Assembly: GCF_002278925.1 (NCBI RefSeq)
Contig: NZ_NCJH01000002.1
Location: 248,001 to 312,000, forward strand
DNA length: 64,000 nucleotides
From: Polaromonas sp. 39-63-25
Lineage (GTDB): Bacteria > Pseudomonadota > Gammaproteobacteria > Burkholderiales > Burkholderiaceae_C
Reading direction: 5' to 3'
Made by a program: the position numbers and the translations under genes. The notes under the pieces are model-generated. The model was not told where the DNA came from. It ran no database searches and saw only the letters and a program-made list of their open reading frames with translations. This document shows positions 1 through 64,000 of the stretch, piece after piece; the first letter of the stretch is position 1, and each line of letters starts with the position of its first letter.

Positions 1-1619
1 CGGTGCGCGTCGAGTGCCGGCGCATGGGCGGCGGCTTCGGCGGCAAGGAAACGCAGGCCGGCCACCTCGCCGTGTGGGCCGCGATTGCCGCGAACAAATT
101 CCAATGCCCCATCAAGCTGCGGCTGGACCGCGACGACGACTTTCTGGTCACCGGCAAGCGCCACCCCTTTGCCTACGACTACAGCGTGGGTTTTGACGAG
201 ACCGGACGATTGCACGGCCTCAAACTTTTGATGACCGCCAACTGCGGCTTCAGCGCCGACCTGAGTGGCCCGGTGGCTGACCGCGCGATTTTCCACACCG
301 ACAACGCCTATTTTCTGGAAGACGTGGAAATCGCGTCCTACCGCTGCAAGACGAACACGCAGAGCCACACCGCCTTCCGTGGCTTCGGCGGGCCGCAAGG
401 CGTGGTGCTGATCGAGACCATCCTCGGCGACATCGCGCGGCATCTGGCCCTGGACCCGCTGGATGTGCGCATGCGCAACCTGTACGGCGTGGAAGACAGG
501 AACACCACCCATTACCAGATGAAGGTCGAGGACAACATTCTCGATCCGTTGCTATCAAAACTGGAGCTGTCTGCGCAGTACCGGAGCCGGCGCAAGGCCA
601 TTTCGGCATGGAACGCAAAAAGCCCGGTGATCAAGCGCGGCATCGCCATCACGCCGGTCAAGTTCGGCATCTCCTTCACCGCCACCTTGTTCAACCAGGC
701 CGGCGCACTCGTGCATGTGTACACCGACGGCAGCGTGCAGGTGAACCACGGCGGCACCGAGATGGGCCAGGGGCTGAACACCAAGGTCGCGCAGATCGTC
801 GCCGACGAACTCGGCGTGGCCTTTGACGACGTGCTGGCCACGGCCAGCGACACCAGCAAGATACCCAACGCCTCGGCCACCGCCGCCTCGGCCGGCACCG
901 ACCTGAACGCGCGCGCCGCGCAGTATGCCGCGCGCAATGTGCGTGACAACCTGGCGCAGTTTGTGGCGGGCCTGGACGGCTGCGGCGCCGGCGCCGTGTC
1001 GTTTGCCGGTGGTGCCATCAGTTCGCCCAAAGGCAGCCGGTCCTTCCCGGAGGTGGTGCGTTTGGCCTACGCCAACCGCATCCAGCTCTGGAGCGACGGT
1101 TTTTATCGCACACCCAAGATCCACTACGACAAGACCACCCTCACCGGCCGGCCGTTTTACTACTTCGCCTACGGCGCCGCCTGCAGCGAGGTCGCCATCG
1201 ACACGCTGACCGGTGAAAGCCGCGTGCTCAAGGTCGACATCCTGCATGACGTGGGCACCAGCATCAACCCGGCGATCGACATCGGCCAGATCGAAGGCGG
1301 CTTTGTGCAGGGCATGGGCTGGCTCACGACGGAGCAGCTGGTGTGGAATGACAAGGGCCTGCTGAGCACCCACGCGCCCAGCACCTACAAGATCCCGGCG
1401 ACCGGCGACATCCCCGAACACTTCAAGGTGGATCTCTGGCCCGAGCCGAACCGCGAGGACAACGTGTTCGGCAGCAAGGCGGTCGGCGAACCGCCCTTCA
1501 TGCTGGCGATCAGCGTGCTGGAGGCGCTGAAGGACGCGGTGGCGGCAGCACGGCCGGGTGCGGTTCGGCTCGATGCGCCAGCTACTGCCGAGACTGTGCT
1601 GAGGGCGCTGAAGGCCTGA
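1..1619 (+). CDS. xdhB: Xanthine dehydrogenase, molybdopterin-binding large subunit (5' end outside window)
   Basis: This is the molybdenum-cofactor subunit of xanthine dehydrogenase, which oxidises hypoxanthine and xanthine to urate in the cytoplasm. About 538 residues are visible and the frame is open to the left edge, so the N-terminal part is missing; there is no reason to call a start inside the window. Visible family motifs are GGGFGGKE near the left edge, AFRGFGGPQG around visible residue 124, EGGFVQGMGW around 432 and GSKAVGEPP around 493. The Glu in that last motif corresponds to the catalytic base of the family. The maturation factor XdhC lies about 29 kb away, next to urate-degrading genes. 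A 19-bp dispersed repeat (551-569) lies in frame within the gene. Confidence 0.93.
   Translation, partial: VRVECRRMGGGFGGKETQAGHLAVWAAIAANKFQCPIKLRLDRDDDFLVTGKRHPFAYDYSVGFDETGRLHGLKLLMTANCGFSADLSGPVADRAIFHTDNAYFLEDVEIASYRCKTNTQSHTAFRGFGGPQGVVLIETILGDIARHLALDPLDVRMRNLYGVEDRNTTHYQMKVEDNILDPLLSKLELSAQYRSRRKAISAWNAKSPVIKRGIAITPVKFGISFTATLFNQAGALVHVYTDGSVQVNHGGTEMGQGLNTKVAQIVADELGVAFDDVLATASDTSKIPNASATAASAGTDLNARAAQYAARNVRDNLAQFVAGLDGCGAGAVSFAGGAISSPKGSRSFPEVVRLAYANRIQLWSDGFYRTPKIHYDKTTLTGRPFYYFAYGAACSEVAIDTLTGESRVLKVDILHDVGTSINPAIDIGQIEGGFVQGMGWLTTEQLVWNDKGLLSTHAPSTYKIPATGDIPEHFKVDLWPEPNREDNVFGSKAVGEPPFMLAISVLEALKDAVAAARPGAVRLDAPATAETVLRALKA
551..569 (+). repeat. 19-bp dispersed motif GCTAY-N8-KAGCTG, copy 1
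   Basis: This copy lies inside xdhB and encodes part of an LLSKLELS stretch. It resembles copy 2 in iorB over about 27 bp. Confidence 0.5.
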
Positions 1620-1906
1620 CGCGTCATACGACAGGCCATGACGATCTCCAGGACTACGGGGCTACTGCCATTGCTGCAGCCTCCAAAGAGGCTCCCCTGG
1701 AGCTGGGCTATAGCAACAACCCCGGGCATCCTCTTTCCACGACGAGATCGAAACTCGGCAAGCTTCGGTCATGGCTGTTCAAGCCGCTTGGGCCCGAACG
1801 CGATTCTGCGGTTATCCTGTTGCAAGTATCTCCCCCCATGCTCATGCAAACTGGCATCGGGGCACGCGCTGAAAACCGATGCAAACAATTCGCAGGGGAA
1901 AAAACC

Positions 1907-2803
1907 ATGTCACTCAATGAACTCCCTCGCGATGAAATGCCAGGCGTTATCGCACAACTCAAAGAAGCTCTCTACAACCACCAACAATGGCACAGTGCAT
2001 TGATCCGCTCGCTCGTATGCAAGCTGCCAGGCGACAAGCGTGAAACCGCCCCTCTGGCCCACATGGAATGCCGCTTCGGCCAATGGTATTACAGCAAAGC
2101 GGCCGAAAAACTGCGTGACCACCCCGGATTCCTCGCCATGGGAGAGGAGCACCAGCGCATGCACCGCCTGGCCGGGCAGCTGCTCATCGCCGAGGAGGCC
2201 GGTCGACCCATTCCCGGCACCGACTACGATAACTTTGCCAATGCGCTCGACCGCCTGCGGCTTGAAATTATTGGTCTGGAAAGGGAGCTGGAAGACACGC
2301 TGTTCAACCACGATCCGCTGACCGGGGCGCTCGTCCGGGCCGGCATATTGCCAACATTGCGTGAGCAACAAGAACTGGTGAAGCGCCGTGTCCAGGTCAA
2401 CTACATTGCCATGATGGACCTGGATCATTTCAAGGCTGTCAACGATCTCCATGGGCACCACGCGGGTGACCTCGTTTTGACCGCAACAGTTCAGTACCTG
2501 ATCAAGCATCTCCGTCCCTACGACAAGGTGTTCCGTTACGGCGGGGAAGAATTCCTTCTCAGCATGCCCTATGCCGACTTGACCCCATGCCATGACAGGG
2601 TCAATGAACTCCGGGAAGGAATCGCCGCACTGGAAATAGACATCGGCCAAAAAGAACCCATCCATATTTCCGCCTCCTTCGGCTTGACGCTCCTCGACCC
2701 GGACATCCCGGTGGAAACGTCCATCGACCGCACCGACAAGGCTCTGTATGCGGCCAAATCCGGGGGGCGCAATTGTGTGCGGATATGGGATTCGTCGATG
2801 TAG
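1907..2803 (+). CDS. dgcZ: DgcZ-like diguanylate cyclase (CZB sensor + GGDEF)
   Basis: It probably makes cyclic di-GMP from two GTP. The start at 1907 follows an AGGGGAAA Shine-Dalgarno sequence and gives 298 residues, close to the 296 of E. coli DgcZ (YdeH). The N-terminal 120 residues resemble the zinc-binding CZB domain: HQQWHSAL, then CRFGQWYY, then EEHQRMH supply the expected His/Cys ligands. The C-terminal half is a GGDEF domain with DHFKAVND and an active-site RYGGEEF. A longer frame opens upstream at 1820 but has no ribosome site. Nothing in the neighbourhood shows its target. Its last 75 bp and 3' flank are repeated, in decayed form, near 13.0 kb. Confidence 0.88.
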   Translation: MSLNELPRDEMPGVIAQLKEALYNHQQWHSALIRSLVCKLPGDKRETAPLAHMECRFGQWYYSKAAEKLRDHPGFLAMGEEHQRMHRLAGQLLIAEEAGRPIPGTDYDNFANALDRLRLEIIGLERELEDTLFNHDPLTGALVRAGILPTLREQQELVKRRVQVNYIAMMDLDHFKAVNDLHGHHAGDLVLTATVQYLIKHLRPYDKVFRYGGEEFLLSMPYADLTPCHDRVNELREGIAALEIDIGQKEPIHISASFGLTLLDPDIPVETSIDRTDKALYAAKSGGRNCVRIWDSSM

Positions 2804-2876
2804 ATGCCCGCTGCCGGAACTTCAGACCCGGGTTCGATTTCGGCTGCCCAGCCGGTCCGGTGTTGGCCGAAAACAT
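2729..2876 (+). repeat. DGC-tail repeat, intact copy
   Basis: This segment holds the last 25 codons of the diguanylate cyclase plus about 73 bp of 3' flank. It is closely matched at 12977-13124, where the rest of the gene is missing and one base is deleted. The shared flank shows that the duplicated unit ran past the stop codon. Confidence 0.75.
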
Positions 2877-3049
2877 ACTGAAGGCCTTGCGGAAAAGCGC
2901 CGCTTGGCTGTTCAGAGGTCCTGGTCGCGGGAAGTGTCCGCGCGCAGGCCGCGGGGCGGGGACTCGACCGGCGCCGGCAGCTTGCTGCGCGTCGTGGGCC
3001 CGCCCGCAAGCTCCACGCGCACCCGTCCGCCCGCCGTCCTCGCCGGGGT

Positions 3050-3326
3050 TCAGGCCGCCAGCTCTTTCATCACCACATACAAATCCGCCTTGCCCCCAAA
3101 AACCAATGCCCGGCAGCTCAGGCAGCGTGACGTAACCATTCACCACCCTGACGCCGTTGGCATCATCCAGCTGCGGGTTATCCGGAAACACCTCGAGCAG
3201 GGAACGCCCGAAAATTTCCTCGGTGCTGTGGGTGGTCAGCAAATAGACCTCGCTTGCCCCAACGATCGTGAAGCCCATGTCGGGCTTTATCACGCAGCCA
3301 TCGACGAAAAACGCCTGACTCGTCAA
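3050..3326 (-). pseudogene. Chimeric remnant: PAS-domain fragment joined to a TarD-like C-terminal tail
   Basis: Reading leftwards from 3326, about 57 codons resemble the start of a PAS sensor domain (FTIVGASEVYLL, then EEIFGRSLLEVFPDNP). The frame then passes near GVR directly into VVNGYVTLPELPGIGF, the C-terminus of D-tartrate dehydratase (intact copy at 8581-9747). A one-base insertion shifts the frame; after correcting it the rest reads KADLYVVMKELAA and stop at 3050-3052. The rest of the 2804-3569 gap is GC-rich, and I recognise nothing in 2877-3049 or 3327-3569 apart from the promoter-side sequence of the next gene. Confidence 0.75.
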
Positions 3327-3569
3327 AGGCTACGCTGAATATGCCCCGTCAAAGAGCCAACACGGGTCGATGACGCAACGATTTGGCTCAAGCGCCACCG
3401 AACGCGCATCCTGTTCAGCTTAGGTTCAGTCGCACGCCTGCAACATGGCCCCAAGGTTCAGGACAGACCACCGGGCCTCAACCCCTTGAACCTTTCCCAC
3501 CGAGCAAAGCCGTAGAGAAAAGCCGCAGAGCAAAGCGCTTTTCTTGCCCACATCCCACGAAAGAATCCC

Positions 3570-3902
3570 ATGAAATCCATCACCCAGGTCTTCCTGTTGA
3601 CCGCCTGCTGCACGCTGCTGCTGACCGCATGCAACAAGGCAGAGAACCCGGGCGCGACGCTGACTCCGGCTGCCAGCGCAGTTGCCAACGTTTCAGATGC
3701 CGACATCACCATCCATGTCAAATCTGCACTGGACAAGGAACCCGGTCTGGCAGGGCTGGACATCGCAGTCGTCACCACCAAGGGCGACGTTCGGCTCACG
3801 GGTGTAGTGTCAAGCCAGGCGCAGATCGATACCGCCATCAGCGCCGCACGGGCCGCCCAGGGCGCCCACTCCATCCACGATGAGTTGACCGTCAAGCAGT
3901 GA
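3570..3902 (+). CDS. BON-domain lipoprotein
   Basis: This 110-residue protein has a lipoprotein signal peptide with the lipobox LLTAC (Cys at residue 21). One BON domain of about 65 residues follows, with VSDADITIHVKSAL and GDVRLTGVVSS typical of the OsmY/BON fold. BON domains are thought to bind phospholipid or envelope surfaces, so an osmotic or envelope-stress role in the periplasm is plausible but not shown. It stands alone between the decayed region and the convergent apbE gene. Confidence 0.8.
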   Translation: MKSITQVFLLTACCTLLLTACNKAENPGATLTPAASAVANVSDADITIHVKSALDKEPGLAGLDIAVVTTKGDVRLTGVVSSQAQIDTAISAARAAQGAHSIHDELTVKQ

Positions 3903-3965
3903 AGTACAGCCCCGCGATCCGGTCACCCTGCCTGACGCGGCGGTGCTGACTAGGGCCTGTTCACA

Positions 3966-4946
3966 CTATTTATGCAAGACCTGCCTGCCAAACCGCCCCA
4001 GCCCCACCTCCACCAGACCTTCGGGACGGCGAAGCAGGAACAACACATCCATCCCCATGCGCTGTGCCATGGCCAGCCCTTCATTGGCGCCCTCCACCAG
4101 CAAGGCCGTGGCCCAGGCGTCCGCCTGCATGCAGGTACGCGCCAGCACGGTGACCGATGCCACGGCGTTGTTCACAGGCGCACCGCGGCGCGCGTCCATG
4201 GTGTGCGCAAGGCGCGCATCGCCCACCTCCAGATAGCGCCGGTAGTCGCCCGAGGTGGCCACGGCCAGATCTTCCAGTTCGATGACCCCGTGCACCGCGC
4301 GGCGCCCAGCCTCGGGGCGTTCGAGCGCCACCGCCCAGGGCACGCCGCTGGCCTGACCGCCCACGGCGCGGAGCTCGCCATCCAGCGCTGCCAGAGCATG
4401 CCGCACGCCGTGCTGTTGCAGCACATGGGCCATGCGGTCCACCGCGTATCCCTTGGCAATGCCGCACAGGTCGAGCTGCAAGGGCGCACGCTTGCGGGCC
4501 CGGCCTGCGGGCCTGTCCAGCTCCAGGCACCCGTGCGCAGTGAGCGGCGTGGACTGGCGTGCAGCGCGGATCGCCTGGGCGTCGGGTGCATCGCGCACCG
4601 CGCCAAAGCCCCAGGCATCAACCAGCGCCCCAACGCACGGATCGAATGCACCCTCGCTCAGGCGATAGACATCGAGCGCACAGTCCAGTACCTCCAGCAT
4701 TTCAGCGGGCAGATCCACCCAGTCGTCCACGGGCGCGCGGTTCAGGCGCATGAGGTCGCTGTCCGGTTTCCAGGGCGACATCTGCTCGTCCACCTGCTCC
4801 ACCGCAGCGGCAAGGTCCTGGCGCAAGGCCGCCAGGTCCATGGTGTTGTCGGCATCGACACTGGCCGACCAGCGTGTGCCCATGGTCGGGCCGTGCAGGG
4901 TGGTGCGTTTGCAGGGCGCAGCGGGTTCAGAAGACATCTTCGGCAT
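3966..4946 (-). CDS. apbE: FAD:protein FMN transferase
   Basis: ApbE attaches FMN covalently to a Thr or Ser of extracytosolic redox proteins. The 326-residue product has the family landmarks PTMGTRW near the N-terminus, DLCGIAKGYAVD in the middle and HTMDARRGAP followed by ADAWATAL near the C-terminus. No clear signal peptide is seen at the chosen start. The ATG at 4946 is preceded by AAGGAGCGGT and overlaps the last 20 bases of the upstream reductase gene, which implies translational coupling. It is the last gene of a four-gene operon whose DUF2271 member carries a candidate flavinylation site. Confidence 0.93.
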   Translation of the reverse strand: MPKMSSEPAAPCKRTTLHGPTMGTRWSASVDADNTMDLAALRQDLAAAVEQVDEQMSPWKPDSDLMRLNRAPVDDWVDLPAEMLEVLDCALDVYRLSEGAFDPCVGALVDAWGFGAVRDAPDAQAIRAARQSTPLTAHGCLELDRPAGRARKRAPLQLDLCGIAKGYAVDRMAHVLQQHGVRHALAALDGELRAVGGQASGVPWAVALERPEAGRRAVHGVIELEDLAVATSGDYRRYLEVGDARLAHTMDARRGAPVNNAVASVTVLARTCMQADAWATALLVEGANEGLAMAQRMGMDVLFLLRRPEGLVEVGLGRFGRQVLHK

Positions 4947-7134
4947 ACCGCTCCTTTGCTTTCAGCTTCGCTACGCTCAACTGCAGTGGTGCCAGCACCA
5001 CGTCCAGCGTCTCGGCCACGCCCTGCGCCATGGCGCGCCCGCCGCAGACACGCACGATGGCGCCCTGTGCCAGCAGACCGCGGAGGCGCTCGGCGTCGCG
5101 GCGCAGGGCGTCCTGCACGTAACCGCCGCCGTCGGGCACGCGGGAAAACACCGTCTGCAAAGTCGCCAGGCGCCCTTCGCCGAGCCAGCGCTGGATTTCG
5201 GGGCCGAAGTAGAAGTCCCGCGCCGGATCGCGCCCGCCAAAGTACAGGTGCATCGGGGTCCGTCTGTCGTTGCGGCGGATGAAGCCGGCCAGCGGTGCCA
5301 CGCCTGTGCCCGCCCCGATCAACAACACAGGCCGCCGCGTTCGTGGCAGTGCAAAGCCGGGATTGGACCGGATAAAGGCGGTGATGCCGTCCCCCGTCTG
5401 CAGGCCCAGCAAGTGCGTGGAACACAGACCGTCCGGCATCTGACGCACGCAGATTTCCAGAAACCCGTCTTCCCAGCCGGACGCCAGCGAGTAGTAGCGC
5501 GGCACGGCCGAACCTGGCGGCACGATGCCCACGAGATCGCCGGCTGCAAACCGCGCCAGACCGTGCCCGCGCAGGCGTGCGCCCGAGCCCTGTGCAGGCC
5601 ACGCAAATCGCAGGATCGCCGTGGCCTGCCCGGTCGCACCGGGATAGTCCTGGCGCGCTATAAGCGTGAGCGTCGCGGTAGGCGGCACGCGCGGCACATG
5701 CGCCAGCACCAGGGGTTCTCCCAGCGCCTGTGCCAGGGCAACGCCCCAGCGCGCGAACTGCTGGCCCGATTGCTGGTGGATGCACTCGAGCGGCAGCAGC
5801 GCGGGCCAGCCCTGTGCGCGCAGCGTCTGATCCAGCGCCTCGGCAAAGGCACAGAAGGCCGGGAACTGCCGGTCGCCAAAGCCAAGCACCGTCACCGGCA
5901 CAGCGCTGGCGCTGAGTCTGGCGATGTGCTCCAGGGCGTGGCTGGCGTGGGCCGGGGCCTGGCCTTCGCCATAGGTTGCGGCAAGCACAAACACCTGCCG
6001 CGTGGCGGCCGTGGTTCGAAAGTTCTCCAGCGCGCTGGTGTGAACGCGATGGCCGCCCTGGCTCAGCGCATCCTGCAGCGTTTGGGCAAAACCCCAGGTG
6101 CTGCCGCCTTCGCTGGCAACGAAGATGAGCACGTCGGCCTGTGCCAGCGGGGTGTTGCCCGTGATGTGTGGCGCCTGGCGGCGTGCTTGCCACCAGATGA
6201 CAACGCCCGACAGCCAGAACAGCAGCACGCTGGCGCCCACGAGCCCGAGCACGACGGCCCAGGGCCAGGCCGCTTCGCCCGTGTGCAGCACCACGGCGAG
6301 GTCGTAAACGCGCTGCGCAAAGGTGGCGTCCTGCCAGGCCAGCATCTGGCCCGAGTACCTGTCGATCCAACCTTGACCCTGGACGGTGGCGACCTTCCAG
6401 GTGTCCTCCGGGTCGGTGATACCGGGAAAATTCAGCTTGTGCAGATCCCGCACAACAAGGCCTTGCAGCGTGGCAAGCTGTGCGCCAGGCAAGGCTGGCT
6501 TGCCGGCGACCACCGAGAGCACTTCAGGCTCGGTTCTGGTGTCCAGTGCCACGAGGCCCAGGGTCGATGCGCTCATGGTCAGCGCCGTGAGCGATGTCAG
6601 GAACAGGACTGCGAGCACCACACGGCCCGCGACCACATGGATGCGCTGCGCCAGCGAGCCACGCACCCGCGCCGCCAGCCGCCGCCAGCCGCCCATGCGC
6701 CGCAGCAGCAGCACCAGCGCAGAAACGCACACCAGGCCCATGGCCAGCGCAATGCCCGCTGCGCCCCAGCGCCCGGCGTCGCCGAGCAGCAGCGAGCGGT
6801 GCAGGTTCTTTACCCAGCGCGGCAGCGCCGAGGCTTGCCACGCACCCAGCACCCGGCCATCGGCGGGGTCCACGTAAGACGCCTGCGGCTGGTCGCCGGC
6901 AAAACTGAACACCACGATGGCACCCGAGGGCAGGTGGCGAATTTCTTCCGCGCCCGGGACGGTGCGCGTCACGCGCTCCACCAGCGTGGCCACGGGCAAA
7001 TCGCCCGGTGCGGCGGGTGCCTGCCACGCCTGCTGCACCGGATCAATCGCCAGGATGGCTCCGGTGACGCCCAGCACCACGGCCAGGGTGCCAACGGTCA
7101 GGCCCAGCCAGCGGTGGATGGCTTTCCAGCCCAT
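4927..7134 (-). CDS. PepSY-type membrane flavoreductase (PepSY-TM + flavodoxin + FNR-like)
   Basis: This 735-residue protein probably moves electrons from cytosolic NAD(P)H across the inner membrane. Hydrophobic segments lie near residues 9-30, 122-144, 166-190 and 292-315. Histidines at 7, 112, 166 and 284 near these segments are candidate haem ligands. A flavodoxin-like domain spans about 334-475 (LIFVASEGGSTWGFA, ATYGEG). An FAD/NAD(P)H reductase domain follows, with RYYSLAS at 546-552 and GAGTGVAPL at 607-615. It lies 9 bp after the DUF2271 gene, has AAAGGG before its ATG, and overlaps apbE. The domain order resembles sulfite reductase flavoprotein fused to a PepSY membrane anchor. The electron acceptor is unknown; iron or a periplasmic flavoprotein is possible. 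Confidence 0.85.
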   Translation of the reverse strand: MGWKAIHRWLGLTVGTLAVVLGVTGAILAIDPVQQAWQAPAAPGDLPVATLVERVTRTVPGAEEIRHLPSGAIVVFSFAGDQPQASYVDPADGRVLGAWQASALPRWVKNLHRSLLLGDAGRWGAAGIALAMGLVCVSALVLLLRRMGGWRRLAARVRGSLAQRIHVVAGRVVLAVLFLTSLTALTMSASTLGLVALDTRTEPEVLSVVAGKPALPGAQLATLQGLVVRDLHKLNFPGITDPEDTWKVATVQGQGWIDRYSGQMLAWQDATFAQRVYDLAVVLHTGEAAWPWAVVLGLVGASVLLFWLSGVVIWWQARRQAPHITGNTPLAQADVLIFVASEGGSTWGFAQTLQDALSQGGHRVHTSALENFRTTAATRQVFVLAATYGEGQAPAHASHALEHIARLSASAVPVTVLGFGDRQFPAFCAFAEALDQTLRAQGWPALLPLECIHQQSGQQFARWGVALAQALGEPLVLAHVPRVPPTATLTLIARQDYPGATGQATAILRFAWPAQGSGARLRGHGLARFAAGDLVGIVPPGSAVPRYYSLASGWEDGFLEICVRQMPDGLCSTHLLGLQTGDGITAFIRSNPGFALPRTRRPVLLIGAGTGVAPLAGFIRRNDRRTPMHLYFGGRDPARDFYFGPEIQRWLGEGRLATLQTVFSRVPDGGGYVQDALRRDAERLRGLLAQGAIVRVCGGRAMAQGVAETLDVVLAPLQLSVAKLKAKERYAEDVF

Positions 7135-7143
7135 ACGAGCCCT

Positions 7144-7620
7144 TTACTGGAGTTGGAAGGTCACCGACTGGATGTACTGCTTGCCGGCCTGCGGCTTGCC
7201 GGCGTTGGCTTTGGACAGCGGAACGCGGACCTCTGACGGGCTGTCGCGCATGTCTTCTGCTGCGGCGTCGATGCGGATTTCATAGCCCGCGTCAATCAGT
7301 GCATCCGCCAGATCGGCTGTGACCTTGAGTGTGCGCCCAGCGCCCACGCTGGCGCCGGTGACGCCGTCCAGACGCTTGGCGTCACCGGCCGAGAGGCGGC
7401 TCCAGTCGGACAAGTGCTTGTGGTACTTCGCCTTGCCGCCGGCCACCCACAGCGTGCGCACATAGGCGCCTTTGGCATCGGTCAGGTACGCCGCCAGGTA
7501 GGCGCCGTCGCCACCGTAGTTCTTGAGCTGGGCGGTCAGCGTGACCTGGCGGCTGTGTGCCAGCGCGGGAAGCGCCAGCGCGCAGGCGGTGGCCAAAATG
7601 GTCAAAAGAGGTTTGGACAT
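7144..7620 (-). CDS. DUF2271 periplasmic protein with candidate FMN-attachment motif
   Basis: This 158-residue protein has a signal peptide ending near ALAHS (about residue 23) and a DUF2271 domain. At residues 85-91 it carries DGVTGAS, which fits the Dxx(S/T)GA(S/T) motif to which ApbE enzymes attach FMN; Ser91 would be the acceptor. DUF2271 proteins are reported to co-occur with flavinylation systems, and here apbE and a membrane flavoreductase share the operon. It is therefore a likely flavinylated electron carrier outside the cytoplasm, though attachment is inferred only. An AGGAG site precedes the ATG. Confidence 0.85.
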   Translation of the reverse strand: MSKPLLTILATACALALPALAHSRQVTLTAQLKNYGGDGAYLAAYLTDAKGAYVRTLWVAGGKAKYHKHLSDWSRLSAGDAKRLDGVTGASVGAGRTLKVTADLADALIDAGYEIRIDAAAEDMRDSPSEVRVPLSKANAGKPQAGKQYIQSVTFQLQ

Positions 7621-7645
7621 GGTGATGCTCCTGTGGGATTGGTGC

Positions 7646-8060
7646 TTACTGGATCTGGCCGCGCGGCGCGCTGCCAGGGGTCAACAAAGGCGATGGCGCG
7701 GCAGCGCCGTCCGGTTGCGGCGGTCGTGCCTGCTGCGCGGCACCCTCCTGACCACGATCGCGTTCCCGGGAACGTTGGTGGTCGTCTTGCTTCATCTTCA
7801 ACACCTTCAGGGTTTCCGGGTCGATCTTGGCCTTGAAGGTGCGTCCCTGCGCATCCGTGCCGCGAATTTCATAGCAGCCGTCGTCGATCTTCAGCCGATG
7901 GATCTGCCAGCCCTGTGCGGCTGCCATCTGCCGCACAGCCTCACGCGTCTGCCAGCGATTGAGCGGCGCATCACAATCGTCACCGGCCCATGCGGGCAGG
8001 GTGACCAGGCCCACCGACAAAACCAGCAAGCCATGGCGCAAAGAGGCGGGGTATTTCATG
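7646..8060 (-). CDS. PepSY-domain secreted protein
   Basis: This is the first gene of the PepSY-DUF2271-reductase-ApbE operon. The ATG at 8060 with AAAGGA upstream gives 138 residues. The frame also opens further upstream but without a signal peptide at its start. Residues 1-24 form a signal peptide (LPAWA). Residues about 30-95 form a PepSY domain (REAVRQMAAAQGWQI, YEIRGTDAQGRTFKAKIDPETLKVL). The tail is proline- and glutamine-rich and probably disordered. PepSY proteins of this type are small periplasmic partners of redox or protease systems; here the partner is presumably the downstream reductase. Confidence 0.82.
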
Positions 8061-8580
8061 GGAGGGTCCTTTAAAACGGGGCAGTACATGATGAACGGTT
8101 TGCGGTGCCGAAAATGCCAGGGCTGGTGCCCGGCAGCCAAATTCCAGCTGCAACGTTGATACGCATCAGGGTTCTGCCTTCTTGTTCAAGGGGATTGTGG
8201 AGAAAACACCCTGTATGCATGCTGAATGGCGCATTCATTTTCTGTTCATCGCCCAAAAGGCAAAACGCGGGCTGGTGGTCTTGTGCAGCTGCGCTGCCCC
8301 GTCGCTGCCTTGTTCTGTCCGGCCTGGGAATGTAGTGCCCCGATGGGTTCGGCCAGCCAGGGCTTGTTCACACCATGAATACAGGTGCGAACGCGGTGAA
8401 CACAGCGCCAATCAAGGCGTGCGACGACGCCCGGACCGGGCGTCCGGGCGAGGAGTGCAACGACAAGTGGCGTTGGAGAAACCGGCTATGCTGATACTGT
8501 CCGACTCAGCGAACCCAGTCTGTTCGTCTCCTTGGGCTGCAGCCCACTTTGGAATTTGAGTCCGAGCAGGCCGCGACGAG
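8061..8580. other. 520-bp intergenic region upstream of the PepSY operon and downstream of tarD
   Basis: The left part should carry the promoter of the PepSY operon. The right part holds inverted repeats: TGTTCAC near 8369 pairs with GTGAACA near 8397, and 8429-8441 is a palindrome (GCCCGG-A-CCGGGC) followed by another CCGGGC. No credible gene is seen. The structure suggests a transcription terminator for tarD or a dispersed palindromic element; I cannot say which. Confidence 0.4.
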
Positions 8581-9747
8581 TCAGGCTGCCAGTTCTTTCA
8601 TCACCGCATACAGGTCCGCCTTGCCCTCGAAGCCGATGCCCGGCAATTCAGGCAGCGTGACGTAGCTGTCCACCACCTTCACACCATCGGGAAAACCGCC
8701 ATAGGGCTGGAACAGGTCCGGGTAGGACTCGTTGCCGCCCAGGCCCAGGCCGGCCGCAATCGCCAGGGACATCTGGTGGCCGCCGTGCGGAATGCAGCGT
8801 GTGGGCGACCAGCCATGCTCCTTGAGCATGTCCAGCGTGCGCAGGTATTCGACCAGGCCGTAGCTGAGCGCGCAGTCGAACTGCAGCCAGTCGCGGTCCG
8901 GGCGCATGCCGCCGTAACGGATCAGGTTGCGCGCGTCCTGCATGGAAAACAGGTTCTCGCCGGTGGCCATGGGCCCCGCGTAGTGCTGCGCCAGCTCGGC
9001 CTGCAAGGCGTAGTCCAGCGGGTCGCCGGCCTCCTCGTACCAGAACAGGTCGTAGTGAGACAGGGCCTTGGCGTAGGCGATGGCAGTCTTCAGGTCGAAG
9101 CGGCCATTCGCATCGACCGCCAGCTTCTGACCAGGGGCCAGCATGCCCAGCACCGCCTCGATGCGCCGGCAGTCGTCGGCCAGCGACGCGCCGCCTATTT
9201 TCATCTTCACCACCGCGTAACCGCGGTCCAGGTAGCTGCGCATCTCCATCATCAGCTTGGCGTCGTCCTTGCCCGGGTAGTAATAACCGCCGGCCGCGTA
9301 CACAAACACCTTGCGGTTCGGCGTGCCGTTGCCATACCGTTCGGCCAGCAGCTGGTACAGCGGCACGCCTTCAATCTTGGCCACGGCGTCCCAGACGGCC
9401 ATGTCGATGGTGCCGACGGCCACCGAACGTTCGCCGTGGCCGCCGGGTTTTTCATTGGTCATCATGGCGGCCCAAACCTTGTGCGGGTCGAGGTTGTCCC
9501 GGCTGTCGTCCAGCAGGCTGTCCGGCGCGGCTTCGAGGATGCGCGGCGCAAAACGCTCGCGGATCAGCCCGCCCTGGCCGTAACGGCCGTTGGAGTTGAA
9601 GCCGTAACCGACGACAGGTTTGCCGTCGCGGACCACGTCGGTGACGACGGCCACCAGGCTCAGTGTCATTTTCGAAAAGTCGATGTAGGCGTTGCGAATG
9701 TCGGACTTGATCGGCTGGGTGACTTCGCGGATGGCTGTAATCTTCAT
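8581..9747 (-). CDS. tarD: D(-)-tartrate dehydratase
   Basis: This enolase-superfamily enzyme dehydrates D-tartrate to oxaloacetate. The ATG at 9747 gives 388 residues, the family length; the open frame continues upstream into sequence that is not enolase-like. Much of the sequence matches what I recall of Bradyrhizobium TarD: SDIRNAYIDFSKM, VGYGFNSNGRYGQGGLIRER, VVKMKIGG (the KxK catalytic motif), VDANGRFD and WYEEAGDPLDYALQ (metal ligands), and CIPHGGHQMSL. It is divergent from a LysR gene with a 103-bp gap. A decayed copy of its C-terminus lies at 3050-3155. Confidence 0.92.
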   Translation of the reverse strand: MKITAIREVTQPIKSDIRNAYIDFSKMTLSLVAVVTDVVRDGKPVVGYGFNSNGRYGQGGLIRERFAPRILEAAPDSLLDDSRDNLDPHKVWAAMMTNEKPGGHGERSVAVGTIDMAVWDAVAKIEGVPLYQLLAERYGNGTPNRKVFVYAAGGYYYPGKDDAKLMMEMRSYLDRGYAVVKMKIGGASLADDCRRIEAVLGMLAPGQKLAVDANGRFDLKTAIAYAKALSHYDLFWYEEAGDPLDYALQAELAQHYAGPMATGENLFSMQDARNLIRYGGMRPDRDWLQFDCALSYGLVEYLRTLDMLKEHGWSPTRCIPHGGHQMSLAIAAGLGLGGNESYPDLFQPYGGFPDGVKVVDSYVTLPELPGIGFEGKADLYAVMKELAA

Positions 9748-9850
9748 GTCTTTGCTTTGCTGGAGGTGGGTGATGGGACTATCATCGGCGCCTCGCGTCC
9801 CGGCGTCCAATGCCGGTTTTTTCTTGTTCCATGCCCGCAAAGCACCGCCC

Positions 9851-10753
9851 ATGAACCTGACCTGGTTGGAGGATTTCCTGGCGCTCGCCAGCTCGGGCAA
9901 TTTCTCGCGCGCCGCCAGCGACCGCCACATGACACAGCCGGCCTTCAGCCGCCGCGTGCGGGCGCTGGAGGAGTGGCTGGGCGTCGCTCTGTTCGACCGC
10001 AGCACGCACCCCGTCACGATGACCGAGACCGGGCAGTGGTTCCAGTCGGTGGCGCAGGACATCCTCGCGCGTGTGGCCCGTGTGCCCGACGAGGCGCGGG
10101 CAGTGGCCGACGCCAGCTCCGCCACCCTGCGGTTTGCGTCCACCCACGCGTTGTCCTTCACTTTCCTGCCGACCTGGCTGCGCGGGCTGGAGGCCGGCGC
10201 GACTATGGGCCCGATCCAGCTCGTCTCGGACGTGATGCAGCAGTGCGAGGCGCTGATGCTGCAGGGGCGCATCCAGTTCCTGCTGTGTCACTGGCATGAA
10301 CAGGTGCCGGGCCGGCTGGACCCGGCGAGCCACCGCTCGGTGAAGCTGGGCGGCGACACCCTGGTGCCGGTCTCGAGCCCGGGGAAAAACGGCAAGCCCC
10401 AGCACCTGCTGTCGGCCAGCGGCAAACGAGCGCCCATCCTCGCCTACAGCAGCGAGTCCGGGCTGGGCCGCATCGTGCGCGCCCTGCGCAGCGGCGCGCT
10501 TGAAAAATCCCGCAGCGAGCCGGTGTTCACCGCGCATCTGGCCTCGGTGCTCAAGACCATGGCGCTGGACGGACGCGGCGTGGCCTGGTTGCCGCTCAGC
10601 CTGATCGCCGGGGAACTGGCCACGGGGCGGCTGGTCGCCGCCGGCGGCCCCGAGTGGGCGATTGAACTCGACATCCGGCTGTTCCGCAGCAATACCGCGC
10701 TGCCGCCGGCGGCCGAAAACTTCTGGCGCGGGGTGGCCGGTTCGCCGCGCTAG
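9851..10753 (+). CDS. LysR-family regulator, divergent from tarD
   Basis: This 300-residue regulator has an N-terminal winged helix-turn-helix (LEDFLALASSGNFSRAASDRHMTQPAFSRRVRALE) and a C-terminal effector domain. The ATG at 9851 is chosen because the helix-turn-helix starts at once, as in LysR proteins; the frame is open for 53 more upstream codons that overlap the tarD promoter. Its divergent position suggests that it controls tarD in response to tartrate or a related acid. Its TAG stop lies inside the tip of the inverted-repeat element that follows. Confidence 0.88.
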   Translation: MNLTWLEDFLALASSGNFSRAASDRHMTQPAFSRRVRALEEWLGVALFDRSTHPVTMTETGQWFQSVAQDILARVARVPDEARAVADASSATLRFASTHALSFTFLPTWLRGLEAGATMGPIQLVSDVMQQCEALMLQGRIQFLLCHWHEQVPGRLDPASHRSVKLGGDTLVPVSSPGKNGKPQHLLSASGKRAPILAYSSESGLGRIVRALRSGALEKSRSEPVFTAHLASVLKTMALDGRGVAWLPLSLIAGELATGRLVAAGGPEWAIELDIRLFRSNTALPPAAENFWRGVAGSPR

Positions 10754-10918
10754 GAGTCTGCGCGGCAGAAGGCGTCGAAGCGAAAAGCGGCCCCAGCGAG
10801 GACAGTTTTTGCCGGATTTGCAGCCCCATAGCCGTCGCTATGGGGCAATAAGCCGGCGAAAAATGGACCGCTGCGGTCGCTTTGCAGCCGACGATCCTTC
10901 TGCCGCGCAGACTCCTAG
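10750..10918. repeat. 169-bp element with 23-bp perfect terminal inverted repeats (MITE/REPIN-like)
   Basis: The left arm 10750-10772 (starting CTAGGAGTCTGCGCGG) and the right arm 10896-10918 are perfect reverse complements over 23 bp. Inside is a second palindrome, GCCCCATAGC-CGTC-GCTATGGGGC, flanked by pairing TTTTTGCCGG and CCGGCGAAAAA. The whole element could fold as one long hairpin. Both neighbouring convergent genes (LysR at 10753, sensor kinase at 10915) take their TAG stop codons from the element tips. It could be a non-autonomous mobile element that also acts as a two-way terminator. No target-site duplication is evident. Confidence 0.8.
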
Positions 10919-12684
10919 GACGCAGAGGCCTTTTCCGACAAGGGCGCAAACGTCATGAAAACCGAGGTACCCTCGCCCGGCACTGATTCCACCCATATCC
11001 GCTGGTGATGGCGGGCGACGATGCGTTGGCAGGTGGTCAGGCCAATGCCGGTTCCGCTGAACTCGCTGAGCGTATGGAAGCGCTGGAAGGGCTGGAACAG
11101 CAACTCGCCGTTGCCCGCATCGAAGCCCACACCATTGTCCTGAATCCGGACGATCACTTCGGCACCCGCCGCATCCACCAGGAGCTGGACGTGCGCATCC
11201 TCACGCTTGCCGGTGAATTTCCAGGCGTTGCCCAGCAAGTTGGTCAGCAGCGGCCGCATCAGCCCGGCGTCCGCACAGACATGCAGCGAGGCCGGCGCGT
11301 CAAAACGCAGCTTGCGCTCGGGCTCCTGCTGCCTGAACTCCTCCATGATGTCCTGTGCGATGGGGACCAGGTCCACGTCCACGAGGGTCAGCACCGTGGT
11401 GGACACCCGAGACAGGGACAGCAGGTCATTGACCAGGCTGGCCATCTGTTTGGCCGCTCGCTCGATGCGGGCGGTCAGCCTGGCGCCGTCCTCGTCCAGC
11501 ACATTGGCGTAGCGCTTCTGGAGAATCTGGGTGAACCCGACCACCGAGACCAGCGGTGACTTCAGGTCGTGCGCAATGGTTCGTGCAAAAGCGTCGAGTT
11601 CGGCATTGACGCGCACCAGTTCGGAGGTGCGCTGCGCCACCAGCCGTTCCAGCTCCAGGTGGCTCTCGGCCCGCCGGGCTTCGTACTCCTTGGCCGCCGT
11701 GATGTCCTTGAGAATGCCGCCCATCAGGGTCACCAGCCCTTCCTCATCGACGATGAGCCGTTTGCAATCCAATACCCACTTGATCGCGCCCGAGGTAGCA
11801 AGAATCCGGTATTCGCAACCTGCTTCCCCAACAGCCTGCAGCGCGGCATACGAGGCTTGGGCAATGGCCACATCGTCCGGATGAACCACCTGGAGCCAGA
11901 GATCCGGGTTGGCCACCATCTGCTCCGGAGTCCATCCACAGATCTGTTCGATGGCGGGACTGACATACAGCATGGTCCGGCCATCGGCCGACGCGATCCA
12001 CAGCGCATCGGACAGGCTCTGGTGCAGCTGGCGAAACTGCGCCTGCTGGCGCTCAAGGGCGCGTTTGGACAACACATCCGCCGTCACGTCAAGGGCCATC
12101 ACCGTGGCGGCCTCACGCTGGAGAAACTCGACGGTGTGCAGGGTGAGATGCACAAAAACAAGCTCGCCGGACTTCTTGCGGTGCCGCACCACACCGATGT
12201 CGTGGTGCCCAGGCACGGCGTTACGCTTGGTCTTGAGCATGAGCGGCAGGTCCTCTGCCGGTCGAATGTCCCCCAGGGTCATCTGCAGGAACTCTTCCTG
12301 CGAATAGCCGTAATACCGCGTGGCAGCCTCGTTCACCGCCAGGAAGCGAAGCGTCTCCCGGTCATACACCCACATCGGTTGGGGGTGCTGCACGAACAGG
12401 TCGCGCACATGCAGTTCCATGGCATCGGCCCGGTCGCGCGCATCGAATATCCGCCGGTAGCCCGCATTGACCAGAAAGATCAGTCCCAGGGAGGTGCCGA
12501 TGACATAGAACACCCCCTTGTAGCGCTGGACCGCTGCCAGCCACTCGGGGTCGGCTGAAAGGGATGCAACAAAGGTATCCGAAGCGAGAATCCAGAGAAT
12601 TCCAAGCGCGGCATAGAGCAGGCCGATGCCCAAGGCGAGCCGAAACCCATACGACGTCCAGACTGCTTTCATTTCCTTCTGCAT
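10915..12684 (-). CDS. Membrane PAS sensor histidine kinase
   Basis: It senses an unknown signal and autophosphorylates on histidine. From the chosen ATG (12684, weak AGTGAG upstream) it is 589 residues; earlier starts at 12714 (ATG) or 12741 (TTG) are possible. Two transmembrane helices near the N-terminus (RLALGIGLLYAALGILWIL and GVFYVIGTSLGLIFLV) bracket a short periplasmic loop. Two PAS domains, a coiled coil, HisKA with the phosphorylated His in IAHDLKSPL, and an ATPase domain (NLLGNAWKFT, DNGVGFD, GTGIGLT) follow. The architecture resembles phytochrome/NtrY-like kinases without a receiver. No response regulator is adjacent; the nearest receiver protein is the HD-GYP gene on the same strand. 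Confidence 0.87.
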   Translation of the reverse strand: MQKEMKAVWTSYGFRLALGIGLLYAALGILWILASDTFVASLSADPEWLAAVQRYKGVFYVIGTSLGLIFLVNAGYRRIFDARDRADAMELHVRDLFVQHPQPMWVYDRETLRFLAVNEAATRYYGYSQEEFLQMTLGDIRPAEDLPLMLKTKRNAVPGHHDIGVVRHRKKSGELVFVHLTLHTVEFLQREAATVMALDVTADVLSKRALERQQAQFRQLHQSLSDALWIASADGRTMLYVSPAIEQICGWTPEQMVANPDLWLQVVHPDDVAIAQASYAALQAVGEAGCEYRILATSGAIKWVLDCKRLIVDEEGLVTLMGGILKDITAAKEYEARRAESHLELERLVAQRTSELVRVNAELDAFARTIAHDLKSPLVSVVGFTQILQKRYANVLDEDGARLTARIERAAKQMASLVNDLLSLSRVSTTVLTLVDVDLVPIAQDIMEEFRQQEPERKLRFDAPASLHVCADAGLMRPLLTNLLGNAWKFTGKREDAHVQLLVDAAGAEVIVRIQDNGVGFDAGNGELLFQPFQRFHTLSEFSGTGIGLTTCQRIVARHHQRIWVESVPGEGTSVFMTFAPLSEKASAS

Positions 12685-12882
12685 CGCAAGCTCACTGGGG
12701 TCCTTCAGGAGCATGGCCCATAGAGGCCGCTGTTCCGGCAATAAGTGGTGCGCCGGCGTTTTGCATACAAGCGTCCGGCGGGATCAGGCCGTAAGTCTGA
12801 ACGGCCTGAGATCACCATAACACGGCCACAGCCCTGCCTGTGTAGGCGCCCATCCTGAAAAGCGGTGCCAAGGGCCAGGTCG

Positions 12883-12976
12883 CTATTCCCCGAACAGGCC
12901 CTCAATCACCCCTCGCAGCCAGCGGTTGCCGGGGTCCGCTTCAAAACGTTTGCTCCAATGCAGGGACACCGTGAAG
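12883..12976 (-). pseudogene. Decayed LysR C-terminal tail (copy of the 17754-18653 gene end)
   Basis: Read leftwards, this encodes DFTVSLHWSKRFEADPGNRW then LRGVIEGLFGE and stop at 12883-12885. It nearly matches the last 31 residues of the LysR protein at 17754-18653 (DFTVCLHWSKRF..., EDLFRE). Nothing of the upstream 270 residues is present. It abuts a second remnant head to head at 12977. Promoter sequence of the adjacent sensor kinase must lie in the rest of the 12685-12882 gap. Confidence 0.85.
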
Positions 12977-13124
12977 TCGCACACCGACAAGGCTCTGTAT
13001 GCGGCAAATCCGGGGGGCGCAATTGTGTACGGATATGGGATTCGTCAATGTAGACGCCCGCTGCCGGGACTTCAGACCCGGCTTCGATGGCGGCTGCCCA
13101 AGCGGCCGATGCCGGCCGAAAACA
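12977..13124 (+). pseudogene. Decayed diguanylate-cyclase tail plus 3' flank (copy of 2729-2876)
   Basis: The segment starts TDKALYAA and, after one deleted base near 13002, continues SGGRNCVRIWDSSM with a stop at 13051-13053, as in the cyclase at 1907-2803. The match extends about 70 bp past the stop. Its 5' edge is fused within a base or two to the inverted LysR tail, so two unrelated gene ends were joined at their truncated sides. Confidence 0.85.
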
Positions 13125-13132
13125 GTGTTCAG

Positions 13133-16100
13133 TCAGGCGGAAAACACAAATCGTTTTTCCGAAAAAACCCGAACGCAGGCATCGACTACCGCGGCGTCAT
13201 AGACGGAATCCCGGCCGCGTTCTATTTCCTTCAGCGCCATGTCGATCCCCAGCGCCGCCCGGTAGGGTCGATGCGAAGCCATCGCCTCGACCACGTCCGC
13301 CACCCCAATGATCCGCGACTCCAGCAGGATTTGCTCACCCTTGAGCCCCTGCGGATAACCCGAGCCGTCCTGCCTTTCGTGATGCTGCCAAACCATGGTG
13401 GCGATGGGCCAGGGAAATTTGATGTCCTTGAGAATGTCGTAGCCAGCCTGCGCGTGATTCTTGACGAGCATCAATTCGAGGTTCGTCAGCTTGGTCGGCT
13501 TGGATAGAATTTCCGCAGGGACGCCGATTTTCCCAACGTCGTGAATGCTCGCAGCGAGTTCGATGCCGCGAATCGTTCCTTCCGGCAATCCCAGCTCATT
13601 CGCGATGGCAACGGCCAGTTGCCCGACACGCCGTTGATGGCCGGCCGTGTAGGCGTCGCGCATTTCCACGGTGGCGGCGATGGCCTTGATGGAGTCTTCC
13701 AGGCTCTGCATGAGGATCTCGGCATCGCGCATGTGCTCGTCGACGATACGGTCATGCTCAATGCGGGTACGCAGGGTCTGGATGCCGAAGGCCAGGTCTG
13801 CGGCGAGTTCCTGCAACAACGTGACTTCAGCTTCATTGAAGGCGTCCGGCTCCGACGCATAAATGGTCAGCACACCCAATATGCCCGCAGAATTCTTGAG
13901 CGGCAGCGCAATGCTGGACTGATAGCCGCGCGGCCGTGCCGCCTCTTGCCACGGCGCCATTGCCGGGTCGGTCAGGAAGTGCTGGTTGACCTGGACGGTG
14001 CCGGTACGTATGGCCATCCCGATTGGCCCGCGGCCGAATTCGTTGTCCGCCCAGCTGATTTTCGCCGCCGCCAGATAGCCCTCCTCGTGGCCAAAATGGG
14101 CCACCGGGCGCACGGTCTTTGCCGCGTCCTGCTCGGGGTAGCCGACCCAGGCCATGCGGTAGCCGCCTGTTTCCACGACAAGCCGGCAAATGGAATCAAG
14201 AAGCCCGGATTCGCTTGTGGCACGCACGAGCGCCACGTTGCAGGCGCTGAGTGTGTGCAAGGCGCGGTTGGCTTTGTCCAGCGTCAGTCCGGCCTGCTTG
14301 CGCTCGGTGATATCTCGCACGGTAATCACGATACCGGCTACATCGGGATCATCAAGGAGGTTTTTCGCCAGAGCTTCGACCTCAACTTGCTTCCCATCCT
14401 TGCGCACCATACTCACTTCAACCCTGAACCATTGGTCAGGGTTGGCGAAAGCTTCTGCCATGGCGCCCCGAATCAGAGGCAGAGATTCCGCAGACACGAA
14501 ATCCGTTACCGGCTTCCCGAGCACCTCTGCGGTTGTCCAGCCGGTCAATTGTTTCCCAGGCTCATTGCGGTAGAGCACGGTTCCCGCGCGATCCATCAGG
14601 AGGAACACCTCCGATCCGCCCTCAATCATTTTTCGATAGTAGCGTTCCTTTCGCTCCAAGGCCTCCTGGGCCTGCTTGCGCTCGGTGATGTCGCGCGCTA
14701 TGGAAATTATGTAAGCCCGATCCAGCTGGACGTAGCCGAGGTTGACTTCAACCGGAAACTCGGAGCCGTCCTTGCGCCGGTGGCGGCCTTCATAGATCAG
14801 TGAACCCAATTTCCGAAGCCCCTGCGACTGTTCTGCGGCTCTGGACCGATCCAGCGTTGGATCGATGTCGAAAGCGCTCAGGGACAGCAGTTCTTCCCGG
14901 CTGTAACCGAGATCCAGGCAGGCCTTCTGATTGACATCGAGAAACCGATATGTTTGCGGGTCCAGCACCTCGATGGCATCGGTCGATCGATCAACCAAGG
15001 CTCGAAACAGCTTCTGTCCTTCCTCGGAATTCTTGCGCTCGGTGATGTCCCAGATGATGCCGTTGATCCTCGCCGGCCGGCCCTTGTCATCGCGGACCAG
15101 CCTGCCGCGGGCCGTGATGGCGTGGACACTTCCGTCCGGCCAGACTGCGCGGTACTCCGGTTCGTACGGTACCTCCTGCTCCAGGGTCCGGGCCAGTGCG
15201 GCCTTGACCGTCTCCCGGTCATCGGGATGGATCGCCCCGAGGAACTCCTCCGCGGTCCCGTTAAAAGTCGCGGGATCGAGACCCAGCAAACGGCAGACCT
15301 GCTCATCGAAATACCGTCTGTTCTCGATCATGTCAAAGTGCCATACGCCCATTCTGGCTGAGCGCAGCGCAAGATCGAGCCGCGCCTGGTTCTCGCTCAA
15401 TGCTTCCTCGGCCCGCTTGCGCTCGGTGATGTCCCGGTAGAGACCCAGCATGCCGATGACCTGCTGGCTTTCATCACGCAGTGGCACCTTGGAGGTGCTC
15501 AGCCAGATCGTGTTGCCGTCCGGTGTGGTCTGGAGTTCTTCGTAATCCAGCTTGGGCTGGCCCGATTCCATCACGGCCTGATCGTCGGCGCGGTACAACT
15601 CGGCCTGATCCTTCCAGCCCATTTCAAAATCGGTCTTGCCAATCAATTCGTCAGGTCTGGCGTGCCCGGCATCTTTCGCAAACTCGGTATTGCAACCCAG
15701 ATAGCGCGAATCGCGATCCTTCCAGAAGATGCGGCCTGGCACATATTCCACGACGGACTGCAGCAATTCCATCGATTTCCGGAGCGCCGTTTCGGCCTGC
15801 TTGCGCTCGGTGATGTCGATCGCAGTGCCAACCCATTCGTGCACACCGCCCGACGCGTCGAGAACCGGCACGCCGCGCGCGAAAAAGTTCCGGTAAATTC
15901 CGTCATGCCGGAGCATGCGATATTCCACCTCGTACACGCCCTTGCGCTCCACCGCCTCGCGCCATATCTGCGCGGCGCGCTCCCGATCATCCGGGTGCAG
16001 GGCCTCGCTCCAGCCCCTGCCCTTTACCTGATCTTCGCTCTGGCCGGTGAATGCCCGCCACGACGGAATATCCTCCACCACCACGCCGTCGGCGCCGGTG

Positions 16101-16861
16101 ACCCAAGCGAGTTGACCCGTGAGCTCGATGTAGGAACGGTAGCGCGCCTCGCTCTTCTTGAGAGCCTCCTCGGACCGCTTTCGCTCGGTGATGTCGAGCA
16201 TGTAGATGCGGACCAGGTCGCTTTGCGGGACCGGGTAAAGGAATTGCTCGAATGTTGTGCTCCCGACCCTGAGCTCGCGCACCACCTCCGGCCGCTCGCC
16301 GCTCCCCATCGCGGCCGGGACCGCGACATCCCCCAGCGCGCCGGGGACGGGCTGCGCCACGGCCAGCTCCGGAAACAGCCTCTCGGCCACCGGGTTCAGA
16401 TAAGTGATCTCCCCGGCGGCATTGACCTCAAGCACGGGGTTGGGATTCATCCCGGGGAAGGATGCCAGCTGCAGAATCCGCTGCTGGGTTTGCTGCTGGT
16501 CCAGAGCACGATGGATGTGGCGCAGCAACTTGTCGATGTCGCAGGGTTTCAGCAGATAGGAGAATGCGCCCTTGTTGGTCGACTCGACCGCCGTATCCAG
16601 TGAGGCATGATCGGTCAGGACAATCGCCTCGGTGAGGGGTGTGGCGAGTTTGATGCGCCCCATTAGCTCGATGCCCAACATGTCCGGCAGCTCGAGTTCG
16701 ATCAACGCCACGTTCACAAAAGCGCGCTCTGCCTCCGCCATGGCTTGCGCCCCGGTTTCTGCGGTCGCCACCTCATAGCCCTCGATGCGCAGGATGCCTG
16801 AGAGCATCCTCCTGAGATCCTCGTCGTCGTCCACCACCAGTATTCTGGGAATATTCTTCAC
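13133..16861 (-). CDS. Receiver / multi-PAS / GAF / HD-GYP cyclic di-GMP phosphodiesterase
   Basis: This 1242-residue protein probably hydrolyses cyclic di-GMP. The N-terminal receiver (about 5-120) keeps the acidic pocket DDD at 11-13 and the Lys of LLKP, but the usual phospho-accepting Asp is Glu55 (ALIELELPD). Six PAS/PAC modules follow, each ending in a DITERK motif (near residues 217, 345, 470, 600, 725 and 850). Next is a GAF domain of about 150 residues, then a canonical HD-GYP domain with HDVGKIGVP and HHERQDGSGYP. The start is GTG at 16859-16861, overlapping the stop of the small upstream gene by 4 bp (GTGA). The Glu at the receiver site suggests phosphorylation-independent or altered control. 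Confidence 0.9.
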   Translation of the reverse strand: MKNIPRILVVDDDEDLRRMLSGILRIEGYEVATAETGAQAMAEAERAFVNVALIELELPDMLGIELMGRIKLATPLTEAIVLTDHASLDTAVESTNKGAFSYLLKPCDIDKLLRHIHRALDQQQTQQRILQLASFPGMNPNPVLEVNAAGEITYLNPVAERLFPELAVAQPVPGALGDVAVPAAMGSGERPEVVRELRVGSTTFEQFLYPVPQSDLVRIYMLDITERKRSEEALKKSEARYRSYIELTGQLAWVTGADGVVVEDIPSWRAFTGQSEDQVKGRGWSEALHPDDRERAAQIWREAVERKGVYEVEYRMLRHDGIYRNFFARGVPVLDASGGVHEWVGTAIDITERKQAETALRKSMELLQSVVEYVPGRIFWKDRDSRYLGCNTEFAKDAGHARPDELIGKTDFEMGWKDQAELYRADDQAVMESGQPKLDYEELQTTPDGNTIWLSTSKVPLRDESQQVIGMLGLYRDITERKRAEEALSENQARLDLALRSARMGVWHFDMIENRRYFDEQVCRLLGLDPATFNGTAEEFLGAIHPDDRETVKAALARTLEQEVPYEPEYRAVWPDGSVHAITARGRLVRDDKGRPARINGIIWDITERKNSEEGQKLFRALVDRSTDAIEVLDPQTYRFLDVNQKACLDLGYSREELLSLSAFDIDPTLDRSRAAEQSQGLRKLGSLIYEGRHRRKDGSEFPVEVNLGYVQLDRAYIISIARDITERKQAQEALERKERYYRKMIEGGSEVFLLMDRAGTVLYRNEPGKQLTGWTTAEVLGKPVTDFVSAESLPLIRGAMAEAFANPDQWFRVEVSMVRKDGKQVEVEALAKNLLDDPDVAGIVITVRDITERKQAGLTLDKANRALHTLSACNVALVRATSESGLLDSICRLVVETGGYRMAWVGYPEQDAAKTVRPVAHFGHEEGYLAAAKISWADNEFGRGPIGMAIRTGTVQVNQHFLTDPAMAPWQEAARPRGYQSSIALPLKNSAGILGVLTIYASEPDAFNEAEVTLLQELAADLAFGIQTLRTRIEHDRIVDEHMRDAEILMQSLEDSIKAIAATVEMRDAYTAGHQRRVGQLAVAIANELGLPEGTIRGIELAASIHDVGKIGVPAEILSKPTKLTNLELMLVKNHAQAGYDILKDIKFPWPIATMVWQHHERQDGSGYPQGLKGEQILLESRIIGVADVVEAMASHRPYRAALGIDMALKEIERGRDSVYDAAVVDACVRVFSEKRFVFSA

Positions 16862-17034
16862 TTGGAAAGCACCTCACTGGCCAGAATTTCGACACCATTC
16901 CTGTCCGGCACCTTCGCGAACAACTCCCGCATGTGAGGCAAGTTCTCCGGTCGAATGATGAGCGGAAAAGGACGGCCTATCCATTCACCCGCTTGGGTAG
17001 CATTCTCCTCTCCCCGCAGTTTGATGGTTTTCAT
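16858..17034 (-). CDS. Small protein translationally coupled to the HD-GYP gene
   Basis: This 58-residue protein starts MKTIKLRGEENATQAGEWIG and has no recognised domain, signal peptide or membrane segment. The ATG at 17034 has GGGGTG six bases upstream. Its TGA stop overlaps the GTG start of the receiver/HD-GYP gene, the arrangement expected of a co-translated partner. It could be a small regulator or sensor subunit of that protein. Function unknown. Confidence 0.6.
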   Translation of the reverse strand: MKTIKLRGEENATQAGEWIGRPFPLIIRPENLPHMRELFAKVPDRNGVEILASEVLSK

Positions 17035-17470
17035 TTGGATCACCCCAGTCGCCCTTGTCTACTTTGGACCGCATGTGGCCGCCTGCGGCCGTTCATCGTT
17101 CCGGCAAGCTGCTGCGGGTTGACTTCGCTCATCCACCTTCAGACAACACGGTGGCGTTGAATACAAAGGGCATGGTAAGCGCTTTCCCGGCTCTCCGATA
17201 TCCTCCAAATAGGGGGTTCAGGCATCGTGGAGAAAGGGCGAGAGGAGACCGGATTCATATCGAGTTGGCTTTGCCAAACCAAGGATGTGCTCGTGGTGCT
17301 TGAGGTGCTTGAGAAATATCAAGCCACCGTTCATCCGGCGTCCAATAGTGATCAGCATGTTCTGCCGTTGTTGCCCCGGACCTGCGTGCCTGCCAGTCCT
17401 TCGACATGACAGCGCCTGATCCCCTCCCCTTTGAACCCAGGCAGCTTCACCAGGCCTGCAACCCTGAACA

Positions 17471-17737
17471 ATTCGTTTCGGCTTCGCATTCAGGGACGAG
17501 GCGCAGGCCTGTTGGCAATATCCCGTTCCTGGGCCGCGGCTCAGGCAATGTATTGAACGCGTACTGGTAATCGAGGAAAAATCCGCGTTGAAAATTTTTG
17601 GTGCGACGGCCGGCCTCAAGTTCCACGCCTGCCTGACGCTGTTTGCGCAGGAGGCGCCGCAGGAATCCCTGTTCGGCCGGGCATTGGCAAAATATCTCTC
17701 CGGTGTACCGGACCCGGGTACCCTGGAACTTCTTTGA
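17471..17737 (+). pseudogene. DUF1810-family remnant (C-terminal part)
   Basis: The frame reads FGFAFRDEAQACWQYPVPGPRL, then KSALKIFG, KFHACLTLFAQ and FGRALAKYLSGVPDPGTLELL with a stop at 17735-17737. This follows the DUF1810 pattern (FGIaslDEAraYL.HPvLGpRL...LTLFA...PDP.TL.LL). The usual N-terminal half is absent and no start codon or ribosome site is visible, so it is probably a dead fragment. The rest of the 17035-17753 gap holds the promoter of the HD-GYP operon at its left end and nothing else I recognise. Confidence 0.6.
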
Positions 17738-17753
17738 CGGCTGCGGCCCCGCA

Positions 17754-18653
17754 CTACTCCCTGAACAGGTCCTCAATCACCCCGCGCAGCCAGCGGTTGC
17801 CGGGATCCGCTTCAAAGCGCTTGCTCCAGTGCAGGCACACCGTGAAGTCGCGCAGCGGAAACGGCGGCTCGATGACGGTGTAACCGCCGCCGGCCGCAAA
17901 AATGGCGGCGATGTTGCGCGGCATCACAACTGCGAGGTCGGTGGCCTTGACGATGGACGGCAGCACCATGAAGTGTTCGGTCGTCAGCCGCAGGCGCTCT
18001 TCCAGCTGCAGCATCTGCAGAATGCGCAAGGTGTCGGAGTGCGTGCGCACCGCCACAAACTCCAGTTGCTGCAGGGCGTCGAGCAGCGCCTGGCCGCTGC
18101 GCCGGCGCCGCGCAAAAGGGTGGCCTTCGCGCAGCAGCACGATGTAGCGGTCTTTCAGCAGCTGCACGCGCTGCGTGTCTTTCACCGCCGGCAAAAAGCC
18201 GAACGCAAAGTCGATGCGCCCGCTGTCCAGCGCCGGGGCGACATCGTTGCTGGCCCGCGGGGAGGTTTCAATGCGCACCCCGGGTGCGAGTTCGCGCAGC
18301 GCCGCCATCAGCTCGGGCAGGAAGCGGCCCTCGCCGATGTCGCTCATGTGGATGCGAAACACCTTGCGCGAGCGCAGCGGCTCGAACAGGGCCGATTCAT
18401 TGAGCGCCTGCTCCAGCGTGGCCAGCGCGCTGCGCACCGCGTCGGCCAGCCTGTCGGCCTTGGGCGTGGGCTGCACGCCGCCGCCGGCGCGCACAAACAG
18501 CGGGTCCTTGATCAGCAGCCGCAGCCGCGTCAGGCCCTGGCTGGCGGCGGGCTGGGTCAGGTCCATCAACTCGGCCGCGCGGCTGACGTTGCGCGTGCGG
18601 TAGACCGCGTCGAACAGCCGGAGCAGGTTCAGGTCGATGTCTTTTATATGCAT
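17754..18653 (-). CDS. LysR-family regulator, divergent from iorAB
   Basis: This is a 299-residue regulator. The ATG at 18653 starts MHIKDIDLNLLRLFDAVYRT, the typical LysR N-terminus, with the helix-turn-helix RNVSRAAELMDLTQPAASQGLTRL. The open frame extends 19 codons further but without a good start. It faces the indolepyruvate oxidoreductase operon across 96 bp in which GATAGTC occurs twice (18667-18673 and 18691-18697), a candidate binding region. It probably regulates that operon. A decayed copy of its C-terminus lies at 12883-12976. Confidence 0.88.
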   Translation of the reverse strand: MHIKDIDLNLLRLFDAVYRTRNVSRAAELMDLTQPAASQGLTRLRLLIKDPLFVRAGGGVQPTPKADRLADAVRSALATLEQALNESALFEPLRSRKVFRIHMSDIGEGRFLPELMAALRELAPGVRIETSPRASNDVAPALDSGRIDFAFGFLPAVKDTQRVQLLKDRYIVLLREGHPFARRRRSGQALLDALQQLEFVAVRTHSDTLRILQMLQLEERLRLTTEHFMVLPSIVKATDLAVVMPRNIAAIFAAGGGYTVIEPPFPLRDFTVCLHWSKRFEADPGNRWLRGVIEDLFRE

Positions 18654-18749
18654 TGAATGAATACCAGATAGTCTTGTTATTTTATTGATGGATAGTCGAA
18701 TGGGGCCCAAACTCGCTGCTTCCCACGAAAATAAAACCCGGAGACAGCC

Positions 18750-20912
18750 TTGGAAGTTTCATTCAGCAAGGAAATCGAGTCACTGCGCATGAGCGCGGGC
18801 GAGACTTTCCACGGCGAGGGCATCCTCGCGATCACCAAGGCCCTGCTCCAGTCCGGTGTCGCCTACGTCGGCGGCTACCAGGGCGCACCGGTGTCCCACC
18901 TGCTCGACGTCATGGTGCAGGCCAAGCCCTACATGGACGAACTCGGCGTGCATGTCGAAGCCTGCTCCAACGAAGCATCGGCCGCGGCCATGCTGGGCGC
19001 ATCCATCCATTACCCGCTGCGCGGCGCCGTGACCTGGAAATCGATAGTGGGCACCAACGTCGCGGCCGACGCCCTGTCCAATCTCTCGTCGCCCGGCGTC
19101 ACCGGCGGCGCGCTGATCGTGGTCGGCGAGGACTATGGCGAGGGCGCCAGCGTGATCCAGGAGCGCACCCATGCCTACGCGCTCAAATCGTCCATGTGCC
19201 TGCTGGACCCGCGGCCCGACCTCGGCAAGATGGTGGACATGGTCGAACACGGCTTTCGCATCTCGGAGGCCTCCAACATGCCGGCCATCCTGGAACTGCG
19301 CATACGCGCCTGCCATGTGCGCGGCAGCTTCGAATGCAAGGACAATCGCCCGCCGGCGATCTCGACGCGCCAGCTGATGGAAGAACCCGCCGCCTTTGAC
19401 TACGCCAAACTCGCGCATCCGCCGGTGACCTTCCGGCACGAAAAACTCAAGTTCGAGGAGCGCATCCCGGCGGCGCGCCGCTACATCATCGAGCAGCAGC
19501 TCAACGAGCTGATGGACGGACCGCGCCAGGACCTCGGCATCATCGTGCAGGGCGGCATCTACAACTCACTCGTCCGCGCGCTACAGCAGTTCGGCCTGTG
19601 CGACGCGTTTGGCCAGACCGACATTCCCATCCTCGTGCTCAATGTCACCTACCCGCTGGTGCCCGAGCAGGTGGCCGGCTTTGCACTCGGCAAGCGCGCG
19701 GTGCTGGTGGTCGAGGAAGGCCAGCCCGAGTACATCGAGCAGGAGATCGCCACCTTTTTACGCCGGCGCGACATCAACACGCCGCTGCACGGCAAGGACA
19801 TGTTGCCCTCGGGCGGCGAATATTCGGTGGAGGTGGTCGCCAGCGGCCTGGCCGCCTTTGTCGCGCGTTACGCCACCGACGTGGACACGGCGTCGGCCAC
19901 CGCCTGGCTCAGGGGCAATGCCGAGCGCCGCAGCGCGGTCGGCCGCGAGATCGAGGCGCAACTGAAGCAGGCTTTGCCGGTCCGGCCACCGGGCTTTTGC
20001 ATCGGCTGCCCGGAGCGTCCGGTGTTCTCGGCGCTCAAGCTGGCGCAACAGGACGTCGGGCCGGTGCACATCGCGGCCGACATCGGCTGCCACGCCTTCG
20101 GCACCTTCGCGCCCTTCTCTTTCGGCCACTCCATCCTCGGCTACGGCATGAGTCTGGCCAGCCGCGCCGGCGTCTCGCCGATGATGGCGCGGCGCACGCT
20201 GTCCATCATGGGGGACGGCGGTTTCTGGCACAACGGCCTGCTGACCGGTGTGCAGTCGGCGCTGTTCAACGGCGACGACGCGGTGCTGCTGATCTTCAAG
20301 AACGGCTACACCTCGGCCACCGGCACGCAGGACATCATCTCCACCCCGAGCGACGACGCGAAATTCAACGCCAGCGACAAGCTGCAAAGCCTGACCGACA
20401 CCAACAAGACGATTGAAAACACCCTGCAGGGCCTGGGCATCCAGTGGCTGCGCACGGTGCACACCTACCATGTGGAGGAGATGCGCCAGACGCTCAACGA
20501 GGCCTTCACGACCGATTTCAACGGCCTGAAGGTCATCATTGCCGAGGGCGAATGCCAGCTCGAACGCCAACGCCGCATCAAGCCCTGGCTGGCCGGTCTC
20601 CTCAAAAAAGGCAAACGCGTGGTGCGCGTGAAATATGGTGTCGATGAAGACATCTGCAACGGCGACCACGCGTGCATCCGCCTGTCGGGCTGCCCGACGC
20701 TGACACTCAAGGACAACCCGGATCCGCTCAAGGTGGACCCGGTGGCCACGGTGATCGACGGTTGCGTCGGTTGCGGCCTGTGCGGCGCCAACGCGCATGC
20801 GGCGACCCTGTGCCCCTCGTTTTACCGCGCCGAAGTGATCCAGAACCCCAAGTGGCATGAGCGGCTCCTGGGCAGCGTGCGTGGTGCACTGGTGAAAGCG
20901 ATGCAGACATGA
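18750..20912 (+). CDS. iorA: Indolepyruvate ferredoxin oxidoreductase, alpha subunit
   Basis: With IorB this enzyme oxidatively decarboxylates aryl-pyruvates to aryl-acetyl-CoA, passing electrons to an iron-sulfur acceptor. The 720-residue protein has the N-terminal oxidoreductase domain (GGYQGAPVSHLLD), a thiamine-diphosphate domain (CIGCPERPVF, IMGDGGFWHNG) and a C-terminal ferredoxin-like part with CNGDHAC and GCVGCGLCG. The start is a TTG at 18750 with GGAG seven bases upstream; the ATG at 18789 is the alternative. It overlaps iorB by 4 bp and is divergent from a LysR gene. Confidence 0.9.
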   Translation: MEVSFSKEIESLRMSAGETFHGEGILAITKALLQSGVAYVGGYQGAPVSHLLDVMVQAKPYMDELGVHVEACSNEASAAAMLGASIHYPLRGAVTWKSIVGTNVAADALSNLSSPGVTGGALIVVGEDYGEGASVIQERTHAYALKSSMCLLDPRPDLGKMVDMVEHGFRISEASNMPAILELRIRACHVRGSFECKDNRPPAISTRQLMEEPAAFDYAKLAHPPVTFRHEKLKFEERIPAARRYIIEQQLNELMDGPRQDLGIIVQGGIYNSLVRALQQFGLCDAFGQTDIPILVLNVTYPLVPEQVAGFALGKRAVLVVEEGQPEYIEQEIATFLRRRDINTPLHGKDMLPSGGEYSVEVVASGLAAFVARYATDVDTASATAWLRGNAERRSAVGREIEAQLKQALPVRPPGFCIGCPERPVFSALKLAQQDVGPVHIAADIGCHAFGTFAPFSFGHSILGYGMSLASRAGVSPMMARRTLSIMGDGGFWHNGLLTGVQSALFNGDDAVLLIFKNGYTSATGTQDIISTPSDDAKFNASDKLQSLTDTNKTIENTLQGLGIQWLRTVHTYHVEEMRQTLNEAFTTDFNGLKVIIAEGECQLERQRRIKPWLAGLLKKGKRVVRVKYGVDEDICNGDHACIRLSGCPTLTLKDNPDPLKVDPVATVIDGCVGCGLCGANAHAATLCPSFYRAEVIQNPKWHERLLGSVRGALVKAMQT

Positions 20913-22522
20913 CCACGACTCAACAAAAACCCCTCACCCTCCTGATCTGTGCACTCGGCGGCGAAGGCGGCGGCGTGCTGACCGAATGGCTGGTCGACAT
21001 CGCGCTGGCCAGTGGTTACGCCGCGCAGAGCACGTCGATTCCCGGCGTGGCCCAGCGCACCGGCGCCACCACTTATTACCTCGAGGTGTTCCCGGTGCCG
21101 CTGGCCGAGCTGCAGGGCAAACGCCCGGTGTTCAGCCTGAACCCGGTGCCCGGTGCACTGGACGGCATCGTCTCGTCCGAGCTGCTGGAAACCGCGCGCC
21201 AGATCGGCAACGGCATGAGCTCGCCGCTGCGCACCCTGGTCATCAGTTCCAGCAGCCGCACCTTCACCACGGCCGAACGCATGGAGCCGGGTGACGGCCG
21301 CACCGACAGCGCGCCGCTGCTGGAAGTGGTGCGTGCGCAAAGCCGCGAGCACCATGTGTTCGACATGGGCGAACTGGCCAGAACCAGCGGCACCGTGGTC
21401 AGCGCCGTGATGCTGGGCGCCATCGCCGGCAGCGGCCTGCTGCCTTTTGCGCGTGAGGCCTACGAGACCGTGATCCGCCACGGTGGCAAAGGCGCCGAAG
21501 CCAGCCTGCGTGGCTTCTCCCAGGCCTTTGAACAGGTGGGCACGCAACGGGCGCAGACGGCGCTGGTCACCAGCCTGCTATCAGAAGAGGAGCTGTCTTC
21601 GCCCGTCCCCAAAGGGCTGGAGGCCAATTTGGCTAAACTTTTTCCACCACCGGCGCATGACATGCTGGCCCTGGGCCACGCCCGCATGCTGGAGTATCAA
21701 GGCCGCCAATATGCTGACCTGTATGTGAGCCGCCTGCGGCAGGTGCTGGCCGCCGAGGTGATGGCGGACCCGGCGGCGGTGCAAGGCTACGCCACCACAC
21801 GCGAGATGGCACGCTGGCTGGCGCTGTGGATGGCGTTCGACGACATCGTGCGTGTCGCCGACCTGAAAAGCAGCGCCAGCCGCTGGCAGCGCGTGCACGG
21901 TGAGGTCAAGGCGGGCGCCGGTGACCTGCTGCAGGTTTACGATCATTTCAAGCCCGGCGCCGCGGAATTCGCAGCCCTGCTGCCGGCGGGCCTGGCCGCG
22001 CGTGTGACACGCTGGGACCGCCAGCGCGTGGCGCGCGGCAAGGCGCCGTGGGCCCTGCCGCTCAAGGTCGGCACACACTCGGTCTTCGGCATGCTCTCGC
22101 TGCGTCTGCTGGCCAGCCTGAAGTGGCTGCGCGTGCGCGGCAGCCGTTTTGCCACCGAGCAGGCGCTGATCGAGCAGTGGCTGGCCGGCGTGGTGCGCGG
22201 AACGCAGGCGCACTGGCAACTGGGCCACGAGATCGCCCTGTGCGGCCGCCTGATCAAGGGTTATGGCAGCACCAACGAACGCGGCAAGGACAACCTCATG
22301 CATGTGCTGGAGCACCTGGCCACGGGCGCCGCTTTTGCATCGAACGAACTACGCGCAGCCGCCATCGCCGCCGCCCGCCATGCCGCCCTGCTCGATGAAG
22401 CCGGCAAGGCGCTGGACCAGACGCTGGTGAGCCACGGCGCACCGGCGCGCCCCGTCAAAGCACAACCGATCAGATGGGTGGCCAACCCACACCGCAAGCC
22501 GCGTGCCGCCAAGAGCACCTGA
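20909..22522 (+). CDS. iorB: Indolepyruvate oxidoreductase, beta subunit with C-terminal extension
   Basis: This is the partner subunit of IorA. It begins in an ATGA overlap with iorA. The first 200 residues are the pyruvate-ferredoxin oxidoreductase gamma domain (ALGGEGGGVLTEWLVD, SIPGVAQRTGATTYY). The remaining 330 residues form the DUF6537-like extension found in proteobacterial fused forms (AVRG-like repeats, YGSTNERGKDNLMHVLEHL). The total of 537 residues is usual for this long version. Copy 2 of the 19-bp dispersed motif lies in frame at 21577-21595, in a linker that reads LLSEEELSSPVPKG. Confidence 0.9.
   Translation: MTTTQQKPLTLLICALGGEGGGVLTEWLVDIALASGYAAQSTSIPGVAQRTGATTYYLEVFPVPLAELQGKRPVFSLNPVPGALDGIVSSELLETARQIGNGMSSPLRTLVISSSSRTFTTAERMEPGDGRTDSAPLLEVVRAQSREHHVFDMGELARTSGTVVSAVMLGAIAGSGLLPFAREAYETVIRHGGKGAEASLRGFSQAFEQVGTQRAQTALVTSLLSEEELSSPVPKGLEANLAKLFPPPAHDMLALGHARMLEYQGRQYADLYVSRLRQVLAAEVMADPAAVQGYATTREMARWLALWMAFDDIVRVADLKSSASRWQRVHGEVKAGAGDLLQVYDHFKPGAAEFAALLPAGLAARVTRWDRQRVARGKAPWALPLKVGTHSVFGMLSLRLLASLKWLRVRGSRFATEQALIEQWLAGVVRGTQAHWQLGHEIALCGRLIKGYGSTNERGKDNLMHVLEHLATGAAFASNELRAAAIAAARHAALLDEAGKALDQTLVSHGAPARPVKAQPIRWVANPHRKPRAAKST
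21577..21595 (+). repeat. 19-bp dispersed motif, copy 2
   Basis: Inside iorB, at the junction between the two domains. It is similar to copy 1 in xdhB beyond the 19-bp core. Confidence 0.5.
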
Positions 22523-22552
22523 TTTTTTTACCCACCCAAGAGGAGACAAACC

Positions 22553-23536
22553 ATGAGCCCATTCTTTCAACCCGGCCGCCGCACCCTGCTGGCACTGGCG
22601 CTGATCGCCAGCAGCCTGTTTTCCGCAGCCCAGGCGCAGACCTGGCCGGCCAAGCCGGTCAAGGTCATCGTCAACTTCCCGCCCGGCGGCGCGGCCGACC
22701 AGCTGGCACGCGCCATCGGCACGCCGCTGGCCGAAGCCCTGAGCCAGCCGGTGGTGGTGGAAAACCGCGGTGGCGCCAACGGCAACATCGGCGGTGAAGC
22801 CGTGGCCAAGGCGCCTGCCGACGGCTACACCCTGCTCATGAGTTCGGGCGGCATGGTGTCGGTCAACCCGCACCTGTACCCGAAGATGTCCTTCAATCCG
22901 GCCAAGGACCTGGTGCCGGTGGCGGCCGCGGCACGCGTGCTGGTGTTCCTGGAAGTCAAACCAACGCTTCCGGTCAACAACGTGAAGGAATTCCTGGCCT
23001 ACCTGAAGGCCAACCCCGGCAAGCTGTCCTTCGGCTCACCGGGCAACGGCAGCTCGCCACACCTGGCGGCCGAGATGCTGAAGGCCCAGACCAACAGCTT
23101 TGCGGTGCACGTGCCTTACCGCGGCGCGGCGCCGGCCATGCAGGACCTGCTGGGTGGCCAGCTCGACTTCATGTTCGACCCGGGCATCGGCCTGCAGCAT
23201 GTGAAGGCCGGCAAGCTCAAGCTGCTGGCCGTGGGCAGCGCCAAACGCTCGCCCCTGTTTCCGGATGTGCCCACCCTGGACGAAGCCGGCCTGAAAAACT
23301 TCGACGCCGACACCTGGTTCGGCTTTTACGCGCCGGCCGGCACCCCGCCGGCCGTCGTGAGCCGCCTGAACCAGGAGATCAACAAGATCCTCGCGACGCA
23401 GCCGGTGAAAGACCGCATCATGGCCATAGGGGGCATTCCGGCCCCGATGTCGCCGTCCGACTTCAACATGCGCGCAGCCATTGACGGCACACGTTTCGGC
23501 GCGCTGATCCGGGCCCGCAATATCAAGGCTGAATGA
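22553..23536 (+). CDS. Bug-family periplasmic substrate-binding protein (TctC type)
   Basis: This 327-residue periplasmic receptor has a signal peptide (LIASSLFSAAQA, cleaved near residue 28). The Bug fold landmarks are WPAKPVKVIVNFPPGGAADQLAR, VVVENRGGANGNIGGEAVA and FGSPGNGSSPHLAAEML. Such receptors usually bind carboxylates and feed a tripartite tricarboxylate transporter, but no TctA/TctB membrane genes are in the window. It lies 30 bp after iorB with AAGAGGAGA upstream of its ATG, so an aryl-carboxylate or aryl-pyruvate ligand is plausible. Confidence 0.88.
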   Translation: MSPFFQPGRRTLLALALIASSLFSAAQAQTWPAKPVKVIVNFPPGGAADQLARAIGTPLAEALSQPVVVENRGGANGNIGGEAVAKAPADGYTLLMSSGGMVSVNPHLYPKMSFNPAKDLVPVAAAARVLVFLEVKPTLPVNNVKEFLAYLKANPGKLSFGSPGNGSSPHLAAEMLKAQTNSFAVHVPYRGAAPAMQDLLGGQLDFMFDPGIGLQHVKAGKLKLLAVGSAKRSPLFPDVPTLDEAGLKNFDADTWFGFYAPAGTPPAVVSRLNQEINKILATQPVKDRIMAIGGIPAPMSPSDFNMRAAIDGTRFGALIRARNIKAE

Positions 23537-23538
23537 GT

Positions 23539-23559
23539 AAGGCCCCCACGGTCGCTCAC
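23539..23559 (+). repeat. Post-stop repeat GGCCCCCACGGTYGCTCAC, copy 1
   Basis: This 21-bp stretch directly follows the Bug gene stop. It recurs with one or two changes at 32064-32084, where it overlaps the stop codon of another gene. Confidence 0.45.
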
Positions 23560-23564
23560 ACCCA

Positions 23565-23617
23565 CCGTTCGGGCTGAGCCTGTCGAAGCCCCCCTTCGAC
23601 AAGCTCAGGGCGAACGG
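23565..23617. repeat. REP-like palindrome
   Basis: Arms 23565-23588 and 23594-23617 are near-perfect reverse complements of 24 bp (CCGTTCGGGCTGAGCCTGTC with CGACAAGCTCAGGGCGAACGG) around a 5-base loop. This resembles intergenic palindromes seen in many proteobacteria. It sits between the Bug gene and the thioesterase gene and may stabilise or terminate the upstream message. Confidence 0.75.
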
Positions 23618-23645
23618 ACCGGAAGCCTGACGACATAATTCACCC

Positions 23646-24065
23646 ATGAGCAAACAGATCACCCACACCATCCGCGTTGAATTCGGCGACTGCGACCCGG
23701 CGCGCATTGTGTGGTTTCCCAATTTCTTCCGCTGGATAGATGCCGCCTCGCGAAACTTTTTTGTCCAATGCGGTGTGCCGTCCTGGCAGGAGACCGAAAA
23801 AACAATCGGCGTGATCGGCACGCCGCTGGTGGACACGCACTCGCGCTTTCTGCGCACCGCCACCTACGGCGACATGCTGGACATCCACACGTCCATCCCC
23901 GAATGGCGCGAGAAAAGTTTTGTGCAGCGTTACCGCATCATGCGCGGGGACGACGCCATCATGGAATGTGACGAGGTGCGCATCTTTGCAGGCCGGCGTG
24001 CCGACAACCCGGAAGCCATACGGGCGTTGCCGATTCCGCCCGACATTCGCGCGCTGTGCGAGTAG
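23646..24065 (+). CDS. Hotdog-fold acyl-CoA thioesterase (4-hydroxybenzoyl-CoA thioesterase type)
   Basis: It probably hydrolyses an aromatic acyl-CoA. The 139-residue protein has the EFGDCDPARIVWFPNFFRW signature, in which the Asp of DCDPA is the catalytic residue of the 4-hydroxybenzoyl-CoA thioesterase group. The spacing of DTHSRFLRTATYGD also fits the hotdog fold. It follows iorAB and the Bug receptor on the same strand, so it may release the acyl-CoA product of the oxidoreductase. The palindrome in front could separate expression. The true substrate cannot be read from sequence. Confidence 0.85.
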   Translation: MSKQITHTIRVEFGDCDPARIVWFPNFFRWIDAASRNFFVQCGVPSWQETEKTIGVIGTPLVDTHSRFLRTATYGDMLDIHTSIPEWREKSFVQRYRIMRGDDAIMECDEVRIFAGRRADNPEAIRALPIPPDIRALCE

Positions 24066-24180
24066 AGCCGGACCAGCGACCGGCCAGCTACCCCTGATTT
24101 GTCATTGCGGGCAACCCCCTGCCCACTGTCGTTGGCAAGGTGCGGCACCCGGACGTGCCACAGACAGCAGGACTTGACTC

Positions 24181-24585
24181 CCCACTCCCTCCCCTAACCC
24201 CTCCCTCGCCCCGCTGGGCGATGGAGGGGGACTTCATTTGGCCGCGTGTGCTGCGCTCGCGTGCAAAAATGACGGTCCCAGGAGATTCGACAGGACGCGC
24301 TGCGCGCGTCCTGTCTCCCCGAATTTGTATTGGCTCCCGCTCCCCCCCACCCGTCGGGCTGGGCCGAGGAGCGCAGCCGAAAGCGGATCAGGGCGAGCGA
24401 TTGTCTGAGCGAAGCGAGTTCGAGCTCGACCCCGCTTTCGGTGAGCACCGGAGGTTGCCCCGGAGCGAAGCGCAGGGGACCCAGACCATCGGGTCGCCTT
24501 TTCTTTGGTGACTTTCTTTTGGCGACGCAAAAGAAAGTTACTTGCCGCCGGGCAACCCCCCGGCTTGTGGGCAAACCGCTGCGCC
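24181..24585 (+). repeat. Structured repeat family, copy A
   Basis: This copy fills most of the gap between the convergent thioesterase and ttuD genes. Three hairpins are visible: H1, arms 24290-24300 and 24304-24314 (ACAGGACGCGC); H2, arms 24377-24386 and 24432-24441 (CCGAAAGCGG); H3, arms 24511-24520 and 24529-24538 (ACTTTCTTTT) with loop GGCGACGC. The other copies are at 48916-49310, 53392-53612 and 53677-53968. Short open frames across the copies have no ribosome sites and diverge in frame, so the family looks non-coding. Confidence 0.8.
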
Positions 24586-24678
24586 ATAAACAACGTGAGT
24601 AGTCAGCAAGCATGGATCCCGGATCAAGCCCGGGATGACAACCTCTTCTCGCCACAATCCTTATGGACATTGCGTAGC

Positions 24679-24697
24679 CAGCTACAAAATCAATAGC
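24679..24697 (-). repeat. 19-bp dispersed motif, copy 3
   Basis: This copy overlaps the 3' end of ttuD and supplies its last codons (LLIL) and TAG stop. Confidence 0.5.
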
Positions 24698-25998
24698 GCA
24701 CGGAAGTCGTTGACATTCGTATGGGTGGGCCCCGTGATCACCAGATCGCCCAGCGGTTCGAAGTAGCCATAGGCGTCGTTGCGGTCCAGGAAGCCGTTGA
24801 TCTTCATGCCCTGCGCCACCGCGCGCGTCAGGGTGTCGGGCGCCACAAAGGCACCGGCGTTGTCTTCCACACCGTCGATGCCGTCGGTGTCGGCCGCCAG
24901 CGCATAGACCCCGGCCTGGCCTTGCAGCGCGAGCGCCAGGCCCAGGCAGAACTCGCCCGCCCGCCCGCCGCGGCCTTTGGCAGCGCCCGCTTGCAGGGGT
25001 CGGACCGTCACCGTGGTTTCGCCGCCGCTCAGGATCACGCAGGGTTTGCTGAAGGGCTGGCCCCTGAGCGCCACCGCACGCGCCAGCGCCGCATGCACCT
25101 TGCCGACCTCGCGCGACTCGCCCTCCATTTCATCGCTGAGGATGTAGGCCTGCAGCCCCGCCGCACGCGCCGCAGCCGCGGCAGCCTCGAGCGACTGCTG
25201 CGGCGTGGCCATCATGTGGACCTGATGGCCGCCAAACGCCGGGTTGCCGGGCTTGGGGGTTTCCAGCGCCCCGCTTTCCAGTCGCGACAACACGTCCGCC
25301 GGCACGTCGATACCGTAACGTTTCAGGATGGCCAGTGCATCGGCGCAACTGCTGGCGTCGGGCACGGTCGGGCCGCTGGCAATGATGGACGGATCGTCGC
25401 CTGGCACATCGCTGATGGTCAGCGTGACCACACGCGCCGGCGCGCAGGCCGCGGCCAGGCGCCCGCCCTTGATGCGCGAGAGGTGTTTGCGCACGCAGTT
25501 CATCTCGACGATGTTGGCGCCGCTGTTGAGCAGCGCCTTGTTGATGCGCTGCTTGTCTTCCAGACTCAAGCCTTCTGCCGGCAGCGTGAGCAAGGCCGAG
25601 CCGCCGCCGGAGATCAGGCACAACACGAGATCGTCTTTTGTGAGACCTTGCACCATGGCCAGAATGCGCTGCGAGGCGGCCAGCCCTGCCGCGTCGGGCA
25701 CCGGGTGGGCGGCCTCGACCATCTCGATGCGCTGCGGCAGACCTTCGGGGCGCGGTGGAATGTGGTGGTAACGCGTGACGACCAGGCCCTCCAGCGGCGC
25801 ATCCGCCGGCCACAACGCTTCGACAGCCTGCGCCATCGAGCCACCGGCCTTGCCGGCGCCGATCACAAGGGTTCTGCCTTTGGGTGGCTTGGGCAGGCAG
25901 GCGGCCGTGTTGTGCAGCGGCATGGCACGCGTGACCGCGGCCTGGTAAAGATGCTCGAGGAACTGGCGCGGGCGGGTAGCGGGATCGGGTGCAGTCAT
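24682..25998 (-). CDS. ttuD: Glycerate 2-kinase / hydroxypyruvate reductase-type MOFRL protein
   Basis: TtuD-family proteins act late in tartrate breakdown, phosphorylating glycerate (older annotation: hydroxypyruvate reductase). The 438-residue protein has the N-terminal domain with VIGAGKAGGSMAQAVE and LISGGGSALL, and the C-terminal MOFRL domain with CVILSGGETTVTV and ADTDGIDGVEDNAGA. It is the last gene of the ttuC - Bug receptor - ttuD cluster, 82 bp after the receptor gene. Its final codons come from a dispersed repeat. Confidence 0.9.
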   Translation of the reverse strand: MTAPDPATRPRQFLEHLYQAAVTRAMPLHNTAACLPKPPKGRTLVIGAGKAGGSMAQAVEALWPADAPLEGLVVTRYHHIPPRPEGLPQRIEMVEAAHPVPDAAGLAASQRILAMVQGLTKDDLVLCLISGGGSALLTLPAEGLSLEDKQRINKALLNSGANIVEMNCVRKHLSRIKGGRLAAACAPARVVTLTISDVPGDDPSIIASGPTVPDASSCADALAILKRYGIDVPADVLSRLESGALETPKPGNPAFGGHQVHMMATPQQSLEAAAAAARAAGLQAYILSDEMEGESREVGKVHAALARAVALRGQPFSKPCVILSGGETTVTVRPLQAGAAKGRGGRAGEFCLGLALALQGQAGVYALAADTDGIDGVEDNAGAFVAPDTLTRAVAQGMKINGFLDRNDAYGYFEPLGDLVITGPTHTNVNDFRALLIL

Positions 25999-26080
25999 TC
26001 GATGTCTCCTGCCCCGTATTGTGCCGCCGTCACCCGCCGGTAACCCGCTGCCTGATAGCGCAGCGGGCCCGACGGTCCGC

Positions 26081-27037
26081 TTACTTCTTGCCCAGCCCCA
26101 GACGCTGCGCGCCGTCCGTGTACAAGCGGGTCTTTTCCTTCATGAACGCGTCCATCTGGTCCACCCCCACGTTGACCAGCTCGAAACCGCTTTTGGCGGC
26201 GAGCGCTTTCATCTCGGGGTCATTGTTCAAGGCGGCCCACATGTCCGAAATCTTCTTGCGGGTCTCGGGCGGCGTGCTGCGGGGCACCCCGATGCCGCGG
26301 TAGGCACCGTCCACCCAGTCCACACCGAGCTCCTTGAACGTCGGCACATCCGGCATCAGCGGATGGCGCTTGTCCATGGCCACCGCCAGCGGGCGGATGC
26401 GGGTCTTGTTGTTGATGGCAAACGCGGTGTAGGTCATTGCACCGTCGACCTGCGCGCCCATGACCGAGGTCGCCATGTCGCCCGTACCCTTGAACGGCAC
26501 ATAAATGGTCTTGACGCCAAAGGCCGCATTCATGCGCTCGTGCGCCGCATGGTTGGCCGAGTTCTGGCCCGAGCCGCCCAGGCTCAGCTTGCCGGGGTCG
26601 GCCTTGGCCGCCTTGATGAAGTCCGCGAAATTCCTGATCGGGCTCTGCTCGGGCACCACCAGGATATCGGGTGTGTAGTGGAACCAGAACACCGGCGTGA
26701 TGTCCTGCGTCTTGTACTGCACCAGGCCTTCGATCGGCTGGAACACGATGTGCGGCAGGTTCACACCCACGATGTTGAGCCCGTCGCCGGGCAGGGTGTT
26801 CATCTGCGACCACATCAGCGCGCCGCCGGCACCGGCCTTGTACTGGATGACGGTGTCGATGGCCGGGCACTTTTTCTTCAGCACCACCTGCTGGTGGCGC
26901 GCCGACAGGTCCGACTCGCCGCCGGGCGGAAAAGCCTGCCAGTACTGCAGGTTCTTGTCCGGGCAGGCTTGCGCCATGACGGCGGGTGCGGCGGCCAGGC
27001 AGGCGATGCCTATCCATTGTCTGATGTCAACTTTCAT
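26081..27037 (-). CDS. Bug-family periplasmic receptor in the tartrate operon
   Basis: This 318-residue receptor starts at the ATG 27037, preceded by AAGGAGACAGC. A signal peptide runs to about residue 22 (AAAPAVMA). The ligand-binding domain has an unusual FPPGGESDLSARHQQVVLKKKCP start in place of the more common GGxxD loop, then YKAGAGGALMWSQM and GGSGQNSANHAAHERM. Its place between tartrate dehydrogenase and glycerate kinase genes suggests tartrate binding. No TctA/TctB permease is present nearby. Confidence 0.85.
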   Translation of the reverse strand: MKVDIRQWIGIACLAAAPAVMAQACPDKNLQYWQAFPPGGESDLSARHQQVVLKKKCPAIDTVIQYKAGAGGALMWSQMNTLPGDGLNIVGVNLPHIVFQPIEGLVQYKTQDITPVFWFHYTPDILVVPEQSPIRNFADFIKAAKADPGKLSLGGSGQNSANHAAHERMNAAFGVKTIYVPFKGTGDMATSVMGAQVDGAMTYTAFAINNKTRIRPLAVAMDKRHPLMPDVPTFKELGVDWVDGAYRGIGVPRSTPPETRKKISDMWAALNNDPEMKALAAKSGFELVNVGVDQMDAFMKEKTRLYTDGAQRLGLGKK

Positions 27038-27080
27038 GCTGCTGTCTCCTTGTTTTATGTGAATGCCACGGGGAAAATTT

Positions 27081-28175
27081 TCAGGCCGCGCGCGCCTGCT
27101 GCGTGCCGCCCTGCTGGGCGAGCAACCCACACACCGCGGCGGTGACCTGCGCGGTGGTGGCGTTTCCGCCCAGGTCGCGCGTATGCAGGGCCGGGTTGGC
27201 AGTGACGGCCTCGATGGCCTGCATCAGCTGCTGCGCCGCCACGTGTTCACCGAGGTGATCGAGCAGCATGACGCAGCTCCAGAACGTGCCGACCGGATTG
27301 GCCAGGCCCATGCCCATGATGTCGAAGGCCGACCCGTGGATGGGCTCGAACATCGAGGGGTAGCGGCGCTCGGGGTCGATGTTGCCGGTGGGCGCAATGC
27401 CCAGGCTGCCGGCCAGCGCCGCCGCGAGGTCGCTCAGGATGTCGGCGTGCAGATTCGTCGCCACGATGGTGTCCAGCGAGGCCGGGCGGTTCACCATGCG
27501 CGCGGTGCAGGCGTCCACCAGTTCCTTGTCCCAGGTCACGTCCGGAAACTCCTTGCTGATCTGCAGCGCGATCTCGTCCCACATCACCATCGCGTGGCGC
27601 TGGGCGTTGGACTTGGTGACCACGGTCAGCAGCTTGCGCGGGCGCGACTGCGCGAGCTTGAAGGCGTACCGCATGATGCGTTCGACGCCGGCGCGCGTCA
27701 TCATCGACACATCGGTGGCCACCTCGATCGGATGGCCCTGATGGGCACGCCCACCGACGCCGGAATATTCGCCCTCGGAGTTCTCGCGCACGATGACCCA
27801 ATCCAGATCTTTCGCCGTACAGCGTTTGAGCGGTGCGTCGATGCCGGGCAGGATGCGCGTGGGCCGCACATTGGCGTACTGATCGAACCCCTGGCAGATC
27901 TTCAGGCGCAGGCCCCAGAGCGTGATGTGGTCGGGAATGTGCGGGTCACCCGCCGAGCCGAACAGGATGGCGTCCTGGTCGCGCAGGGCATCCAGGCCGT
28001 CGTCCGGCATCATCACGCCGTGCGCGCGGAACCAGTCGCCGCCCCAGCCCAAGGAGGTGAAAGCGAAACCGAAATTCTGTGTGGCGGCCAGGGCCTGCAG
28101 CACCTGTTGACCCGCGGGAACCACTTCCTTGCCAATGCCGTCGCCCGGAATGCAGGCAATCTTGTAAACCTTCAT
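27081..28175 (-). CDS. ttuC: Tartrate dehydrogenase/decarboxylase
   Basis: This NAD-dependent beta-hydroxyacid dehydrogenase of the isopropylmalate/isocitrate family oxidises tartrate (and often malate). The 364-residue product begins KIACIPGDGIGKEVVPAGQQV. It keeps VIVRENSEGEYSGVGG and, further on, DILSDLAAALAGSLGIAPTGNI and FEPIHGSAFDIMGMGLANP, the metal- and NAD-binding region. AAGGACATGTC precedes the ATG. It heads the operon and is divergent from a LysR gene, matching the ttuA-ttuC arrangement of Agrobacterium vitis tartrate clusters. Confidence 0.92.
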   Translation of the reverse strand: MKVYKIACIPGDGIGKEVVPAGQQVLQALAATQNFGFAFTSLGWGGDWFRAHGVMMPDDGLDALRDQDAILFGSAGDPHIPDHITLWGLRLKICQGFDQYANVRPTRILPGIDAPLKRCTAKDLDWVIVRENSEGEYSGVGGRAHQGHPIEVATDVSMMTRAGVERIMRYAFKLAQSRPRKLLTVVTKSNAQRHAMVMWDEIALQISKEFPDVTWDKELVDACTARMVNRPASLDTIVATNLHADILSDLAAALAGSLGIAPTGNIDPERRYPSMFEPIHGSAFDIMGMGLANPVGTFWSCVMLLDHLGEHVAAQQLMQAIEAVTANPALHTRDLGGNATTAQVTAAVCGLLAQQGGTQQARAA

Positions 28176-28240
28176 GACATGTCCTTGAAATCATCAACAA
28201 GCATGGACTCTAGCGCTTGCCCGATTCAACAGAACGCCTT

Positions 28241-28263
28241 AAAGTTATGGCATTGTTGACTTT
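28241..28263. promoter_or_regulatory. Candidate LysR-binding dyad between ttuC and its regulator
   Basis: AAAGT and ACTTT form a 5-bp inverted repeat separated by 13 bases, centred in the 97-bp divergent gap. The size and place suit a LysR site, but the arms are short. Confidence 0.3.
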
Positions 28264-28272
28264 GATTTAATA

Positions 28273-29208
28273 ATGAGCACACCCGCCTCCGCCCCTTCCG
28301 AGATGGCTTTTTTCAGCCTGCTGGCGCGTTGCGGCAGCTTCTCGGCCACGGCGCGCGAACTCGACGTGACCACACCGGCCATCAGCAAACGCCTGGCGCT
28401 CATGGAAGCGCGGCTGGGCGTGCAGTTGCTGAACCGGACCACGCGCCGCATCAGCCCCACGCCCGAAGGCGAGATCTACCTCAGTCATGCGCGGCGCATT
28501 CTGGCCGAGATCGCCGACATGGAGCAACTGGTATCCAGCGCGGTGGCGGCGCCCAAGGGCCTGCTGCGCGTCAACGCCACCCCGGGTTTCGGGCGCAGCC
28601 ACATCGCCCCGCTGATCGCCAGCTTCGTAAAACAGCACCCGGACATGCAGGTCCAGCTGCAGCTCACGGTCAACCCCCCGCCGGCCAGCGAGGATGCCTT
28701 TGATGTGTGCGTGCGCTTCGGCGAGCCGCCCGAGGCGCGTGTGATCGCCCGCAAGCTGGCCCCGAACCGGCGTCTGCTGTGTGCGGCCCCCGCCTACCTG
28801 GCCAGACACGGCCCCCCCAAAGTGCCGCACGACCTGACGCAGCACAACTGCATCGGCATCCGCCAGGGCGACGAGGCCTACGGCATCTGGCGCCTGACGT
28901 CGGGCAAACGCACGGAAACCGTGAAGGTGCGCGGCAACCTGAGCACCAGCGACGGTGAGATTGCCGTCAACTGGGCGCTGGCCGGCCATGGCATCGTGAT
29001 GCGCGCCGAATGGGACGTCGCGCGTTACCTGCGCAGCGGCCGGCTGCGCCAGGTGCTGGAGAACTACCAGACCCCGCTGGCCGACATTCATGCGGTCTGG
29101 CCGCAGCGCCATCAGGTGTCGGCACGTGTGCGCGCCTTTGTGGACTACCTGGCGGGACACTTCGAGAAATCGTCCACGCGGGCCGCGGGCCTGGTCACCC
29201 GCTGGTAA
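28273..29208 (+). CDS. LysR-family regulator of the tartrate operon (TtuA-like)
   Basis: This 311-residue protein has an N-terminal helix-turn-helix (FFSLLARCGSFSATARELDVTTPAISKRLALME) and a LysR effector domain (LLRVNATPGFGRSHIAPLI, FGEPPEARVIARKLAPNRRLLCAAPAYL). It lies 97 bp from ttuC in divergent orientation, as ttuA does in characterised tartrate clusters. It probably activates ttuC-ttuD in the presence of tartrate. Confidence 0.85.
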   Translation: MSTPASAPSEMAFFSLLARCGSFSATARELDVTTPAISKRLALMEARLGVQLLNRTTRRISPTPEGEIYLSHARRILAEIADMEQLVSSAVAAPKGLLRVNATPGFGRSHIAPLIASFVKQHPDMQVQLQLTVNPPPASEDAFDVCVRFGEPPEARVIARKLAPNRRLLCAAPAYLARHGPPKVPHDLTQHNCIGIRQGDEAYGIWRLTSGKRTETVKVRGNLSTSDGEIAVNWALAGHGIVMRAEWDVARYLRSGRLRQVLENYQTPLADIHAVWPQRHQVSARVRAFVDYLAGHFEKSSTRAAGLVTRW

Positions 29209-29228
29209 AAGGCGTGCTCAGGACGGTC

Positions 29229-30470
29229 TCAGGGTACAGGCGCGCCGGCTTCGAACCATTGCCGGACCAGGGCCCGTTCCGCCTCGGTGATGCCGGTGGA
29301 GTTGTTCATCGGCATGGTTTTGCTGACCACCACCTGCTGGTACACCGCCTGCGCATGCTGCCTGAGCAGCGCCGGCGAGTCGAGGCGGATGTTTTTCATC
29401 TGCACCTGCGCGCCGTGGCACAGGTAGCAGCGCTGCTCCAGCACTTTTTGCAGATTTATATAGTCATTTTGGCCTACAGCCCCCGCCACTCCTACGCCAC
29501 CAGCTATTGAATCAGTAGCAAGCCCGGCACCTGCGGGCTGGGGCGGCGGCTTCATCCAGACGATGGCGCCGAGGATCAGGACCAGCCCGACCAGCGCATA
29601 GGGCAGCGGGTTACCGTTGCGGCCCAGCTTGTAGCCATGGCGCATGACAAAAAACTGGCGGATCAGCGCGCCGGCCAGCATCATGACCATCAGCACCAGC
29701 CAGTTCTGCGGGTGGCCCCAGGTGAAGCTGTAGTGGTTGCTCAGCATCGCAAACAGCACCGGCAAGGTGAAATAGGTGTTGTGCACGCTGCGCTGTTTGC
29801 CGCGCTGGCCGTGCACCGGGTCCACCGCCTCGCCGGCCTTGATGCTGGCCACGACCTTGCGCTGCCCGGGGATGATCCAGAAAAACACGTTGGCACTCAT
29901 CGCGGTGGCGATCATGGCGCCCACCAGCAGAAACGCGGCGCGCCCCGCAAACCAGTGACAGGCCAGCCAGGACGCCACACAGACCAGCCCCAGCACCAGC
30001 GCGCCCACAATCGCATCGCCGTTTTTGCGTTTGCCGAACAGCTGGCAGATGCCGTCGTAAAGCATCCAGAACACCACAAAGAAAGAAAGTGCCACGCCGA
30101 TGGCGGCGCCGGGCGACCAGTCCATCAGCGATTTGTCGACCAGGTAGGTGCCGGCGTTCCAGAGGTAGGAGACGGTGAACAGCGCAAAACCGGTGAGCCA
30201 GGTGCTGTAACTTTCCCAGTAAAACCAGTGCAGGTGGGCGGGCAAGGTGGGCGGCTTGACTGCAAACTTGACCGGGTGATAGAAACCGCCGCCGTGCACG
30301 GCCCAGAGTTCGCCGCTGACGCCCTGTTTCTTCAAGTCTTCATCGACCGGCGGCGTCAGGCTGGAATCGAGAAAAACAAAATAAAACGAGGATCCGACCC
30401 AGGCGATCGCGGTGATGACGTGGACCCAGCGCAGCAGCAGGTTGGCCCAGTCGAGAAGGTAACTTTCCAT
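29229..30470 (-). CDS. puuD: Membrane urate oxidase (urate hydroxylase) with cytochrome c domain
   Basis: PuuD oxidises urate to 5-hydroxyisourate and feeds electrons to the respiratory chain. The 413-residue protein has about eight hydrophobic segments across residues 10-315 (LLLRWVHVITAIAWVG, HLHWFYWESYSTWLTGF) and a C-terminal cytochrome c domain with the haem motif CYLCH and a distal Met in KTMPMNN. The linker between the two parts (about residues 320-350) is Gly/Ala-rich and contains copy 4 of the 19-bp motif. It lies downstream of xdhC on the same strand, giving a xanthine-to-urate-to-hydroxyisourate grouping. Confidence 0.92.
   Translation of the reverse strand: MESYLLDWANLLLRWVHVITAIAWVGSSFYFVFLDSSLTPPVDEDLKKQGVSGELWAVHGGGFYHPVKFAVKPPTLPAHLHWFYWESYSTWLTGFALFTVSYLWNAGTYLVDKSLMDWSPGAAIGVALSFFVVFWMLYDGICQLFGKRKNGDAIVGALVLGLVCVASWLACHWFAGRAAFLLVGAMIATAMSANVFFWIIPGQRKVVASIKAGEAVDPVHGQRGKQRSVHNTYFTLPVLFAMLSNHYSFTWGHPQNWLVLMVMMLAGALIRQFFVMRHGYKLGRNGNPLPYALVGLVLILGAIVWMKPPPQPAGAGLATDSIAGGVGVAGAVGQNDYINLQKVLEQRCYLCHGAQVQMKNIRLDSPALLRQHAQAVYQQVVVSKTMPMNNSTGITEAERALVRQWFEAGAPVP
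29501..29519 (-). repeat. 19-bp dispersed motif, copy 4
   Basis: In frame in the puuD linker, encoding the ATDSIAG part between the membrane domain and the cytochrome domain. Confidence 0.5.
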
Positions 30471-30600
30471 GTCTCAACCTATGCAGCGACGCGGCGCTGC
30501 CTTGTGCAAGCTGCTCACCACTGCGGGCGCTGTAAGCAGACAAAGGCCACGAACAACAAGAAGTGCTCCGCTGCGACCAGATCGCAAAAGTGTATGCGAT

Positions 30601-31407
30601 CTATGCCCTGCCGGCATGCAACAACTGTGCCGCGACGGACACCGCAATCACCTCGGGCTCCTTGCCGGGGATGCCTGGCAGGCCGATCGGGCAGGTCACG
30701 TGCGCCAGTTCTTCCGCGCTGAAACCACGTGCCTCCAGCCGGTGCCGGAAGGTTGCCCATTTGGTCTTGCTGCCGATCAGGCCGATGTAGGGCAGGTCGC
30801 CCCGCTCGCGCAGGCGCCTGAGGCATTCGGCCACGATGTCCAGGTCTTCGGCGTGGCTGAAACTCATGATCAGCACCCGCGAGTTCGGCGCCAGGCCAGT
30901 CACCGCGCGTTGCACCGGGTCGGAATGCTCGCACACCACGTCGTCCGGCACCGCCTCCGGGAAAATGCCGTCGCGGCTGTCGATCCAGCTCAGCGCAAAC
31001 GGCAGGCGCGAGAGCACCTGAATCAGCGCAAAACCCACATGCCCGCCCCCAAAAAGCGCAACAGGCTGTAAATTTGTATCCAGCCGGCGGCGCAGGCCCG
31101 ACACGTCGTCAGGCCCGACGGGTTCAAAGCGCAAATGAACCACGCCGCCGCAGCATTGCCCCAGCGACGGACCGAGCACAAAACGTCCAAGCGCCTCACC
31201 CGGCAACCCCTGCAGACGTGCGCGCGCTCTCGCCATCGCTTCATATTCCAGATGGCCGCCGCCTATGGTGCCAACCGCCGTTCCGGCAAAAACCGCCATC
31301 CAGGTGCCGGCCTCGCGCGGCACCGAGCCTTCGGTGGCGGTCACCTCGACCAGCACCGCCGGCTCCAGCGCCAGCCGGGCCAAAAACAAATCCTTGAGCT
31401 GACTCAC
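30601..31407 (-). CDS. xdhC: Xanthine dehydrogenase accessory protein
   Basis: XdhC binds molybdenum cofactor, promotes its sulfuration and delivers it to xanthine dehydrogenase. The protein has the N-terminal domain (TATEGSVPREAGTWMAV, GTIGGGHLEYEA, GQCCGG) and a C-terminal Rossmann domain (ALFGGGHVGFALIQVL, YIGLIGSKTKWATF). The GTG at 31407 with AGAGGG eight bases upstream is preferred, giving 268 residues; an earlier GTG at 31428 is possible. The structural xdhB gene is at the left edge of the window, so the set is split. Confidence 0.9.
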   Translation of the reverse strand: MSQLKDLFLARLALEPAVLVEVTATEGSVPREAGTWMAVFAGTAVGTIGGGHLEYEAMARARARLQGLPGEALGRFVLGPSLGQCCGGVVHLRFEPVGPDDVSGLRRRLDTNLQPVALFGGGHVGFALIQVLSRLPFALSWIDSRDGIFPEAVPDDVVCEHSDPVQRAVTGLAPNSRVLIMSFSHAEDLDIVAECLRRLRERGDLPYIGLIGSKTKWATFRHRLEARGFSAEELAHVTCPIGLPGIPGKEPEVIAVSVAAQLLHAGRA

Positions 31408-31556
31408 GGTAGAAACCCTCTGATACACGGCCCCCTGTCGGGGCCCGCAGAACGCATAATTCAGCCTCGGGGCAGCCGGTTTCTGTTACATAACCTGAGC
31501 CCGGGCAGACTGCACAATAGCAGCCGCCACCGTCTGGCAACTACACAAGGATACGT

Positions 31557-32066
31557 ATGCCTGAATCCTCACACCGCCGCTTCTGGCTTGCGGCCCTGCT
31601 TTCGACTGCAGCCGGCGCCCTTGTTTCCGCCTGCAAGTCCGCTCCCCCGCCGGCAGCGGCACCCGAGCCTGCGGCACCGCCCACCACGATAGGCCCGATC
31701 TCCGGCCCGGCCGGCTCGGCGCGCCAATCGGCCGCACCGACGGCCCGCGCCTACCGCCAAAGCGGCGCCAGCCACCTTTACGGGTTGCACGCCGACCGCA
31801 TCTACAAGGGCAAAATGCCGCCGCTGCTGTACGCCATCGGTGTGCTGAACGTGGAAATCAACCAGGTCGGCATCGTGACCCGCCTCGACTGGATGCGCGC
31901 ACCGCGCCATGCGCCGGAAGTGATTGCCGAGATCGAACGCATGATCAAGGCCGCGTCGCCTTTCCCGGCGCCGGTGCGCATTGGCAAGGTTGTCTACACC
32001 GACACCTGGCTCTGGCACAAAAGCGGCAAATTCCAGCTCGATACACTGACCGAAGGGCAGACTTAG
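31557..32066 (+). CDS. Proline-rich lipoprotein of unknown function
   Basis: This 169-residue protein has a signal peptide with lipobox LVSAC (Cys at about residue 26). A proline/alanine-rich linker follows, then a C-terminal domain of about 95 residues (YGLHADRIYKGKMPPLLYAIGVLNVEINQVGIVTRLDWMR). The last part resembles the energy-transducing TonB-like C-terminal fold in its beta pattern, but I do not recognise a named family. It stands alone between xdhC and the convergent hydroxyisourate hydrolase gene. Confidence 0.72.
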   Translation: MPESSHRRFWLAALLSTAAGALVSACKSAPPPAAAPEPAAPPTTIGPISGPAGSARQSAAPTARAYRQSGASHLYGLHADRIYKGKMPPLLYAIGVLNVEINQVGIVTRLDWMRAPRHAPEVIAEIERMIKAASPFPAPVRIGKVVYTDTWLWHKSGKFQLDTLTEGQT

Positions 32067-32132
32067 GCCCCCACGGTTGCTCACTTCGTGTAGCGCCCTG
32101 CCCCCCGAGGGGGCCGCTGCGCCTGCGGCCCC
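32064..32132. terminator. Repeat-associated stem-loop between convergent genes
   Basis: The segment starts with the second copy of the post-stop repeat (32064-32084, overlapping the TAG stop). It ends in a stem with arms 32110-32117 and 32125-32132 (GGGGCCGC and GCGGCCCC) and a 7-base loop. No long T run follows, so it may stabilise message ends or terminate in both directions. Confidence 0.5.
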
Positions 32133-32191
32133 TGCCTGAAATAGAGATAGAGCCCGCATGCGTTCACTGTGCAGGGTGCCCTACCTCAGGT

Positions 32192-32545
32192 TCACGATCC
32201 GCGATAGGTGGAATAACTCCAGGGGCTGACCAGCAGCGGCACGTGGTAATGCTGGCTGGTATCGGCCACGCCGAAGTCCAGGCTCACCCGGTTCAGGAAA
32301 TTCGGCTCCGGCAGCGTCACGCCGCGGGCACGAAAATACCCCGCCACGTCGAACACCAGCCGGTAGGTGCCGCGCCGCAGGCTGCTGTTGTCATAGAGCA
32401 GCCCGTCGGGGTTGCGGCCGTCGCTGTTCAGATGAAAGGCTTTCACCAGCGTGGTCCGATCGCCGTCGGTGGTGTACAGCTCGACGAACATGCCGGCCGC
32501 TGGCGTGCCGTGCATGGTGTCCAGCACATGTGTGCTCAGGCCCAT
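32192..32545 (-). CDS. hiuH: 5-hydroxyisourate hydrolase (transthyretin-related)
   Basis: It hydrolyses 5-hydroxyisourate, the product of PuuD, to OHCU. The ATG at 32545 with AAGGAGTTGAC upstream gives 117 residues, the usual length. Family motifs are MGLSTHVLDTMHGTPA (catalytic His), the central Arg in SDGRNPDGLL, HYHVPLLVSPWSYSTYRGS and the terminal YRGS. The open frame continues upstream into the regulator region but without transthyretin similarity. It is divergent from gntR and shares a palindromic operator with it. Confidence 0.94.
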   Translation of the reverse strand: MGLSTHVLDTMHGTPAAGMFVELYTTDGDRTTLVKAFHLNSDGRNPDGLLYDNSSLRRGTYRLVFDVAGYFRARGVTLPEPNFLNRVSLDFGVADTSQHYHVPLLVSPWSYSTYRGS

Positions 32546-32591
32546 GTCAACTCCTTGTTTGCGGTGAATCTGTTCGCCGGATGGTCTACTG

Positions 32592-32607
32592 AAAGTGTAT
32601 ACACTTT
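32592..32607. promoter_or_regulatory. Perfect 16-bp palindromic operator, probably for the adjacent GntR protein
   Basis: AAAGTGTATACACTTT is a perfect palindrome. It lies 47 bp upstream of the hiuH start and 27 bp upstream of the gntR start, so one bound dimer could control both directions. A half site AAAGTGTAT recurs at 30588-30596 upstream of puuD. Confidence 0.75.
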
Positions 32608-32633
32608 TGGGCTTTCCGACTATCATTTGCGCC

Positions 32634-33299
32634 ATGGAATCGTCCACCACCAGCGCCATTGTTGAAGCCCTGACCAAGGCCATTGTGGAGCACCGGCTGC
32701 ATCCGGGCACCAAGCTGGCCGAGCAGAAACTGGCCGACCACTTCGGCGTTTCCCGCACGCTGGTGCGCCAGGCCCTGTTCCAGCTCTCGCAAAACCAGCT
32801 GATCCGGCTCGAGCCCGCGCGCGGCGCCTTTGTCGCTGCGCCTTCGGTCACCGAGGCGCGCCAGGTGTTTGCGGTGCGCCGCATGCTGGAAGCCGAGATG
32901 ACCCGGGCATTTGTGCGCAGCGTCACACCGGCCAGGATCAAGGCCCTGAAGGAACATGTGGCGCAGGAAAAAATGGCCGTGGACCGGCAGGACGCGCCGG
33001 GGCGCACCGAGCTGCTGGGTGATTTTCATGTCCGCATGGCCGAGCTGATGGGCAACGAGGTGCTGGCGCAGATGCTGGGCGACCTGATTTCGCGCTGCTC
33101 GCTGATCACGTTGATGTACCAGAGCGCCAGCGCCGCCGAACACTCGCACGACGAACACGCCGAAATCGTGAGAGCCCTGGCCGCCAGGGACGAAGAGCGC
33201 GCCGTGCGCCTGATGGACGAGCACCTGCAGCACGTCGAGGAAAACCTCAGCTTTGACCGCCCGCTGCCGGCCAATGATATTTCCATGGCCCTGTCCTGA
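32634..33299 (+). CDS. GntR/FadR-family regulator of purine catabolism
   Basis: This 221-residue regulator starts at the ATG 32634; a longer frame would read through the operator. A winged helix-turn-helix (KLAEQKLADHFGVSRTLVRQALFQLSQNQLI) precedes an all-helical FCD ligand domain, whose metal-binding His/Asp residues lie in GDFHVRMAELMGNEV and HDEHAEIVRALAARD. It heads the puuE operon with 8 bp to puuE. By position it is the likely repressor of hiuH and the puuE operon, with a purine intermediate as effector. Confidence 0.88.
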   Translation: MESSTTSAIVEALTKAIVEHRLHPGTKLAEQKLADHFGVSRTLVRQALFQLSQNQLIRLEPARGAFVAAPSVTEARQVFAVRRMLEAEMTRAFVRSVTPARIKALKEHVAQEKMAVDRQDAPGRTELLGDFHVRMAELMGNEVLAQMLGDLISRCSLITLMYQSASAAEHSHDEHAEIVRALAARDEERAVRLMDEHLQHVEENLSFDRPLPANDISMALS

Positions 33300-33307
33300 A
33301 CCCGCGC

Positions 33308-34258
33308 ATGACCACCTACGACACCACCCTGCCCTATCCCAGAGACCTGGTTGGCTATGGCCGCACGCCGCCGCATGCGCAGTGGCCGGGTCAGGCCCGC
33401 ATTGCCGTGCAATTCGTTCTGAACTACGAGGAAGGCGGTGAAAACGCCGTTTTGCATGGCGACGCCGGCTCCGAACAGTTTCTCTCCGAGATGGCCAACC
33501 CGCCCAGCTACCCGGAGCGCCACCTGAGCATGGAAGGCATTTACGAGTACGGATCGCGCGCCGGCGTCTGGCGTCTCCTGCGTGAATTTGAAAAGCGCCG
33601 GCTGCCGCTGACCGTGTTCGGCGTCAGCATGGCCCTGCAACGCCACCCCGAGCTGACCGCCGCCTTCGTCGAGCTGGGCCACGAAATCGCCTGCCACGGC
33701 CTGCGCTGGATCAACTACCAGGGCGTGGACGAAGTGGTCGAGCGCGAACACATGCGCCTGGGCCTGGACATCATCACGCAGATGACCGGCCAGCGGCCGC
33801 TGGGCTGGTACACCGGCCGCGACAGCCCGCGCACCCGGCGGCTGGTCGCCGACGACGGCCAGCTGGCCTACGACAGCGACTACTACGGCGACGACCTGCC
33901 GCTGTGGATGAAAGTGGCGCGCACCGACGGCACCGTGGTGCCGCGGCTCGTGGTGCCCTACACGCTGGACACCAACGACATGCGTTTTGCGCTGCCCCAG
34001 GGCTTCTCGCAGGGCGATGATTTTTTCACCTACCTGCGCGACAGCTTCGACGCGCTGTATGCCGAAGGCGACCCGAACGGCCTGAACGCGCCCAAGATGC
34101 TGAGCATCGGCATGCACTGCCGCCTGCTGGGCCGGCCCGGCCGCATCGTGGCGCTGCAGAAATTCCTCGACCATGTCCAGCAGCACGAGAATGTCTGGAT
34201 CTGCCGCCGCATCGACATCGCACGCCACTGGCAGCAAGTCCACCCCTTCAAAGAATGA
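33308..34258 (+). CDS. puuE: Allantoinase, PuuE type
   Basis: This polysaccharide-deacetylase-like allantoinase converts allantoin to allantoate without the metal site of classical allantoinases. The 316-residue protein shows YPRDLVGYGRTPPHAQWPG, FVLNYEEGGE, MEGIYEYGSRAGVWRLLREFE and WYTGRDSPRTRRL, all characteristic of PuuE. It overlaps the following gene by 4 bp (ATGA) and follows gntR closely, so the operon is gntR-puuE-OHCU decarboxylase/AllC-M20-ABC. Confidence 0.93.
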   Translation: MTTYDTTLPYPRDLVGYGRTPPHAQWPGQARIAVQFVLNYEEGGENAVLHGDAGSEQFLSEMANPPSYPERHLSMEGIYEYGSRAGVWRLLREFEKRRLPLTVFGVSMALQRHPELTAAFVELGHEIACHGLRWINYQGVDEVVEREHMRLGLDIITQMTGQRPLGWYTGRDSPRTRRLVADDGQLAYDSDYYGDDLPLWMKVARTDGTVVPRLVVPYTLDTNDMRFALPQGFSQGDDFFTYLRDSFDALYAEGDPNGLNAPKMLSIGMHCRLLGRPGRIVALQKFLDHVQQHENVWICRRIDIARHWQQVHPFKE

Positions 34259-36069
34259 CCATGTCCCTGACCCTTGAACAACTGAACACCGCCCCGGCCC
34301 CGCAAGCCGCGGCCTGGCTGGCCGGCCTCTACGAACATTCCCCGTGGATCACCGATGCCGCGCTGGCACACCGCCCTTTCCGGTCGCTGGCCCACCTCAA
34401 ACACGTGACGGCCAGCATCGTTCGCGAAGCCGGCCGCGAGGCCCAGCTGACGCTGATTCGCGCCCACCCCGAACTGGCCGGCAAGGCCATGATCAGCAAG
34501 ACACTGACCGCCGAGTCGACGAACGAACAGGGCAAGGCAGGCCTGACGGACTGCACGCCCGACGAGTTCACGCGCATCCAGGCACTCAACACCGCCTACA
34601 ACACACGGTTCGGTTTTCCCTTCATCCTCGCCGTGCGCGGCCCGCGCGGCACCGGCTTGAGCCGGCAGGAGATCATCGCCACCTTTGAACAGCGCCTGGC
34701 CAACCACCCCGACTTCGAGCTCGCCGAGGCCCTGCGCAACATCCACCGCATCGCCGAGTTGCGGCTCAACGACAAGTTCGGTGCGGAGCCGACCCTGGGC
34801 AACCAGGTCTGGGACTGGCAGGAGAAACTCGGCGTTTTCAGCGACCCGGGCTACCTGGAAAAAGGCCAGCTCACGGTGACCTACCTGACTGACGCGCACC
34901 GCGCGGCCGCCCGGCTGATTGAACAGACCATGCGGGACAGCGGCTTTGATGAAGTCAGCGTGGACGCGGTCGGCAACGTGGTGGGCCGCTACAAGGCGCG
35001 CCCTCACCCCAACCCTCTCCCAGCGGGAGAGGGAGTGAAGACACTCATGACCGGCTCGCATTACGACACCGTGCGCAACGGCGGCAAGTACGATGGCCGG
35101 CTCGGGATTTTTGTACCCGTGGCCTGCGTGGCCGAGCTGTCTCGCGCGGGCAAGCGCCTGCCCTTCGACTTTGAAGTGATTGCTTTTGCCGAAGAAGAAG
35201 GCCAGCGCTACAAGGCCACTTTTCTCGGCTCCGGCGCATTGATCGGCCAGTTCAATCCGGCCTGGCTGGACCAGACAGACGCCGACGGCATCAGCATGCG
35301 CGAGGCCATGCAACACGCCGGCCTGCCGGCCACGCTGGAGGCCATCCGCGCGCTGCAGCGCAAGCCGGCCGATTACCTGGGTTTTGTCGAGGTGCACATC
35401 GAGCAGGGACCGGTGCTCAACGAACTCGACATCCCGCTGGGCATCGTGACCTCCATCAACGGCGGTGTGCGCTACACCTGCGAGGTCACCGGCATGGCCA
35501 GCCATGCGGGCACCACCCCCATGAACCGCCGGCGCGACGCGGCCCTGGCCGTGGCGGAACTCGCGCTGTATGTGGAGCAGCGCGCGGCACGCGACGGCGA
35601 CTCGGTCGGCACCATCGGCATCTGGACGGTGCCCGGCGGCTCGACCAACGTGGTGCCCGGCCGTTGCCAGTTCACGCTGGACTTGCGCGCGCCCAACGAT
35701 GCACAGCGCGACGCGATGGTGGCCGATGTGCTGGCCGAACTGAAAACCATTTGCGAACGCCGCGGTGTCCACCACACCACCGAACAGACCATGCGCGCAG
35801 CGGCAGCGCCGAGTGCCCCGGACTGGCAACAGCGCTGGGAAAAAGCGGTGGACAGCCTGGGCGTTCCGCTTTACCGCATGCCCAGCGGCGCGGGCCACGA
35901 CGCGATGAAGCTGCACGAGGTGATGCCGCAGGCCATGCTGTTTGTGCGCGGCCAGAATTCCGGCATCAGCCACAACCCGCTGGAAAGCACGACCAGCGAC
36001 GACATCGACCTGGCCGTCCGGGCTTTCCAGCACCTGTTGAACCAATTTGCCGGACCCAGCCATGACTGA
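34255..36069 (+). CDS. Bifunctional OHCU decarboxylase / allantoate amidohydrolase
   Basis: This is one 604-residue polypeptide for two purine steps. Residues about 5-168 are OHCU decarboxylase (LIRAHPELAGKAMISK with the catalytic His, FPFILAVRG), which makes allantoin. Residues about 180-604 are an M20 allantoate amidohydrolase with the metal ligands in GSHYDTVRNGGKYDG, AEEEGQRYK and EVHIEQGPVLNELD, plus GGSTNVVPGR and SGAGHDAMKLHE. An extra peptide PHPNPLPAGEGVK at about 249-261 sits before GSHYDT and is encoded by a palindromic repeat. The next allantoate step between them (allantoinase) is made by the upstream puuE. Translation is coupled to puuE and to the M20 gene. Confidence 0.93.
   Translation: MTMSLTLEQLNTAPAPQAAAWLAGLYEHSPWITDAALAHRPFRSLAHLKHVTASIVREAGREAQLTLIRAHPELAGKAMISKTLTAESTNEQGKAGLTDCTPDEFTRIQALNTAYNTRFGFPFILAVRGPRGTGLSRQEIIATFEQRLANHPDFELAEALRNIHRIAELRLNDKFGAEPTLGNQVWDWQEKLGVFSDPGYLEKGQLTVTYLTDAHRAAARLIEQTMRDSGFDEVSVDAVGNVVGRYKARPHPNPLPAGEGVKTLMTGSHYDTVRNGGKYDGRLGIFVPVACVAELSRAGKRLPFDFEVIAFAEEEGQRYKATFLGSGALIGQFNPAWLDQTDADGISMREAMQHAGLPATLEAIRALQRKPADYLGFVEVHIEQGPVLNELDIPLGIVTSINGGVRYTCEVTGMASHAGTTPMNRRRDAALAVAELALYVEQRAARDGDSVGTIGIWTVPGGSTNVVPGRCQFTLDLRAPNDAQRDAMVADVLAELKTICERRGVHHTTEQTMRAAAAPSAPDWQQRWEKAVDSLGVPLYRMPSGAGHDAMKLHEVMPQAMLFVRGQNSGISHNPLESTTSDDIDLAVRAFQHLLNQFAGPSHD
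34998..35036. repeat. Intergenic-type palindromic repeat inserted in frame in the allantoate amidohydrolase part
   Basis: CCCTCACCCCAACCCTCTCCC is followed by AGC and GGGAGAGGG. The arms 35013-35021 and 35025-35033 form a perfect 9-bp stem with a 3-base loop. The sequence type is a common intergenic palindrome of proteobacteria. Here it keeps the reading frame, adding about 13 residues to the enzyme. Confidence 0.8.
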
Positions 36070-37294
36070 TGACGAAAAACTGGATGCCTGGGTGGACGCC
36101 CACTTCGACGAGGAAGTGCGTTTTCTGCAGGAACTGATCCGCGTGCCCACACCCACGCCGCCCGGCAACAATGCCCCGCATGCCGAACGCACGGCCGAAC
36201 TTCTCCACACTTTCGGTTTCGAAGCGGAAAAACACAAGATCGCCCCGGTGGAGGTCAAGGCCTACGGGCTCGAGTCCCTGACCAACCTGATCGTGCGTCG
36301 CCGTTATGGCGAAGGCAGGACCATCGCGCTGAACGCCCACGGCGACGTGGTGCCGCCCGGTGAAGGCTGGACCCAGGAACCTTATGGCGGCAAGGTCGTG
36401 GACGGCAGGATCTACGGCCGGGCCTCGGCCGTCAGCAAGTCCGATTTCGCCACTTACACCTTTGCCGTGCGGGCGCTGGAGGCGCTGGATGTCCCGCTGC
36501 ACGGCAGCGTGGAACTGCATTTCACCTACGACGAGGAGTTCGGCGGGGAGATGGGCCCCGGCTGGCTGCTCAAGAACAAGCTCACCCGGCCGGACCTGCT
36601 GATCGCCGCGGGTTTCAGCCATGAAGTGGTGACCGCCCACAACGGCTGCCTGCAGATGGAAGTCACGGTGCACGGCAAGATGGCCCATGCCGCCATTCCC
36701 GACACCGGCGTGGATGCACTGCAGGCCGCCGTGCACATCCTCAATGCGCTGTACGCGCAGAACACGCTGTACCAGAAGGTCAGCTCGAAGGTCGAGGGCA
36801 TCAACCATCCCTACCTGAATGTGGGCCGCATCGAAGGTGGCACCAACACCAACGTCGTGCCGGGCAAGGTGATGTTCAAGCTGGACCGGCGCATGATTCC
36901 CGAGGAAAAACCGTTTGAAGTGGAACGGGATATCCGCAAGGTGATCAATGATGCCGCCAAGGAGTGCGAAGGTGTCCGCGTCGAAATCAAGCGCCTGCTG
37001 CTGGCCAATGCGCTCAAGCCGCTGCCGGGCAACCAGCCGCTGGTCGATGCGATCCAGAAGCATGGCCAGGCGGTCTTCGGTGAGCCCATCCCGGCGATGG
37101 GCACGCCGCTGTATACCGATGTGCGCCTGTACGCCGAGGCCGGCATACCGGGCGTGATTTACGGCGCCGGGCCACGCACGGTGCTCGAGTCCAATGCCAA
37201 ACGCGCTGACGAACACCTGGTTCTCGACGATCTGCGCGGCGCGACCAAGGTGATTGCGCGCACGCTGCGTGAACTGCTGGCGCCCTCGCCATGA
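36062..37294 (+). CDS. M20-family peptidase/deacylase in the purine operon
   Basis: This 410-residue ArgE/DapE-type metallohydrolase keeps the family sites: NAHGDVVPPGEGW with the first metal ligands, TYDEEFGGEMGPGW with the catalytic and bridging Glu residues, and AGIPGVIYGAGPRT near the end. The ATG at 36062 overlaps the end of the fused gene by 8 bp; a TTG at 36047 is less likely. Its position suggests hydrolysis of a ureido or carbamoyl intermediate (for example a ureidoglycolate or ureidoglycine derivative), but a dipeptidase-like role cannot be excluded. Confidence 0.8.
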   Translation: MTDDEKLDAWVDAHFDEEVRFLQELIRVPTPTPPGNNAPHAERTAELLHTFGFEAEKHKIAPVEVKAYGLESLTNLIVRRRYGEGRTIALNAHGDVVPPGEGWTQEPYGGKVVDGRIYGRASAVSKSDFATYTFAVRALEALDVPLHGSVELHFTYDEEFGGEMGPGWLLKNKLTRPDLLIAAGFSHEVVTAHNGCLQMEVTVHGKMAHAAIPDTGVDALQAAVHILNALYAQNTLYQKVSSKVEGINHPYLNVGRIEGGTNTNVVPGKVMFKLDRRMIPEEKPFEVERDIRKVINDAAKECEGVRVEIKRLLLANALKPLPGNQPLVDAIQKHGQAVFGEPIPAMGTPLYTDVRLYAEAGIPGVIYGAGPRTVLESNAKRADEHLVLDDLRGATKVIARTLRELLAPSP

Positions 37295-37468
37295 ACGCCT
37301 GGCGCCGTCAACCATCCCTTTTCTGCCCGGTGCGCCGGTTCAGGGGATATCCCAATGGCTGCGCCGCGCACCCGACCCACAATCAAAGAGGCACAGGGTG
37401 CCTCCAGCCACCGACCCGGCATTTTTCTTGCTTGACGTGATACATCCCCAACCTTCCCCGGAGCACCC

Positions 37469-38512
37469 ATGACAAAACGCGCTTTCATCAAGACCTTCGC
37501 AGCCCTGGCCGTCACTGCAGCCGCGGCGGTGGGCAGCCATGCCTACGCCCAGAACACACCCGTCAAGTTCCAGCTGGACTGGCGTTTTGAAGGACCGGCG
37601 GCACTGTTTCTGACCCCTGCCGCCAAAGGCTACTTCAAGGACGCCAAGCTGGATGTCACGATCGACGCCGGCAACGGCTCGGGCGGCACCGTCACACGTG
37701 TGGCGTCGGGCAGCTACGACATGGGTTTTGCCGACCTGGCCGCGCTGATGGAATTCCACGCCAACAACCCGGATGCCCCCAATAAGCCGATCGCGGTGAT
37801 GATGGTCTACAACAACACGCCCGCTTCGGTGATGGCGCTGAAAAAGTCCGGCATCAAGACCGTCGCCGACCTGAACGGCAAAAAACTCGGTGCCCCGGTG
37901 TTTGACGCCGGCCGCCGCGCCTTCCCGATTTTTGCCAAGGCCAACGGCATCAGCGGCGTGCAGTGGACGGCCATGGACCCGCCACTGCGTGAAACCATGC
38001 TGGTTCGGGGCGATGTCGATGCCATCACCGGCTTCACCTTCACTTCGCTGCTCAACCTCGAAGCGCGCGGTGTGAAAGCCGCGGACGTGGTGGTGCTGCC
38101 TTACGCCGACAATGGCGTCAAGCTCTACGGCAACGTGATCATCGCCTCGCCGAAAATGATCAAGGAGAACCCCGCCGCCGTGAAAGCCTTCCTGCTGGCT
38201 TTCACCAAGGGCGTGAAGGACGTCATCGCCAAACCGGCCGCCGCCATTGAAGACGTCAAGGCACGCGACGGCATCATCAACACCGCGCTCGAAACCCGCC
38301 GCCTGCAGCTGGCGATTGACACCGTGATCAACAGCCCCGACGCACGTGCCGAAGGTTTCGGCCAGGCCAAGGGCCCGCGCCTGACACTGATGGCCTCGCA
38401 GGTGTCGGACGCCTTCAACACCAAGACACGCGTCAATGCCGACAGCGTGTGGAACGGTTCCTTCCTGCCCACGGCGGCCGAGCTCAACGTTTTGCCCGCA
38501 GCGAAGAAGTAG
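37469..38512 (+). CDS. ABC transporter periplasmic binding protein, NMT1/SsuA type
   Basis: This 347-residue receptor has a signal peptide (ALAVTAAAAVGSHAYA, cleaved near residue 27). It keeps the NMT1/THI5 fold: KFQLDWRFEGPAALFLTPAAKGYFK, then GGTVTRVASGSYDMGFADLAALMEF and VADLNGKKLGAPVFDAGRR. This family carries pyrimidine precursors, riboflavin, nitrate, sulfonates and related compounds. Its place after purine-degradation genes points to a purine, allantoin or related heterocycle. The ATPase and permease follow. Confidence 0.85.
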   Translation: MTKRAFIKTFAALAVTAAAAVGSHAYAQNTPVKFQLDWRFEGPAALFLTPAAKGYFKDAKLDVTIDAGNGSGGTVTRVASGSYDMGFADLAALMEFHANNPDAPNKPIAVMMVYNNTPASVMALKKSGIKTVADLNGKKLGAPVFDAGRRAFPIFAKANGISGVQWTAMDPPLRETMLVRGDVDAITGFTFTSLLNLEARGVKAADVVVLPYADNGVKLYGNVIIASPKMIKENPAAVKAFLLAFTKGVKDVIAKPAAAIEDVKARDGIINTALETRRLQLAIDTVINSPDARAEGFGQAKGPRLTLMASQVSDAFNTKTRVNADSVWNGSFLPTAAELNVLPAAKK

Positions 38513-38562
38513 ATCTACAGGGCGCCCGCCGGCCACCCGTTCCGGCAAGCACCTTGAACGAC

Positions 38563-38593
38563 ACGGCCGGCCTTTCCCTGAAATGCCGGCCGT
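38563..38593 (+). promoter_or_regulatory. Intra-operon stem-loop after the binding-protein gene
   Basis: Arms ACGGCCGGC (38563-38571) and GCCGGCCGT (38585-38593) are a perfect 9-bp inverted repeat. No T run follows. It probably protects the binding-protein message or lowers read-through, giving more receptor than ATPase and permease. Confidence 0.55.
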
Positions 38594-38634
38594 TGTCCTG
38601 AAGACTCCGGGCGAATCACAAAACTCAAAAAACC

Positions 38635-39477
38635 ATGCAAGCACATCCCGACGGCCATTTTGTTGACTTCAGCGACGTCTGGCTCGCTTACAACGATGAG
38701 TTGCTGGCGCAAAACCACTTCGCCGTGGAAGCCATCGACCTCAAGGTACGCGAGGGCGAGTTCATCGCCATCGTCGGACCCTCGGGCTGCGGCAAATCCA
38801 CCTTCATGAAGCTGACCACTGGCCTGAAAATGCCGTCGAAGGGCCGCATCATGATCGACGGCCAGCCGGTCACCGGCCCGCTGAAGATTTCCGGCATGGC
38901 TTTCCAGGCGCCGTCACTGCTGCCCTGGCGGACCACGGTCGACAACGTGCTGCTGCCGCTGGAGATCGTCGAGCCCTTTCGCAGCCAGTTCAAGTCCAAA
39001 CGCAAGGAATTCGAGGAGCGCGCACGCAAGCTGCTGCAAAAGGTCGGCCTGGGGGGTTACGAGGACAAGTTCCCGTGGCAGCTGTCGGGTGGCATGCAGC
39101 AGCGCGTGAGCATTTGTCGCGCGCTGATCCACGAACCCAAGATGCTGCTGCTCGACGAGCCCTTCGGCGCGCTCGACGCCTTCACGCGCGAGGAGCTGTG
39201 GTGCATCCTGCGCGACCTCTGGACCGAGCAGCGTTTCAACGTCATCCTGGTCACGCACGACCTGCGCGAGTCGGTCTTCCTGGCCGACACCGTGTATGTG
39301 ATGAGCAAAAGCCCGGGGCGTTTTGTCGTCAAACGCGAGATCGACCTGCCGCGCCCGCGCGACCTCGAGGTGACCTACACCCAGGCCTTCGGCGACATCG
39401 TGCACGAGTTGCGCAGCCACATCGGCGCCATCCGCACGCCCGTCATCAACCCGGTTCCCGCCGCTGAAGGCAAATAG
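38635..39477 (+). CDS. ABC transporter ATP-binding protein
   Basis: This 280-residue nucleotide-binding subunit has a Walker A GPSGCGKST, signature LSGGMQQRVSICRAL, Walker B LLLDEPFGALD and switch His in VTHDLRESV, as in SsuB/TauB-type importers. It sits one base before the permease gene, so they are co-translated or nearly so. It energises uptake through the following permease with the binding protein at 37469. Confidence 0.92.
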   Translation: MQAHPDGHFVDFSDVWLAYNDELLAQNHFAVEAIDLKVREGEFIAIVGPSGCGKSTFMKLTTGLKMPSKGRIMIDGQPVTGPLKISGMAFQAPSLLPWRTTVDNVLLPLEIVEPFRSQFKSKRKEFEERARKLLQKVGLGGYEDKFPWQLSGGMQQRVSICRALIHEPKMLLLDEPFGALDAFTREELWCILRDLWTEQRFNVILVTHDLRESVFLADTVYVMSKSPGRFVVKREIDLPRPRDLEVTYTQAFGDIVHELRSHIGAIRTPVINPVPAAEGK

Positions 39478-39478
39478 C

Positions 39479-40246
39479 ATGAGCAAAAAACAGATTGAGC
39501 GCTGGTCCCCGTTTGTGCTGCTGGCAGCCATCCTGGCGCTCTGGCAAGGGGTGGTCATGGTGTTCGGCATCGCCGAATACATTTTTCCCGCGCCGCTGGC
39601 GATTGCCCAGGCCATGGCCGAGTTCGCCGGCCCGATCGCGCAGGCCGCCTGGAAAACCTTCTGGGTCACCATGGTCGGCTTCGGCTTGTCCATCGTGGTC
39701 GGCGTGATGCTGGGTTTTCTGGTCGGCTCCTCGCGCCTGGCCTATGCCGCGGTCTATCCGCTGCTGGTCGCTTTCAACGCCGTGCCCAAGGCGGCGATTG
39801 TGCCCATCCTGATCGTCTGGTTCGGCATCGGCGTCGGCCCCGGCATCCTGACCGCCTTCCTGATTTCCTTCTTCCCGATCACCGTCAACATGGCCACCGG
39901 CCTGGCGACGCTGGAGCCCGAGCTGGAGGACGTGCTGCGCGTGCTGGGCGCCAAACGCTGGGACGTGCTGGTCAAGGTCGGCCTGCCGCGCTCCATGCCC
40001 TACTTCTACGGTTCCCTCAAGATCGCGATCACGCTGGCCTTTGTCGGCACCGTGCTGGCCGAAATGACGGCCGGCGACTCCGGCATCGGCTACCTGATGC
40101 TCAGCGCCGGCTCGCAGCAACGCATGGCGCTGGCTTTTGCCGGGCTGGTGGTGATCGGCGCGATGGCAATGATCATGTACGAGCTGTTCAGCTACATCGA
40201 GAAACACACGACCGGCTGGGCGCATCGGGGCACGCAGGGCGGTTGA
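39479..40246 (+). CDS. ABC transporter permease, SsuC/TauC type
   Basis: This 255-residue inner-membrane protein has about six hydrophobic segments (LLAAILALWQGVVMVF, FGLSIVVGVMLGFLVG, ITLAFVGTVLAEM, LVVIGAMAMIMYEL). The cytoplasmic coupling loop is EPELEDVLRVLGAKRWDVLVKVGLPRSMP, typical of this importer class. It ends the operon that starts at gntR. Confidence 0.9.
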   Translation: MSKKQIERWSPFVLLAAILALWQGVVMVFGIAEYIFPAPLAIAQAMAEFAGPIAQAAWKTFWVTMVGFGLSIVVGVMLGFLVGSSRLAYAAVYPLLVAFNAVPKAAIVPILIVWFGIGVGPGILTAFLISFFPITVNMATGLATLEPELEDVLRVLGAKRWDVLVKVGLPRSMPYFYGSLKIAITLAFVGTVLAEMTAGDSGIGYLMLSAGSQQRMALAFAGLVVIGAMAMIMYELFSYIEKHTTGWAHRGTQGG

Positions 40247-40306
40247 GGCCGCCAGCTCCGGTTTACGCATGAAATCGGGCTCCAGCCCAAGTAATACGTG
40301 GGCAAC

Positions 40307-40325
40307 CAGCTATTAAAATCATAGC
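40307..40325 (-). repeat. 19-bp dispersed motif, copy 5
   Basis: Lies in the 296-bp gap 40247-40542, where I otherwise see only the promoter region of the glycine-zipper gene. Confidence 0.5.
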
Positions 40326-40542
40326 GAAATGCATCCATACTACGGGTGCCTCCGTCATCCTTGACTTCATCCCACCCCTTTGCGGCCTGAGATTGGCGGA
40401 TGGAGCCGCCTCAGTGAAGGGCATTGTCTGACAGAGGCGCGGCCTGCCCGACGACTCGCCCGGTGCAGGTGCCGGAGTTACACCAGAGTGGTAGCGCTTA
40501 TGGCGCTCATGCCCTCGTCAGTCAACTTCCAAGGAGCGACTC

Positions 40543-40923
40543 ATGTCCCCATCCACCACCTCTGCCACCCGGCCGCTTAACGTTGATCCGGCAGACAAAG
40601 ACCTTGCCGAGCAGGCGCGGCCCGGCCACGGCATTCCGTCGCAGGATCCTGAACCTGCGGCGCAGCTTCCCCTCACGGCGGCAGAGTCCGACCGCGAATC
40701 CAACTCTGTATTGATGGGCGGCGGCATGATCGCCGGTGCGGCTACCGGCGCAGCCGTTGGCGCCGTATTGGCCGGCCCGGTCGGTGTCCTGGTCGGCGGC
40801 ACCGTGGGTAGCGTGGCTGGCGCACTGGGCGGAGCCGCTGCGGGCCCGTTGGTGACACCGGAAGATACTGCCAGCACCCTCCCTGAGCCGACCGACAGGG
40901 AAGCCAACAGCGCCAAGCGATAG
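40543..40923 (+). CDS. Glycine-zipper protein of unknown function
   Basis: This 126-residue protein has a polar, proline-rich N-terminus and no signal peptide. A hydrophobic Gly/Ala stretch from about residue 58 to 102 (GGGMIAGAATGAAVGAVLAG, then GVLVGGTVGSVAGALGGAAAG) is a glycine zipper typical of small membrane-associated stress proteins. AAGGAGCGACTC precedes the ATG. It is convergent with the DUF1854 gene, 3 bp away. Confidence 0.72.
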   Translation: MSPSTTSATRPLNVDPADKDLAEQARPGHGIPSQDPEPAAQLPLTAAESDRESNSVLMGGGMIAGAATGAAVGAVLAGPVGVLVGGTVGSVAGALGGAAAGPLVTPEDTASTLPEPTDREANSAKR

Positions 40924-40926
40924 AGG

Positions 40927-41418
40927 TCAGAGAAAGCGCTCGAGCAAGCGCCGGGAAGCCCTGTCCAGCGCCCCCATGTCCTTCACACTGAAATGCACGC
41001 CATGGCCGGCGGCAATCAGCAGCGACTGGCGGCTCAGGCGGCGGATGTCTTCCTCGCCCTTGAGCACGAACGAGGTGTCGCCGCGGTCGGTTTCCACCGT
41101 CCAGGTGCTGGGTGTGCCGAAGCTCGACACGCTGATGAGGCGCGTGATCTCCGGCACAAAATCACGCAGCGCGAGTTCTTCCTGCAGCAAGCTGCGCTGC
41201 AGCTGCGGCAACTCGCTCAGCCGTTCCAGCCAGACCAGTTCATGGCCTTCGCTGCTGATCAGGGAGATGCCTTCGTCGGGCGCGGCAATCGGGAAAGCGC
41301 GCACCGGCACCACGCCCAGGTGCTGCTCGCCGTCAGGGGCAACAACCAGCAGCAGCTGGCCCGAGGCGTGCCGCTCGAGCTGGAAAGCAGGGCTGGCAGA
41401 AATGGAGGGGGTGGTCAT
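40927..41418 (-). CDS. DUF1854 protein associated with cyanophycin genes
   Basis: This 163-residue protein has features of DUF1854 (LVVAPDGEQHLGVVPVRAFPI, VWLERLSELPQLQRSLLQEELALRDFVPEI). The start at 41418 follows AAGGACTCCGC, 10 bp after the ABC transporter gene. Families of this kind are recurrently found with cyanophycin synthetases and the adjacent exporter-like ABC protein, though their role is not established. It has no signal peptide or membrane segment, so it is probably a cytoplasmic partner of the transporter. Confidence 0.85.
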   Translation of the reverse strand: MTTPSISASPAFQLERHASGQLLLVVAPDGEQHLGVVPVRAFPIAAPDEGISLISSEGHELVWLERLSELPQLQRSLLQEELALRDFVPEITRLISVSSFGTPSTWTVETDRGDTSFVLKGEEDIRRLSRQSLLIAAGHGVHFSVKDMGALDRASRRLLERFL

Positions 41419-41428
41419 GCGGAGTCCT

Positions 41429-43765
41429 TCAGACATTGCCGTTGCGCTGCGCGGTGTGGGCCACCTGCGAGGTGGCCAGCGCGATGCGGCCTTCCTCGGC
41501 ATCGGCATTGCCCTCACTGTCGACCTGGCGCGCCTGGGCTTCGTAGAGCCGCCAGTAGGCGCCCTGCTTCGCCATGAGTTCGTCGTGCGGCCCGACCTCA
41601 ACCACTTGGCCGCGGTCCATCACCACCAGGCGGTCGGCCTTGCGCAGTGTGGACAGGCGGTGCGCGATGGCAATGGTGGTACGGCCCTGCACCAGGTTGT
41701 CGAGGGCTTTCTGGATTTCCTGCTCGGTCTCGGTGTCCACCGACGAGGTCGCCTCGTCGAGAATCAGGATGCGCGGGTCGATCAGTAACGCGCGCGCGAT
41801 CGAGATGCGCTGGCGTTCGCCGCCCGACAGGCCCTGCCCGCGCTCGCCGACCAGCGAGTCGTAACCCTGCGGCAGGCGCAGGATGAACTCGTGCGCATGG
41901 GCGGCACGGGCCGCGGCCACGATCTCGGCACGGCTGGCGCCGGGTTTGCCGTAGGCGATGTTTTCGGCGATGGTGCCAAAGAACAGAAAGGGTTCCTGCA
42001 GCACCAGGCCGATATTGCGCCGGTAGTCGGCCACGGTGAAGCGCCGGATGTCGGTGCCGTCCACACTGATGCTGCCGTCGGTCACGTCGTAGAAGCGGCA
42101 GATCAGGTTGACCAGCGTGCTTTTGCCCGAGCCGCTGTGGCCGACCAGGCCTATCATCTCGCCGGGCTGAATGGTCAGGTCCAGGCCGCGGATCACTGCG
42201 CGGTTGCCGTAACGGAAGCCCAGGCCCACCATCTCGATGCGGCCCTGCATGGGCGCCATGGGCACCGGGTTGGCCGGTTCCGGCACATTCGAGGCGTGGT
42301 CGAGGATGTCGAAAATACGCTTGGCACCGGCCGCCGCCTTTTGCGTGACCGAGACAATGCGGCTCATGGAGTCCAGCCGCGTGTAAAAACGGCCAATGTA
42401 GGCGATAAACGCCGTCAGCACACCGACCGTGATCTGCTGCTTCGACACCAGCCAGATGCCGAAGGCCCAGACCACCAGCAGGCCGATTTCGGTCAGCAGC
42501 GAGACCGTCGGCGTGAACAGCGACCAGACCTTGTTGAGCTTGTCGTTGACCAGCAGGTTATGCCGGTTGGCATCGCGAAAACGCTGGGCTTCGCGCTTTT
42601 CCTGGGCAAAGGCCTTGACCACGCGGATGCCGGGAATGGTGTCGGCCAGCACATTGGTCACTTCGGACCAGACCCGGTCGATTTTTTCAAAACCGGTACG
42701 CAGGCGCTCGCGCACCGCATGGATCATCCAGGCGATGAAGGGCAGCGGCAGCAGGGTCACCAGCGCCAGCCAGGGGTTGATCGAAAACAGGATGGCGGCC
42801 GTCATCAGGATCATCAGCACATCGGTCGCAAAGTCGAGTGCATGCAACGACAGGAACACATTGATGCGGTCGGTTTCCGAGCCGATGCGGCTCATCAGGT
42901 CGCCCGTGCGTTTGCCGCCGAAATAGTCCAGCGACAGCTCCAGCAGGTGGTCAAACGTGGCCGTGCGCAGGTCGGCGCCTATGCGTTCGGACACCAGCGC
43001 CAGCAAATAGGTGCGTGCCCAGTTCAGCGCCCAGCCGAGCAGCGCCGCCGCCAGCAGGCCGCCCAGGATGGCCAGCACCTTCCAGGTCTCGATCTGCTGG
43101 CCGTTCTGGAACGGGATCAGGATGTCGTCCATCAGCGGAATCGTCAGGTAAGGCGGCACCAGGGTCGCGGCGGTGGAGGCCAGGGTCAACAAAAACCCGG
43201 AAAGCAGCTGCCACTGGTAAGGCCGGGCAAAGCGCCACAGGCGCAGCAAGACCCAGGTCGACGGCGGCGTGTGCAGTTCGCGGGCGCAGGTCGGGCACTC
43301 GTCGCTGTCCGTCGCCAGCACCGTATCGCAAAAGGGGCACAGGGCCATGTCGTCGCTGGCGGCAGCCGCACCGGGCGCCAATTGCTGCTCGAACAGGCGC
43401 AGCAGCCGCAGCGCCTGCACATTGGCCGCCAGCGTAAACCGCCAGTTGGCCAGGCGCTGCCCCCCCTGGTGAAGCTCCAGCGTGCCGACACCGGCATGGT
43501 CGAAATGGCGCAGCGACAGGGGCGGCAGGTGGCCGGAGGCCTCCGCCGGGCGCAACGGCCAGCTGGCCCACAGGCCGGTTTCCGGGTCGCGGGCCATCAG
43601 GCGGCGGTCGGTCAGAGCCAGCAAACCCCGGGAAAAACGAAGTTGCTGATTCAGGTCAACCAGCACCGTACATAACACGTTCTCATGGTTTGCGAGTTGC
43701 GCGCGCAGGTCCGTCTGCGCTGAACCAGCCTCGCTGGAGGCGTCGACCGGAGAGGAATGTTGCAT
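41429..43765 (-). CDS. Cyanophycin-associated ABC transporter (fused membrane and ATPase domains)
   Basis: This 778-residue protein has an N-terminal PH-like domain (about 20-130), a zinc ribbon with C143-C146 and C157-C160 (CPFC and CPTC), six membrane helices of exporter type (about 170-470) and an ATPase domain (GHSGSGKST, LSGGERQRISIARALL, ILDEATSSVD). ATG 43765 is preferred although its ribosome site is weak; a TTG at 43813 is possible. It runs divergently from cphA', with 200 bp between, and is followed by DUF1854. By context it belongs to cyanophycin metabolism; its cargo is unknown. Confidence 0.88.
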   Translation of the reverse strand: MQHSSPVDASSEAGSAQTDLRAQLANHENVLCTVLVDLNQQLRFSRGLLALTDRRLMARDPETGLWASWPLRPAEASGHLPPLSLRHFDHAGVGTLELHQGGQRLANWRFTLAANVQALRLLRLFEQQLAPGAAAASDDMALCPFCDTVLATDSDECPTCARELHTPPSTWVLLRLWRFARPYQWQLLSGFLLTLASTAATLVPPYLTIPLMDDILIPFQNGQQIETWKVLAILGGLLAAALLGWALNWARTYLLALVSERIGADLRTATFDHLLELSLDYFGGKRTGDLMSRIGSETDRINVFLSLHALDFATDVLMILMTAAILFSINPWLALVTLLPLPFIAWMIHAVRERLRTGFEKIDRVWSEVTNVLADTIPGIRVVKAFAQEKREAQRFRDANRHNLLVNDKLNKVWSLFTPTVSLLTEIGLLVVWAFGIWLVSKQQITVGVLTAFIAYIGRFYTRLDSMSRIVSVTQKAAAGAKRIFDILDHASNVPEPANPVPMAPMQGRIEMVGLGFRYGNRAVIRGLDLTIQPGEMIGLVGHSGSGKSTLVNLICRFYDVTDGSISVDGTDIRRFTVADYRRNIGLVLQEPFLFFGTIAENIAYGKPGASRAEIVAAARAAHAHEFILRLPQGYDSLVGERGQGLSGGERQRISIARALLIDPRILILDEATSSVDTETEQEIQKALDNLVQGRTTIAIAHRLSTLRKADRLVVMDRGQVVEVGPHDELMAKQGAYWRLYEAQARQVDSEGNADAEEGRIALATSQVAHTAQRNGNV

Positions 43766-43965
43766 TGTGATGTGGAAGCCGTAAAAACCGGTGCCCCGAA
43801 ACGGTGGGGCCAAATCAGGGATTTTCGCCCAATCCGTGCCGGCTGATGCGAGATTCGGACACCGGACCGGAAAACCTGCCCGAACAAACAGAAACGCCCG
43901 TTGTGGGCGCTTATCCAGAAAAGAACGTTGCCCCGGCCCGACCGGTTGACCGAAATCAGAAAAAC

Positions 43966-46191
43966 ATGAGCAAACAGGACGACATCCAGCTTCTGCATAT
44001 CAACTACCTGCGCGGCCCCAACATCTGGACTTACCGCCCTGTGCTGGAAGTCTGGATGGACCTCGGCACCCTGGAGGACTTTCCCTCCAACCTGCTACCG
44101 GGTTTCAGCGACCGCCTGGTCGCACTGTTGCCTGCCTTGCTGGAGCACCACTGCGGCGTCGGGGAGCGCGGCGGCTTCATCCAGCGCCTCTACGAGGGCA
44201 CCTGGGCCGGCCATGTGCTGGAGCATGTCGTCATCGAACTGCTGAACCTGGCGGGCATGCCCACCGGTTTCGGCCAGACCCGCAGTACCTCGAAGCGCGG
44301 CATTTACCGCATGGTGGTCCGCGCCCGCGACGAGCAGGTGGCACGCAGCGCGCTGGCCGAAGGCCACCGCCTGCTGATGGCCGCCGTCAACAACGAGGCC
44401 TTTAGCGACGCGGACCTGCAGGCGGCGGTTGGCCGCGTGCGCGACAAGGTCGACGAGTGTTACCTCGGCCCCAGCACGGCCTCCATCGTCGCCGCCGCCA
44501 CCGAGCGCCGCATCCCGCACATCCGGCTGAATGACGGCAACCTCGTGCAGCTGGGCTATGGCGCCAGCCAGCGCCGCATCTGGACGGCCGAGACCGATCT
44601 CACCAGCGCGATTGCCGAAGGCATCGCCAGCGACAAGGACCTGACCAAAAGCCTGCTGGCTTCCTGCGGCGTGCCCGTGCCCGAAGGCGAAATCGTGGGC
44701 AGCGCCGAAGCCGCCTGGGAGGCCGCGCAGGAAATTGGCCTGCCGGTGGTTGTCAAGCCAACCGACGGCAACCACGGCCGCGGCGTGTCGCTGGACCTGA
44801 CCACCCGCGAGCAGGTTGAAGCCGCTTTCCGGGTCGCGCAGCCGCAGGGCAGCGAAGTGATGGTCGAGCGTTTTGTGCGCGGCCACGAGCACCGACTGCT
44901 GGTCGTGGGCGGCCGGGTGGTCGCCGCTGCACGCGGGGAGACCGCGACGGTCCGCGGCGATGGCCGCGCCAGCGTGGCCGAACTGGTCGAAGCGCAGCTC
45001 AACACCGACCCGCGGCGCGGCGCCACCGAAGACTTTCCGCTCGGCCTGATCGAACTCGACAAGGACGAAGCCATCCTGCTGGACCTGCAGCGCCAGGGCC
45101 TCAGCCCCGCCTCGGTGCCGGACGCCGGGCGCCAGGTGCTGATCCAGCGCAACGGCAATGTGGCGATTGACTGCACCGACGAGATCCACCCCGAGGTCGA
45201 CCATATCGTCTCGCTGGCCGCCCGCGTCGTTGGCCTGGACATTGCCGGCGTGGATGTCGTGGCGCAGGACATCTCCAAACCCCTGCATGTCCAGGGCGGC
45301 GCCATTGTGGAAGTCAACGCCGGTCCCGGCCTGCTGATGCACCTCAAGCCGGCCGAAGGTGCGCCGCGTCCGGTTGGCCGCGCCATTTGTGAGCACCTGT
45401 TTCCCGAAGCGCCCGAAGGCACCCATAGCGGCCGCATTCCCGTGGTCGGCGTGGCTGGCTCGGTCGGCACGCACAATGTGGCGCGCCTGGTGGCCTGGCT
45501 GCTGCAGCTCTCGGGCCGGCACACCGGCCTGGCCTGTCGTGACGGTCTGTTCCTGGACGGGCGCTGCCTGGATGCCAGCGACTGCACGCACTGGGAGGCC
45601 GGCCAGCGCCTGCTGATCAACCGTGCCGTACAGGCCGCCGTCTTTGAGAACGGGGCCGACACCATTTTGCGCAGCGGCCTGGTTTATGACCGCTGCCAGG
45701 TTGGGGTGGTCACCGACCTGGAAGGCGCCGAAGCGCTGGGCGAATTCGATGTGGCAGGCGAAGCGCAGATGTTCAAGGTCATGCGCTCACAAGTCGATGT
45801 CGTGCTGTCCGACGGTGTGGCCGTGCTCAATGCCGCCGATCCGCTCATCGTGGAGATGGCCCGCCTGTGTGACGGCGAGGTGATCTTTTACGCCACCGAC
45901 CCGAATTTGCCCGCCATTGCCATGCACCTGGACGGTGGCGGCCGGGCGGTTTTCATGCGTCAGGGCCAGGTCGTGCTGGCCACCGGCGCCAGCGAAGCCT
46001 TCCTGCCCGGCCTGGACAAACTGGCCGTCTGGCAGGGCCGGCATGTCCCGACGGCCGAAGACAGCCTGCTTGCTGCCATTTCAGCGGCGTGGGCGCTCGA
46101 CATCCCGCTCAACCTGATAGGCGCCGGCATTGAAGCCTTCAACCTGGAAAAGGCGGCAGACCGCTTCCCCCAGGAAGAAAAGGTCGCATGA
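43966..46191 (+). CDS. cphA': Cyanophycin synthetase paralogue with degenerate Mur-ligase site
   Basis: This 741-residue CphA-like protein starts MSKQDDIQLLHINYLRGPNI. The N domain and the ATP-grasp domain (PTDGNHGRGVSLDL, EVNAGPGLLMHLKP) look intact. The Mur-ligase domain has VGVAGSVGTHNVARL where the active paralogue has VAVTGTNGKTTVTRL, so the GKTT phosphate-binding loop is lost. It also lacks about 120 C-terminal residues of the full enzyme. It should be able to do at most the aspartate-adding step, or act as a partner of the next gene, 70 bp downstream. Confidence 0.9.
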   Translation: MSKQDDIQLLHINYLRGPNIWTYRPVLEVWMDLGTLEDFPSNLLPGFSDRLVALLPALLEHHCGVGERGGFIQRLYEGTWAGHVLEHVVIELLNLAGMPTGFGQTRSTSKRGIYRMVVRARDEQVARSALAEGHRLLMAAVNNEAFSDADLQAAVGRVRDKVDECYLGPSTASIVAAATERRIPHIRLNDGNLVQLGYGASQRRIWTAETDLTSAIAEGIASDKDLTKSLLASCGVPVPEGEIVGSAEAAWEAAQEIGLPVVVKPTDGNHGRGVSLDLTTREQVEAAFRVAQPQGSEVMVERFVRGHEHRLLVVGGRVVAAARGETATVRGDGRASVAELVEAQLNTDPRRGATEDFPLGLIELDKDEAILLDLQRQGLSPASVPDAGRQVLIQRNGNVAIDCTDEIHPEVDHIVSLAARVVGLDIAGVDVVAQDISKPLHVQGGAIVEVNAGPGLLMHLKPAEGAPRPVGRAICEHLFPEAPEGTHSGRIPVVGVAGSVGTHNVARLVAWLLQLSGRHTGLACRDGLFLDGRCLDASDCTHWEAGQRLLINRAVQAAVFENGADTILRSGLVYDRCQVGVVTDLEGAEALGEFDVAGEAQMFKVMRSQVDVVLSDGVAVLNAADPLIVEMARLCDGEVIFYATDPNLPAIAMHLDGGGRAVFMRQGQVVLATGASEAFLPGLDKLAVWQGRHVPTAEDSLLAAISAAWALDIPLNLIGAGIEAFNLEKAADRFPQEEKVA

Positions 46192-46261
46192 CCCCCATGA
46201 ACACCGGCTCCCTCGCAAAAAAACGCCCCTCCCGCGGACCCCAGCCCGGAAAGACACATCA

Positions 46262-48856
46262 ATGAAAGCTACCCGCATCCGTGCACTGCGCGGCCCCAAC
46301 CTCTGGAGCCGCCATACGGCGCTTGAGGCCATCATCACCTGCACGCAGGCCGAGTGCGCCATTGACGCCCTGCCCGGCTTTGAACCGCGCGTGCGTTCGC
46401 TGTTTCCCGCCATAGGCGCGCTGCGTCCGGGTGGTTATGTCGGCCCCGTGTCGCTGGCCCATGTGCTGGAATCGGCGGCACTGGCCTTGCAGGCCCAGGC
46501 CGGTTGCCCCGTGACCTTCAGCCACACGGCCGCCACGCTCGAGGACGGCGTTTACCAGACGGTGGTCGAGTACAGCGAAGAAGCGGTCGGCCGGCTGGCG
46601 CTGGAACTGGCCCAGGCGCTGATCCACGCCGCGCTCCACGAAACCGGCTTCGACATGGAAGCCGCGATTGCCCAGTTGCGCGACCTCGACGAAGACGAAC
46701 GTATCGGCCCCAGCACCGGCGCCATTGTGGACGCAGCTGTCGCCCGCGGCATTCCGTACAAGCGCCTGACCAAGGGCAGCCTGGTGCAGTTTGGCTGGGG
46801 TTCGCGCCAGCGCCGCATCCAGGCCGCCGAGCTCGATGCCACCAGTGCGGTGTCCGAATCGATTGCGCAGGACAAGGATTTGACCAAAAAACTGCTGCTC
46901 GCCGCCGGTGTGCCTGTGCCCATGGGCCAGCCCGTCGCCGACCCCGATGAAGCCTGGGCCGCGGCCCTGCAGATCGGCCTGCCGGTGGTACTCAAACCGC
47001 AGGACGGCAACCAGGGCAAGGGTGTCACGGTCAACATCGTGGACCGCGACCACCTTGAGATCGCCTTCCGTGCAGCGGCCGAACACGGCACCGTCATGGT
47101 CGAAAAATTCCTGCCCGGCAACGACTTCCGCCTGCTGGTCGTCGGCAACAAGCTGGTGGCCGCCTCGCGGCGCGAGCCCCCACAGGTGCTGGGTGATGGC
47201 CTGCACACGGTGCGCGAACTGGTTGATATCGTCAACCAGGACCCGCGCCGCGGCGAGGGCCATGCCACCTCGCTGACCAAGATCCGCTTTGACGACATCG
47301 CCGTGGCCCGACTGAACGCGCAAGACCTCACGCCGGAATCGATTCCGGCGCGCGGCCGCCGCGTGATCCTGCGCAACAACGCCAACCTCAGCACTGGCGG
47401 CACCGCCACCGACGTGACCGGCGACGTGCACCCCGACGTCGCGGCACGTGCCGTGGCCGCCGCGCAGATGGTGGGTCTGCACATCTGCGGTGTGGACATC
47501 GTCTGCGAAAGCGTGCTGCGCCCGCTCGAAGCGCAGAACGGTGGCGTGGTCGAAGTCAACGCCGCACCCGGCCTGCGCATGCACCTCTCGCCGTCCTACG
47601 GCAAGGGCCGCGCCGTCGGTGGCGCGATGATCAACGAACTGTTTGCGCCGGGCGATGACGGCCGCGTGCCAGTGGTGGCCGTGACCGGTACCAACGGCAA
47701 GACCACCGTCACCCGCCTGATCTCGCACCTGCTGACTGCCAGCGGCCTGCGCTGCGGCATGACCAACACTGACGGCGTTTACGTCAACGGCCGCCAGACC
47801 GACAGCGGCGACTGCAGCGGACCCAAAAGCGCGCGCAACGTGCTGATGCACCCCGACGTCGATGCCGCCGTGTTCGAAGTGGCGCGCGGCGGTGTGCTGC
47901 GTGAAGGCCTGGGTTTTGACCGCTGCGAAGTGGCGGTGGTGACCAACGTCGGCACCGGTGACCACCTGGGCCTGAACTACATCACCACGGTTGAAGACCT
48001 CGCGGTGCTCAAGCGCGTGATTGTGCAGAACGTCGCACCAACCGGCTACGCCGTACTCAACGCGGCCGACCCCATCGTCGCGGCCATGGCACCCGCCTGC
48101 CCCGGCAACGTGATCTTTTTCGCCGCCGACCGGCACCACCCCCTGATGGCCACCCACCGCGCCCAGGGCAAACGCACGGTCTACGTCGACGGCAATACGC
48201 TGGTCGCGGCCGAAGGCGCCTGGCGCGAACGTGTGCCGCTGCACAGCATTCCGCTGACGCGCAACGGCAGCATCGGCTTCCAGGTTGAAAACGTCATGGC
48301 GGCACTGGCCGCGGCCTGGGCCGTCGGCGTGACCTGGGAAACCCTCAAAAGCGGGCTCGCCAGCTTTGTCAACGATGCGCACAACGCGCCCGGCCGCTTC
48401 AACGTGATGGACTACCGCGGCGCCACCGTGATTGCCGACTACGGCCACAACCCCGACGCCATGCGCGCGCTGGTCAGCGCGGTGGAAGCGATGCCGGCCA
48501 GACGCCGCAGCGTGGTCATCAGCGGCGCCGGCGACCGCCGGGACAACGACATCCGCGACCAGACCATCATTCTCGGCCACGCTTTTGACGATGTGTTGCT
48601 CTACCAGGATGCCGCCCAGCGCGGCCGCGCCGACGGCGAAGTCATGGGCCTGCTGCGCGACGGACTGGTGGGCGCCAGCCGCACCACCCACATCGAGGAA
48701 ATCCGCGGCGAGTTCCTGGCCATCGACACCGCACTGGCCCGCCTGGAGCCGGGTGACCTGTGCCTGATCCTGGTCGATCAGGTGCAGGAAGCGCTGGCGC
48801 ACCTGGCTGAACGGGTGAAAGAAACTGGCGCCCCCAGGCAAGTCGCGCTGGCCTGA
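46262..48856 (+). CDS. cphA: Cyanophycin synthetase
   Basis: It polymerises aspartate and arginine into cyanophycin, a nitrogen store. The 864-residue product has the N domain (LRGPNLWSRHTALEAII), the ATP-grasp domain (PQDGNQGKGVTVNI, VVEVNAAPGLRMHL) and a complete Mur-ligase domain with GTNGKTT, GGVLREGLGFDRC and DYGHNPDAMRALV. The start at 46262 follows GGAAAGACACATCA. Length and domain order match characterised CphA1. No cyanophycinase is seen in the window. Confidence 0.95.
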   Translation: MKATRIRALRGPNLWSRHTALEAIITCTQAECAIDALPGFEPRVRSLFPAIGALRPGGYVGPVSLAHVLESAALALQAQAGCPVTFSHTAATLEDGVYQTVVEYSEEAVGRLALELAQALIHAALHETGFDMEAAIAQLRDLDEDERIGPSTGAIVDAAVARGIPYKRLTKGSLVQFGWGSRQRRIQAAELDATSAVSESIAQDKDLTKKLLLAAGVPVPMGQPVADPDEAWAAALQIGLPVVLKPQDGNQGKGVTVNIVDRDHLEIAFRAAAEHGTVMVEKFLPGNDFRLLVVGNKLVAASRREPPQVLGDGLHTVRELVDIVNQDPRRGEGHATSLTKIRFDDIAVARLNAQDLTPESIPARGRRVILRNNANLSTGGTATDVTGDVHPDVAARAVAAAQMVGLHICGVDIVCESVLRPLEAQNGGVVEVNAAPGLRMHLSPSYGKGRAVGGAMINELFAPGDDGRVPVVAVTGTNGKTTVTRLISHLLTASGLRCGMTNTDGVYVNGRQTDSGDCSGPKSARNVLMHPDVDAAVFEVARGGVLREGLGFDRCEVAVVTNVGTGDHLGLNYITTVEDLAVLKRVIVQNVAPTGYAVLNAADPIVAAMAPACPGNVIFFAADRHHPLMATHRAQGKRTVYVDGNTLVAAEGAWRERVPLHSIPLTRNGSIGFQVENVMAALAAAWAVGVTWETLKSGLASFVNDAHNAPGRFNVMDYRGATVIADYGHNPDAMRALVSAVEAMPARRRSVVISGAGDRRDNDIRDQTIILGHAFDDVLLYQDAAQRGRADGEVMGLLRDGLVGASRTTHIEEIRGEFLAIDTALARLEPGDLCLILVDQVQEALAHLAERVKETGAPRQVALA

Positions 48857-48915
48857 GAACGCGGATTCGTTGCGTCACGCTGCGCCTGCTGTCTGCCTTG
48901 GACAGTAGGATGGAC

Positions 48916-49425
48916 TCCCCACTCCCACCCCTAACCCCTCGCCCCGCAACGGGGCGATGGAGGGAGCTTCATTTGGCCGCGTGTGCTGCGCCCGCGTGCA
49001 AACATGACGGTCCTGTCCTCTGACGAGGACGCGCAAAGCGCGTCCTCGCCTCCCCGAATCCGCATTCGTCCCCCTAACCCGTCGGGCTGGGCCGAGGAGC
49101 GCAGGCAAAAGCGGATCAGGGCTCGCGATTGTCTGAGCCGAAGGCGAGTTCGAGCGAGACCCCGCTTTTACCGAGCACCGCAGGTTGCCCGTAGCGAAGC
49201 GGAGGGACCCAGACCATCGGGTCGCCTTCTCTTTGCTTACTTTCTCTTGGCGAAGCAAGAGAAAGTAAGTCGCCCGCCGGGGCGAGACCCGGCTTGCTGG
49301 CAAAACCGCACCGCAAGAGGGAAAGACGGCTTCGACAAGCCCAGCCCGAACAGTGATTGAACTCAGATCTGGATTGCTGGCGCCCGCCGGGCGAGTCCCG
49401 GCTTGCAGGCACACCCCGTCACCCG
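48916..49425 (+). repeat. Structured repeat family, copy B (with a repeated tail)
   Basis: This copy occupies most of the gap between cphA and ureD. H1 arms are 49024-49034 and 49038-49048 (CGAGGACGCGC) with loop AAA. H2 arms are 49106-49114 (CAAAAGCGG) and 49162-49170. H3 arms are 49236-49248 and 49257-49269 (CTTACTTTCTCTT) with loop GGCGAAGC, 13 perfect pairs. The 3' tail (CGCCCGCCGGGGCGAG...) is partly repeated at 49381-49410. I see nothing else in 48857-49556 apart from copy 6 of the 19-bp motif and the ureD promoter area. Confidence 0.8.
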
Positions 49426-49493
49426 GAGCTACATCCGCTCAGCATCTATTTATAAGCCAAAACCGCCTCCAACCCATGCCAGCAAAGCGCAAG

Positions 49494-49512
49494 CAGCTAC
49501 AAATTCAATAGC
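49494..49512 (-). repeat. 19-bp dispersed motif, copy 6
   Basis: Lies 45 bp upstream of the ureD start, near the expected promoter region. Confidence 0.5.
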
Positions 49513-49556
49513 ACCCGACACATTGAGCCATGCCATAGCCGCGTTAAACTCGCCGC

Positions 49557-50387
49557 ATGGCCTGGAACGCAACGCTCTCTCTCGACTACACCTTGCAGGC
49601 CAGCAAGACGATTGCGCACTTCCGCCACGACGGCCCGCTGCGCATTCTGCAAAGCCTCTACCCCGAAGGCGACGCCGTGTGCCACAACGTGCTGGTGCAT
49701 CCACCGGGCGGCCTGGTGGGCGGCGACACGCTGGACATCGCGGTCACGGCGGCAGCCGGCAGCCACGGCCTGATCACCACGCCCGGCGCCACGCGCTTTT
49801 ACCGGTCAGCGGGTGAAACCGCCCTGCAGCGCACCCGCCTGCGCCTGGAAGCCGGCGCCCGCGCCGAATGGCTGCCGATGGAGGCGCTGTGTTACAGCGG
49901 CTGCCTGGCCGAAAACCACCTGACGCTGGATCTGGCACCCGGGGCTGAACTGATGGGCTGGGATGTCACCGCTCTCGGCCTGCCCAGTGCCAACCAGCCC
50001 TTTGAACAAGGCAACTTTTGCCAGCACATCGAGTTACCCGGCGTCTGGCTGGAACGTGCTCGCATCCGGGCCGACGACCTGCTGCTGATGAACAGCCCGC
50101 TGGGCCTGGCCGGCCAGCGCTGCATCGCCACCTTGTTTTTTTCCGCCGGCAGCAAGCTCGACCGCCAGCGCCGGCAACTGGCTCTGGATCTGGCGCGGCA
50201 GGTGCTGGAGGCGCACCCGCTGAACGCCACCGCAGGCGCCACCAGCCCCGATGCGCAGGTGGTGGTCGTGCGGGTGCTGGCGCCCCTGGTCGAGCCGGCC
50301 ATGGTCCTGCTCAAACAAGTCTGGAAGGTCTGGCGCCAGCACTTCTGGGAAAAAGACGCGCCCAGCCCGCGCATCTGGTCGGCCTGA
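49557..50387 (+). CDS. ureD: Urease accessory protein UreD
   Basis: UreD with UreF and UreG delivers nickel to urease. The 276-residue protein has the family landmarks QSLYPEGDAVCHNVLVHPPGGLVGGDTLDI, TTPGATRFYRS and the C-terminal VRVLAPLVEPAMVLLKQVWKVWR. The ATG at 49557 begins MAWNATLSLDYT; no strong ribosome site is seen. No urease structural gene follows: the next gene is a lipoprotein protease. In relatives ureD is usually joined to urtABCDE and ureABC, so this copy has been separated from the rest of the set or left behind. Confidence 0.92.
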   Translation: MAWNATLSLDYTLQASKTIAHFRHDGPLRILQSLYPEGDAVCHNVLVHPPGGLVGGDTLDIAVTAAAGSHGLITTPGATRFYRSAGETALQRTRLRLEAGARAEWLPMEALCYSGCLAENHLTLDLAPGAELMGWDVTALGLPSANQPFEQGNFCQHIELPGVWLERARIRADDLLLMNSPLGLAGQRCIATLFFSAGSKLDRQRRQLALDLARQVLEAHPLNATAGATSPDAQVVVVRVLAPLVEPAMVLLKQVWKVWRQHFWEKDAPSPRIWSA

Positions 50388-50514
50388 TCGTCACGACGGA
50401 TCTGCCGTCTGCGGCCTACACCCTGTTTGCGGGCCGTCCTACCGGGCGCGGGCACCAGCGGCGCAAAATCGGGGGCGGCATTGCCCCCCATCAACATTGA
50501 TCTGCGAGACGCTC

Positions 50515-51321
50515 ATGAAAACCTTTCTGACCCCTGCCCTGGTGGCCGTTACCCTGCTGTTCACCGGATGCGCCAGCACCACCGAAGGCGGTGCCGTTGG
50601 TGCGTCGCGCTCGCAGCTTCTGCTGGTGTCATCCGCGGAGCTGGACCAGATGGCGGCCCAAAGTTACGCCAAGCTCAAGGCCGAAGCCAGCGCCAAAGGC
50701 ACGCTCAACACCAATGCGGCCATGCTGGCCCGCGTGCGCGCAGTGGCCGCCCGCATAGAACCGCAGACAGCGGTGTTCCGCGCCGACGCACCGCGCTGGC
50801 AGTGGGAGGTCAACCTGATCACCAGCGACCAGCTCAATGCCTTCTGCATGCCTGGCGGAAAAATCATGTTCTACACCGGTCTGGTTTCCAGACTCAACCT
50901 CAGTGATGACGAAATTGCTGTCGTGATGGGCCACGAAATCGCCCATGCCCTGCGCGAGCACTCGCGCGAACAGGTGTCCCAGGCAGCGGCCGCACAGACC
51001 GCCATCGGCATCGGCACCCAGTTGCTGGGTCTGGGTGGAGGCACCTCACAGATCACGGAAGCCGCCTACGAGGCCCTGGTGGCTACACGTTTCAGCCGTT
51101 CGCATGAAAGCGAAGCCGACCGCATCGGCCTGGAACTGACGGCACGCGCCGGCTACAACCCCCAGGCCGGCGTGAGCCTGTGGCAGAAAATGGCCAGTGC
51201 AGGCAGCACCGGCGGCGGCGTCGATTTTCTGAGCAGCCACCCCACCGATAGCAGCCGCGTGCAGCAGATCCAGGCCTTGCTGCCAACGGTGATGCCGCTG
51301 TACCAGGCGACGCGCCGCTAA
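50515..51321 (+). CDS. M48-family lipoprotein metalloprotease
   Basis: This 268-residue zinc protease has a lipoprotein signal (lipobox LFTGC, Cys at about residue 17) and the zinc site HEIAH in MGHEIAHALREHSREQ, with the third ligand in ESEADRIGLELTARAGY. SDEVG-like outer-membrane quality control is the usual role of such YcaL/LoiP-type proteases. An open frame begins further upstream inside ureD but carries no signal peptide. It is not part of a urease function. Confidence 0.9.
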   Translation: MKTFLTPALVAVTLLFTGCASTTEGGAVGASRSQLLLVSSAELDQMAAQSYAKLKAEASAKGTLNTNAAMLARVRAVAARIEPQTAVFRADAPRWQWEVNLITSDQLNAFCMPGGKIMFYTGLVSRLNLSDDEIAVVMGHEIAHALREHSREQVSQAAAAQTAIGIGTQLLGLGGGTSQITEAAYEALVATRFSRSHESEADRIGLELTARAGYNPQAGVSLWQKMASAGSTGGGVDFLSSHPTDSSRVQQIQALLPTVMPLYQATRR

Positions 51322-51430
51322 ACTTGTCATTCCAGACCTGACGCGCAAGCCCCCACATTGCCGCTGTCAGGTCAGGCACGGCGCGCAGGCGTGCGCCTGC
51401 GGCAGCAACAAAAACAATACGGGGAAAGCC

Positions 51431-52642
51431 ATGCCCGCAGCCATGACCACGACCGAGATCTACCTGATCGCCATGGCGATCATCTTCACGGTTCCCTACC
51501 TGATCTGGCGGATCTTCAAGACCGACTACTACGCGCCGCTGGTGGTGGTGCAGATCATTGCCGGCATCCTGCTCGGTCCCGGCATCCTGGGCAAGCTCTA
51601 CCCCGACTACTACACCTTCGTGTTCAGCGCGCCTGTCGTGCAGTCGCTCAACGGCATCGCCTGGTGGGCGGTGATGGTGTTTGTCTGGATCGCCGGCATC
51701 GAACTCGACCTGAAAAAAGCCTGGGCACACCGGCGTGAGAGCACCATCACCGCCGGCCTGGCGCTGGGCACCCCGCTGTTGTTCGGCTGCGCGGCCGCCG
51801 CCGGCATGCTGATGTACGAGGGCTGGGTCGGCCCGCAGGGCATGCGCTGGCAGTTTGTCATGGGCGTGGGCATGGCCTGCGCCGTCACCGCGCTGCCCAT
51901 CCTGATCCTGCTGATGGAAAAGCTTGCCATCCTGCGCCAACCCATCGGCCAGCGCATCCTGCGTTACGCCAGCCTGGACGACATCGCGATCTGGGGCGTG
52001 CTGGCGCTGATCCTGATGGACTGGGAGCGGGTCGGCCGCCAGGGCAGCTTTCTTGCGGCCTTTGCCTTGCTCGCCTATGTCTTCCGGAAGTTGATGCTGT
52101 GGGTGCCGGAACGCGACCGCTGGTATGCCGGACTCGTCTGGCTCATCCTCTGCGCCCTGGGTGCCGACTGGGCCGGCCTGCACTTCATGGTGGGCGCCTT
52201 CCTGGCGGGCGCCATCATGGACGGCGATTGGTTCAACCAGGAACACATGGATATGTTGCGCCACCATGTGCTGCTGGTGATGATGCCGGTTTTTTTCCTG
52301 AGCACCGGCCTGCGCACCAACTGGTCGATGGGTGGCGAAGCCGTATTCATCGCTGCGGCGGTACTGCTGGTGGCTTCGGTGGCCGGCAAGCTGGTCGGCG
52401 TCCATATCGCCGGCAAGGTACTCAAGTGGGCGCCAGGCGAGAGTTCCATCATCGGCTGGCTGCTGCAGACCAAGGCGCTGATCATGATCATTTTTGCCAA
52501 CATCCTGCTGGACAAAGGCATCATCACCAACGCAACCTTCACGGCGCTGCTGCTGATGGCGATTGCCAGCACCATGTTGACGGTGCCGGTGGTTGCGCCC
52601 AGGCTTCAGCGCATGAAAGAGATTATTTTCAGGGCGAAGTGA
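51431..52642 (+). CDS. Cation:proton antiporter, CPA2 type
   Basis: This 403-residue integral membrane protein has about 12 hydrophobic segments. It opens with LIAMAIIFTVPYLIWRIF and carries an internal repeat typical of Na+/H+ and K+/H+ exchangers (VVQIIAGILLGPGILGKL, WIAGIELDL, LHFMVGAFLAGAIM). It lacks the C-terminal TrkA-N domain of KefB/KefC. GGGGAAAGCC precedes the ATG. It probably regulates ion or pH homeostasis and is convergent with urtE, 13 bp away. Confidence 0.85.
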   Translation: MPAAMTTTEIYLIAMAIIFTVPYLIWRIFKTDYYAPLVVVQIIAGILLGPGILGKLYPDYYTFVFSAPVVQSLNGIAWWAVMVFVWIAGIELDLKKAWAHRRESTITAGLALGTPLLFGCAAAAGMLMYEGWVGPQGMRWQFVMGVGMACAVTALPILILLMEKLAILRQPIGQRILRYASLDDIAIWGVLALILMDWERVGRQGSFLAAFALLAYVFRKLMLWVPERDRWYAGLVWLILCALGADWAGLHFMVGAFLAGAIMDGDWFNQEHMDMLRHHVLLVMMPVFFLSTGLRTNWSMGGEAVFIAAAVLLVASVAGKLVGVHIAGKVLKWAPGESSIIGWLLQTKALIMIIFANILLDKGIITNATFTALLLMAIASTMLTVPVVAPRLQRMKEIIFRAK

Positions 52643-52655
52643 AGACCCGCAGCCG

Positions 52656-53348
52656 CTAGATGGCGACGAGCTGCCGCACGCCATTGGCCTGCATGTCCTT
52701 GCCCTGGCCGCGCGCGATAAACTCGCCGCGCTCCATCACCAGGTAATCGTCGGCCAGTTCTTCCGCAAAATCGTAGTACTGCTCGACCAGCAGGATGGCC
52801 ATGTCGCCGCGGTCGGCCAGCATGCGGATCACGCGGCCGATGTCCTTGATGATGCTGGGCTGGATACCCTCGGTCGGCTCGTCCAGGATCAGCAGCTTGG
52901 GCTTGGCCGCCAGTGCGCGCGCAATCGCGAGCTGCTGCTGCTGCCCGCCCGAGAGGTCGCCGCCACGCCGGTTCAGCATCTGCTTCAAAACTGGAAACAG
53001 CTCGTACAGCTCGGCCGGAATCGGCGTACTCGCACTTTTGTAGGCCAAGCCCATGCGCAGGTTTTCCTCGACCGTCAGGCGCGCAAAAATCTCGCGACCT
53101 TGCGGCACAAAACCGATGCCGGCGCGCGCGCGTTCATACGGCGTGGCGTTCTGGATGGCCTTGCCGTCGAAATCGATGCTGCCGGTCTTGATAGGCACCA
53201 GACCCATCAGCGATTTGAGCAGGGTGGTCTTGCCGACGCCGTTGCGGCCGAGCAGCACGGTGACCTTGCCGAGGTGGGCTTGCAGGCTCACGTCGCGCAG
53301 GATGTGGGAGCCGCCGTAATACTGGTTGATGTTTTTGACGTTTAGCAT
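52656..53348 (-). CDS. urtE: Urea ABC transporter ATP-binding protein UrtE
   Basis: This 230-residue LivF-type ATPase has Walker A GRNGVGKTT, signature LSGGQQQQLAIARAL and Walker B LLILDEPTEGIQPSI. The TEGIQPS sequence is characteristic of UrtE. It energises urea uptake through UrtB/UrtC together with UrtD. It is separated from urtD by 666 bp of two repeat copies, unlike the tight spacing between other urt genes, so its expression may depend on read-through or a promoter in the repeats. Confidence 0.93.
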   Translation of the reverse strand: MLNVKNINQYYGGSHILRDVSLQAHLGKVTVLLGRNGVGKTTLLKSLMGLVPIKTGSIDFDGKAIQNATPYERARAGIGFVPQGREIFARLTVEENLRMGLAYKSASTPIPAELYELFPVLKQMLNRRGGDLSGGQQQQLAIARALAAKPKLLILDEPTEGIQPSIIKDIGRVIRMLADRGDMAILLVEQYYDFAEELADDYLVMERGEFIARGQGKDMQANGVRQLVAI

Positions 53349-53391
53349 TTGGTGATCTCCATCGCGCTTCTTGGAGCTTCGGAGCCATAGT

Positions 53392-53612
53392 GGTTCGCCA
53401 ACAGGCCGGGGGTAGCCCGGCGGCTACTCACTTTCTTTTGCTTCGCCAAAAGAAAGTAAGCAAAGAAAAGGCGCCCCTGCTGTCTGCGTCCCCCTTCGCT
53501 TAAGCTACGGGGACAACCTGCGGTGCTCGGTCCAGCCGGGGCCGGGCTCGAACTCGCCTTCGGCTCAGACAATCGCCCGTCCTGATCCGTCTGGCCCTGC
53601 GCTCCTCGGCGC
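53392..53612 (-). repeat. Structured repeat family, copy C (inverted, truncated)
   Basis: This copy runs in reverse orientation. H3 arms are 53430-53439 and 53448-53457 with loop GCTTCGCC, the reverse complement of the loop in copy B. The H2 region is recognisable but degenerate; H1 is missing. It faces copy D, so the pair forms a large inverted arrangement between urtE and urtD. The gap 53349-54014 otherwise shows no gene. Confidence 0.75.
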
Positions 53613-53676
53613 AGCCAGAAGGGGGGTGGGGTCAGGAGCGGGTTCGGAATCGGAATCGGGTACGCAGTCGGGCTCC

Positions 53677-53968
53677 GGCGAGGACGCGCAAAGCGCGTCC
53701 TCGCCTCCCCGCACCCGTATTCGCTCCCCAACCCGTCGGGCCGGGCCGAGGAGCACAGCCGAAAGCGGATCAGGGCGAGCGATTGTCTGAGCGTAGCGAG
53801 TTCGAGCTCGACCCCGCTTTCGGCGAGCACCGCAGGTTGCCCGCAGCGAAGCGAAGGGACCCGGACCATCGGGTCGCCTTTTCTTTTGCTTACTTTTCTT
53901 TTGGCGACGCAAAAGAAAAGTGAGTTGCCGCCGGGCAACCCCCGGCTTGCTGGCGAACCTCCAATGCA
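53677..53968 (+). repeat. Structured repeat family, copy D
   Basis: H1 arms are 53677-53689 and 53693-53705 (GGCGAGGACGCGC) with loop AAA, 13 perfect pairs. H2 has CCGAAAGCGG and CCGCTTTCGG as in copy A. H3 arms are 53892-53902 and 53911-53921 (ACTTTTCTTTT) with loop GGCGACGC. Relative to copy A the H3 stem has one more T on the left and one more A on the right, so pairing is preserved. Confidence 0.8.
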
Positions 53969-54014
53969 CGAGGCAAAGACGGCTCCGACAGGCTCCGTCT
54001 GAACGAACCGAGGA

Positions 54015-54892
<878 letters not shown>

Positions 54893-54896
<4 letters not shown>

Positions 54897-56014
54897 TTCT
54901 CACCCCCTTTGCGGAGTTTCTTGATCAACCCAACCACACCGTTCGGCAGGAACAGCGTGACTGCAATGAACAGCATGCCCAGGAAATACAGCCAGTACTC
55001 GGGGTAGGCCACCGTCAGCCAGCTCTTGGCGCCGTTGACGATGAAGGCGCCGAGGATGGGGCCGATCAGGGTGGCGCGCCCGCCGACCGCGGCCCAGATC
55101 GCCATTTCGATCGAGTTGGCCGGGCTCATCTCGCTCGGGTTGATGATGCCGACCTGCGGCACGTACAGCGCGCCGGCAATGCCGCACATCACGGCCGACA
55201 GGGTCCAGATGGTCAGCTTGTAGCCGATCGGGTTGTAGCCCGAGAACATCACGCGGGTCTCGGCGTCGCGAATCGCCTGCAACACGCGCCCGAACTTGCT
55301 GCGCACCAGCCACTTGGCAAACAGAAAGAAGCCGAGCAGGGCCAGGCCGGTGATGACGAACAGCCCCATGCGCATGGTGGGCGTGGCAATCGGCGTATCG
55401 AGGATGCGCTTGAAGTCGGTGAAACCGTTGTTGCCGCCGAAACCGGTTTCATTGCGGAAGAACAGCAGCATGGCCGCAAAGGTCATGGCCTGGGTGATGA
55501 TGGAAAAATACACGCCCTTGATGCGTGAACGGAAAGCGAAGTAGCCAAACACAAAGGCGACCAGCCCGGGCACCAGCACGATCAGGAACAGCGTGGCGAC
55601 GAAACTGTCGCTGAAGGACCAATGCCAGGGCAACTCCTTCCAGTCGAGAAATACCATGAAGTCGGGCAAGTCGCTTTTGTAGTTGCCGTCGCGGCCGATC
55701 TGGCGCATCAGGTACATGCCCATGGCGTAACCTCCCAGCGCGAAGAACAGGCCATGCCCGAGCGACAGGATGCCGGTATAGCCCCAGATCAGATCCATGG
55801 CCAGCGCCACGATGGCGTAACACATGATCTTGCCGAGCAGCGCCACCGCGTAGGTGCTCATGTGGAACATGCTGCTCTCCGGCACCAGCAAGTTCAGCAC
55901 AGGCGCCAGCGCGCAGACCAGCAGCAGCGACAGCATGAAGGCGCTCCAGCCGGCGCGCGTGAGCAAGGGGCCTTTGGCAGGTAGAACGAGAGAGGAGGTC
56001 ATGGGCAGGCTCAT
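54893..56014 (-). CDS. urtC: Urea ABC transporter permease UrtC
   Basis: This 373-residue LivM-type permease has about ten hydrophobic segments and the conserved GYTGILSLGHGLFFALGGYAMGMYLM region. It forms the membrane channel with UrtB. It starts 2 bp after the urtB stop and overlaps urtD, so urtBCD are translationally linked. Confidence 0.94.
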
Positions 56015-56016
56015 AT

Positions 56017-57591
56017 TTACGCTTCAGCGGAGCGGCCCTTCATCGCAAAAATGCCTTGCGGGCGTTTTTGAATGAAGATGATGATGAGCACCAGCACCGC
56101 AATCTTGGCCAGCACCGCACCGGTCCAGCCTTCGAGGAATTTGTTCAGGATACCCAGGCCCATGGCCGCATAGACGGTGCCGGCCAGCTGGCCCACACCG
56201 CCCAGCACTACCACCATGAAGGCATCGACGATGTAGCCCTGGCCCAGGTCCGGGCCGACGTTGCCGACCTGGCTCAACGCGCAGCCGGCCAGGCCCGCAA
56301 TGCCTGAGCCGAGTGCAAACGCATAGGTGTCCACCCGCGCGGTGTTCACACCCATGCAGGAAGCAATCGGCCTGTTCTGCGTGACGCCGCGCACAAACAG
56401 GCCCAGCCGCGTCCTGCTGATCAGCCAGGCCATGCCCAGCAGCACCGCAATCGCAAAGCCGATGATGACCAGGCGGTTGTAAGGCAGCGACAGATTGCCC
56501 AGCACCTGCACACCGCCGCTCATCCAGACCGGGTTCTCCACGCCGACGTTTTGTGCGCCGAAGATGGAACGCACCAGTTGCTGCAGCATCAGGCTGATAC
56601 CCCAGGTGGCCAGCAGCGTCTCGAGTGGGCGACCGTAAAGAAAACGGATCACGCCGCGTTCCAATGCCGCACCCATCAGCGCCGAGGCCATGAAAGCCAC
56701 CGGCACGGCCGCCAGCAGGTACCAGTCGAACAGGCCGGGCAGATACTTCTGGAACAGGCCCTGCACCACGTAGGTGGCGTAGGCGCCAATCATCATGAGT
56801 TCGCCGTGCGCCATGTTGATGACGCCCATCAGGCCGTAGGTGATGGCCAGGCCCAGCGCCACCAGCAGCAGGATGCTGCCCAGACTGATCCCGCTGAAGA
56901 TGGCACCGAGCTTGTCGCCCCAGGCCAGCGCCGACTCGACCTTGCGCAGCGAGCCTTGCAGCGCGCTCTTGACCTCGGCGTCGTCCTCTTCCGCCAGGCG
57001 TGCGATCAGCACCGTCTTGCTGATCGGGTTGTTGCTGCCCGACAGGCGGGCCGCGGCTTCCAGGCGTTTGCGCTTGTCGCTGCTACCCAGCAGGATGGTG
57101 GCGCGCACCATCTCTAACTGGGTCTTGAGCGCAGGAACCGTCTCGGCCGCGTACGCTTTCTCGATCAGCGGCAGGCGGACTTCATCGGCACCGCCAGACA
57201 GCGTCTTGATCGCCTCGGCGCGGACCTTTTCATCCTTGGAGAATAATTTGAGTGAGGCCAGCGCATTGTCCAGCTCGCCACGCATCAGGTTGTTGTTGAT
57301 CACGTCCTCGGCCTCGGCAGGCACCGGCAACTCGGCACCGCTGACAGGGTCGTAGCCCTTGTCGTCCTTGATGACAAACACCTTGTCGCCGGCCGTCTTC
57401 ACCGCGTCGTCGGCCAGGGCCTGGATAAAGGCAGCAGTTTTTTCGTCAGGCACGGCCGAGGCCTTGACCAGCGCCTCGACCCGGGCTTCGGTCTCACCCA
57501 GCGCCATGCCCCTGACCTCTTCCGGCGTCAAGGCGTGTGCACCGGCGGACAGTAAAAAAGCGGCAAATAAAAGAAGTGTGCGCATCATCAT
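56017..57591 (-). CDS. urtB: Urea ABC transporter permease UrtB with N-terminal domain
   Basis: This 524-residue protein joins a signal peptide and a roughly 220-residue HEAT-like extracytoplasmic region (TPEEVRGMALGETEARVEALVKA...) to a LivH-type permease (ISLGSILLLVALGLAITYGLMGVINMAHGELMMIGAYATY). This extended form is usual for proteobacterial UrtB. The ATG at 57591 is chosen because the signal peptide MMMRTLLLFAAFLLSAGAHA starts there; the frame is open further upstream. A terminator separates it from urtA. Confidence 0.92.
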   Translation of the reverse strand: MMMRTLLLFAAFLLSAGAHALTPEEVRGMALGETEARVEALVKASAVPDEKTAAFIQALADDAVKTAGDKVFVIKDDKGYDPVSGAELPVPAEAEDVINNNLMRGELDNALASLKLFSKDEKVRAEAIKTLSGGADEVRLPLIEKAYAAETVPALKTQLEMVRATILLGSSDKRKRLEAAARLSGSNNPISKTVLIARLAEEDDAEVKSALQGSLRKVESALAWGDKLGAIFSGISLGSILLLVALGLAITYGLMGVINMAHGELMMIGAYATYVVQGLFQKYLPGLFDWYLLAAVPVAFMASALMGAALERGVIRFLYGRPLETLLATWGISLMLQQLVRSIFGAQNVGVENPVWMSGGVQVLGNLSLPYNRLVIIGFAIAVLLGMAWLISRTRLGLFVRGVTQNRPIASCMGVNTARVDTYAFALGSGIAGLAGCALSQVGNVGPDLGQGYIVDAFMVVVLGGVGQLAGTVYAAMGLGILNKFLEGWTGAVLAKIAVLVLIIIFIQKRPQGIFAMKGRSAEA

Positions 57592-57719
57592 GGTAAAGAA
57601 CCTGTAGGGTGGGCACGGTAGCGCGCCGGTGCGGCTCGCTGCGGTGCACAGACTGCAACTTCCTTGGAAAAAAATAATCCGATTCATGCACCGGAGTAGT
57701 GCAAGAATTGGGCCAGACC

Positions 57720-57759
57720 AAAAAAAGCCGCACCTGTTTCTGCAACCCAGGTGCGGCTT
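57720..57759 (-). terminator. Rho-independent terminator/attenuator between urtA and urtB
   Basis: On the minus strand a 12-bp perfect stem (AAGCCGCACCTG with CAGGTGCGGCTT, loop 11) is followed by seven T. A second stem (57763-57770 with 57777-57784) precedes it. Partial termination here would give more binding protein than transporter subunits. Confidence 0.88.
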
Positions 57760-57792
57760 GCACCGCAGGTCGACAGACCTGCGGCAGCGGCC

Positions 57793-59070
57793 TTATTTGC
57801 TGGCCATTTTTGCCGGCTCGTCAGGCTTCTTGTCGTTGCCTTCGATGTACGGGCTCCATGGCTTGGCTTTCACCGGGCCAGGTGTCTTCCACACCACGTT
57901 GAACTGGCCGTCGGCCTTGATCTCGCCGATAAACACCGACTTGTGGAGGTGGTGGTTTTTCTCGTCCATCTTGGAGACGATGCCCGACGGTGCCTTGAAA
58001 GTCTGGCCAGCCATGGCGGCAATCACCTTGTCGGTGTCGGTGGACTTGGCTTTCTCGACCGCCTGCTTCCACATGTTGATGCCGATGTAGGTGGCTTCCA
58101 TCGGATCGTTGGTCAGCGGCTTGTCCTTGTGGCCGGCGATACCCTTGGCCTTCGCGTAGGTCGACCATTTCTTGATGAACTCGGTGTTGGCCGGGCTCTT
58201 GATGGACTGGAAGTAGTTCCAGGCAGCCAGGTGGCCGACCAGCGGTTTCGTGTCCACGCCGCGCAGCTCTTCTTCACCCACGGAGAAAGCGACAACTGGC
58301 ACATCCTTGGCCTTCAGGCCGGCGTTGCCCAGTTCCTTGTAGAAAGGAACGTTGGAGTCGCCATTGATGGTGGAGACCACAGCGGTTTTGCCGCCAGCAG
58401 AGAATTTCTTCACGTCAGCCACGATGGTCTGGTAGTCGGAATGGCCGAACGGTGTGTATTTCTCATCGATGTCGCTGTCCTTCACACCCTTGCTCTTCAG
58501 GTAGGCGCGCAGGATCTTGTTGGTGGTGCGTGGGTACACATAGTCGGTGCCCAGCAGCACCCAGCGCTTGGCGCCGCCGCCGGCCTTGCTCATCAGGTAG
58601 TCCACGGCAGGAATGGCTTGCTGGTTGGGTGCTGCACCGGTGTAGAACACGTTCTTGGACAGCTCTTCACCTTCGTACTGCACGGGGTAGAACAGCAGGC
58701 CGTTCATTTCTTCAACCACCGGGAGTACCGACTTGCGCGACACCGAGGTCCAGCAGCCAAAAATCACCGAAACCTTGTCCTGGCCGAGCAACTGCTTGGT
58801 TTTTTCAGCAAACAGGGGCCAGTTGGAGGCAGGGTCCACGATCACGGGCTCGAGCTTCTTGCCCATCACGCCGCCCTTGGCGTTGATTTCGTCAATCGCC
58901 ATCAGCACGGTGTCTTTCAACACGGTTTCCGAAATGGCCATGGTGCCCGACAGGCTGTGCAGAATGCCCACCTTGATGGTGCCGCCCGACTGGGCATGGG
59001 CTGGCAGGACAGAGAGGCCCGCCAGGGCGACGGCGGCGCTCAGCGCCTTGAGGGTAAAACGACGTTGCAT
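57793..59070 (-). CDS. urtA: Urea ABC transporter substrate-binding protein UrtA
   Basis: This 425-residue periplasmic receptor starts at the ATG 59070 with GGAGAAGCACAC upstream. The signal peptide runs to about residue 27 (LSVLPAHA). The family motifs KVGILHSLSGTMAISET, WTSVSRKSVLPVVEEMNGLLFYPVQYEGEE and DPMEATYIGINMWKQAVEKA are characteristic of UrtA. It binds urea (or short amides) for uptake by UrtBCDE. The 220-bp gap upstream (59071-59290) should contain the operon promoter; I could not find a convincing NtrC/sigma-54 site. Confidence 0.95.
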   Translation of the reverse strand: MQRRFTLKALSAAVALAGLSVLPAHAQSGGTIKVGILHSLSGTMAISETVLKDTVLMAIDEINAKGGVMGKKLEPVIVDPASNWPLFAEKTKQLLGQDKVSVIFGCWTSVSRKSVLPVVEEMNGLLFYPVQYEGEELSKNVFYTGAAPNQQAIPAVDYLMSKAGGGAKRWVLLGTDYVYPRTTNKILRAYLKSKGVKDSDIDEKYTPFGHSDYQTIVADVKKFSAGGKTAVVSTINGDSNVPFYKELGNAGLKAKDVPVVAFSVGEEELRGVDTKPLVGHLAAWNYFQSIKSPANTEFIKKWSTYAKAKGIAGHKDKPLTNDPMEATYIGINMWKQAVEKAKSTDTDKVIAAMAGQTFKAPSGIVSKMDEKNHHLHKSVFIGEIKADGQFNVVWKTPGPVKAKPWSPYIEGNDKKPDEPAKMASK

Positions 59071-59290
59071 GTGTGCTTCTCCGGTAGGTAAGTAGTTCGC
59101 GTTTCGCCTCGCACAGCCACCAGGGAAGGGACTTTTGCGAAGCGATGAGGCGATTCTGGGCACCGGCAGGGGATTGGGGAATACGCCGGGTGGCGTATGC
59201 GCAAGAGGATCACAACGAGCGCTTGCTCGCTGCCAAGCCAGTCACACACCCTCCTTTGACATTTATCTTCATCCGGTTCAGGATGGCGTG

Positions 59291-59716
59291 ATGCTCATCA
59301 AATTTTCACCCTCCCTGTTCGCGGCCATGGCCGTTTCCGGCTTTTTGGTCGGCTGCCAATCTGCGGGGCAACCCGCCAACATGCCACCCTTCGGCTCGAT
59401 GGCGCAAATCACGTCCATCTCGCCCGACACCACCAGGGTTCTTCGCGCCGGCGAACAAGTCAGGCTGAGGGTTGACGTCAGTCATGTCCTGACCTCGCCA
59501 TCGGGAACAATCAAACTTCTCGTTCTCGCGGCCGACAGTTCGGAGCTTGGCCAGGATGTCAAGGTGATCACCAAGGGAAGTGGAAAGTCCACGCTGGAAA
59601 CCCAATTCACCGTCCCGGGCACCACGGAAATTCGCGTGTTTGCACCGCTGATTGTTCAGGGAGAAAGCTCGGGCTCAGCAGCGGATGGCCGATCCTACAA
59701 GGTGGTTCCCCGTTGA
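59291..59716 (+). CDS. Small lipoprotein of unknown function
   Basis: This 141-residue protein starts at the ATG 59291 with AGGA seven bases upstream. It has a lipobox FLVGC (Cys at about residue 22) and then a predicted beta-rich domain (GEQVRLRVDVSHVLTSPSGTIKLLVLAADSS) that resembles an immunoglobulin-like fold. I recognise no named family. It stands alone and divergent from urtA. Confidence 0.72.
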   Translation: MLIKFSPSLFAAMAVSGFLVGCQSAGQPANMPPFGSMAQITSISPDTTRVLRAGEQVRLRVDVSHVLTSPSGTIKLLVLAADSSELGQDVKVITKGSGKSTLETQFTVPGTTEIRVFAPLIVQGESSGSAADGRSYKVVPR

Positions 59717-59785
59717 GGGTGGGTCCGGCACTTCCCGACACCTGACTCCGAAACTGGTCCACCAGGAGATGCCGTTACGCAGACG

Positions 59786-60880
59786 TCACGGCCGCTTGGG
59801 CGGCTCGGCCACCTGCGCCTGCCGCGCCTTGGAAAACAGACCCCAGGCGGCCATGAACATCGCCGCGATCACGGGGCCGATGACAAAGCCGTTCAGGCCG
59901 AACAGCGCCATACCGCCCAGCGTGGACACCAGCACCACGTAGTCGGGCATCTTGGTGTCCTTGCCGACCAGCACCGGGCGCAGGATGTTGTCCACCAGGC
60001 CGATGACCAGCACGCCGAAGGCGATCAGCACCACGCCCTGGACGATGGCCCCCGTGGCCAGGAAATAAATCGCGACGGGCAGCCACACCATGGCGGCCCC
60101 GACAGCCGGCAGCAACGACAAAAAGGCCATCAGCGTGCCCCACAGCACCGGTGCATGCACACCCAGCACCCACAGGATCAGACCGCCCAGCGCGCCCTGG
60201 ATCAGGGCCACCACGATGTTGCCCTTGACCGTGGCGCGAATGACCGTGGTGAACTTGGCTGACAGCTTGCGCTTGACCTCCGCATTGAGCGGCACGGCAT
60301 CCTTGATGCGCATGACCAGGGCCGAACCGTCGAGCAGCAGGAAAAACAGCAGGTAGAGCATGACAAAAAAACTGACGAAAAAGTCGAAAGTGCCCTGGCC
60401 GATACTCAAGGCCTGCGTGGCAAAAAACTGGCTGCCCTTGGTCAGCCCTTCCGTGATCCGTTGCTGCACCAGCCCGAAGTTGTTCATGCCGAAGCGATCG
60501 AGCAGACTGGTGATCCAGGCCGGCAGGGCCTCGTAGACCTGCTGGAAGTAACGCGCCACACTGAGTTCACCCGACTGCAGGCGCTGGTAGACGCCACCGC
60601 CTTCCTGGATCAGCAGCGCGGTCACAATGCCCACCGGCAAAATGACCGCCACCAGGATGACCAGCAGTGTGAGCAACGCGGCGCCGACGCGCCTGGCCGG
60701 CATGGCCCTGAGCACGCGCAGGTACAGCGGCTTGAACATGATGGCCAGCACCGCAGCCCAGAACACCGCCCCGTAAAACGGCCAGAGTATCCACAGGAAG
60801 GCCACCGAAACGGCCAGCAGCACAAGCAGGAAGGTCTTGTCTTCAAGCGCGGTGGATGTCGCTTCGTCGGGGAGGTTCAT
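59786..60880 (-). CDS. AI-2E family transporter (PerM type)
   Basis: This 364-residue membrane protein has about eight hydrophobic segments in the PerM/AI-2E pattern (FLLVLLAVSVAFLWILWPFYGAVFWA, FFVSFFVMLYLLFFLLLDG, GALGGLILWVLGVHAPVLWG, ALFGLNGFVIGPVIAAMFM). The ATG at 60880 is chosen over an upstream start because the first helix follows. Homologues export autoinducer-2 or act as Na+/H+ antiporters, but most are uncharacterised. Confidence 0.87.
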   Translation of the reverse strand: MNLPDEATSTALEDKTFLLVLLAVSVAFLWILWPFYGAVFWAAVLAIMFKPLYLRVLRAMPARRVGAALLTLLVILVAVILPVGIVTALLIQEGGGVYQRLQSGELSVARYFQQVYEALPAWITSLLDRFGMNNFGLVQQRITEGLTKGSQFFATQALSIGQGTFDFFVSFFVMLYLLFFLLLDGSALVMRIKDAVPLNAEVKRKLSAKFTTVIRATVKGNIVVALIQGALGGLILWVLGVHAPVLWGTLMAFLSLLPAVGAAMVWLPVAIYFLATGAIVQGVVLIAFGVLVIGLVDNILRPVLVGKDTKMPDYVVLVSTLGGMALFGLNGFVIGPVIAAMFMAAWGLFSKARQAQVAEPPKRP

Positions 60881-61199
60881 GGCTTCGCGGTTCCTGCTGG
60901 ATGGGGGTATCGCCCACCGCACAGACGCCACCGGGAAGACCGGTTTTTTGTTTGCGCGGTAGCGCTTCCCGATGATCGCACCACCGATGGGGCTGCTCGC
61001 CAGCCCAGGGGGTTGCAACTTGTGGGACAGGCCGGACAGTTGCTGTCAGCGGGCAGCCCGAACAGCCTGGTGAGCGCAAAGAAATGTGTCCCGATCCTCC
61101 ACGGATGTAAAGTCACGCAACACCGTGCAACCTTGCTGGCGCCGGCACGTCTATTGGCGTTCAATGGTGCTCATGTTTGCCACTACCGTCAGGAAACCC

Positions 61200-61607
61200 A
61201 TGACTTTGACCACCGCTTCACGGGGCGCATCTCGTACCCCGACCCGGACCCTCCTCGCCCTCGCCCTCGCCCTCGCCACTGCAGCGGCAGCCCTGCTGGC
61301 GCCGGCCGCACACGCCCAGCCGGCCGCGGCAGCGCCAGCCACGTCGCCAGCGGTTCAGGCACAGCCTGCGCCGTCCACCTCGGTAGTCTCCACGGCATCG
61401 GCCTCTACCGAACCCAGATACACCACCGGTGACATCGCGCGGGCATTCAGTTTCATGGACACCAACAAGGACGGCAAGATCAGCCGAGAAGAGGCCTCCG
61501 GCTTTCGCGGCGTGGCCAGGCACTTTGATGAAGCCGACACGAACAAGGACCGCACCCTGTCGCACCAGGAGTTCGAAAGCGCGTTGAATCAGGCCAAAAG
61601 CCGCTGA
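61200..61607 (+). CDS. Secreted EF-hand protein
   Basis: This 135-residue protein has a signal peptide (LALATAAAALLAPAAHA), a Pro/Ala-rich linker and two EF-hand loops: DTNKDGKISREE (complete, with Asp, Asn, Asp and Glu ligands) and DTNKDRTLSHQE (Arg in the usual Gly position). It probably binds calcium in the periplasm or outside. AGGAA precedes the ATG. Confidence 0.8.
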   Translation: MTLTTASRGASRTPTRTLLALALALATAAAALLAPAAHAQPAAAAPATSPAVQAQPAPSTSVVSTASASTEPRYTTGDIARAFSFMDTNKDGKISREEASGFRGVARHFDEADTNKDRTLSHQEFESALNQAKSR

Positions 61608-61647
61608 CTGGAAAATCACGGCGGGAACGCTCCCTGATTGATAGCGC

Positions 61648-61763
61648 CTTCGGCTTTCCCGTATTGGGCTACAGCCCTTTTTGGCATCCCGTTCTGTGTC
61701 CTCCGCTTCGGCTTTCCCGTATTGGGCTACAGCCCTTTTTGGCATCCCGTTCTGTGTCCTCCG
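61648..61763 (+). repeat. 58-bp tandem duplication with terminator-like loop
   Basis: 61648-61705 and 61706-61763 are identical 58-bp units. Each contains GGGCTACAGCCCTTTTT, a short stem with a T run, so two successive terminators would follow the EF-hand gene. Nothing else is recognised in 61608-62071. Confidence 0.85.
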
Positions 61764-62071
61764 GCATCTGCGCATCGGCGCTCGCAATCGGCAAGTGCGA
61801 TGACTTCAGCAGCCTGTGCGCCGCGCTGCAACGTCTGTTGGGCCATGCTCCGCGTCCAGCACTGGCCAGCTTCTCCGGCTGGGTCTGGCTTTCAACCCTG
61901 GTGAGCGACTCGGCACGCCTCGCGCGACGGGCGCCTGGCTGTAGGACAACATCGCCGGAAGGCCCCCTATCAGCCAAATCGGACAACAAAATCAAGGGTG
62001 ACGCGTTATAAAGTATTCAACCAAGCACCGGACCCAGGCCCGGCCGATTAGCTAGCTACCAAGGTCACATC

Positions 62072-62623
62072 ATGAACACGAAACAACTGCATCAACTTCG
62101 CGCGCTGCCCCTCGTTTTGGCGTTTGCGTTCGCGGCAGGCTCCACCTGGGCCCAGAAACCCGAATGGGCCGGCCAGGGCAAAGGCGGAAAGCAGGAGCAA
62201 AACGAACGTTCCGGCGGCAAACCGGACAAAGCCGAACGCGGCGACAAGGGCAACGGCAACAACAAGGGCGGCCAGCAGGCCCGCCCGGCGCAACAGGACG
62301 TCCGGGTCGGCGCTTACTTCGGCGACCAGCAGCGCGTGGTGATCCGCGACTACTACGGCAAGCAGTACAAGGCAGGTCGCTGCCCTCCCGGCCTGGCCAA
62401 GAAAAACAATGGCTGCATGCCTCCGGGGCAGGCCAAAAAATGGGCCATGGGCCAGCCGCTGCCGCGTGACGTGGTGTTTTACCCGGTGCCCAACGCCGTG
62501 CTGATCCAGCTGGGCACGCCCCCTGCCGGCCACAAATATGTGCGCGTGGCCAGCGACATTCTGCTGATCGCCGTGGGAACCAGCATGGTGGTGGACGCCA
62601 TTCAGGACCTGGGCCGGATGTAA
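62072..62623 (+). CDS. CigR/RcnB-like secreted protein
   Basis: This 183-residue protein has a signal peptide (LVLAFAFAAGSTWA), a highly charged low-complexity segment rich in Lys, Gly and Asn (about 30-72) and a C-terminal domain (RVVIRDYYGKQYKAGRCPPG, GCMPPGQAKKWAMGQPLP, YVRVASDILLIAVGTSMVV). The last two blocks match the pattern I associate with CigR-family proteins, which carry a C-terminal hydrophobic segment. Function uncertain. Confidence 0.7.
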   Translation: MNTKQLHQLRALPLVLAFAFAAGSTWAQKPEWAGQGKGGKQEQNERSGGKPDKAERGDKGNGNNKGGQQARPAQQDVRVGAYFGDQQRVVIRDYYGKQYKAGRCPPGLAKKNNGCMPPGQAKKWAMGQPLPRDVVFYPVPNAVLIQLGTPPAGHKYVRVASDILLIAVGTSMVVDAIQDLGRM

Positions 62624-62686
62624 ACACCCTGAGGCGGGCTTGCGGCAGCAGGCCCGCCGCTCAAAGGCGGGGCACCCTTGCTTCGA

Positions 62687-64000
62687 TCAGCGCGTCTGGC
62701 TGAGAACCCGCTGCAGCGTCTGCAGCAACTCATCGTTCGAGGTTTGCGCCTTGACCAGCACGGCAGCGGCCCGGGTTCCCTGGGCGCGGTCCACCTCGCT
62801 GGCCGAGAAAACCACGACCGGCGGCGGCCGCTCCAGCGCTTCGATGTCGGCCAGCAGATCCCAGCCTGATTCACCGGGCAGGCTCAGATCGAGCAGGATC
62901 AGGTCGTAGGTCCGCGCCGCCAGGCATGCGCGGGCTTCCTGCAGCGTGGCGGCAAATTCAAAGGTGGCGAAGTCCTGCACGATCGCTGCCGTGATGCGCT
63001 GGATATCCAGATCGTCTTCAACATGCAGGATGCGGGGCTTACCCTCGGCCATGCCCTTCATCGCATGGCGCAGACTGCGGATCAGCAGATTTTCATCAAT
63101 CGGCTTTTCGAGCCAGTCGGAAACCGTCAGCGACTGGTTGTTGAACTGGATCTGGCCCTCCCCGGCCATGGCCGACACCACCACAATGGGCAGATCCCGC
63201 GTGCCTTCCTGGCTGCGCAGGGTGCGGATGAGCGTGATGCCATCCTGGTCGGGCAGCTTGAGGTCCAGCGTCATCGCGGCATACCGGTTGGCCGCCAGGT
63301 GGGCCATCGCCTCGGAGGCGCTGTAAACCATGTCGCTGTCAAAGCCGCCCTTGTCCAGCATCATCGCGATCAGGCGGGCAATGTCTCTATCGTCTTCGCA
63401 GATCAGCACGCATGGCCGGGTGAAAACCCGGGTTTCTACGGGAAGGCGCGGTGCAGCCTCTTTCCATTCGGGCAGTTCAAAGAAGAACGTGGAGCCCACG
63501 CCGACTTTGCTGTCAAAACCCACGCTGCCGCCGAGGCGTTCGACAATCGCCCTGGAAATATTCAGGCCCAGCCCGGTGCCGCCCTTCTGGCGCGTGTCGG
63601 ACGAATCCGCCTGGGAAAACTTCTGGAAGATGCGCTTGCGGAATTCTTCCGGAACGCCTGGCCCATGATCACGCACTTCCACCCGCACGCCGAGGCCGGC
63701 GCGTTTGACATCGACCTCCACCACCCCGCCCGGCGGTGAATATTTCATCGCGTTGGACAGCAGGTTGGTCACGACCTGGGCCAGGCGGTCAGTGTCCACA
63801 TGAACCCGCAGGTCACCCTCCGGAAAATTCAGGCGCAAGCTGACGTTCTGCGCAGCCCCAAAACCTTCGTTGGCCGCCAGCACCTGTACCAGCAAGGGCT
63901 GGAGGTCGACCACCTGCAGGTCCAGGCGCATCTTGCCGGACTCGATCTTTTCGATGTCGAGGATGTCGTTGATCAGACGGATCAGTCGCTCGCAGTTGTT
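62687..64000 (-). CDS. Hybrid histidine kinase with two receiver domains (N-terminus outside window)
   Basis: The frame is open to the right edge, so the sensor part is not seen. Visible order: end of HisKA (NNCERLIRLINDILDIEKIESGK), ATPase domain (NLLSNAMKYSPPGG, DHGPGVPEEF, GTGLGLNIS), receiver 1 (CEDDRDIARL, TLDLKLPD, LEKP) and receiver 2 (HVEDDLDIQRI, LLDLSLPG). Receiver 2 ends in VLVKAQTS, with Ala after the conserved Lys where Pro is usual. Such double-receiver kinases often pass phosphate to a separate regulator, which is not visible here. Confidence 0.9.
   Translation of the reverse strand, partial: NNCERLIRLINDILDIEKIESGKMRLDLQVVDLQPLLVQVLAANEGFGAAQNVSLRLNFPEGDLRVHVDTDRLAQVVTNLLSNAMKYSPPGGVVEVDVKRAGLGVRVEVRDHGPGVPEEFRKRIFQKFSQADSSDTRQKGGTGLGLNISRAIVERLGGSVGFDSKVGVGSTFFFELPEWKEAAPRLPVETRVFTRPCVLICEDDRDIARLIAMMLDKGGFDSDMVYSASEAMAHLAANRYAAMTLDLKLPDQDGITLIRTLRSQEGTRDLPIVVVSAMAGEGQIQFNNQSLTVSDWLEKPIDENLLIRSLRHAMKGMAEGKPRILHVEDDLDIQRITAAIVQDFATFEFAATLQEARACLAARTYDLILLDLSLPGESGWDLLADIEALERPPPVVVFSASEVDRAQGTRAAAVLVKAQTSNDELLQTLQRVLSQTR

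Follow-up and report, generated by a model that had tools for sequence, protein, structure and literature searches.

Four copies of one repeat in the window

The stretch of Polaromonas sp. 39-63-25 DNA analysed here (the window, 64,000 nucleotides) carries four sites, A to D, that are copies of a widespread bacterial repeat family, and all four were found in the sequence where an earlier sequence-only reading had placed them. Copy A lies between convergent genes, one thioesterase-like (23646-24065, + strand) and the other DUF4147/MOFRL glycerate-kinase-like (24682-25998, - strand), and the C/D pair lies between the urtE and urtD genes. livF and livG were considered as the genes flanking C/D and rejected, the genes scoring as urtE and urtD. 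C and D form one head-to-head pair with an H1 hairpin between the halves, the stem letters of C differing from those of D. The features are:

24171-24585, + strand: copy A, single unit with 5′ module
24171-24278, + strand: 5′ module of copy A (C-rich hairpin plus CTTCATTTGGCCGCG), as in single copies
24290-24314, + strand: H1 hairpin of copy A, seen in the fold
24363-24455, + strand: long hairpin P1-P2 of copy A, from alignment and covariation; includes the H2 of the sequence-only reading
24399-24421, + strand: near-invariant hairpin tip of copy A, GATTGTCTGAGC-GAA-GCGAGTTC
24458-24478, + strand: P3 of copy A, short hairpin with GAA loop
24499-24506, + strand: putative third-strand tract of copy A, TTTTCTTT, mirroring the H3 arm
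24513-24537, + strand: H3 of copy A (Y arm 24513-24520, loop 24521-24528, purine arm from 24529)
24543-24564, + strand: H4 region of copy A, TTGCCGCCGGGCAA hairpin
48903-49310, + strand: copy B, single unit with 5′ module, flanked by genes for cyanophycin synthetase and UreD
49227-49264, + strand: putative triplex tract of copy B (third strand 49227-49234, TTCTCTTT; Y arm 49241-49248, TTTCTCTT; purine arm 49257-49264)
53392-53640, - strand: copy C, left half of the head-to-head pair, C-type stem
53432-53469, - strand: putative triplex tract of copy C (third strand 53462-53469, Y arm 53448-53455, purine arm 53432-53439)
53640-53968, + strand: copy D, right half of the head-to-head pair, D-type stem
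53677-53705, + strand: central hairpin (H1) between C and D
53879-53919, + strand: putative triplex tract of copy D (third strand 53879-53887, Y arm 53894-53902, purine arm 53911-53919)

An alternative GCCGGG..CCCGGC pairing, mutually exclusive with the TTGCCGCCGGGCAA hairpin, was noted by eye in the H4 region of copy A.

The paired changes proposed from the letters alone were recovered in every stem: H1 reads ACAGGACGCGC in A and CGAGGACGCGC in B, both outer pairs being changed and matched; H2, CGAAAGCGG in both A and D, becomes CAAAAGCGG in B, where the 3′ side has changed to match; and H3 in B carries a T-to-C matched by an A-to-G, H3 in D an additional T along with an additional A. The assignment of H1, H2 and H3 to all four copies stood for A, B and D and not for C, which has H2-like and H3 parts only and no H1 of its own. 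The H3 loop GGCGAMGC is conserved across A-D, yet GGCGAGAC turns up at other places in this genome and in relatives. The pairing of C with D, the near-invariant tip, the mirror tract and the cross-phylum spread were absent from the sequence-only reading.

Conservation of the fold

Copy A folded better as RNA than all of 100 shuffled sequences (z -6.35), as did copy D relative to 200 (z -5.82); folded as DNA, both strands of D were better than shuffles (z -4.77 and -4.30). Covariation was scored on an alignment of 112 units, from which 13 of 125 representative units from listed loci had been dropped beforehand. The stems scored 0.44 compared to 0.07-0.14 for slid structures, the structure behind the former value having been named by us after seeing the alignment. 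Set against a null from our own script (30 tree-simulated alignments, in place of R-scape), 17 of the 71 predicted pairs passed at Bonferroni, compared to 0-4 in slid versions, and when all column pairs were tested, seven of the eight that reached E<0.05 were predicted pairs. A program-derived consensus on 48 of the 112 units, a set that includes one false unit (L093), yielded only 10 pairs, eight of them with double changes. Exchange of whole hairpins may account for part of the double changes.

Intermediates of the stem changes comprised 118 Watson-Crick-to-GU and 64 Watson-Crick-to-AC events, the corresponding numbers for P2 being 23 and 6. This excess indicates that one strand is the folded one, and does so equally for RNA and DNA. 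H3 showed no strand bias (18 vs 16 events).

A mirror tract and a putative triplex

Of 155 informative units, 129 had a pyrimidine tract preceding H3 that exactly mirrored the H3 arm; none had it as a direct repeat, and 26 fell in neither class. Shuffles gave 37 mirror units on average and 54 at most. These 155 units share ancestry and thus do not represent independent events, the mirrored purine-arm types numbering seven. The test parsed 198 of 297 unit stretches, 187 of them unique, from which 32 symmetric ones were set aside; copy D, whose tract is symmetric, is for that reason uninformative. The test had been redefined, with tracts trimmed to a T-bounded core, after a first version (n=94) in which flanking C/G were scored and which returned 43 mirror, 33 tied and 18 direct units, with two perfect mirrors, 12 perfect direct repeats and 18.4 mirror wins expected from shuffling. 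Mirror rather than direct orientation is what an intrastrand Y.R-Y triplex would require, and we infer from the letters that H3 and the upstream tract make up such a putative triplex. The triplex is not universal within the family: among 30 units of distant lineages, six were mirror, two both, none direct, nine symmetric and 13 neither, and units of the G531, G457 and G473 types appeared by eye as long hairpins devoid of H3. For the 5′ module, 128 loose matches gave 21 mirror, one direct, three ties and 103 unparsed, and a second test (n=48) gave one mirror, 14 direct, 28 neither, one symmetric and four unparsed; no triplex is claimed for the module.

Selection on folding, as first proposed from four copies, thus finds support in covariation above the tree-simulated background across many copies, in the slid and shuffled controls and in the third-strand tract, since such a tract would not result from palindrome correction. 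Because the letters change in matched sets, one strand can retain the same fold, including what appears to be a three-stranded helix.

A nearly fixed hairpin tip

The tip of the long hairpin, TGTYTGAGC-GNA-GCGAGTT, is nearly fixed while its own stem changes. A GNA triloop is an exceptionally stable turn in DNA and not one of the usual RNA tetraloops. The tip was found in Pseudomonadota and Bacteroidota genomes among the matches listed, an exact match being missing in 267 of 299 Pseudomonadota genomes. GCGNAGC tips are also present in GTAG-headed REPs; the tip was recognised by eye in some attC-like sequences (L208, L209, L211, L212), and in Gammaproteobacteria MAGs an identical tip is carried within a short element bounded by GTAACTATTCAGC.

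Distribution, pairs and single units

At least 50 stretches of the window's own genome match the repeat (40 of 70 candidates scored), as do stretches in 29 of 61 genomes, this one included; these numbers are far beyond chance. Outside this genome, related units are found in further Burkholderiales and Pseudomonadota and in Bacteroidota, the contigs behind the MAG labels Brevundimonas (L084) and Hyphomicrobiaceae (L169) being possibly misbinned. Sites are filled or empty between species: that of copy B is filled in G017 and empty in G004, G032 and G034, and the C/D pair is missing from the urtE/urtD site in G025, G013 and G028. No target-site duplication was visible by eye, the empty sites compared being diverged. 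A G004 copy 99% like D (C77) was rejected as a recent insertion; it appears filled in G000 also, and both of its flanks lie at contig ends.

Close pairs were oriented -+ in 67 of 72 cases, and 37 of the 42 -+ pairs typed on both sides consisted of C plus D, a further 25 being untypable. Pairs have long inverted halves, whereas single units lack inverted ends. The 5′ module anchor accompanied 48 of 218 single matches, a number drawn from a loose pattern that includes false units, and none of 141 units in pairs. Of the single units, 15 of 21 in G000 and 18 of 33 at other loci (Fisher p 2e-8 vs background) sat between convergent genes, as typed with a crude home-made gene finder after dropping seven edge cases in G000 and, elsewhere, 28 edge cases and one unit inside a predicted frame. 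Those between tandem genes were weakly co-directional (4/5 in G000, 8/13 in other loci). One Variovorax pair (L148) lies within a different, Liv-like operon.

Known families and candidate movers

The sequence-only reading had allowed that a known family, such as a MITE, might explain the structure. Rfam release 15 gave no match at the gathering threshold in the window and seven related loci, the C/D pair drawing only sub-threshold hits, mostly to miRNA models (E >=0.17), and GTAACTATTCAGC with up to two mismatches was not at A-D, its one match in the window (3132) being as chance allows. A description of the family was not found in the literature searched, which was largely open-access, and an earlier one may exist.

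RAYT was rejected as general mover: G531, with 32 tips, and G207, with 7, gave no hit to the Y1 transposase domain PF01797, and units on both sides were seen at none of the 30 PF01797 loci scanned, out of 50 matches listed. The only PF01797 gene of G000 has no units within 1500 nt on each side, and at L220, where a RAYT gene lies between two units ~1.3 kb apart, the RAYT has its own GTAG REPs. Reverse transcriptase was rejected as well: PF00078 was detected in 8 of 20 genomes, and the 12 where it was not found include the unit-rich G032, G017, G031, G330, G207, G531, G473, G427 and G549. Inverted units spaced more widely were also rejected as autonomous elements: those at L220 enclose the RAYT and another gene, those at L221 what looks by eye like a thiolase-like gene and those at L081 an unassigned frame.

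Comparison with known repeats

The nearest known kind is that of the BoxC/PIT/TMECO triplex repeats of E. coli and other proteobacteria, which are likewise intergenic, vary in copy number between close genomes and have three consecutive tracts able to form an intrastrand triplex, putatively of the pyrimidine type in the present family. Earlier work, cited from a part of the paper, describes all five inverted BoxC pairs of E. coli as type A plus type B, much as pairs here join C and D, and rests the BoxC/PIT triplex on motif counts, spectroscopy, footprinting and rearrangement rates (PMC4666352). PIT differs in being ~37 nt long with a G/C-rich purine motif, whereas in the present family the motif is of the pyrimidine type and A/T-rich, its putative third strand running parallel, and is attached to a ~150-nt covarying hairpin domain with its near-invariant tip. 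The PIT pattern (CCCTCNCCCN3-6GGGNGAGGGN3GGGNGAGGG) had no exact match in A-D and a single one in the window (35001-35033). The exact pattern adjoins units in several Burkholderiales loci, and 12 of 14 matches lay within 400 nt of a tip, compared to 3.9 expected from random placement in the same loci, a control that ignores gene avoidance by both motifs.

REP, REPIN and BIME repeats served by RAYT share multi-copy hairpins, head-to-head pairs and, in some REPs, the GCGNAGC tip; REPs are defined, in the section of PMC2817692 used here, by a palindrome of 20-35 nt immediately preceded by a GT(A/G)G head, whereas the present unit is ~250 nt long, with no such head seen by eye before a palindrome at its ends and no RAYT partner found. 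Integron attC sites act as folded single-strand hairpins, a likeness that rests on related loci, nothing resembling a cassette array having been seen. The MITE-like elements of Gammaproteobacteria MAGs carry the identical tip on a hairpin, yet have defined terminal inverted repeats and unrelated stems, and no H3 or triplex was seen in them.

Discussion

Our leading, if still tentative, explanation is a structure-recognised, non-autonomous repeat that, like BoxC/PIT and REPIN, would act in the form of folded single-stranded DNA; both its action as DNA rather than RNA and a mobilising step are what we infer. One strand would become single during replication gaps, transfer or transposition and form the long hairpin, near constant at its tip (GC-GNA-GC flanked by GA steps). 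Beyond it would lie the H3 hairpin, taking up the upstream pyrimidine tract as third strand, and after that H4. A candidate host or mobile-element protein would recognise the tip, the triplex end or both, and because recognition would be confined to these parts, stem letters would be free to change as long as pairing is kept. The unit would spread as a head-to-head pair with two different halves (C plus D) or, alternatively, as one unit, often with the 5′ module, single units persisting mostly between convergent genes. On the side of DNA we count the covariation that reveals a conserved fold, the strand bias, the mirror tract, the pair types, the filled and empty sites, nearby PIT and the REP tips. 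On the other side, the searches revealed no mobilising gene, inspection by eye no target-site duplication, RNA would produce a one-strand bias just as well, both DNA strands of D fold better than shuffles, H3 lacks the bias, RNA too has pyrimidine triplexes, and the putative triplex does not extend to every unit.

An RNA element, structured, 3′ untranslated or operon-internal and co-transcribed, whose fold and U.A-U triplex would protect or end transcripts, is unlikely. Single units between convergent genes and the G-U bias on one strand speak for it, whereas the weak co-directionality of tandem single units, the presence of the unit in both orientations within pairs, the DNA-like triloop and the lack of an Rfam match at threshold argue against it. 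Two further points come from the cited part of PMC4666352: in favour, that pyrimidine triplexes form in RNA as well, and against, that earlier work found BoxC/PIT to have neither promoter nor terminator activity.

A domesticated chromosomal site under host selection, binding a nucleoid, replication or termination factor, would fit the tip's presence in more than one phylum among the matches listed and the convergent-gene bias of single units; we regard it as quite unlikely, given that close species differ in presence and that so many Pseudomonadota genomes lack an exact tip match. Decidedly improbable is a MITE moved by the DDE transposase of an IS, its fold a by-product of long inverted ends: the inverted halves of pairs and the tip within the GTAACTATTCAGC-ended element would agree with it, yet single units have no inverted ends, A-D no GTAACTATTCAGC and the diverged empty sites no visible target duplication, and inverted ends would leave the mirror tract and a constant tip on changing stems unexplained. 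Finally, a REP/REPIN element served by RAYT transposase, to which the head-to-head pairs, the GCGNAGC tips of some REPs and the RAYT gene flanked by two units at L220 might point, is very improbable in light of the unit's length and headless ends and of the PF01797 results above.

Beyond the window, folded single-stranded DNA of this kind would possibly, though doubtfully, constitute a class in Pseudomonadota and Bacteroidota with a near-invariant tip, free stems and often a triplex end, two-ended units moved by a new enzyme, and a tip serving as general recognition or folding-start signal on attC-like and MITE-like elements also. Where third-strand tracts change with the hairpin arm, the formation of intrastrand triplexes can be tested by evolutionary means. 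The near constancy of the tip in two phyla, on a stem that turns over, points to a single factor that recognises it and could be fished for directly, and the tip offers a specific handle for finding what moves a large class of intergenic repeats.

Copies of the folding unit in the window

The window holds two single copies of the folding repeat unit, A and B, and one head-to-head pair, C and D:

24171..24585, forward strand, copy A
48903..49310, forward strand, copy B
53392..53640, reverse strand, copy C
53640..53968, forward strand, copy D

That the four are related was read directly and recovered by repeat search and alignment, and the paired changes described for the stems by the sequence-only reading were present in the copies on direct reading; its assignment of helix H1 to all four did not hold, copy C being an inverted partner of D without an H1 of its own. 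Copy A as a query returned at least 50 matching stretches in the window's genome (40 of 70 candidates were scored), several of them truncated at contig ends, and copy C returned 47. Copy D was matched in 29 of 61 genomes (this one and 60 relatives). Other repeats (..GGATCCCGGATCAAGYCCGGGATGAC..; GGCTTCGACAAGCYCAGCCCGAAC), at 24610-24640 and 49326-49352, adjoin these units as well as many others. The window further contains a 53-nt repeat (14640-16195; five copies, spacing 357-384 nt, near-constant end CTTGCGCTCGGTGATGTC), which perhaps encodes a protein with repeated domains, and a perfect 58-nt tandem duplication (61648-61763).

Conservation of the fold

An alignment of 112 units, of which almost all came from Burkholderiales and at least one was false (locus L093), yielded a consensus structure of 71 pairs. 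An outer helix, P0, encloses two hairpins, the long P1-P2 and the short P3, with H3 and H4 downstream. Pairing was kept despite strongly divergent stem letters among subfamilies (e.g. loci L043, L152 and L161). The hairpin tip was almost constant, its mini-stem varying through paired changes and insertions (GC-GNA-GC, GCC-GAA-GGC, GGC-GAA-GCC, GCGC-NNN-GCGC); as a DNA turn, d(GCGNAGC) is extra stable.

By G-test against a null simulated on the tree, eight column pairs were significant overall, seven of them within predicted helices, and 17 of the 71 predicted pairs passed Bonferroni correction, compared with 0-4 in slid versions; this covariation above the simulated background supports the earlier proposal of selection on folding. 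In a separate alignment of 48 of the 112 units, a 19-pair structure scored 0.442 and had 177 double-change cells; slid versions scored 0.073-0.144 and had 29-60 such cells. The program's own consensus on this alignment comprised 10 pairs only. It is nearly certain that the fold is conserved. Tree-mapped events comprised 320 double WC-to-WC, 118 WC-to-GU and 64 WC-to-AC changes (p 8e-5), and the surplus of G-U over A-C intermediates indicates that a single strand is the one that folds. DNA folding energy showed no strand preference (z -4.77 and -4.30).

A mirror tract upstream of H3

In 129 of the 155 informative units the tract preceding H3 mirrored the H3 Y arm exactly, and in none was it an exact direct repeat; shuffled tracts gave a mean of 37 mirrors and a maximum of 54; an earlier, cruder scoring had yielded a mixed outcome. 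The sole significant column pair outside the helices (153-166) links this tract with the H3 arm. Template-switch correction of palindromes does not explain the mirror, since such correction predicts an inverted repeat; a mirror is what a parallel pyrimidine third strand predicts. Distant lineages displayed a weaker pattern, yet not a direct one: of 30 units, 6 were mirrors, 2 fitted both models, 9 were symmetric and 13 fitted neither. Triplex potential is strongly supported at the sequence level.

Filled and empty sites, and gene context

Among the compared genomes, G017 had a unit at site B, and G004, G032 and G034 had none; judged from spacing, the site is probably also empty in G036 and G024. 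The C/D site was empty in G025, G013 and G028 and filled in G004, G017, G034 and G036; in G032 and G031 it is interrupted by contig ends, and in G024 it was matched in part. The presence of filled and empty versions of the same sites supports movement of the units.

Single units favoured convergent genes: in the window's genome 15 of 21 lay between such genes, and in other loci 18 of 33 did (p 2e-8). Paired units had no such preference (p 0.4). Close pairs were oriented -+ in 67 of 72 cases, mostly of the C+D type, and the 5' module anchor accompanied 48 of 218 single matches and none of the 141 paired units. Within 52656-54896, the window's pair lies between urtE and urtD; in Variovorax (locus L148, 5343-6113 and 6643-7452) a pair is flanked by two Liv-like ABC ATPase genes, in a different operon at a similar position.

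Spread of the tip across lineages

The exact tip pattern occurred in 32 of 299 Pseudomonadota genomes, the window's own included. Among Bacteroidota it was present in 9 of 118 genomes. By eye, some of the tip-bearing genomes have lone matches without a paired stem. The reversed pattern, as a control in the Pseudomonadota search, gave five single matches. Unit-rich genomes carried 25 (G473), 32 (G531) and 33 (G457) tips. Five Bacteroides genomes carried 2-11 tips each, their units having an H3 of the same form, with nine -+ pairs among the matches listed. One +- pair was seen, at locus L075.

The tip was also met in other settings. By eye, it tops attC-like hairpins at four loci (L208, L209, L211, L212). 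In Gammaproteobacteria MAGs (L078, L112, L114, L142, L149, L296-L298) it sits on a hairpin in short elements with ends GTAACTATTCAGC; the genome of L114 had 49 tips. A good part of the set of viral contigs (L318, L321, L329, L343, L355, L362 and similar) bears the 19-base tip at a boundary, with a constant left and a variable right flank, resembling an attachment site. At L220:1400-2100, a RAYT gene lies between GTAGGTCGGATTAGCGAAGCGTAATCCGAC-like repeats whose tips likewise read GCGNAGC.

Relation to known repeats

Neither Y1 transposase nor reverse transcriptase domains were found in the unit-bearing genomes G531 and G207. The nearest kind to these units is BoxC/PIT, known intrastrand triplex repeats. 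Exact BoxC/PIT matches adjoined units in 12 of 14 cases (3.9 expected under random placement), and matches with up to 3 substitutions in 37 of 47 (8.7 expected). One exact BoxC/PIT pattern in the window (35001-35033, reverse strand; chance expectation none) falls within a long open frame (34255-36069, forward strand), by eye as an in-frame insert (..RPHPNPLPAGEG..). The GNA tip, the resemblance to hairpins of attC sites and REPs, and BoxC together favour DNA over RNA as the form in which the units may act.
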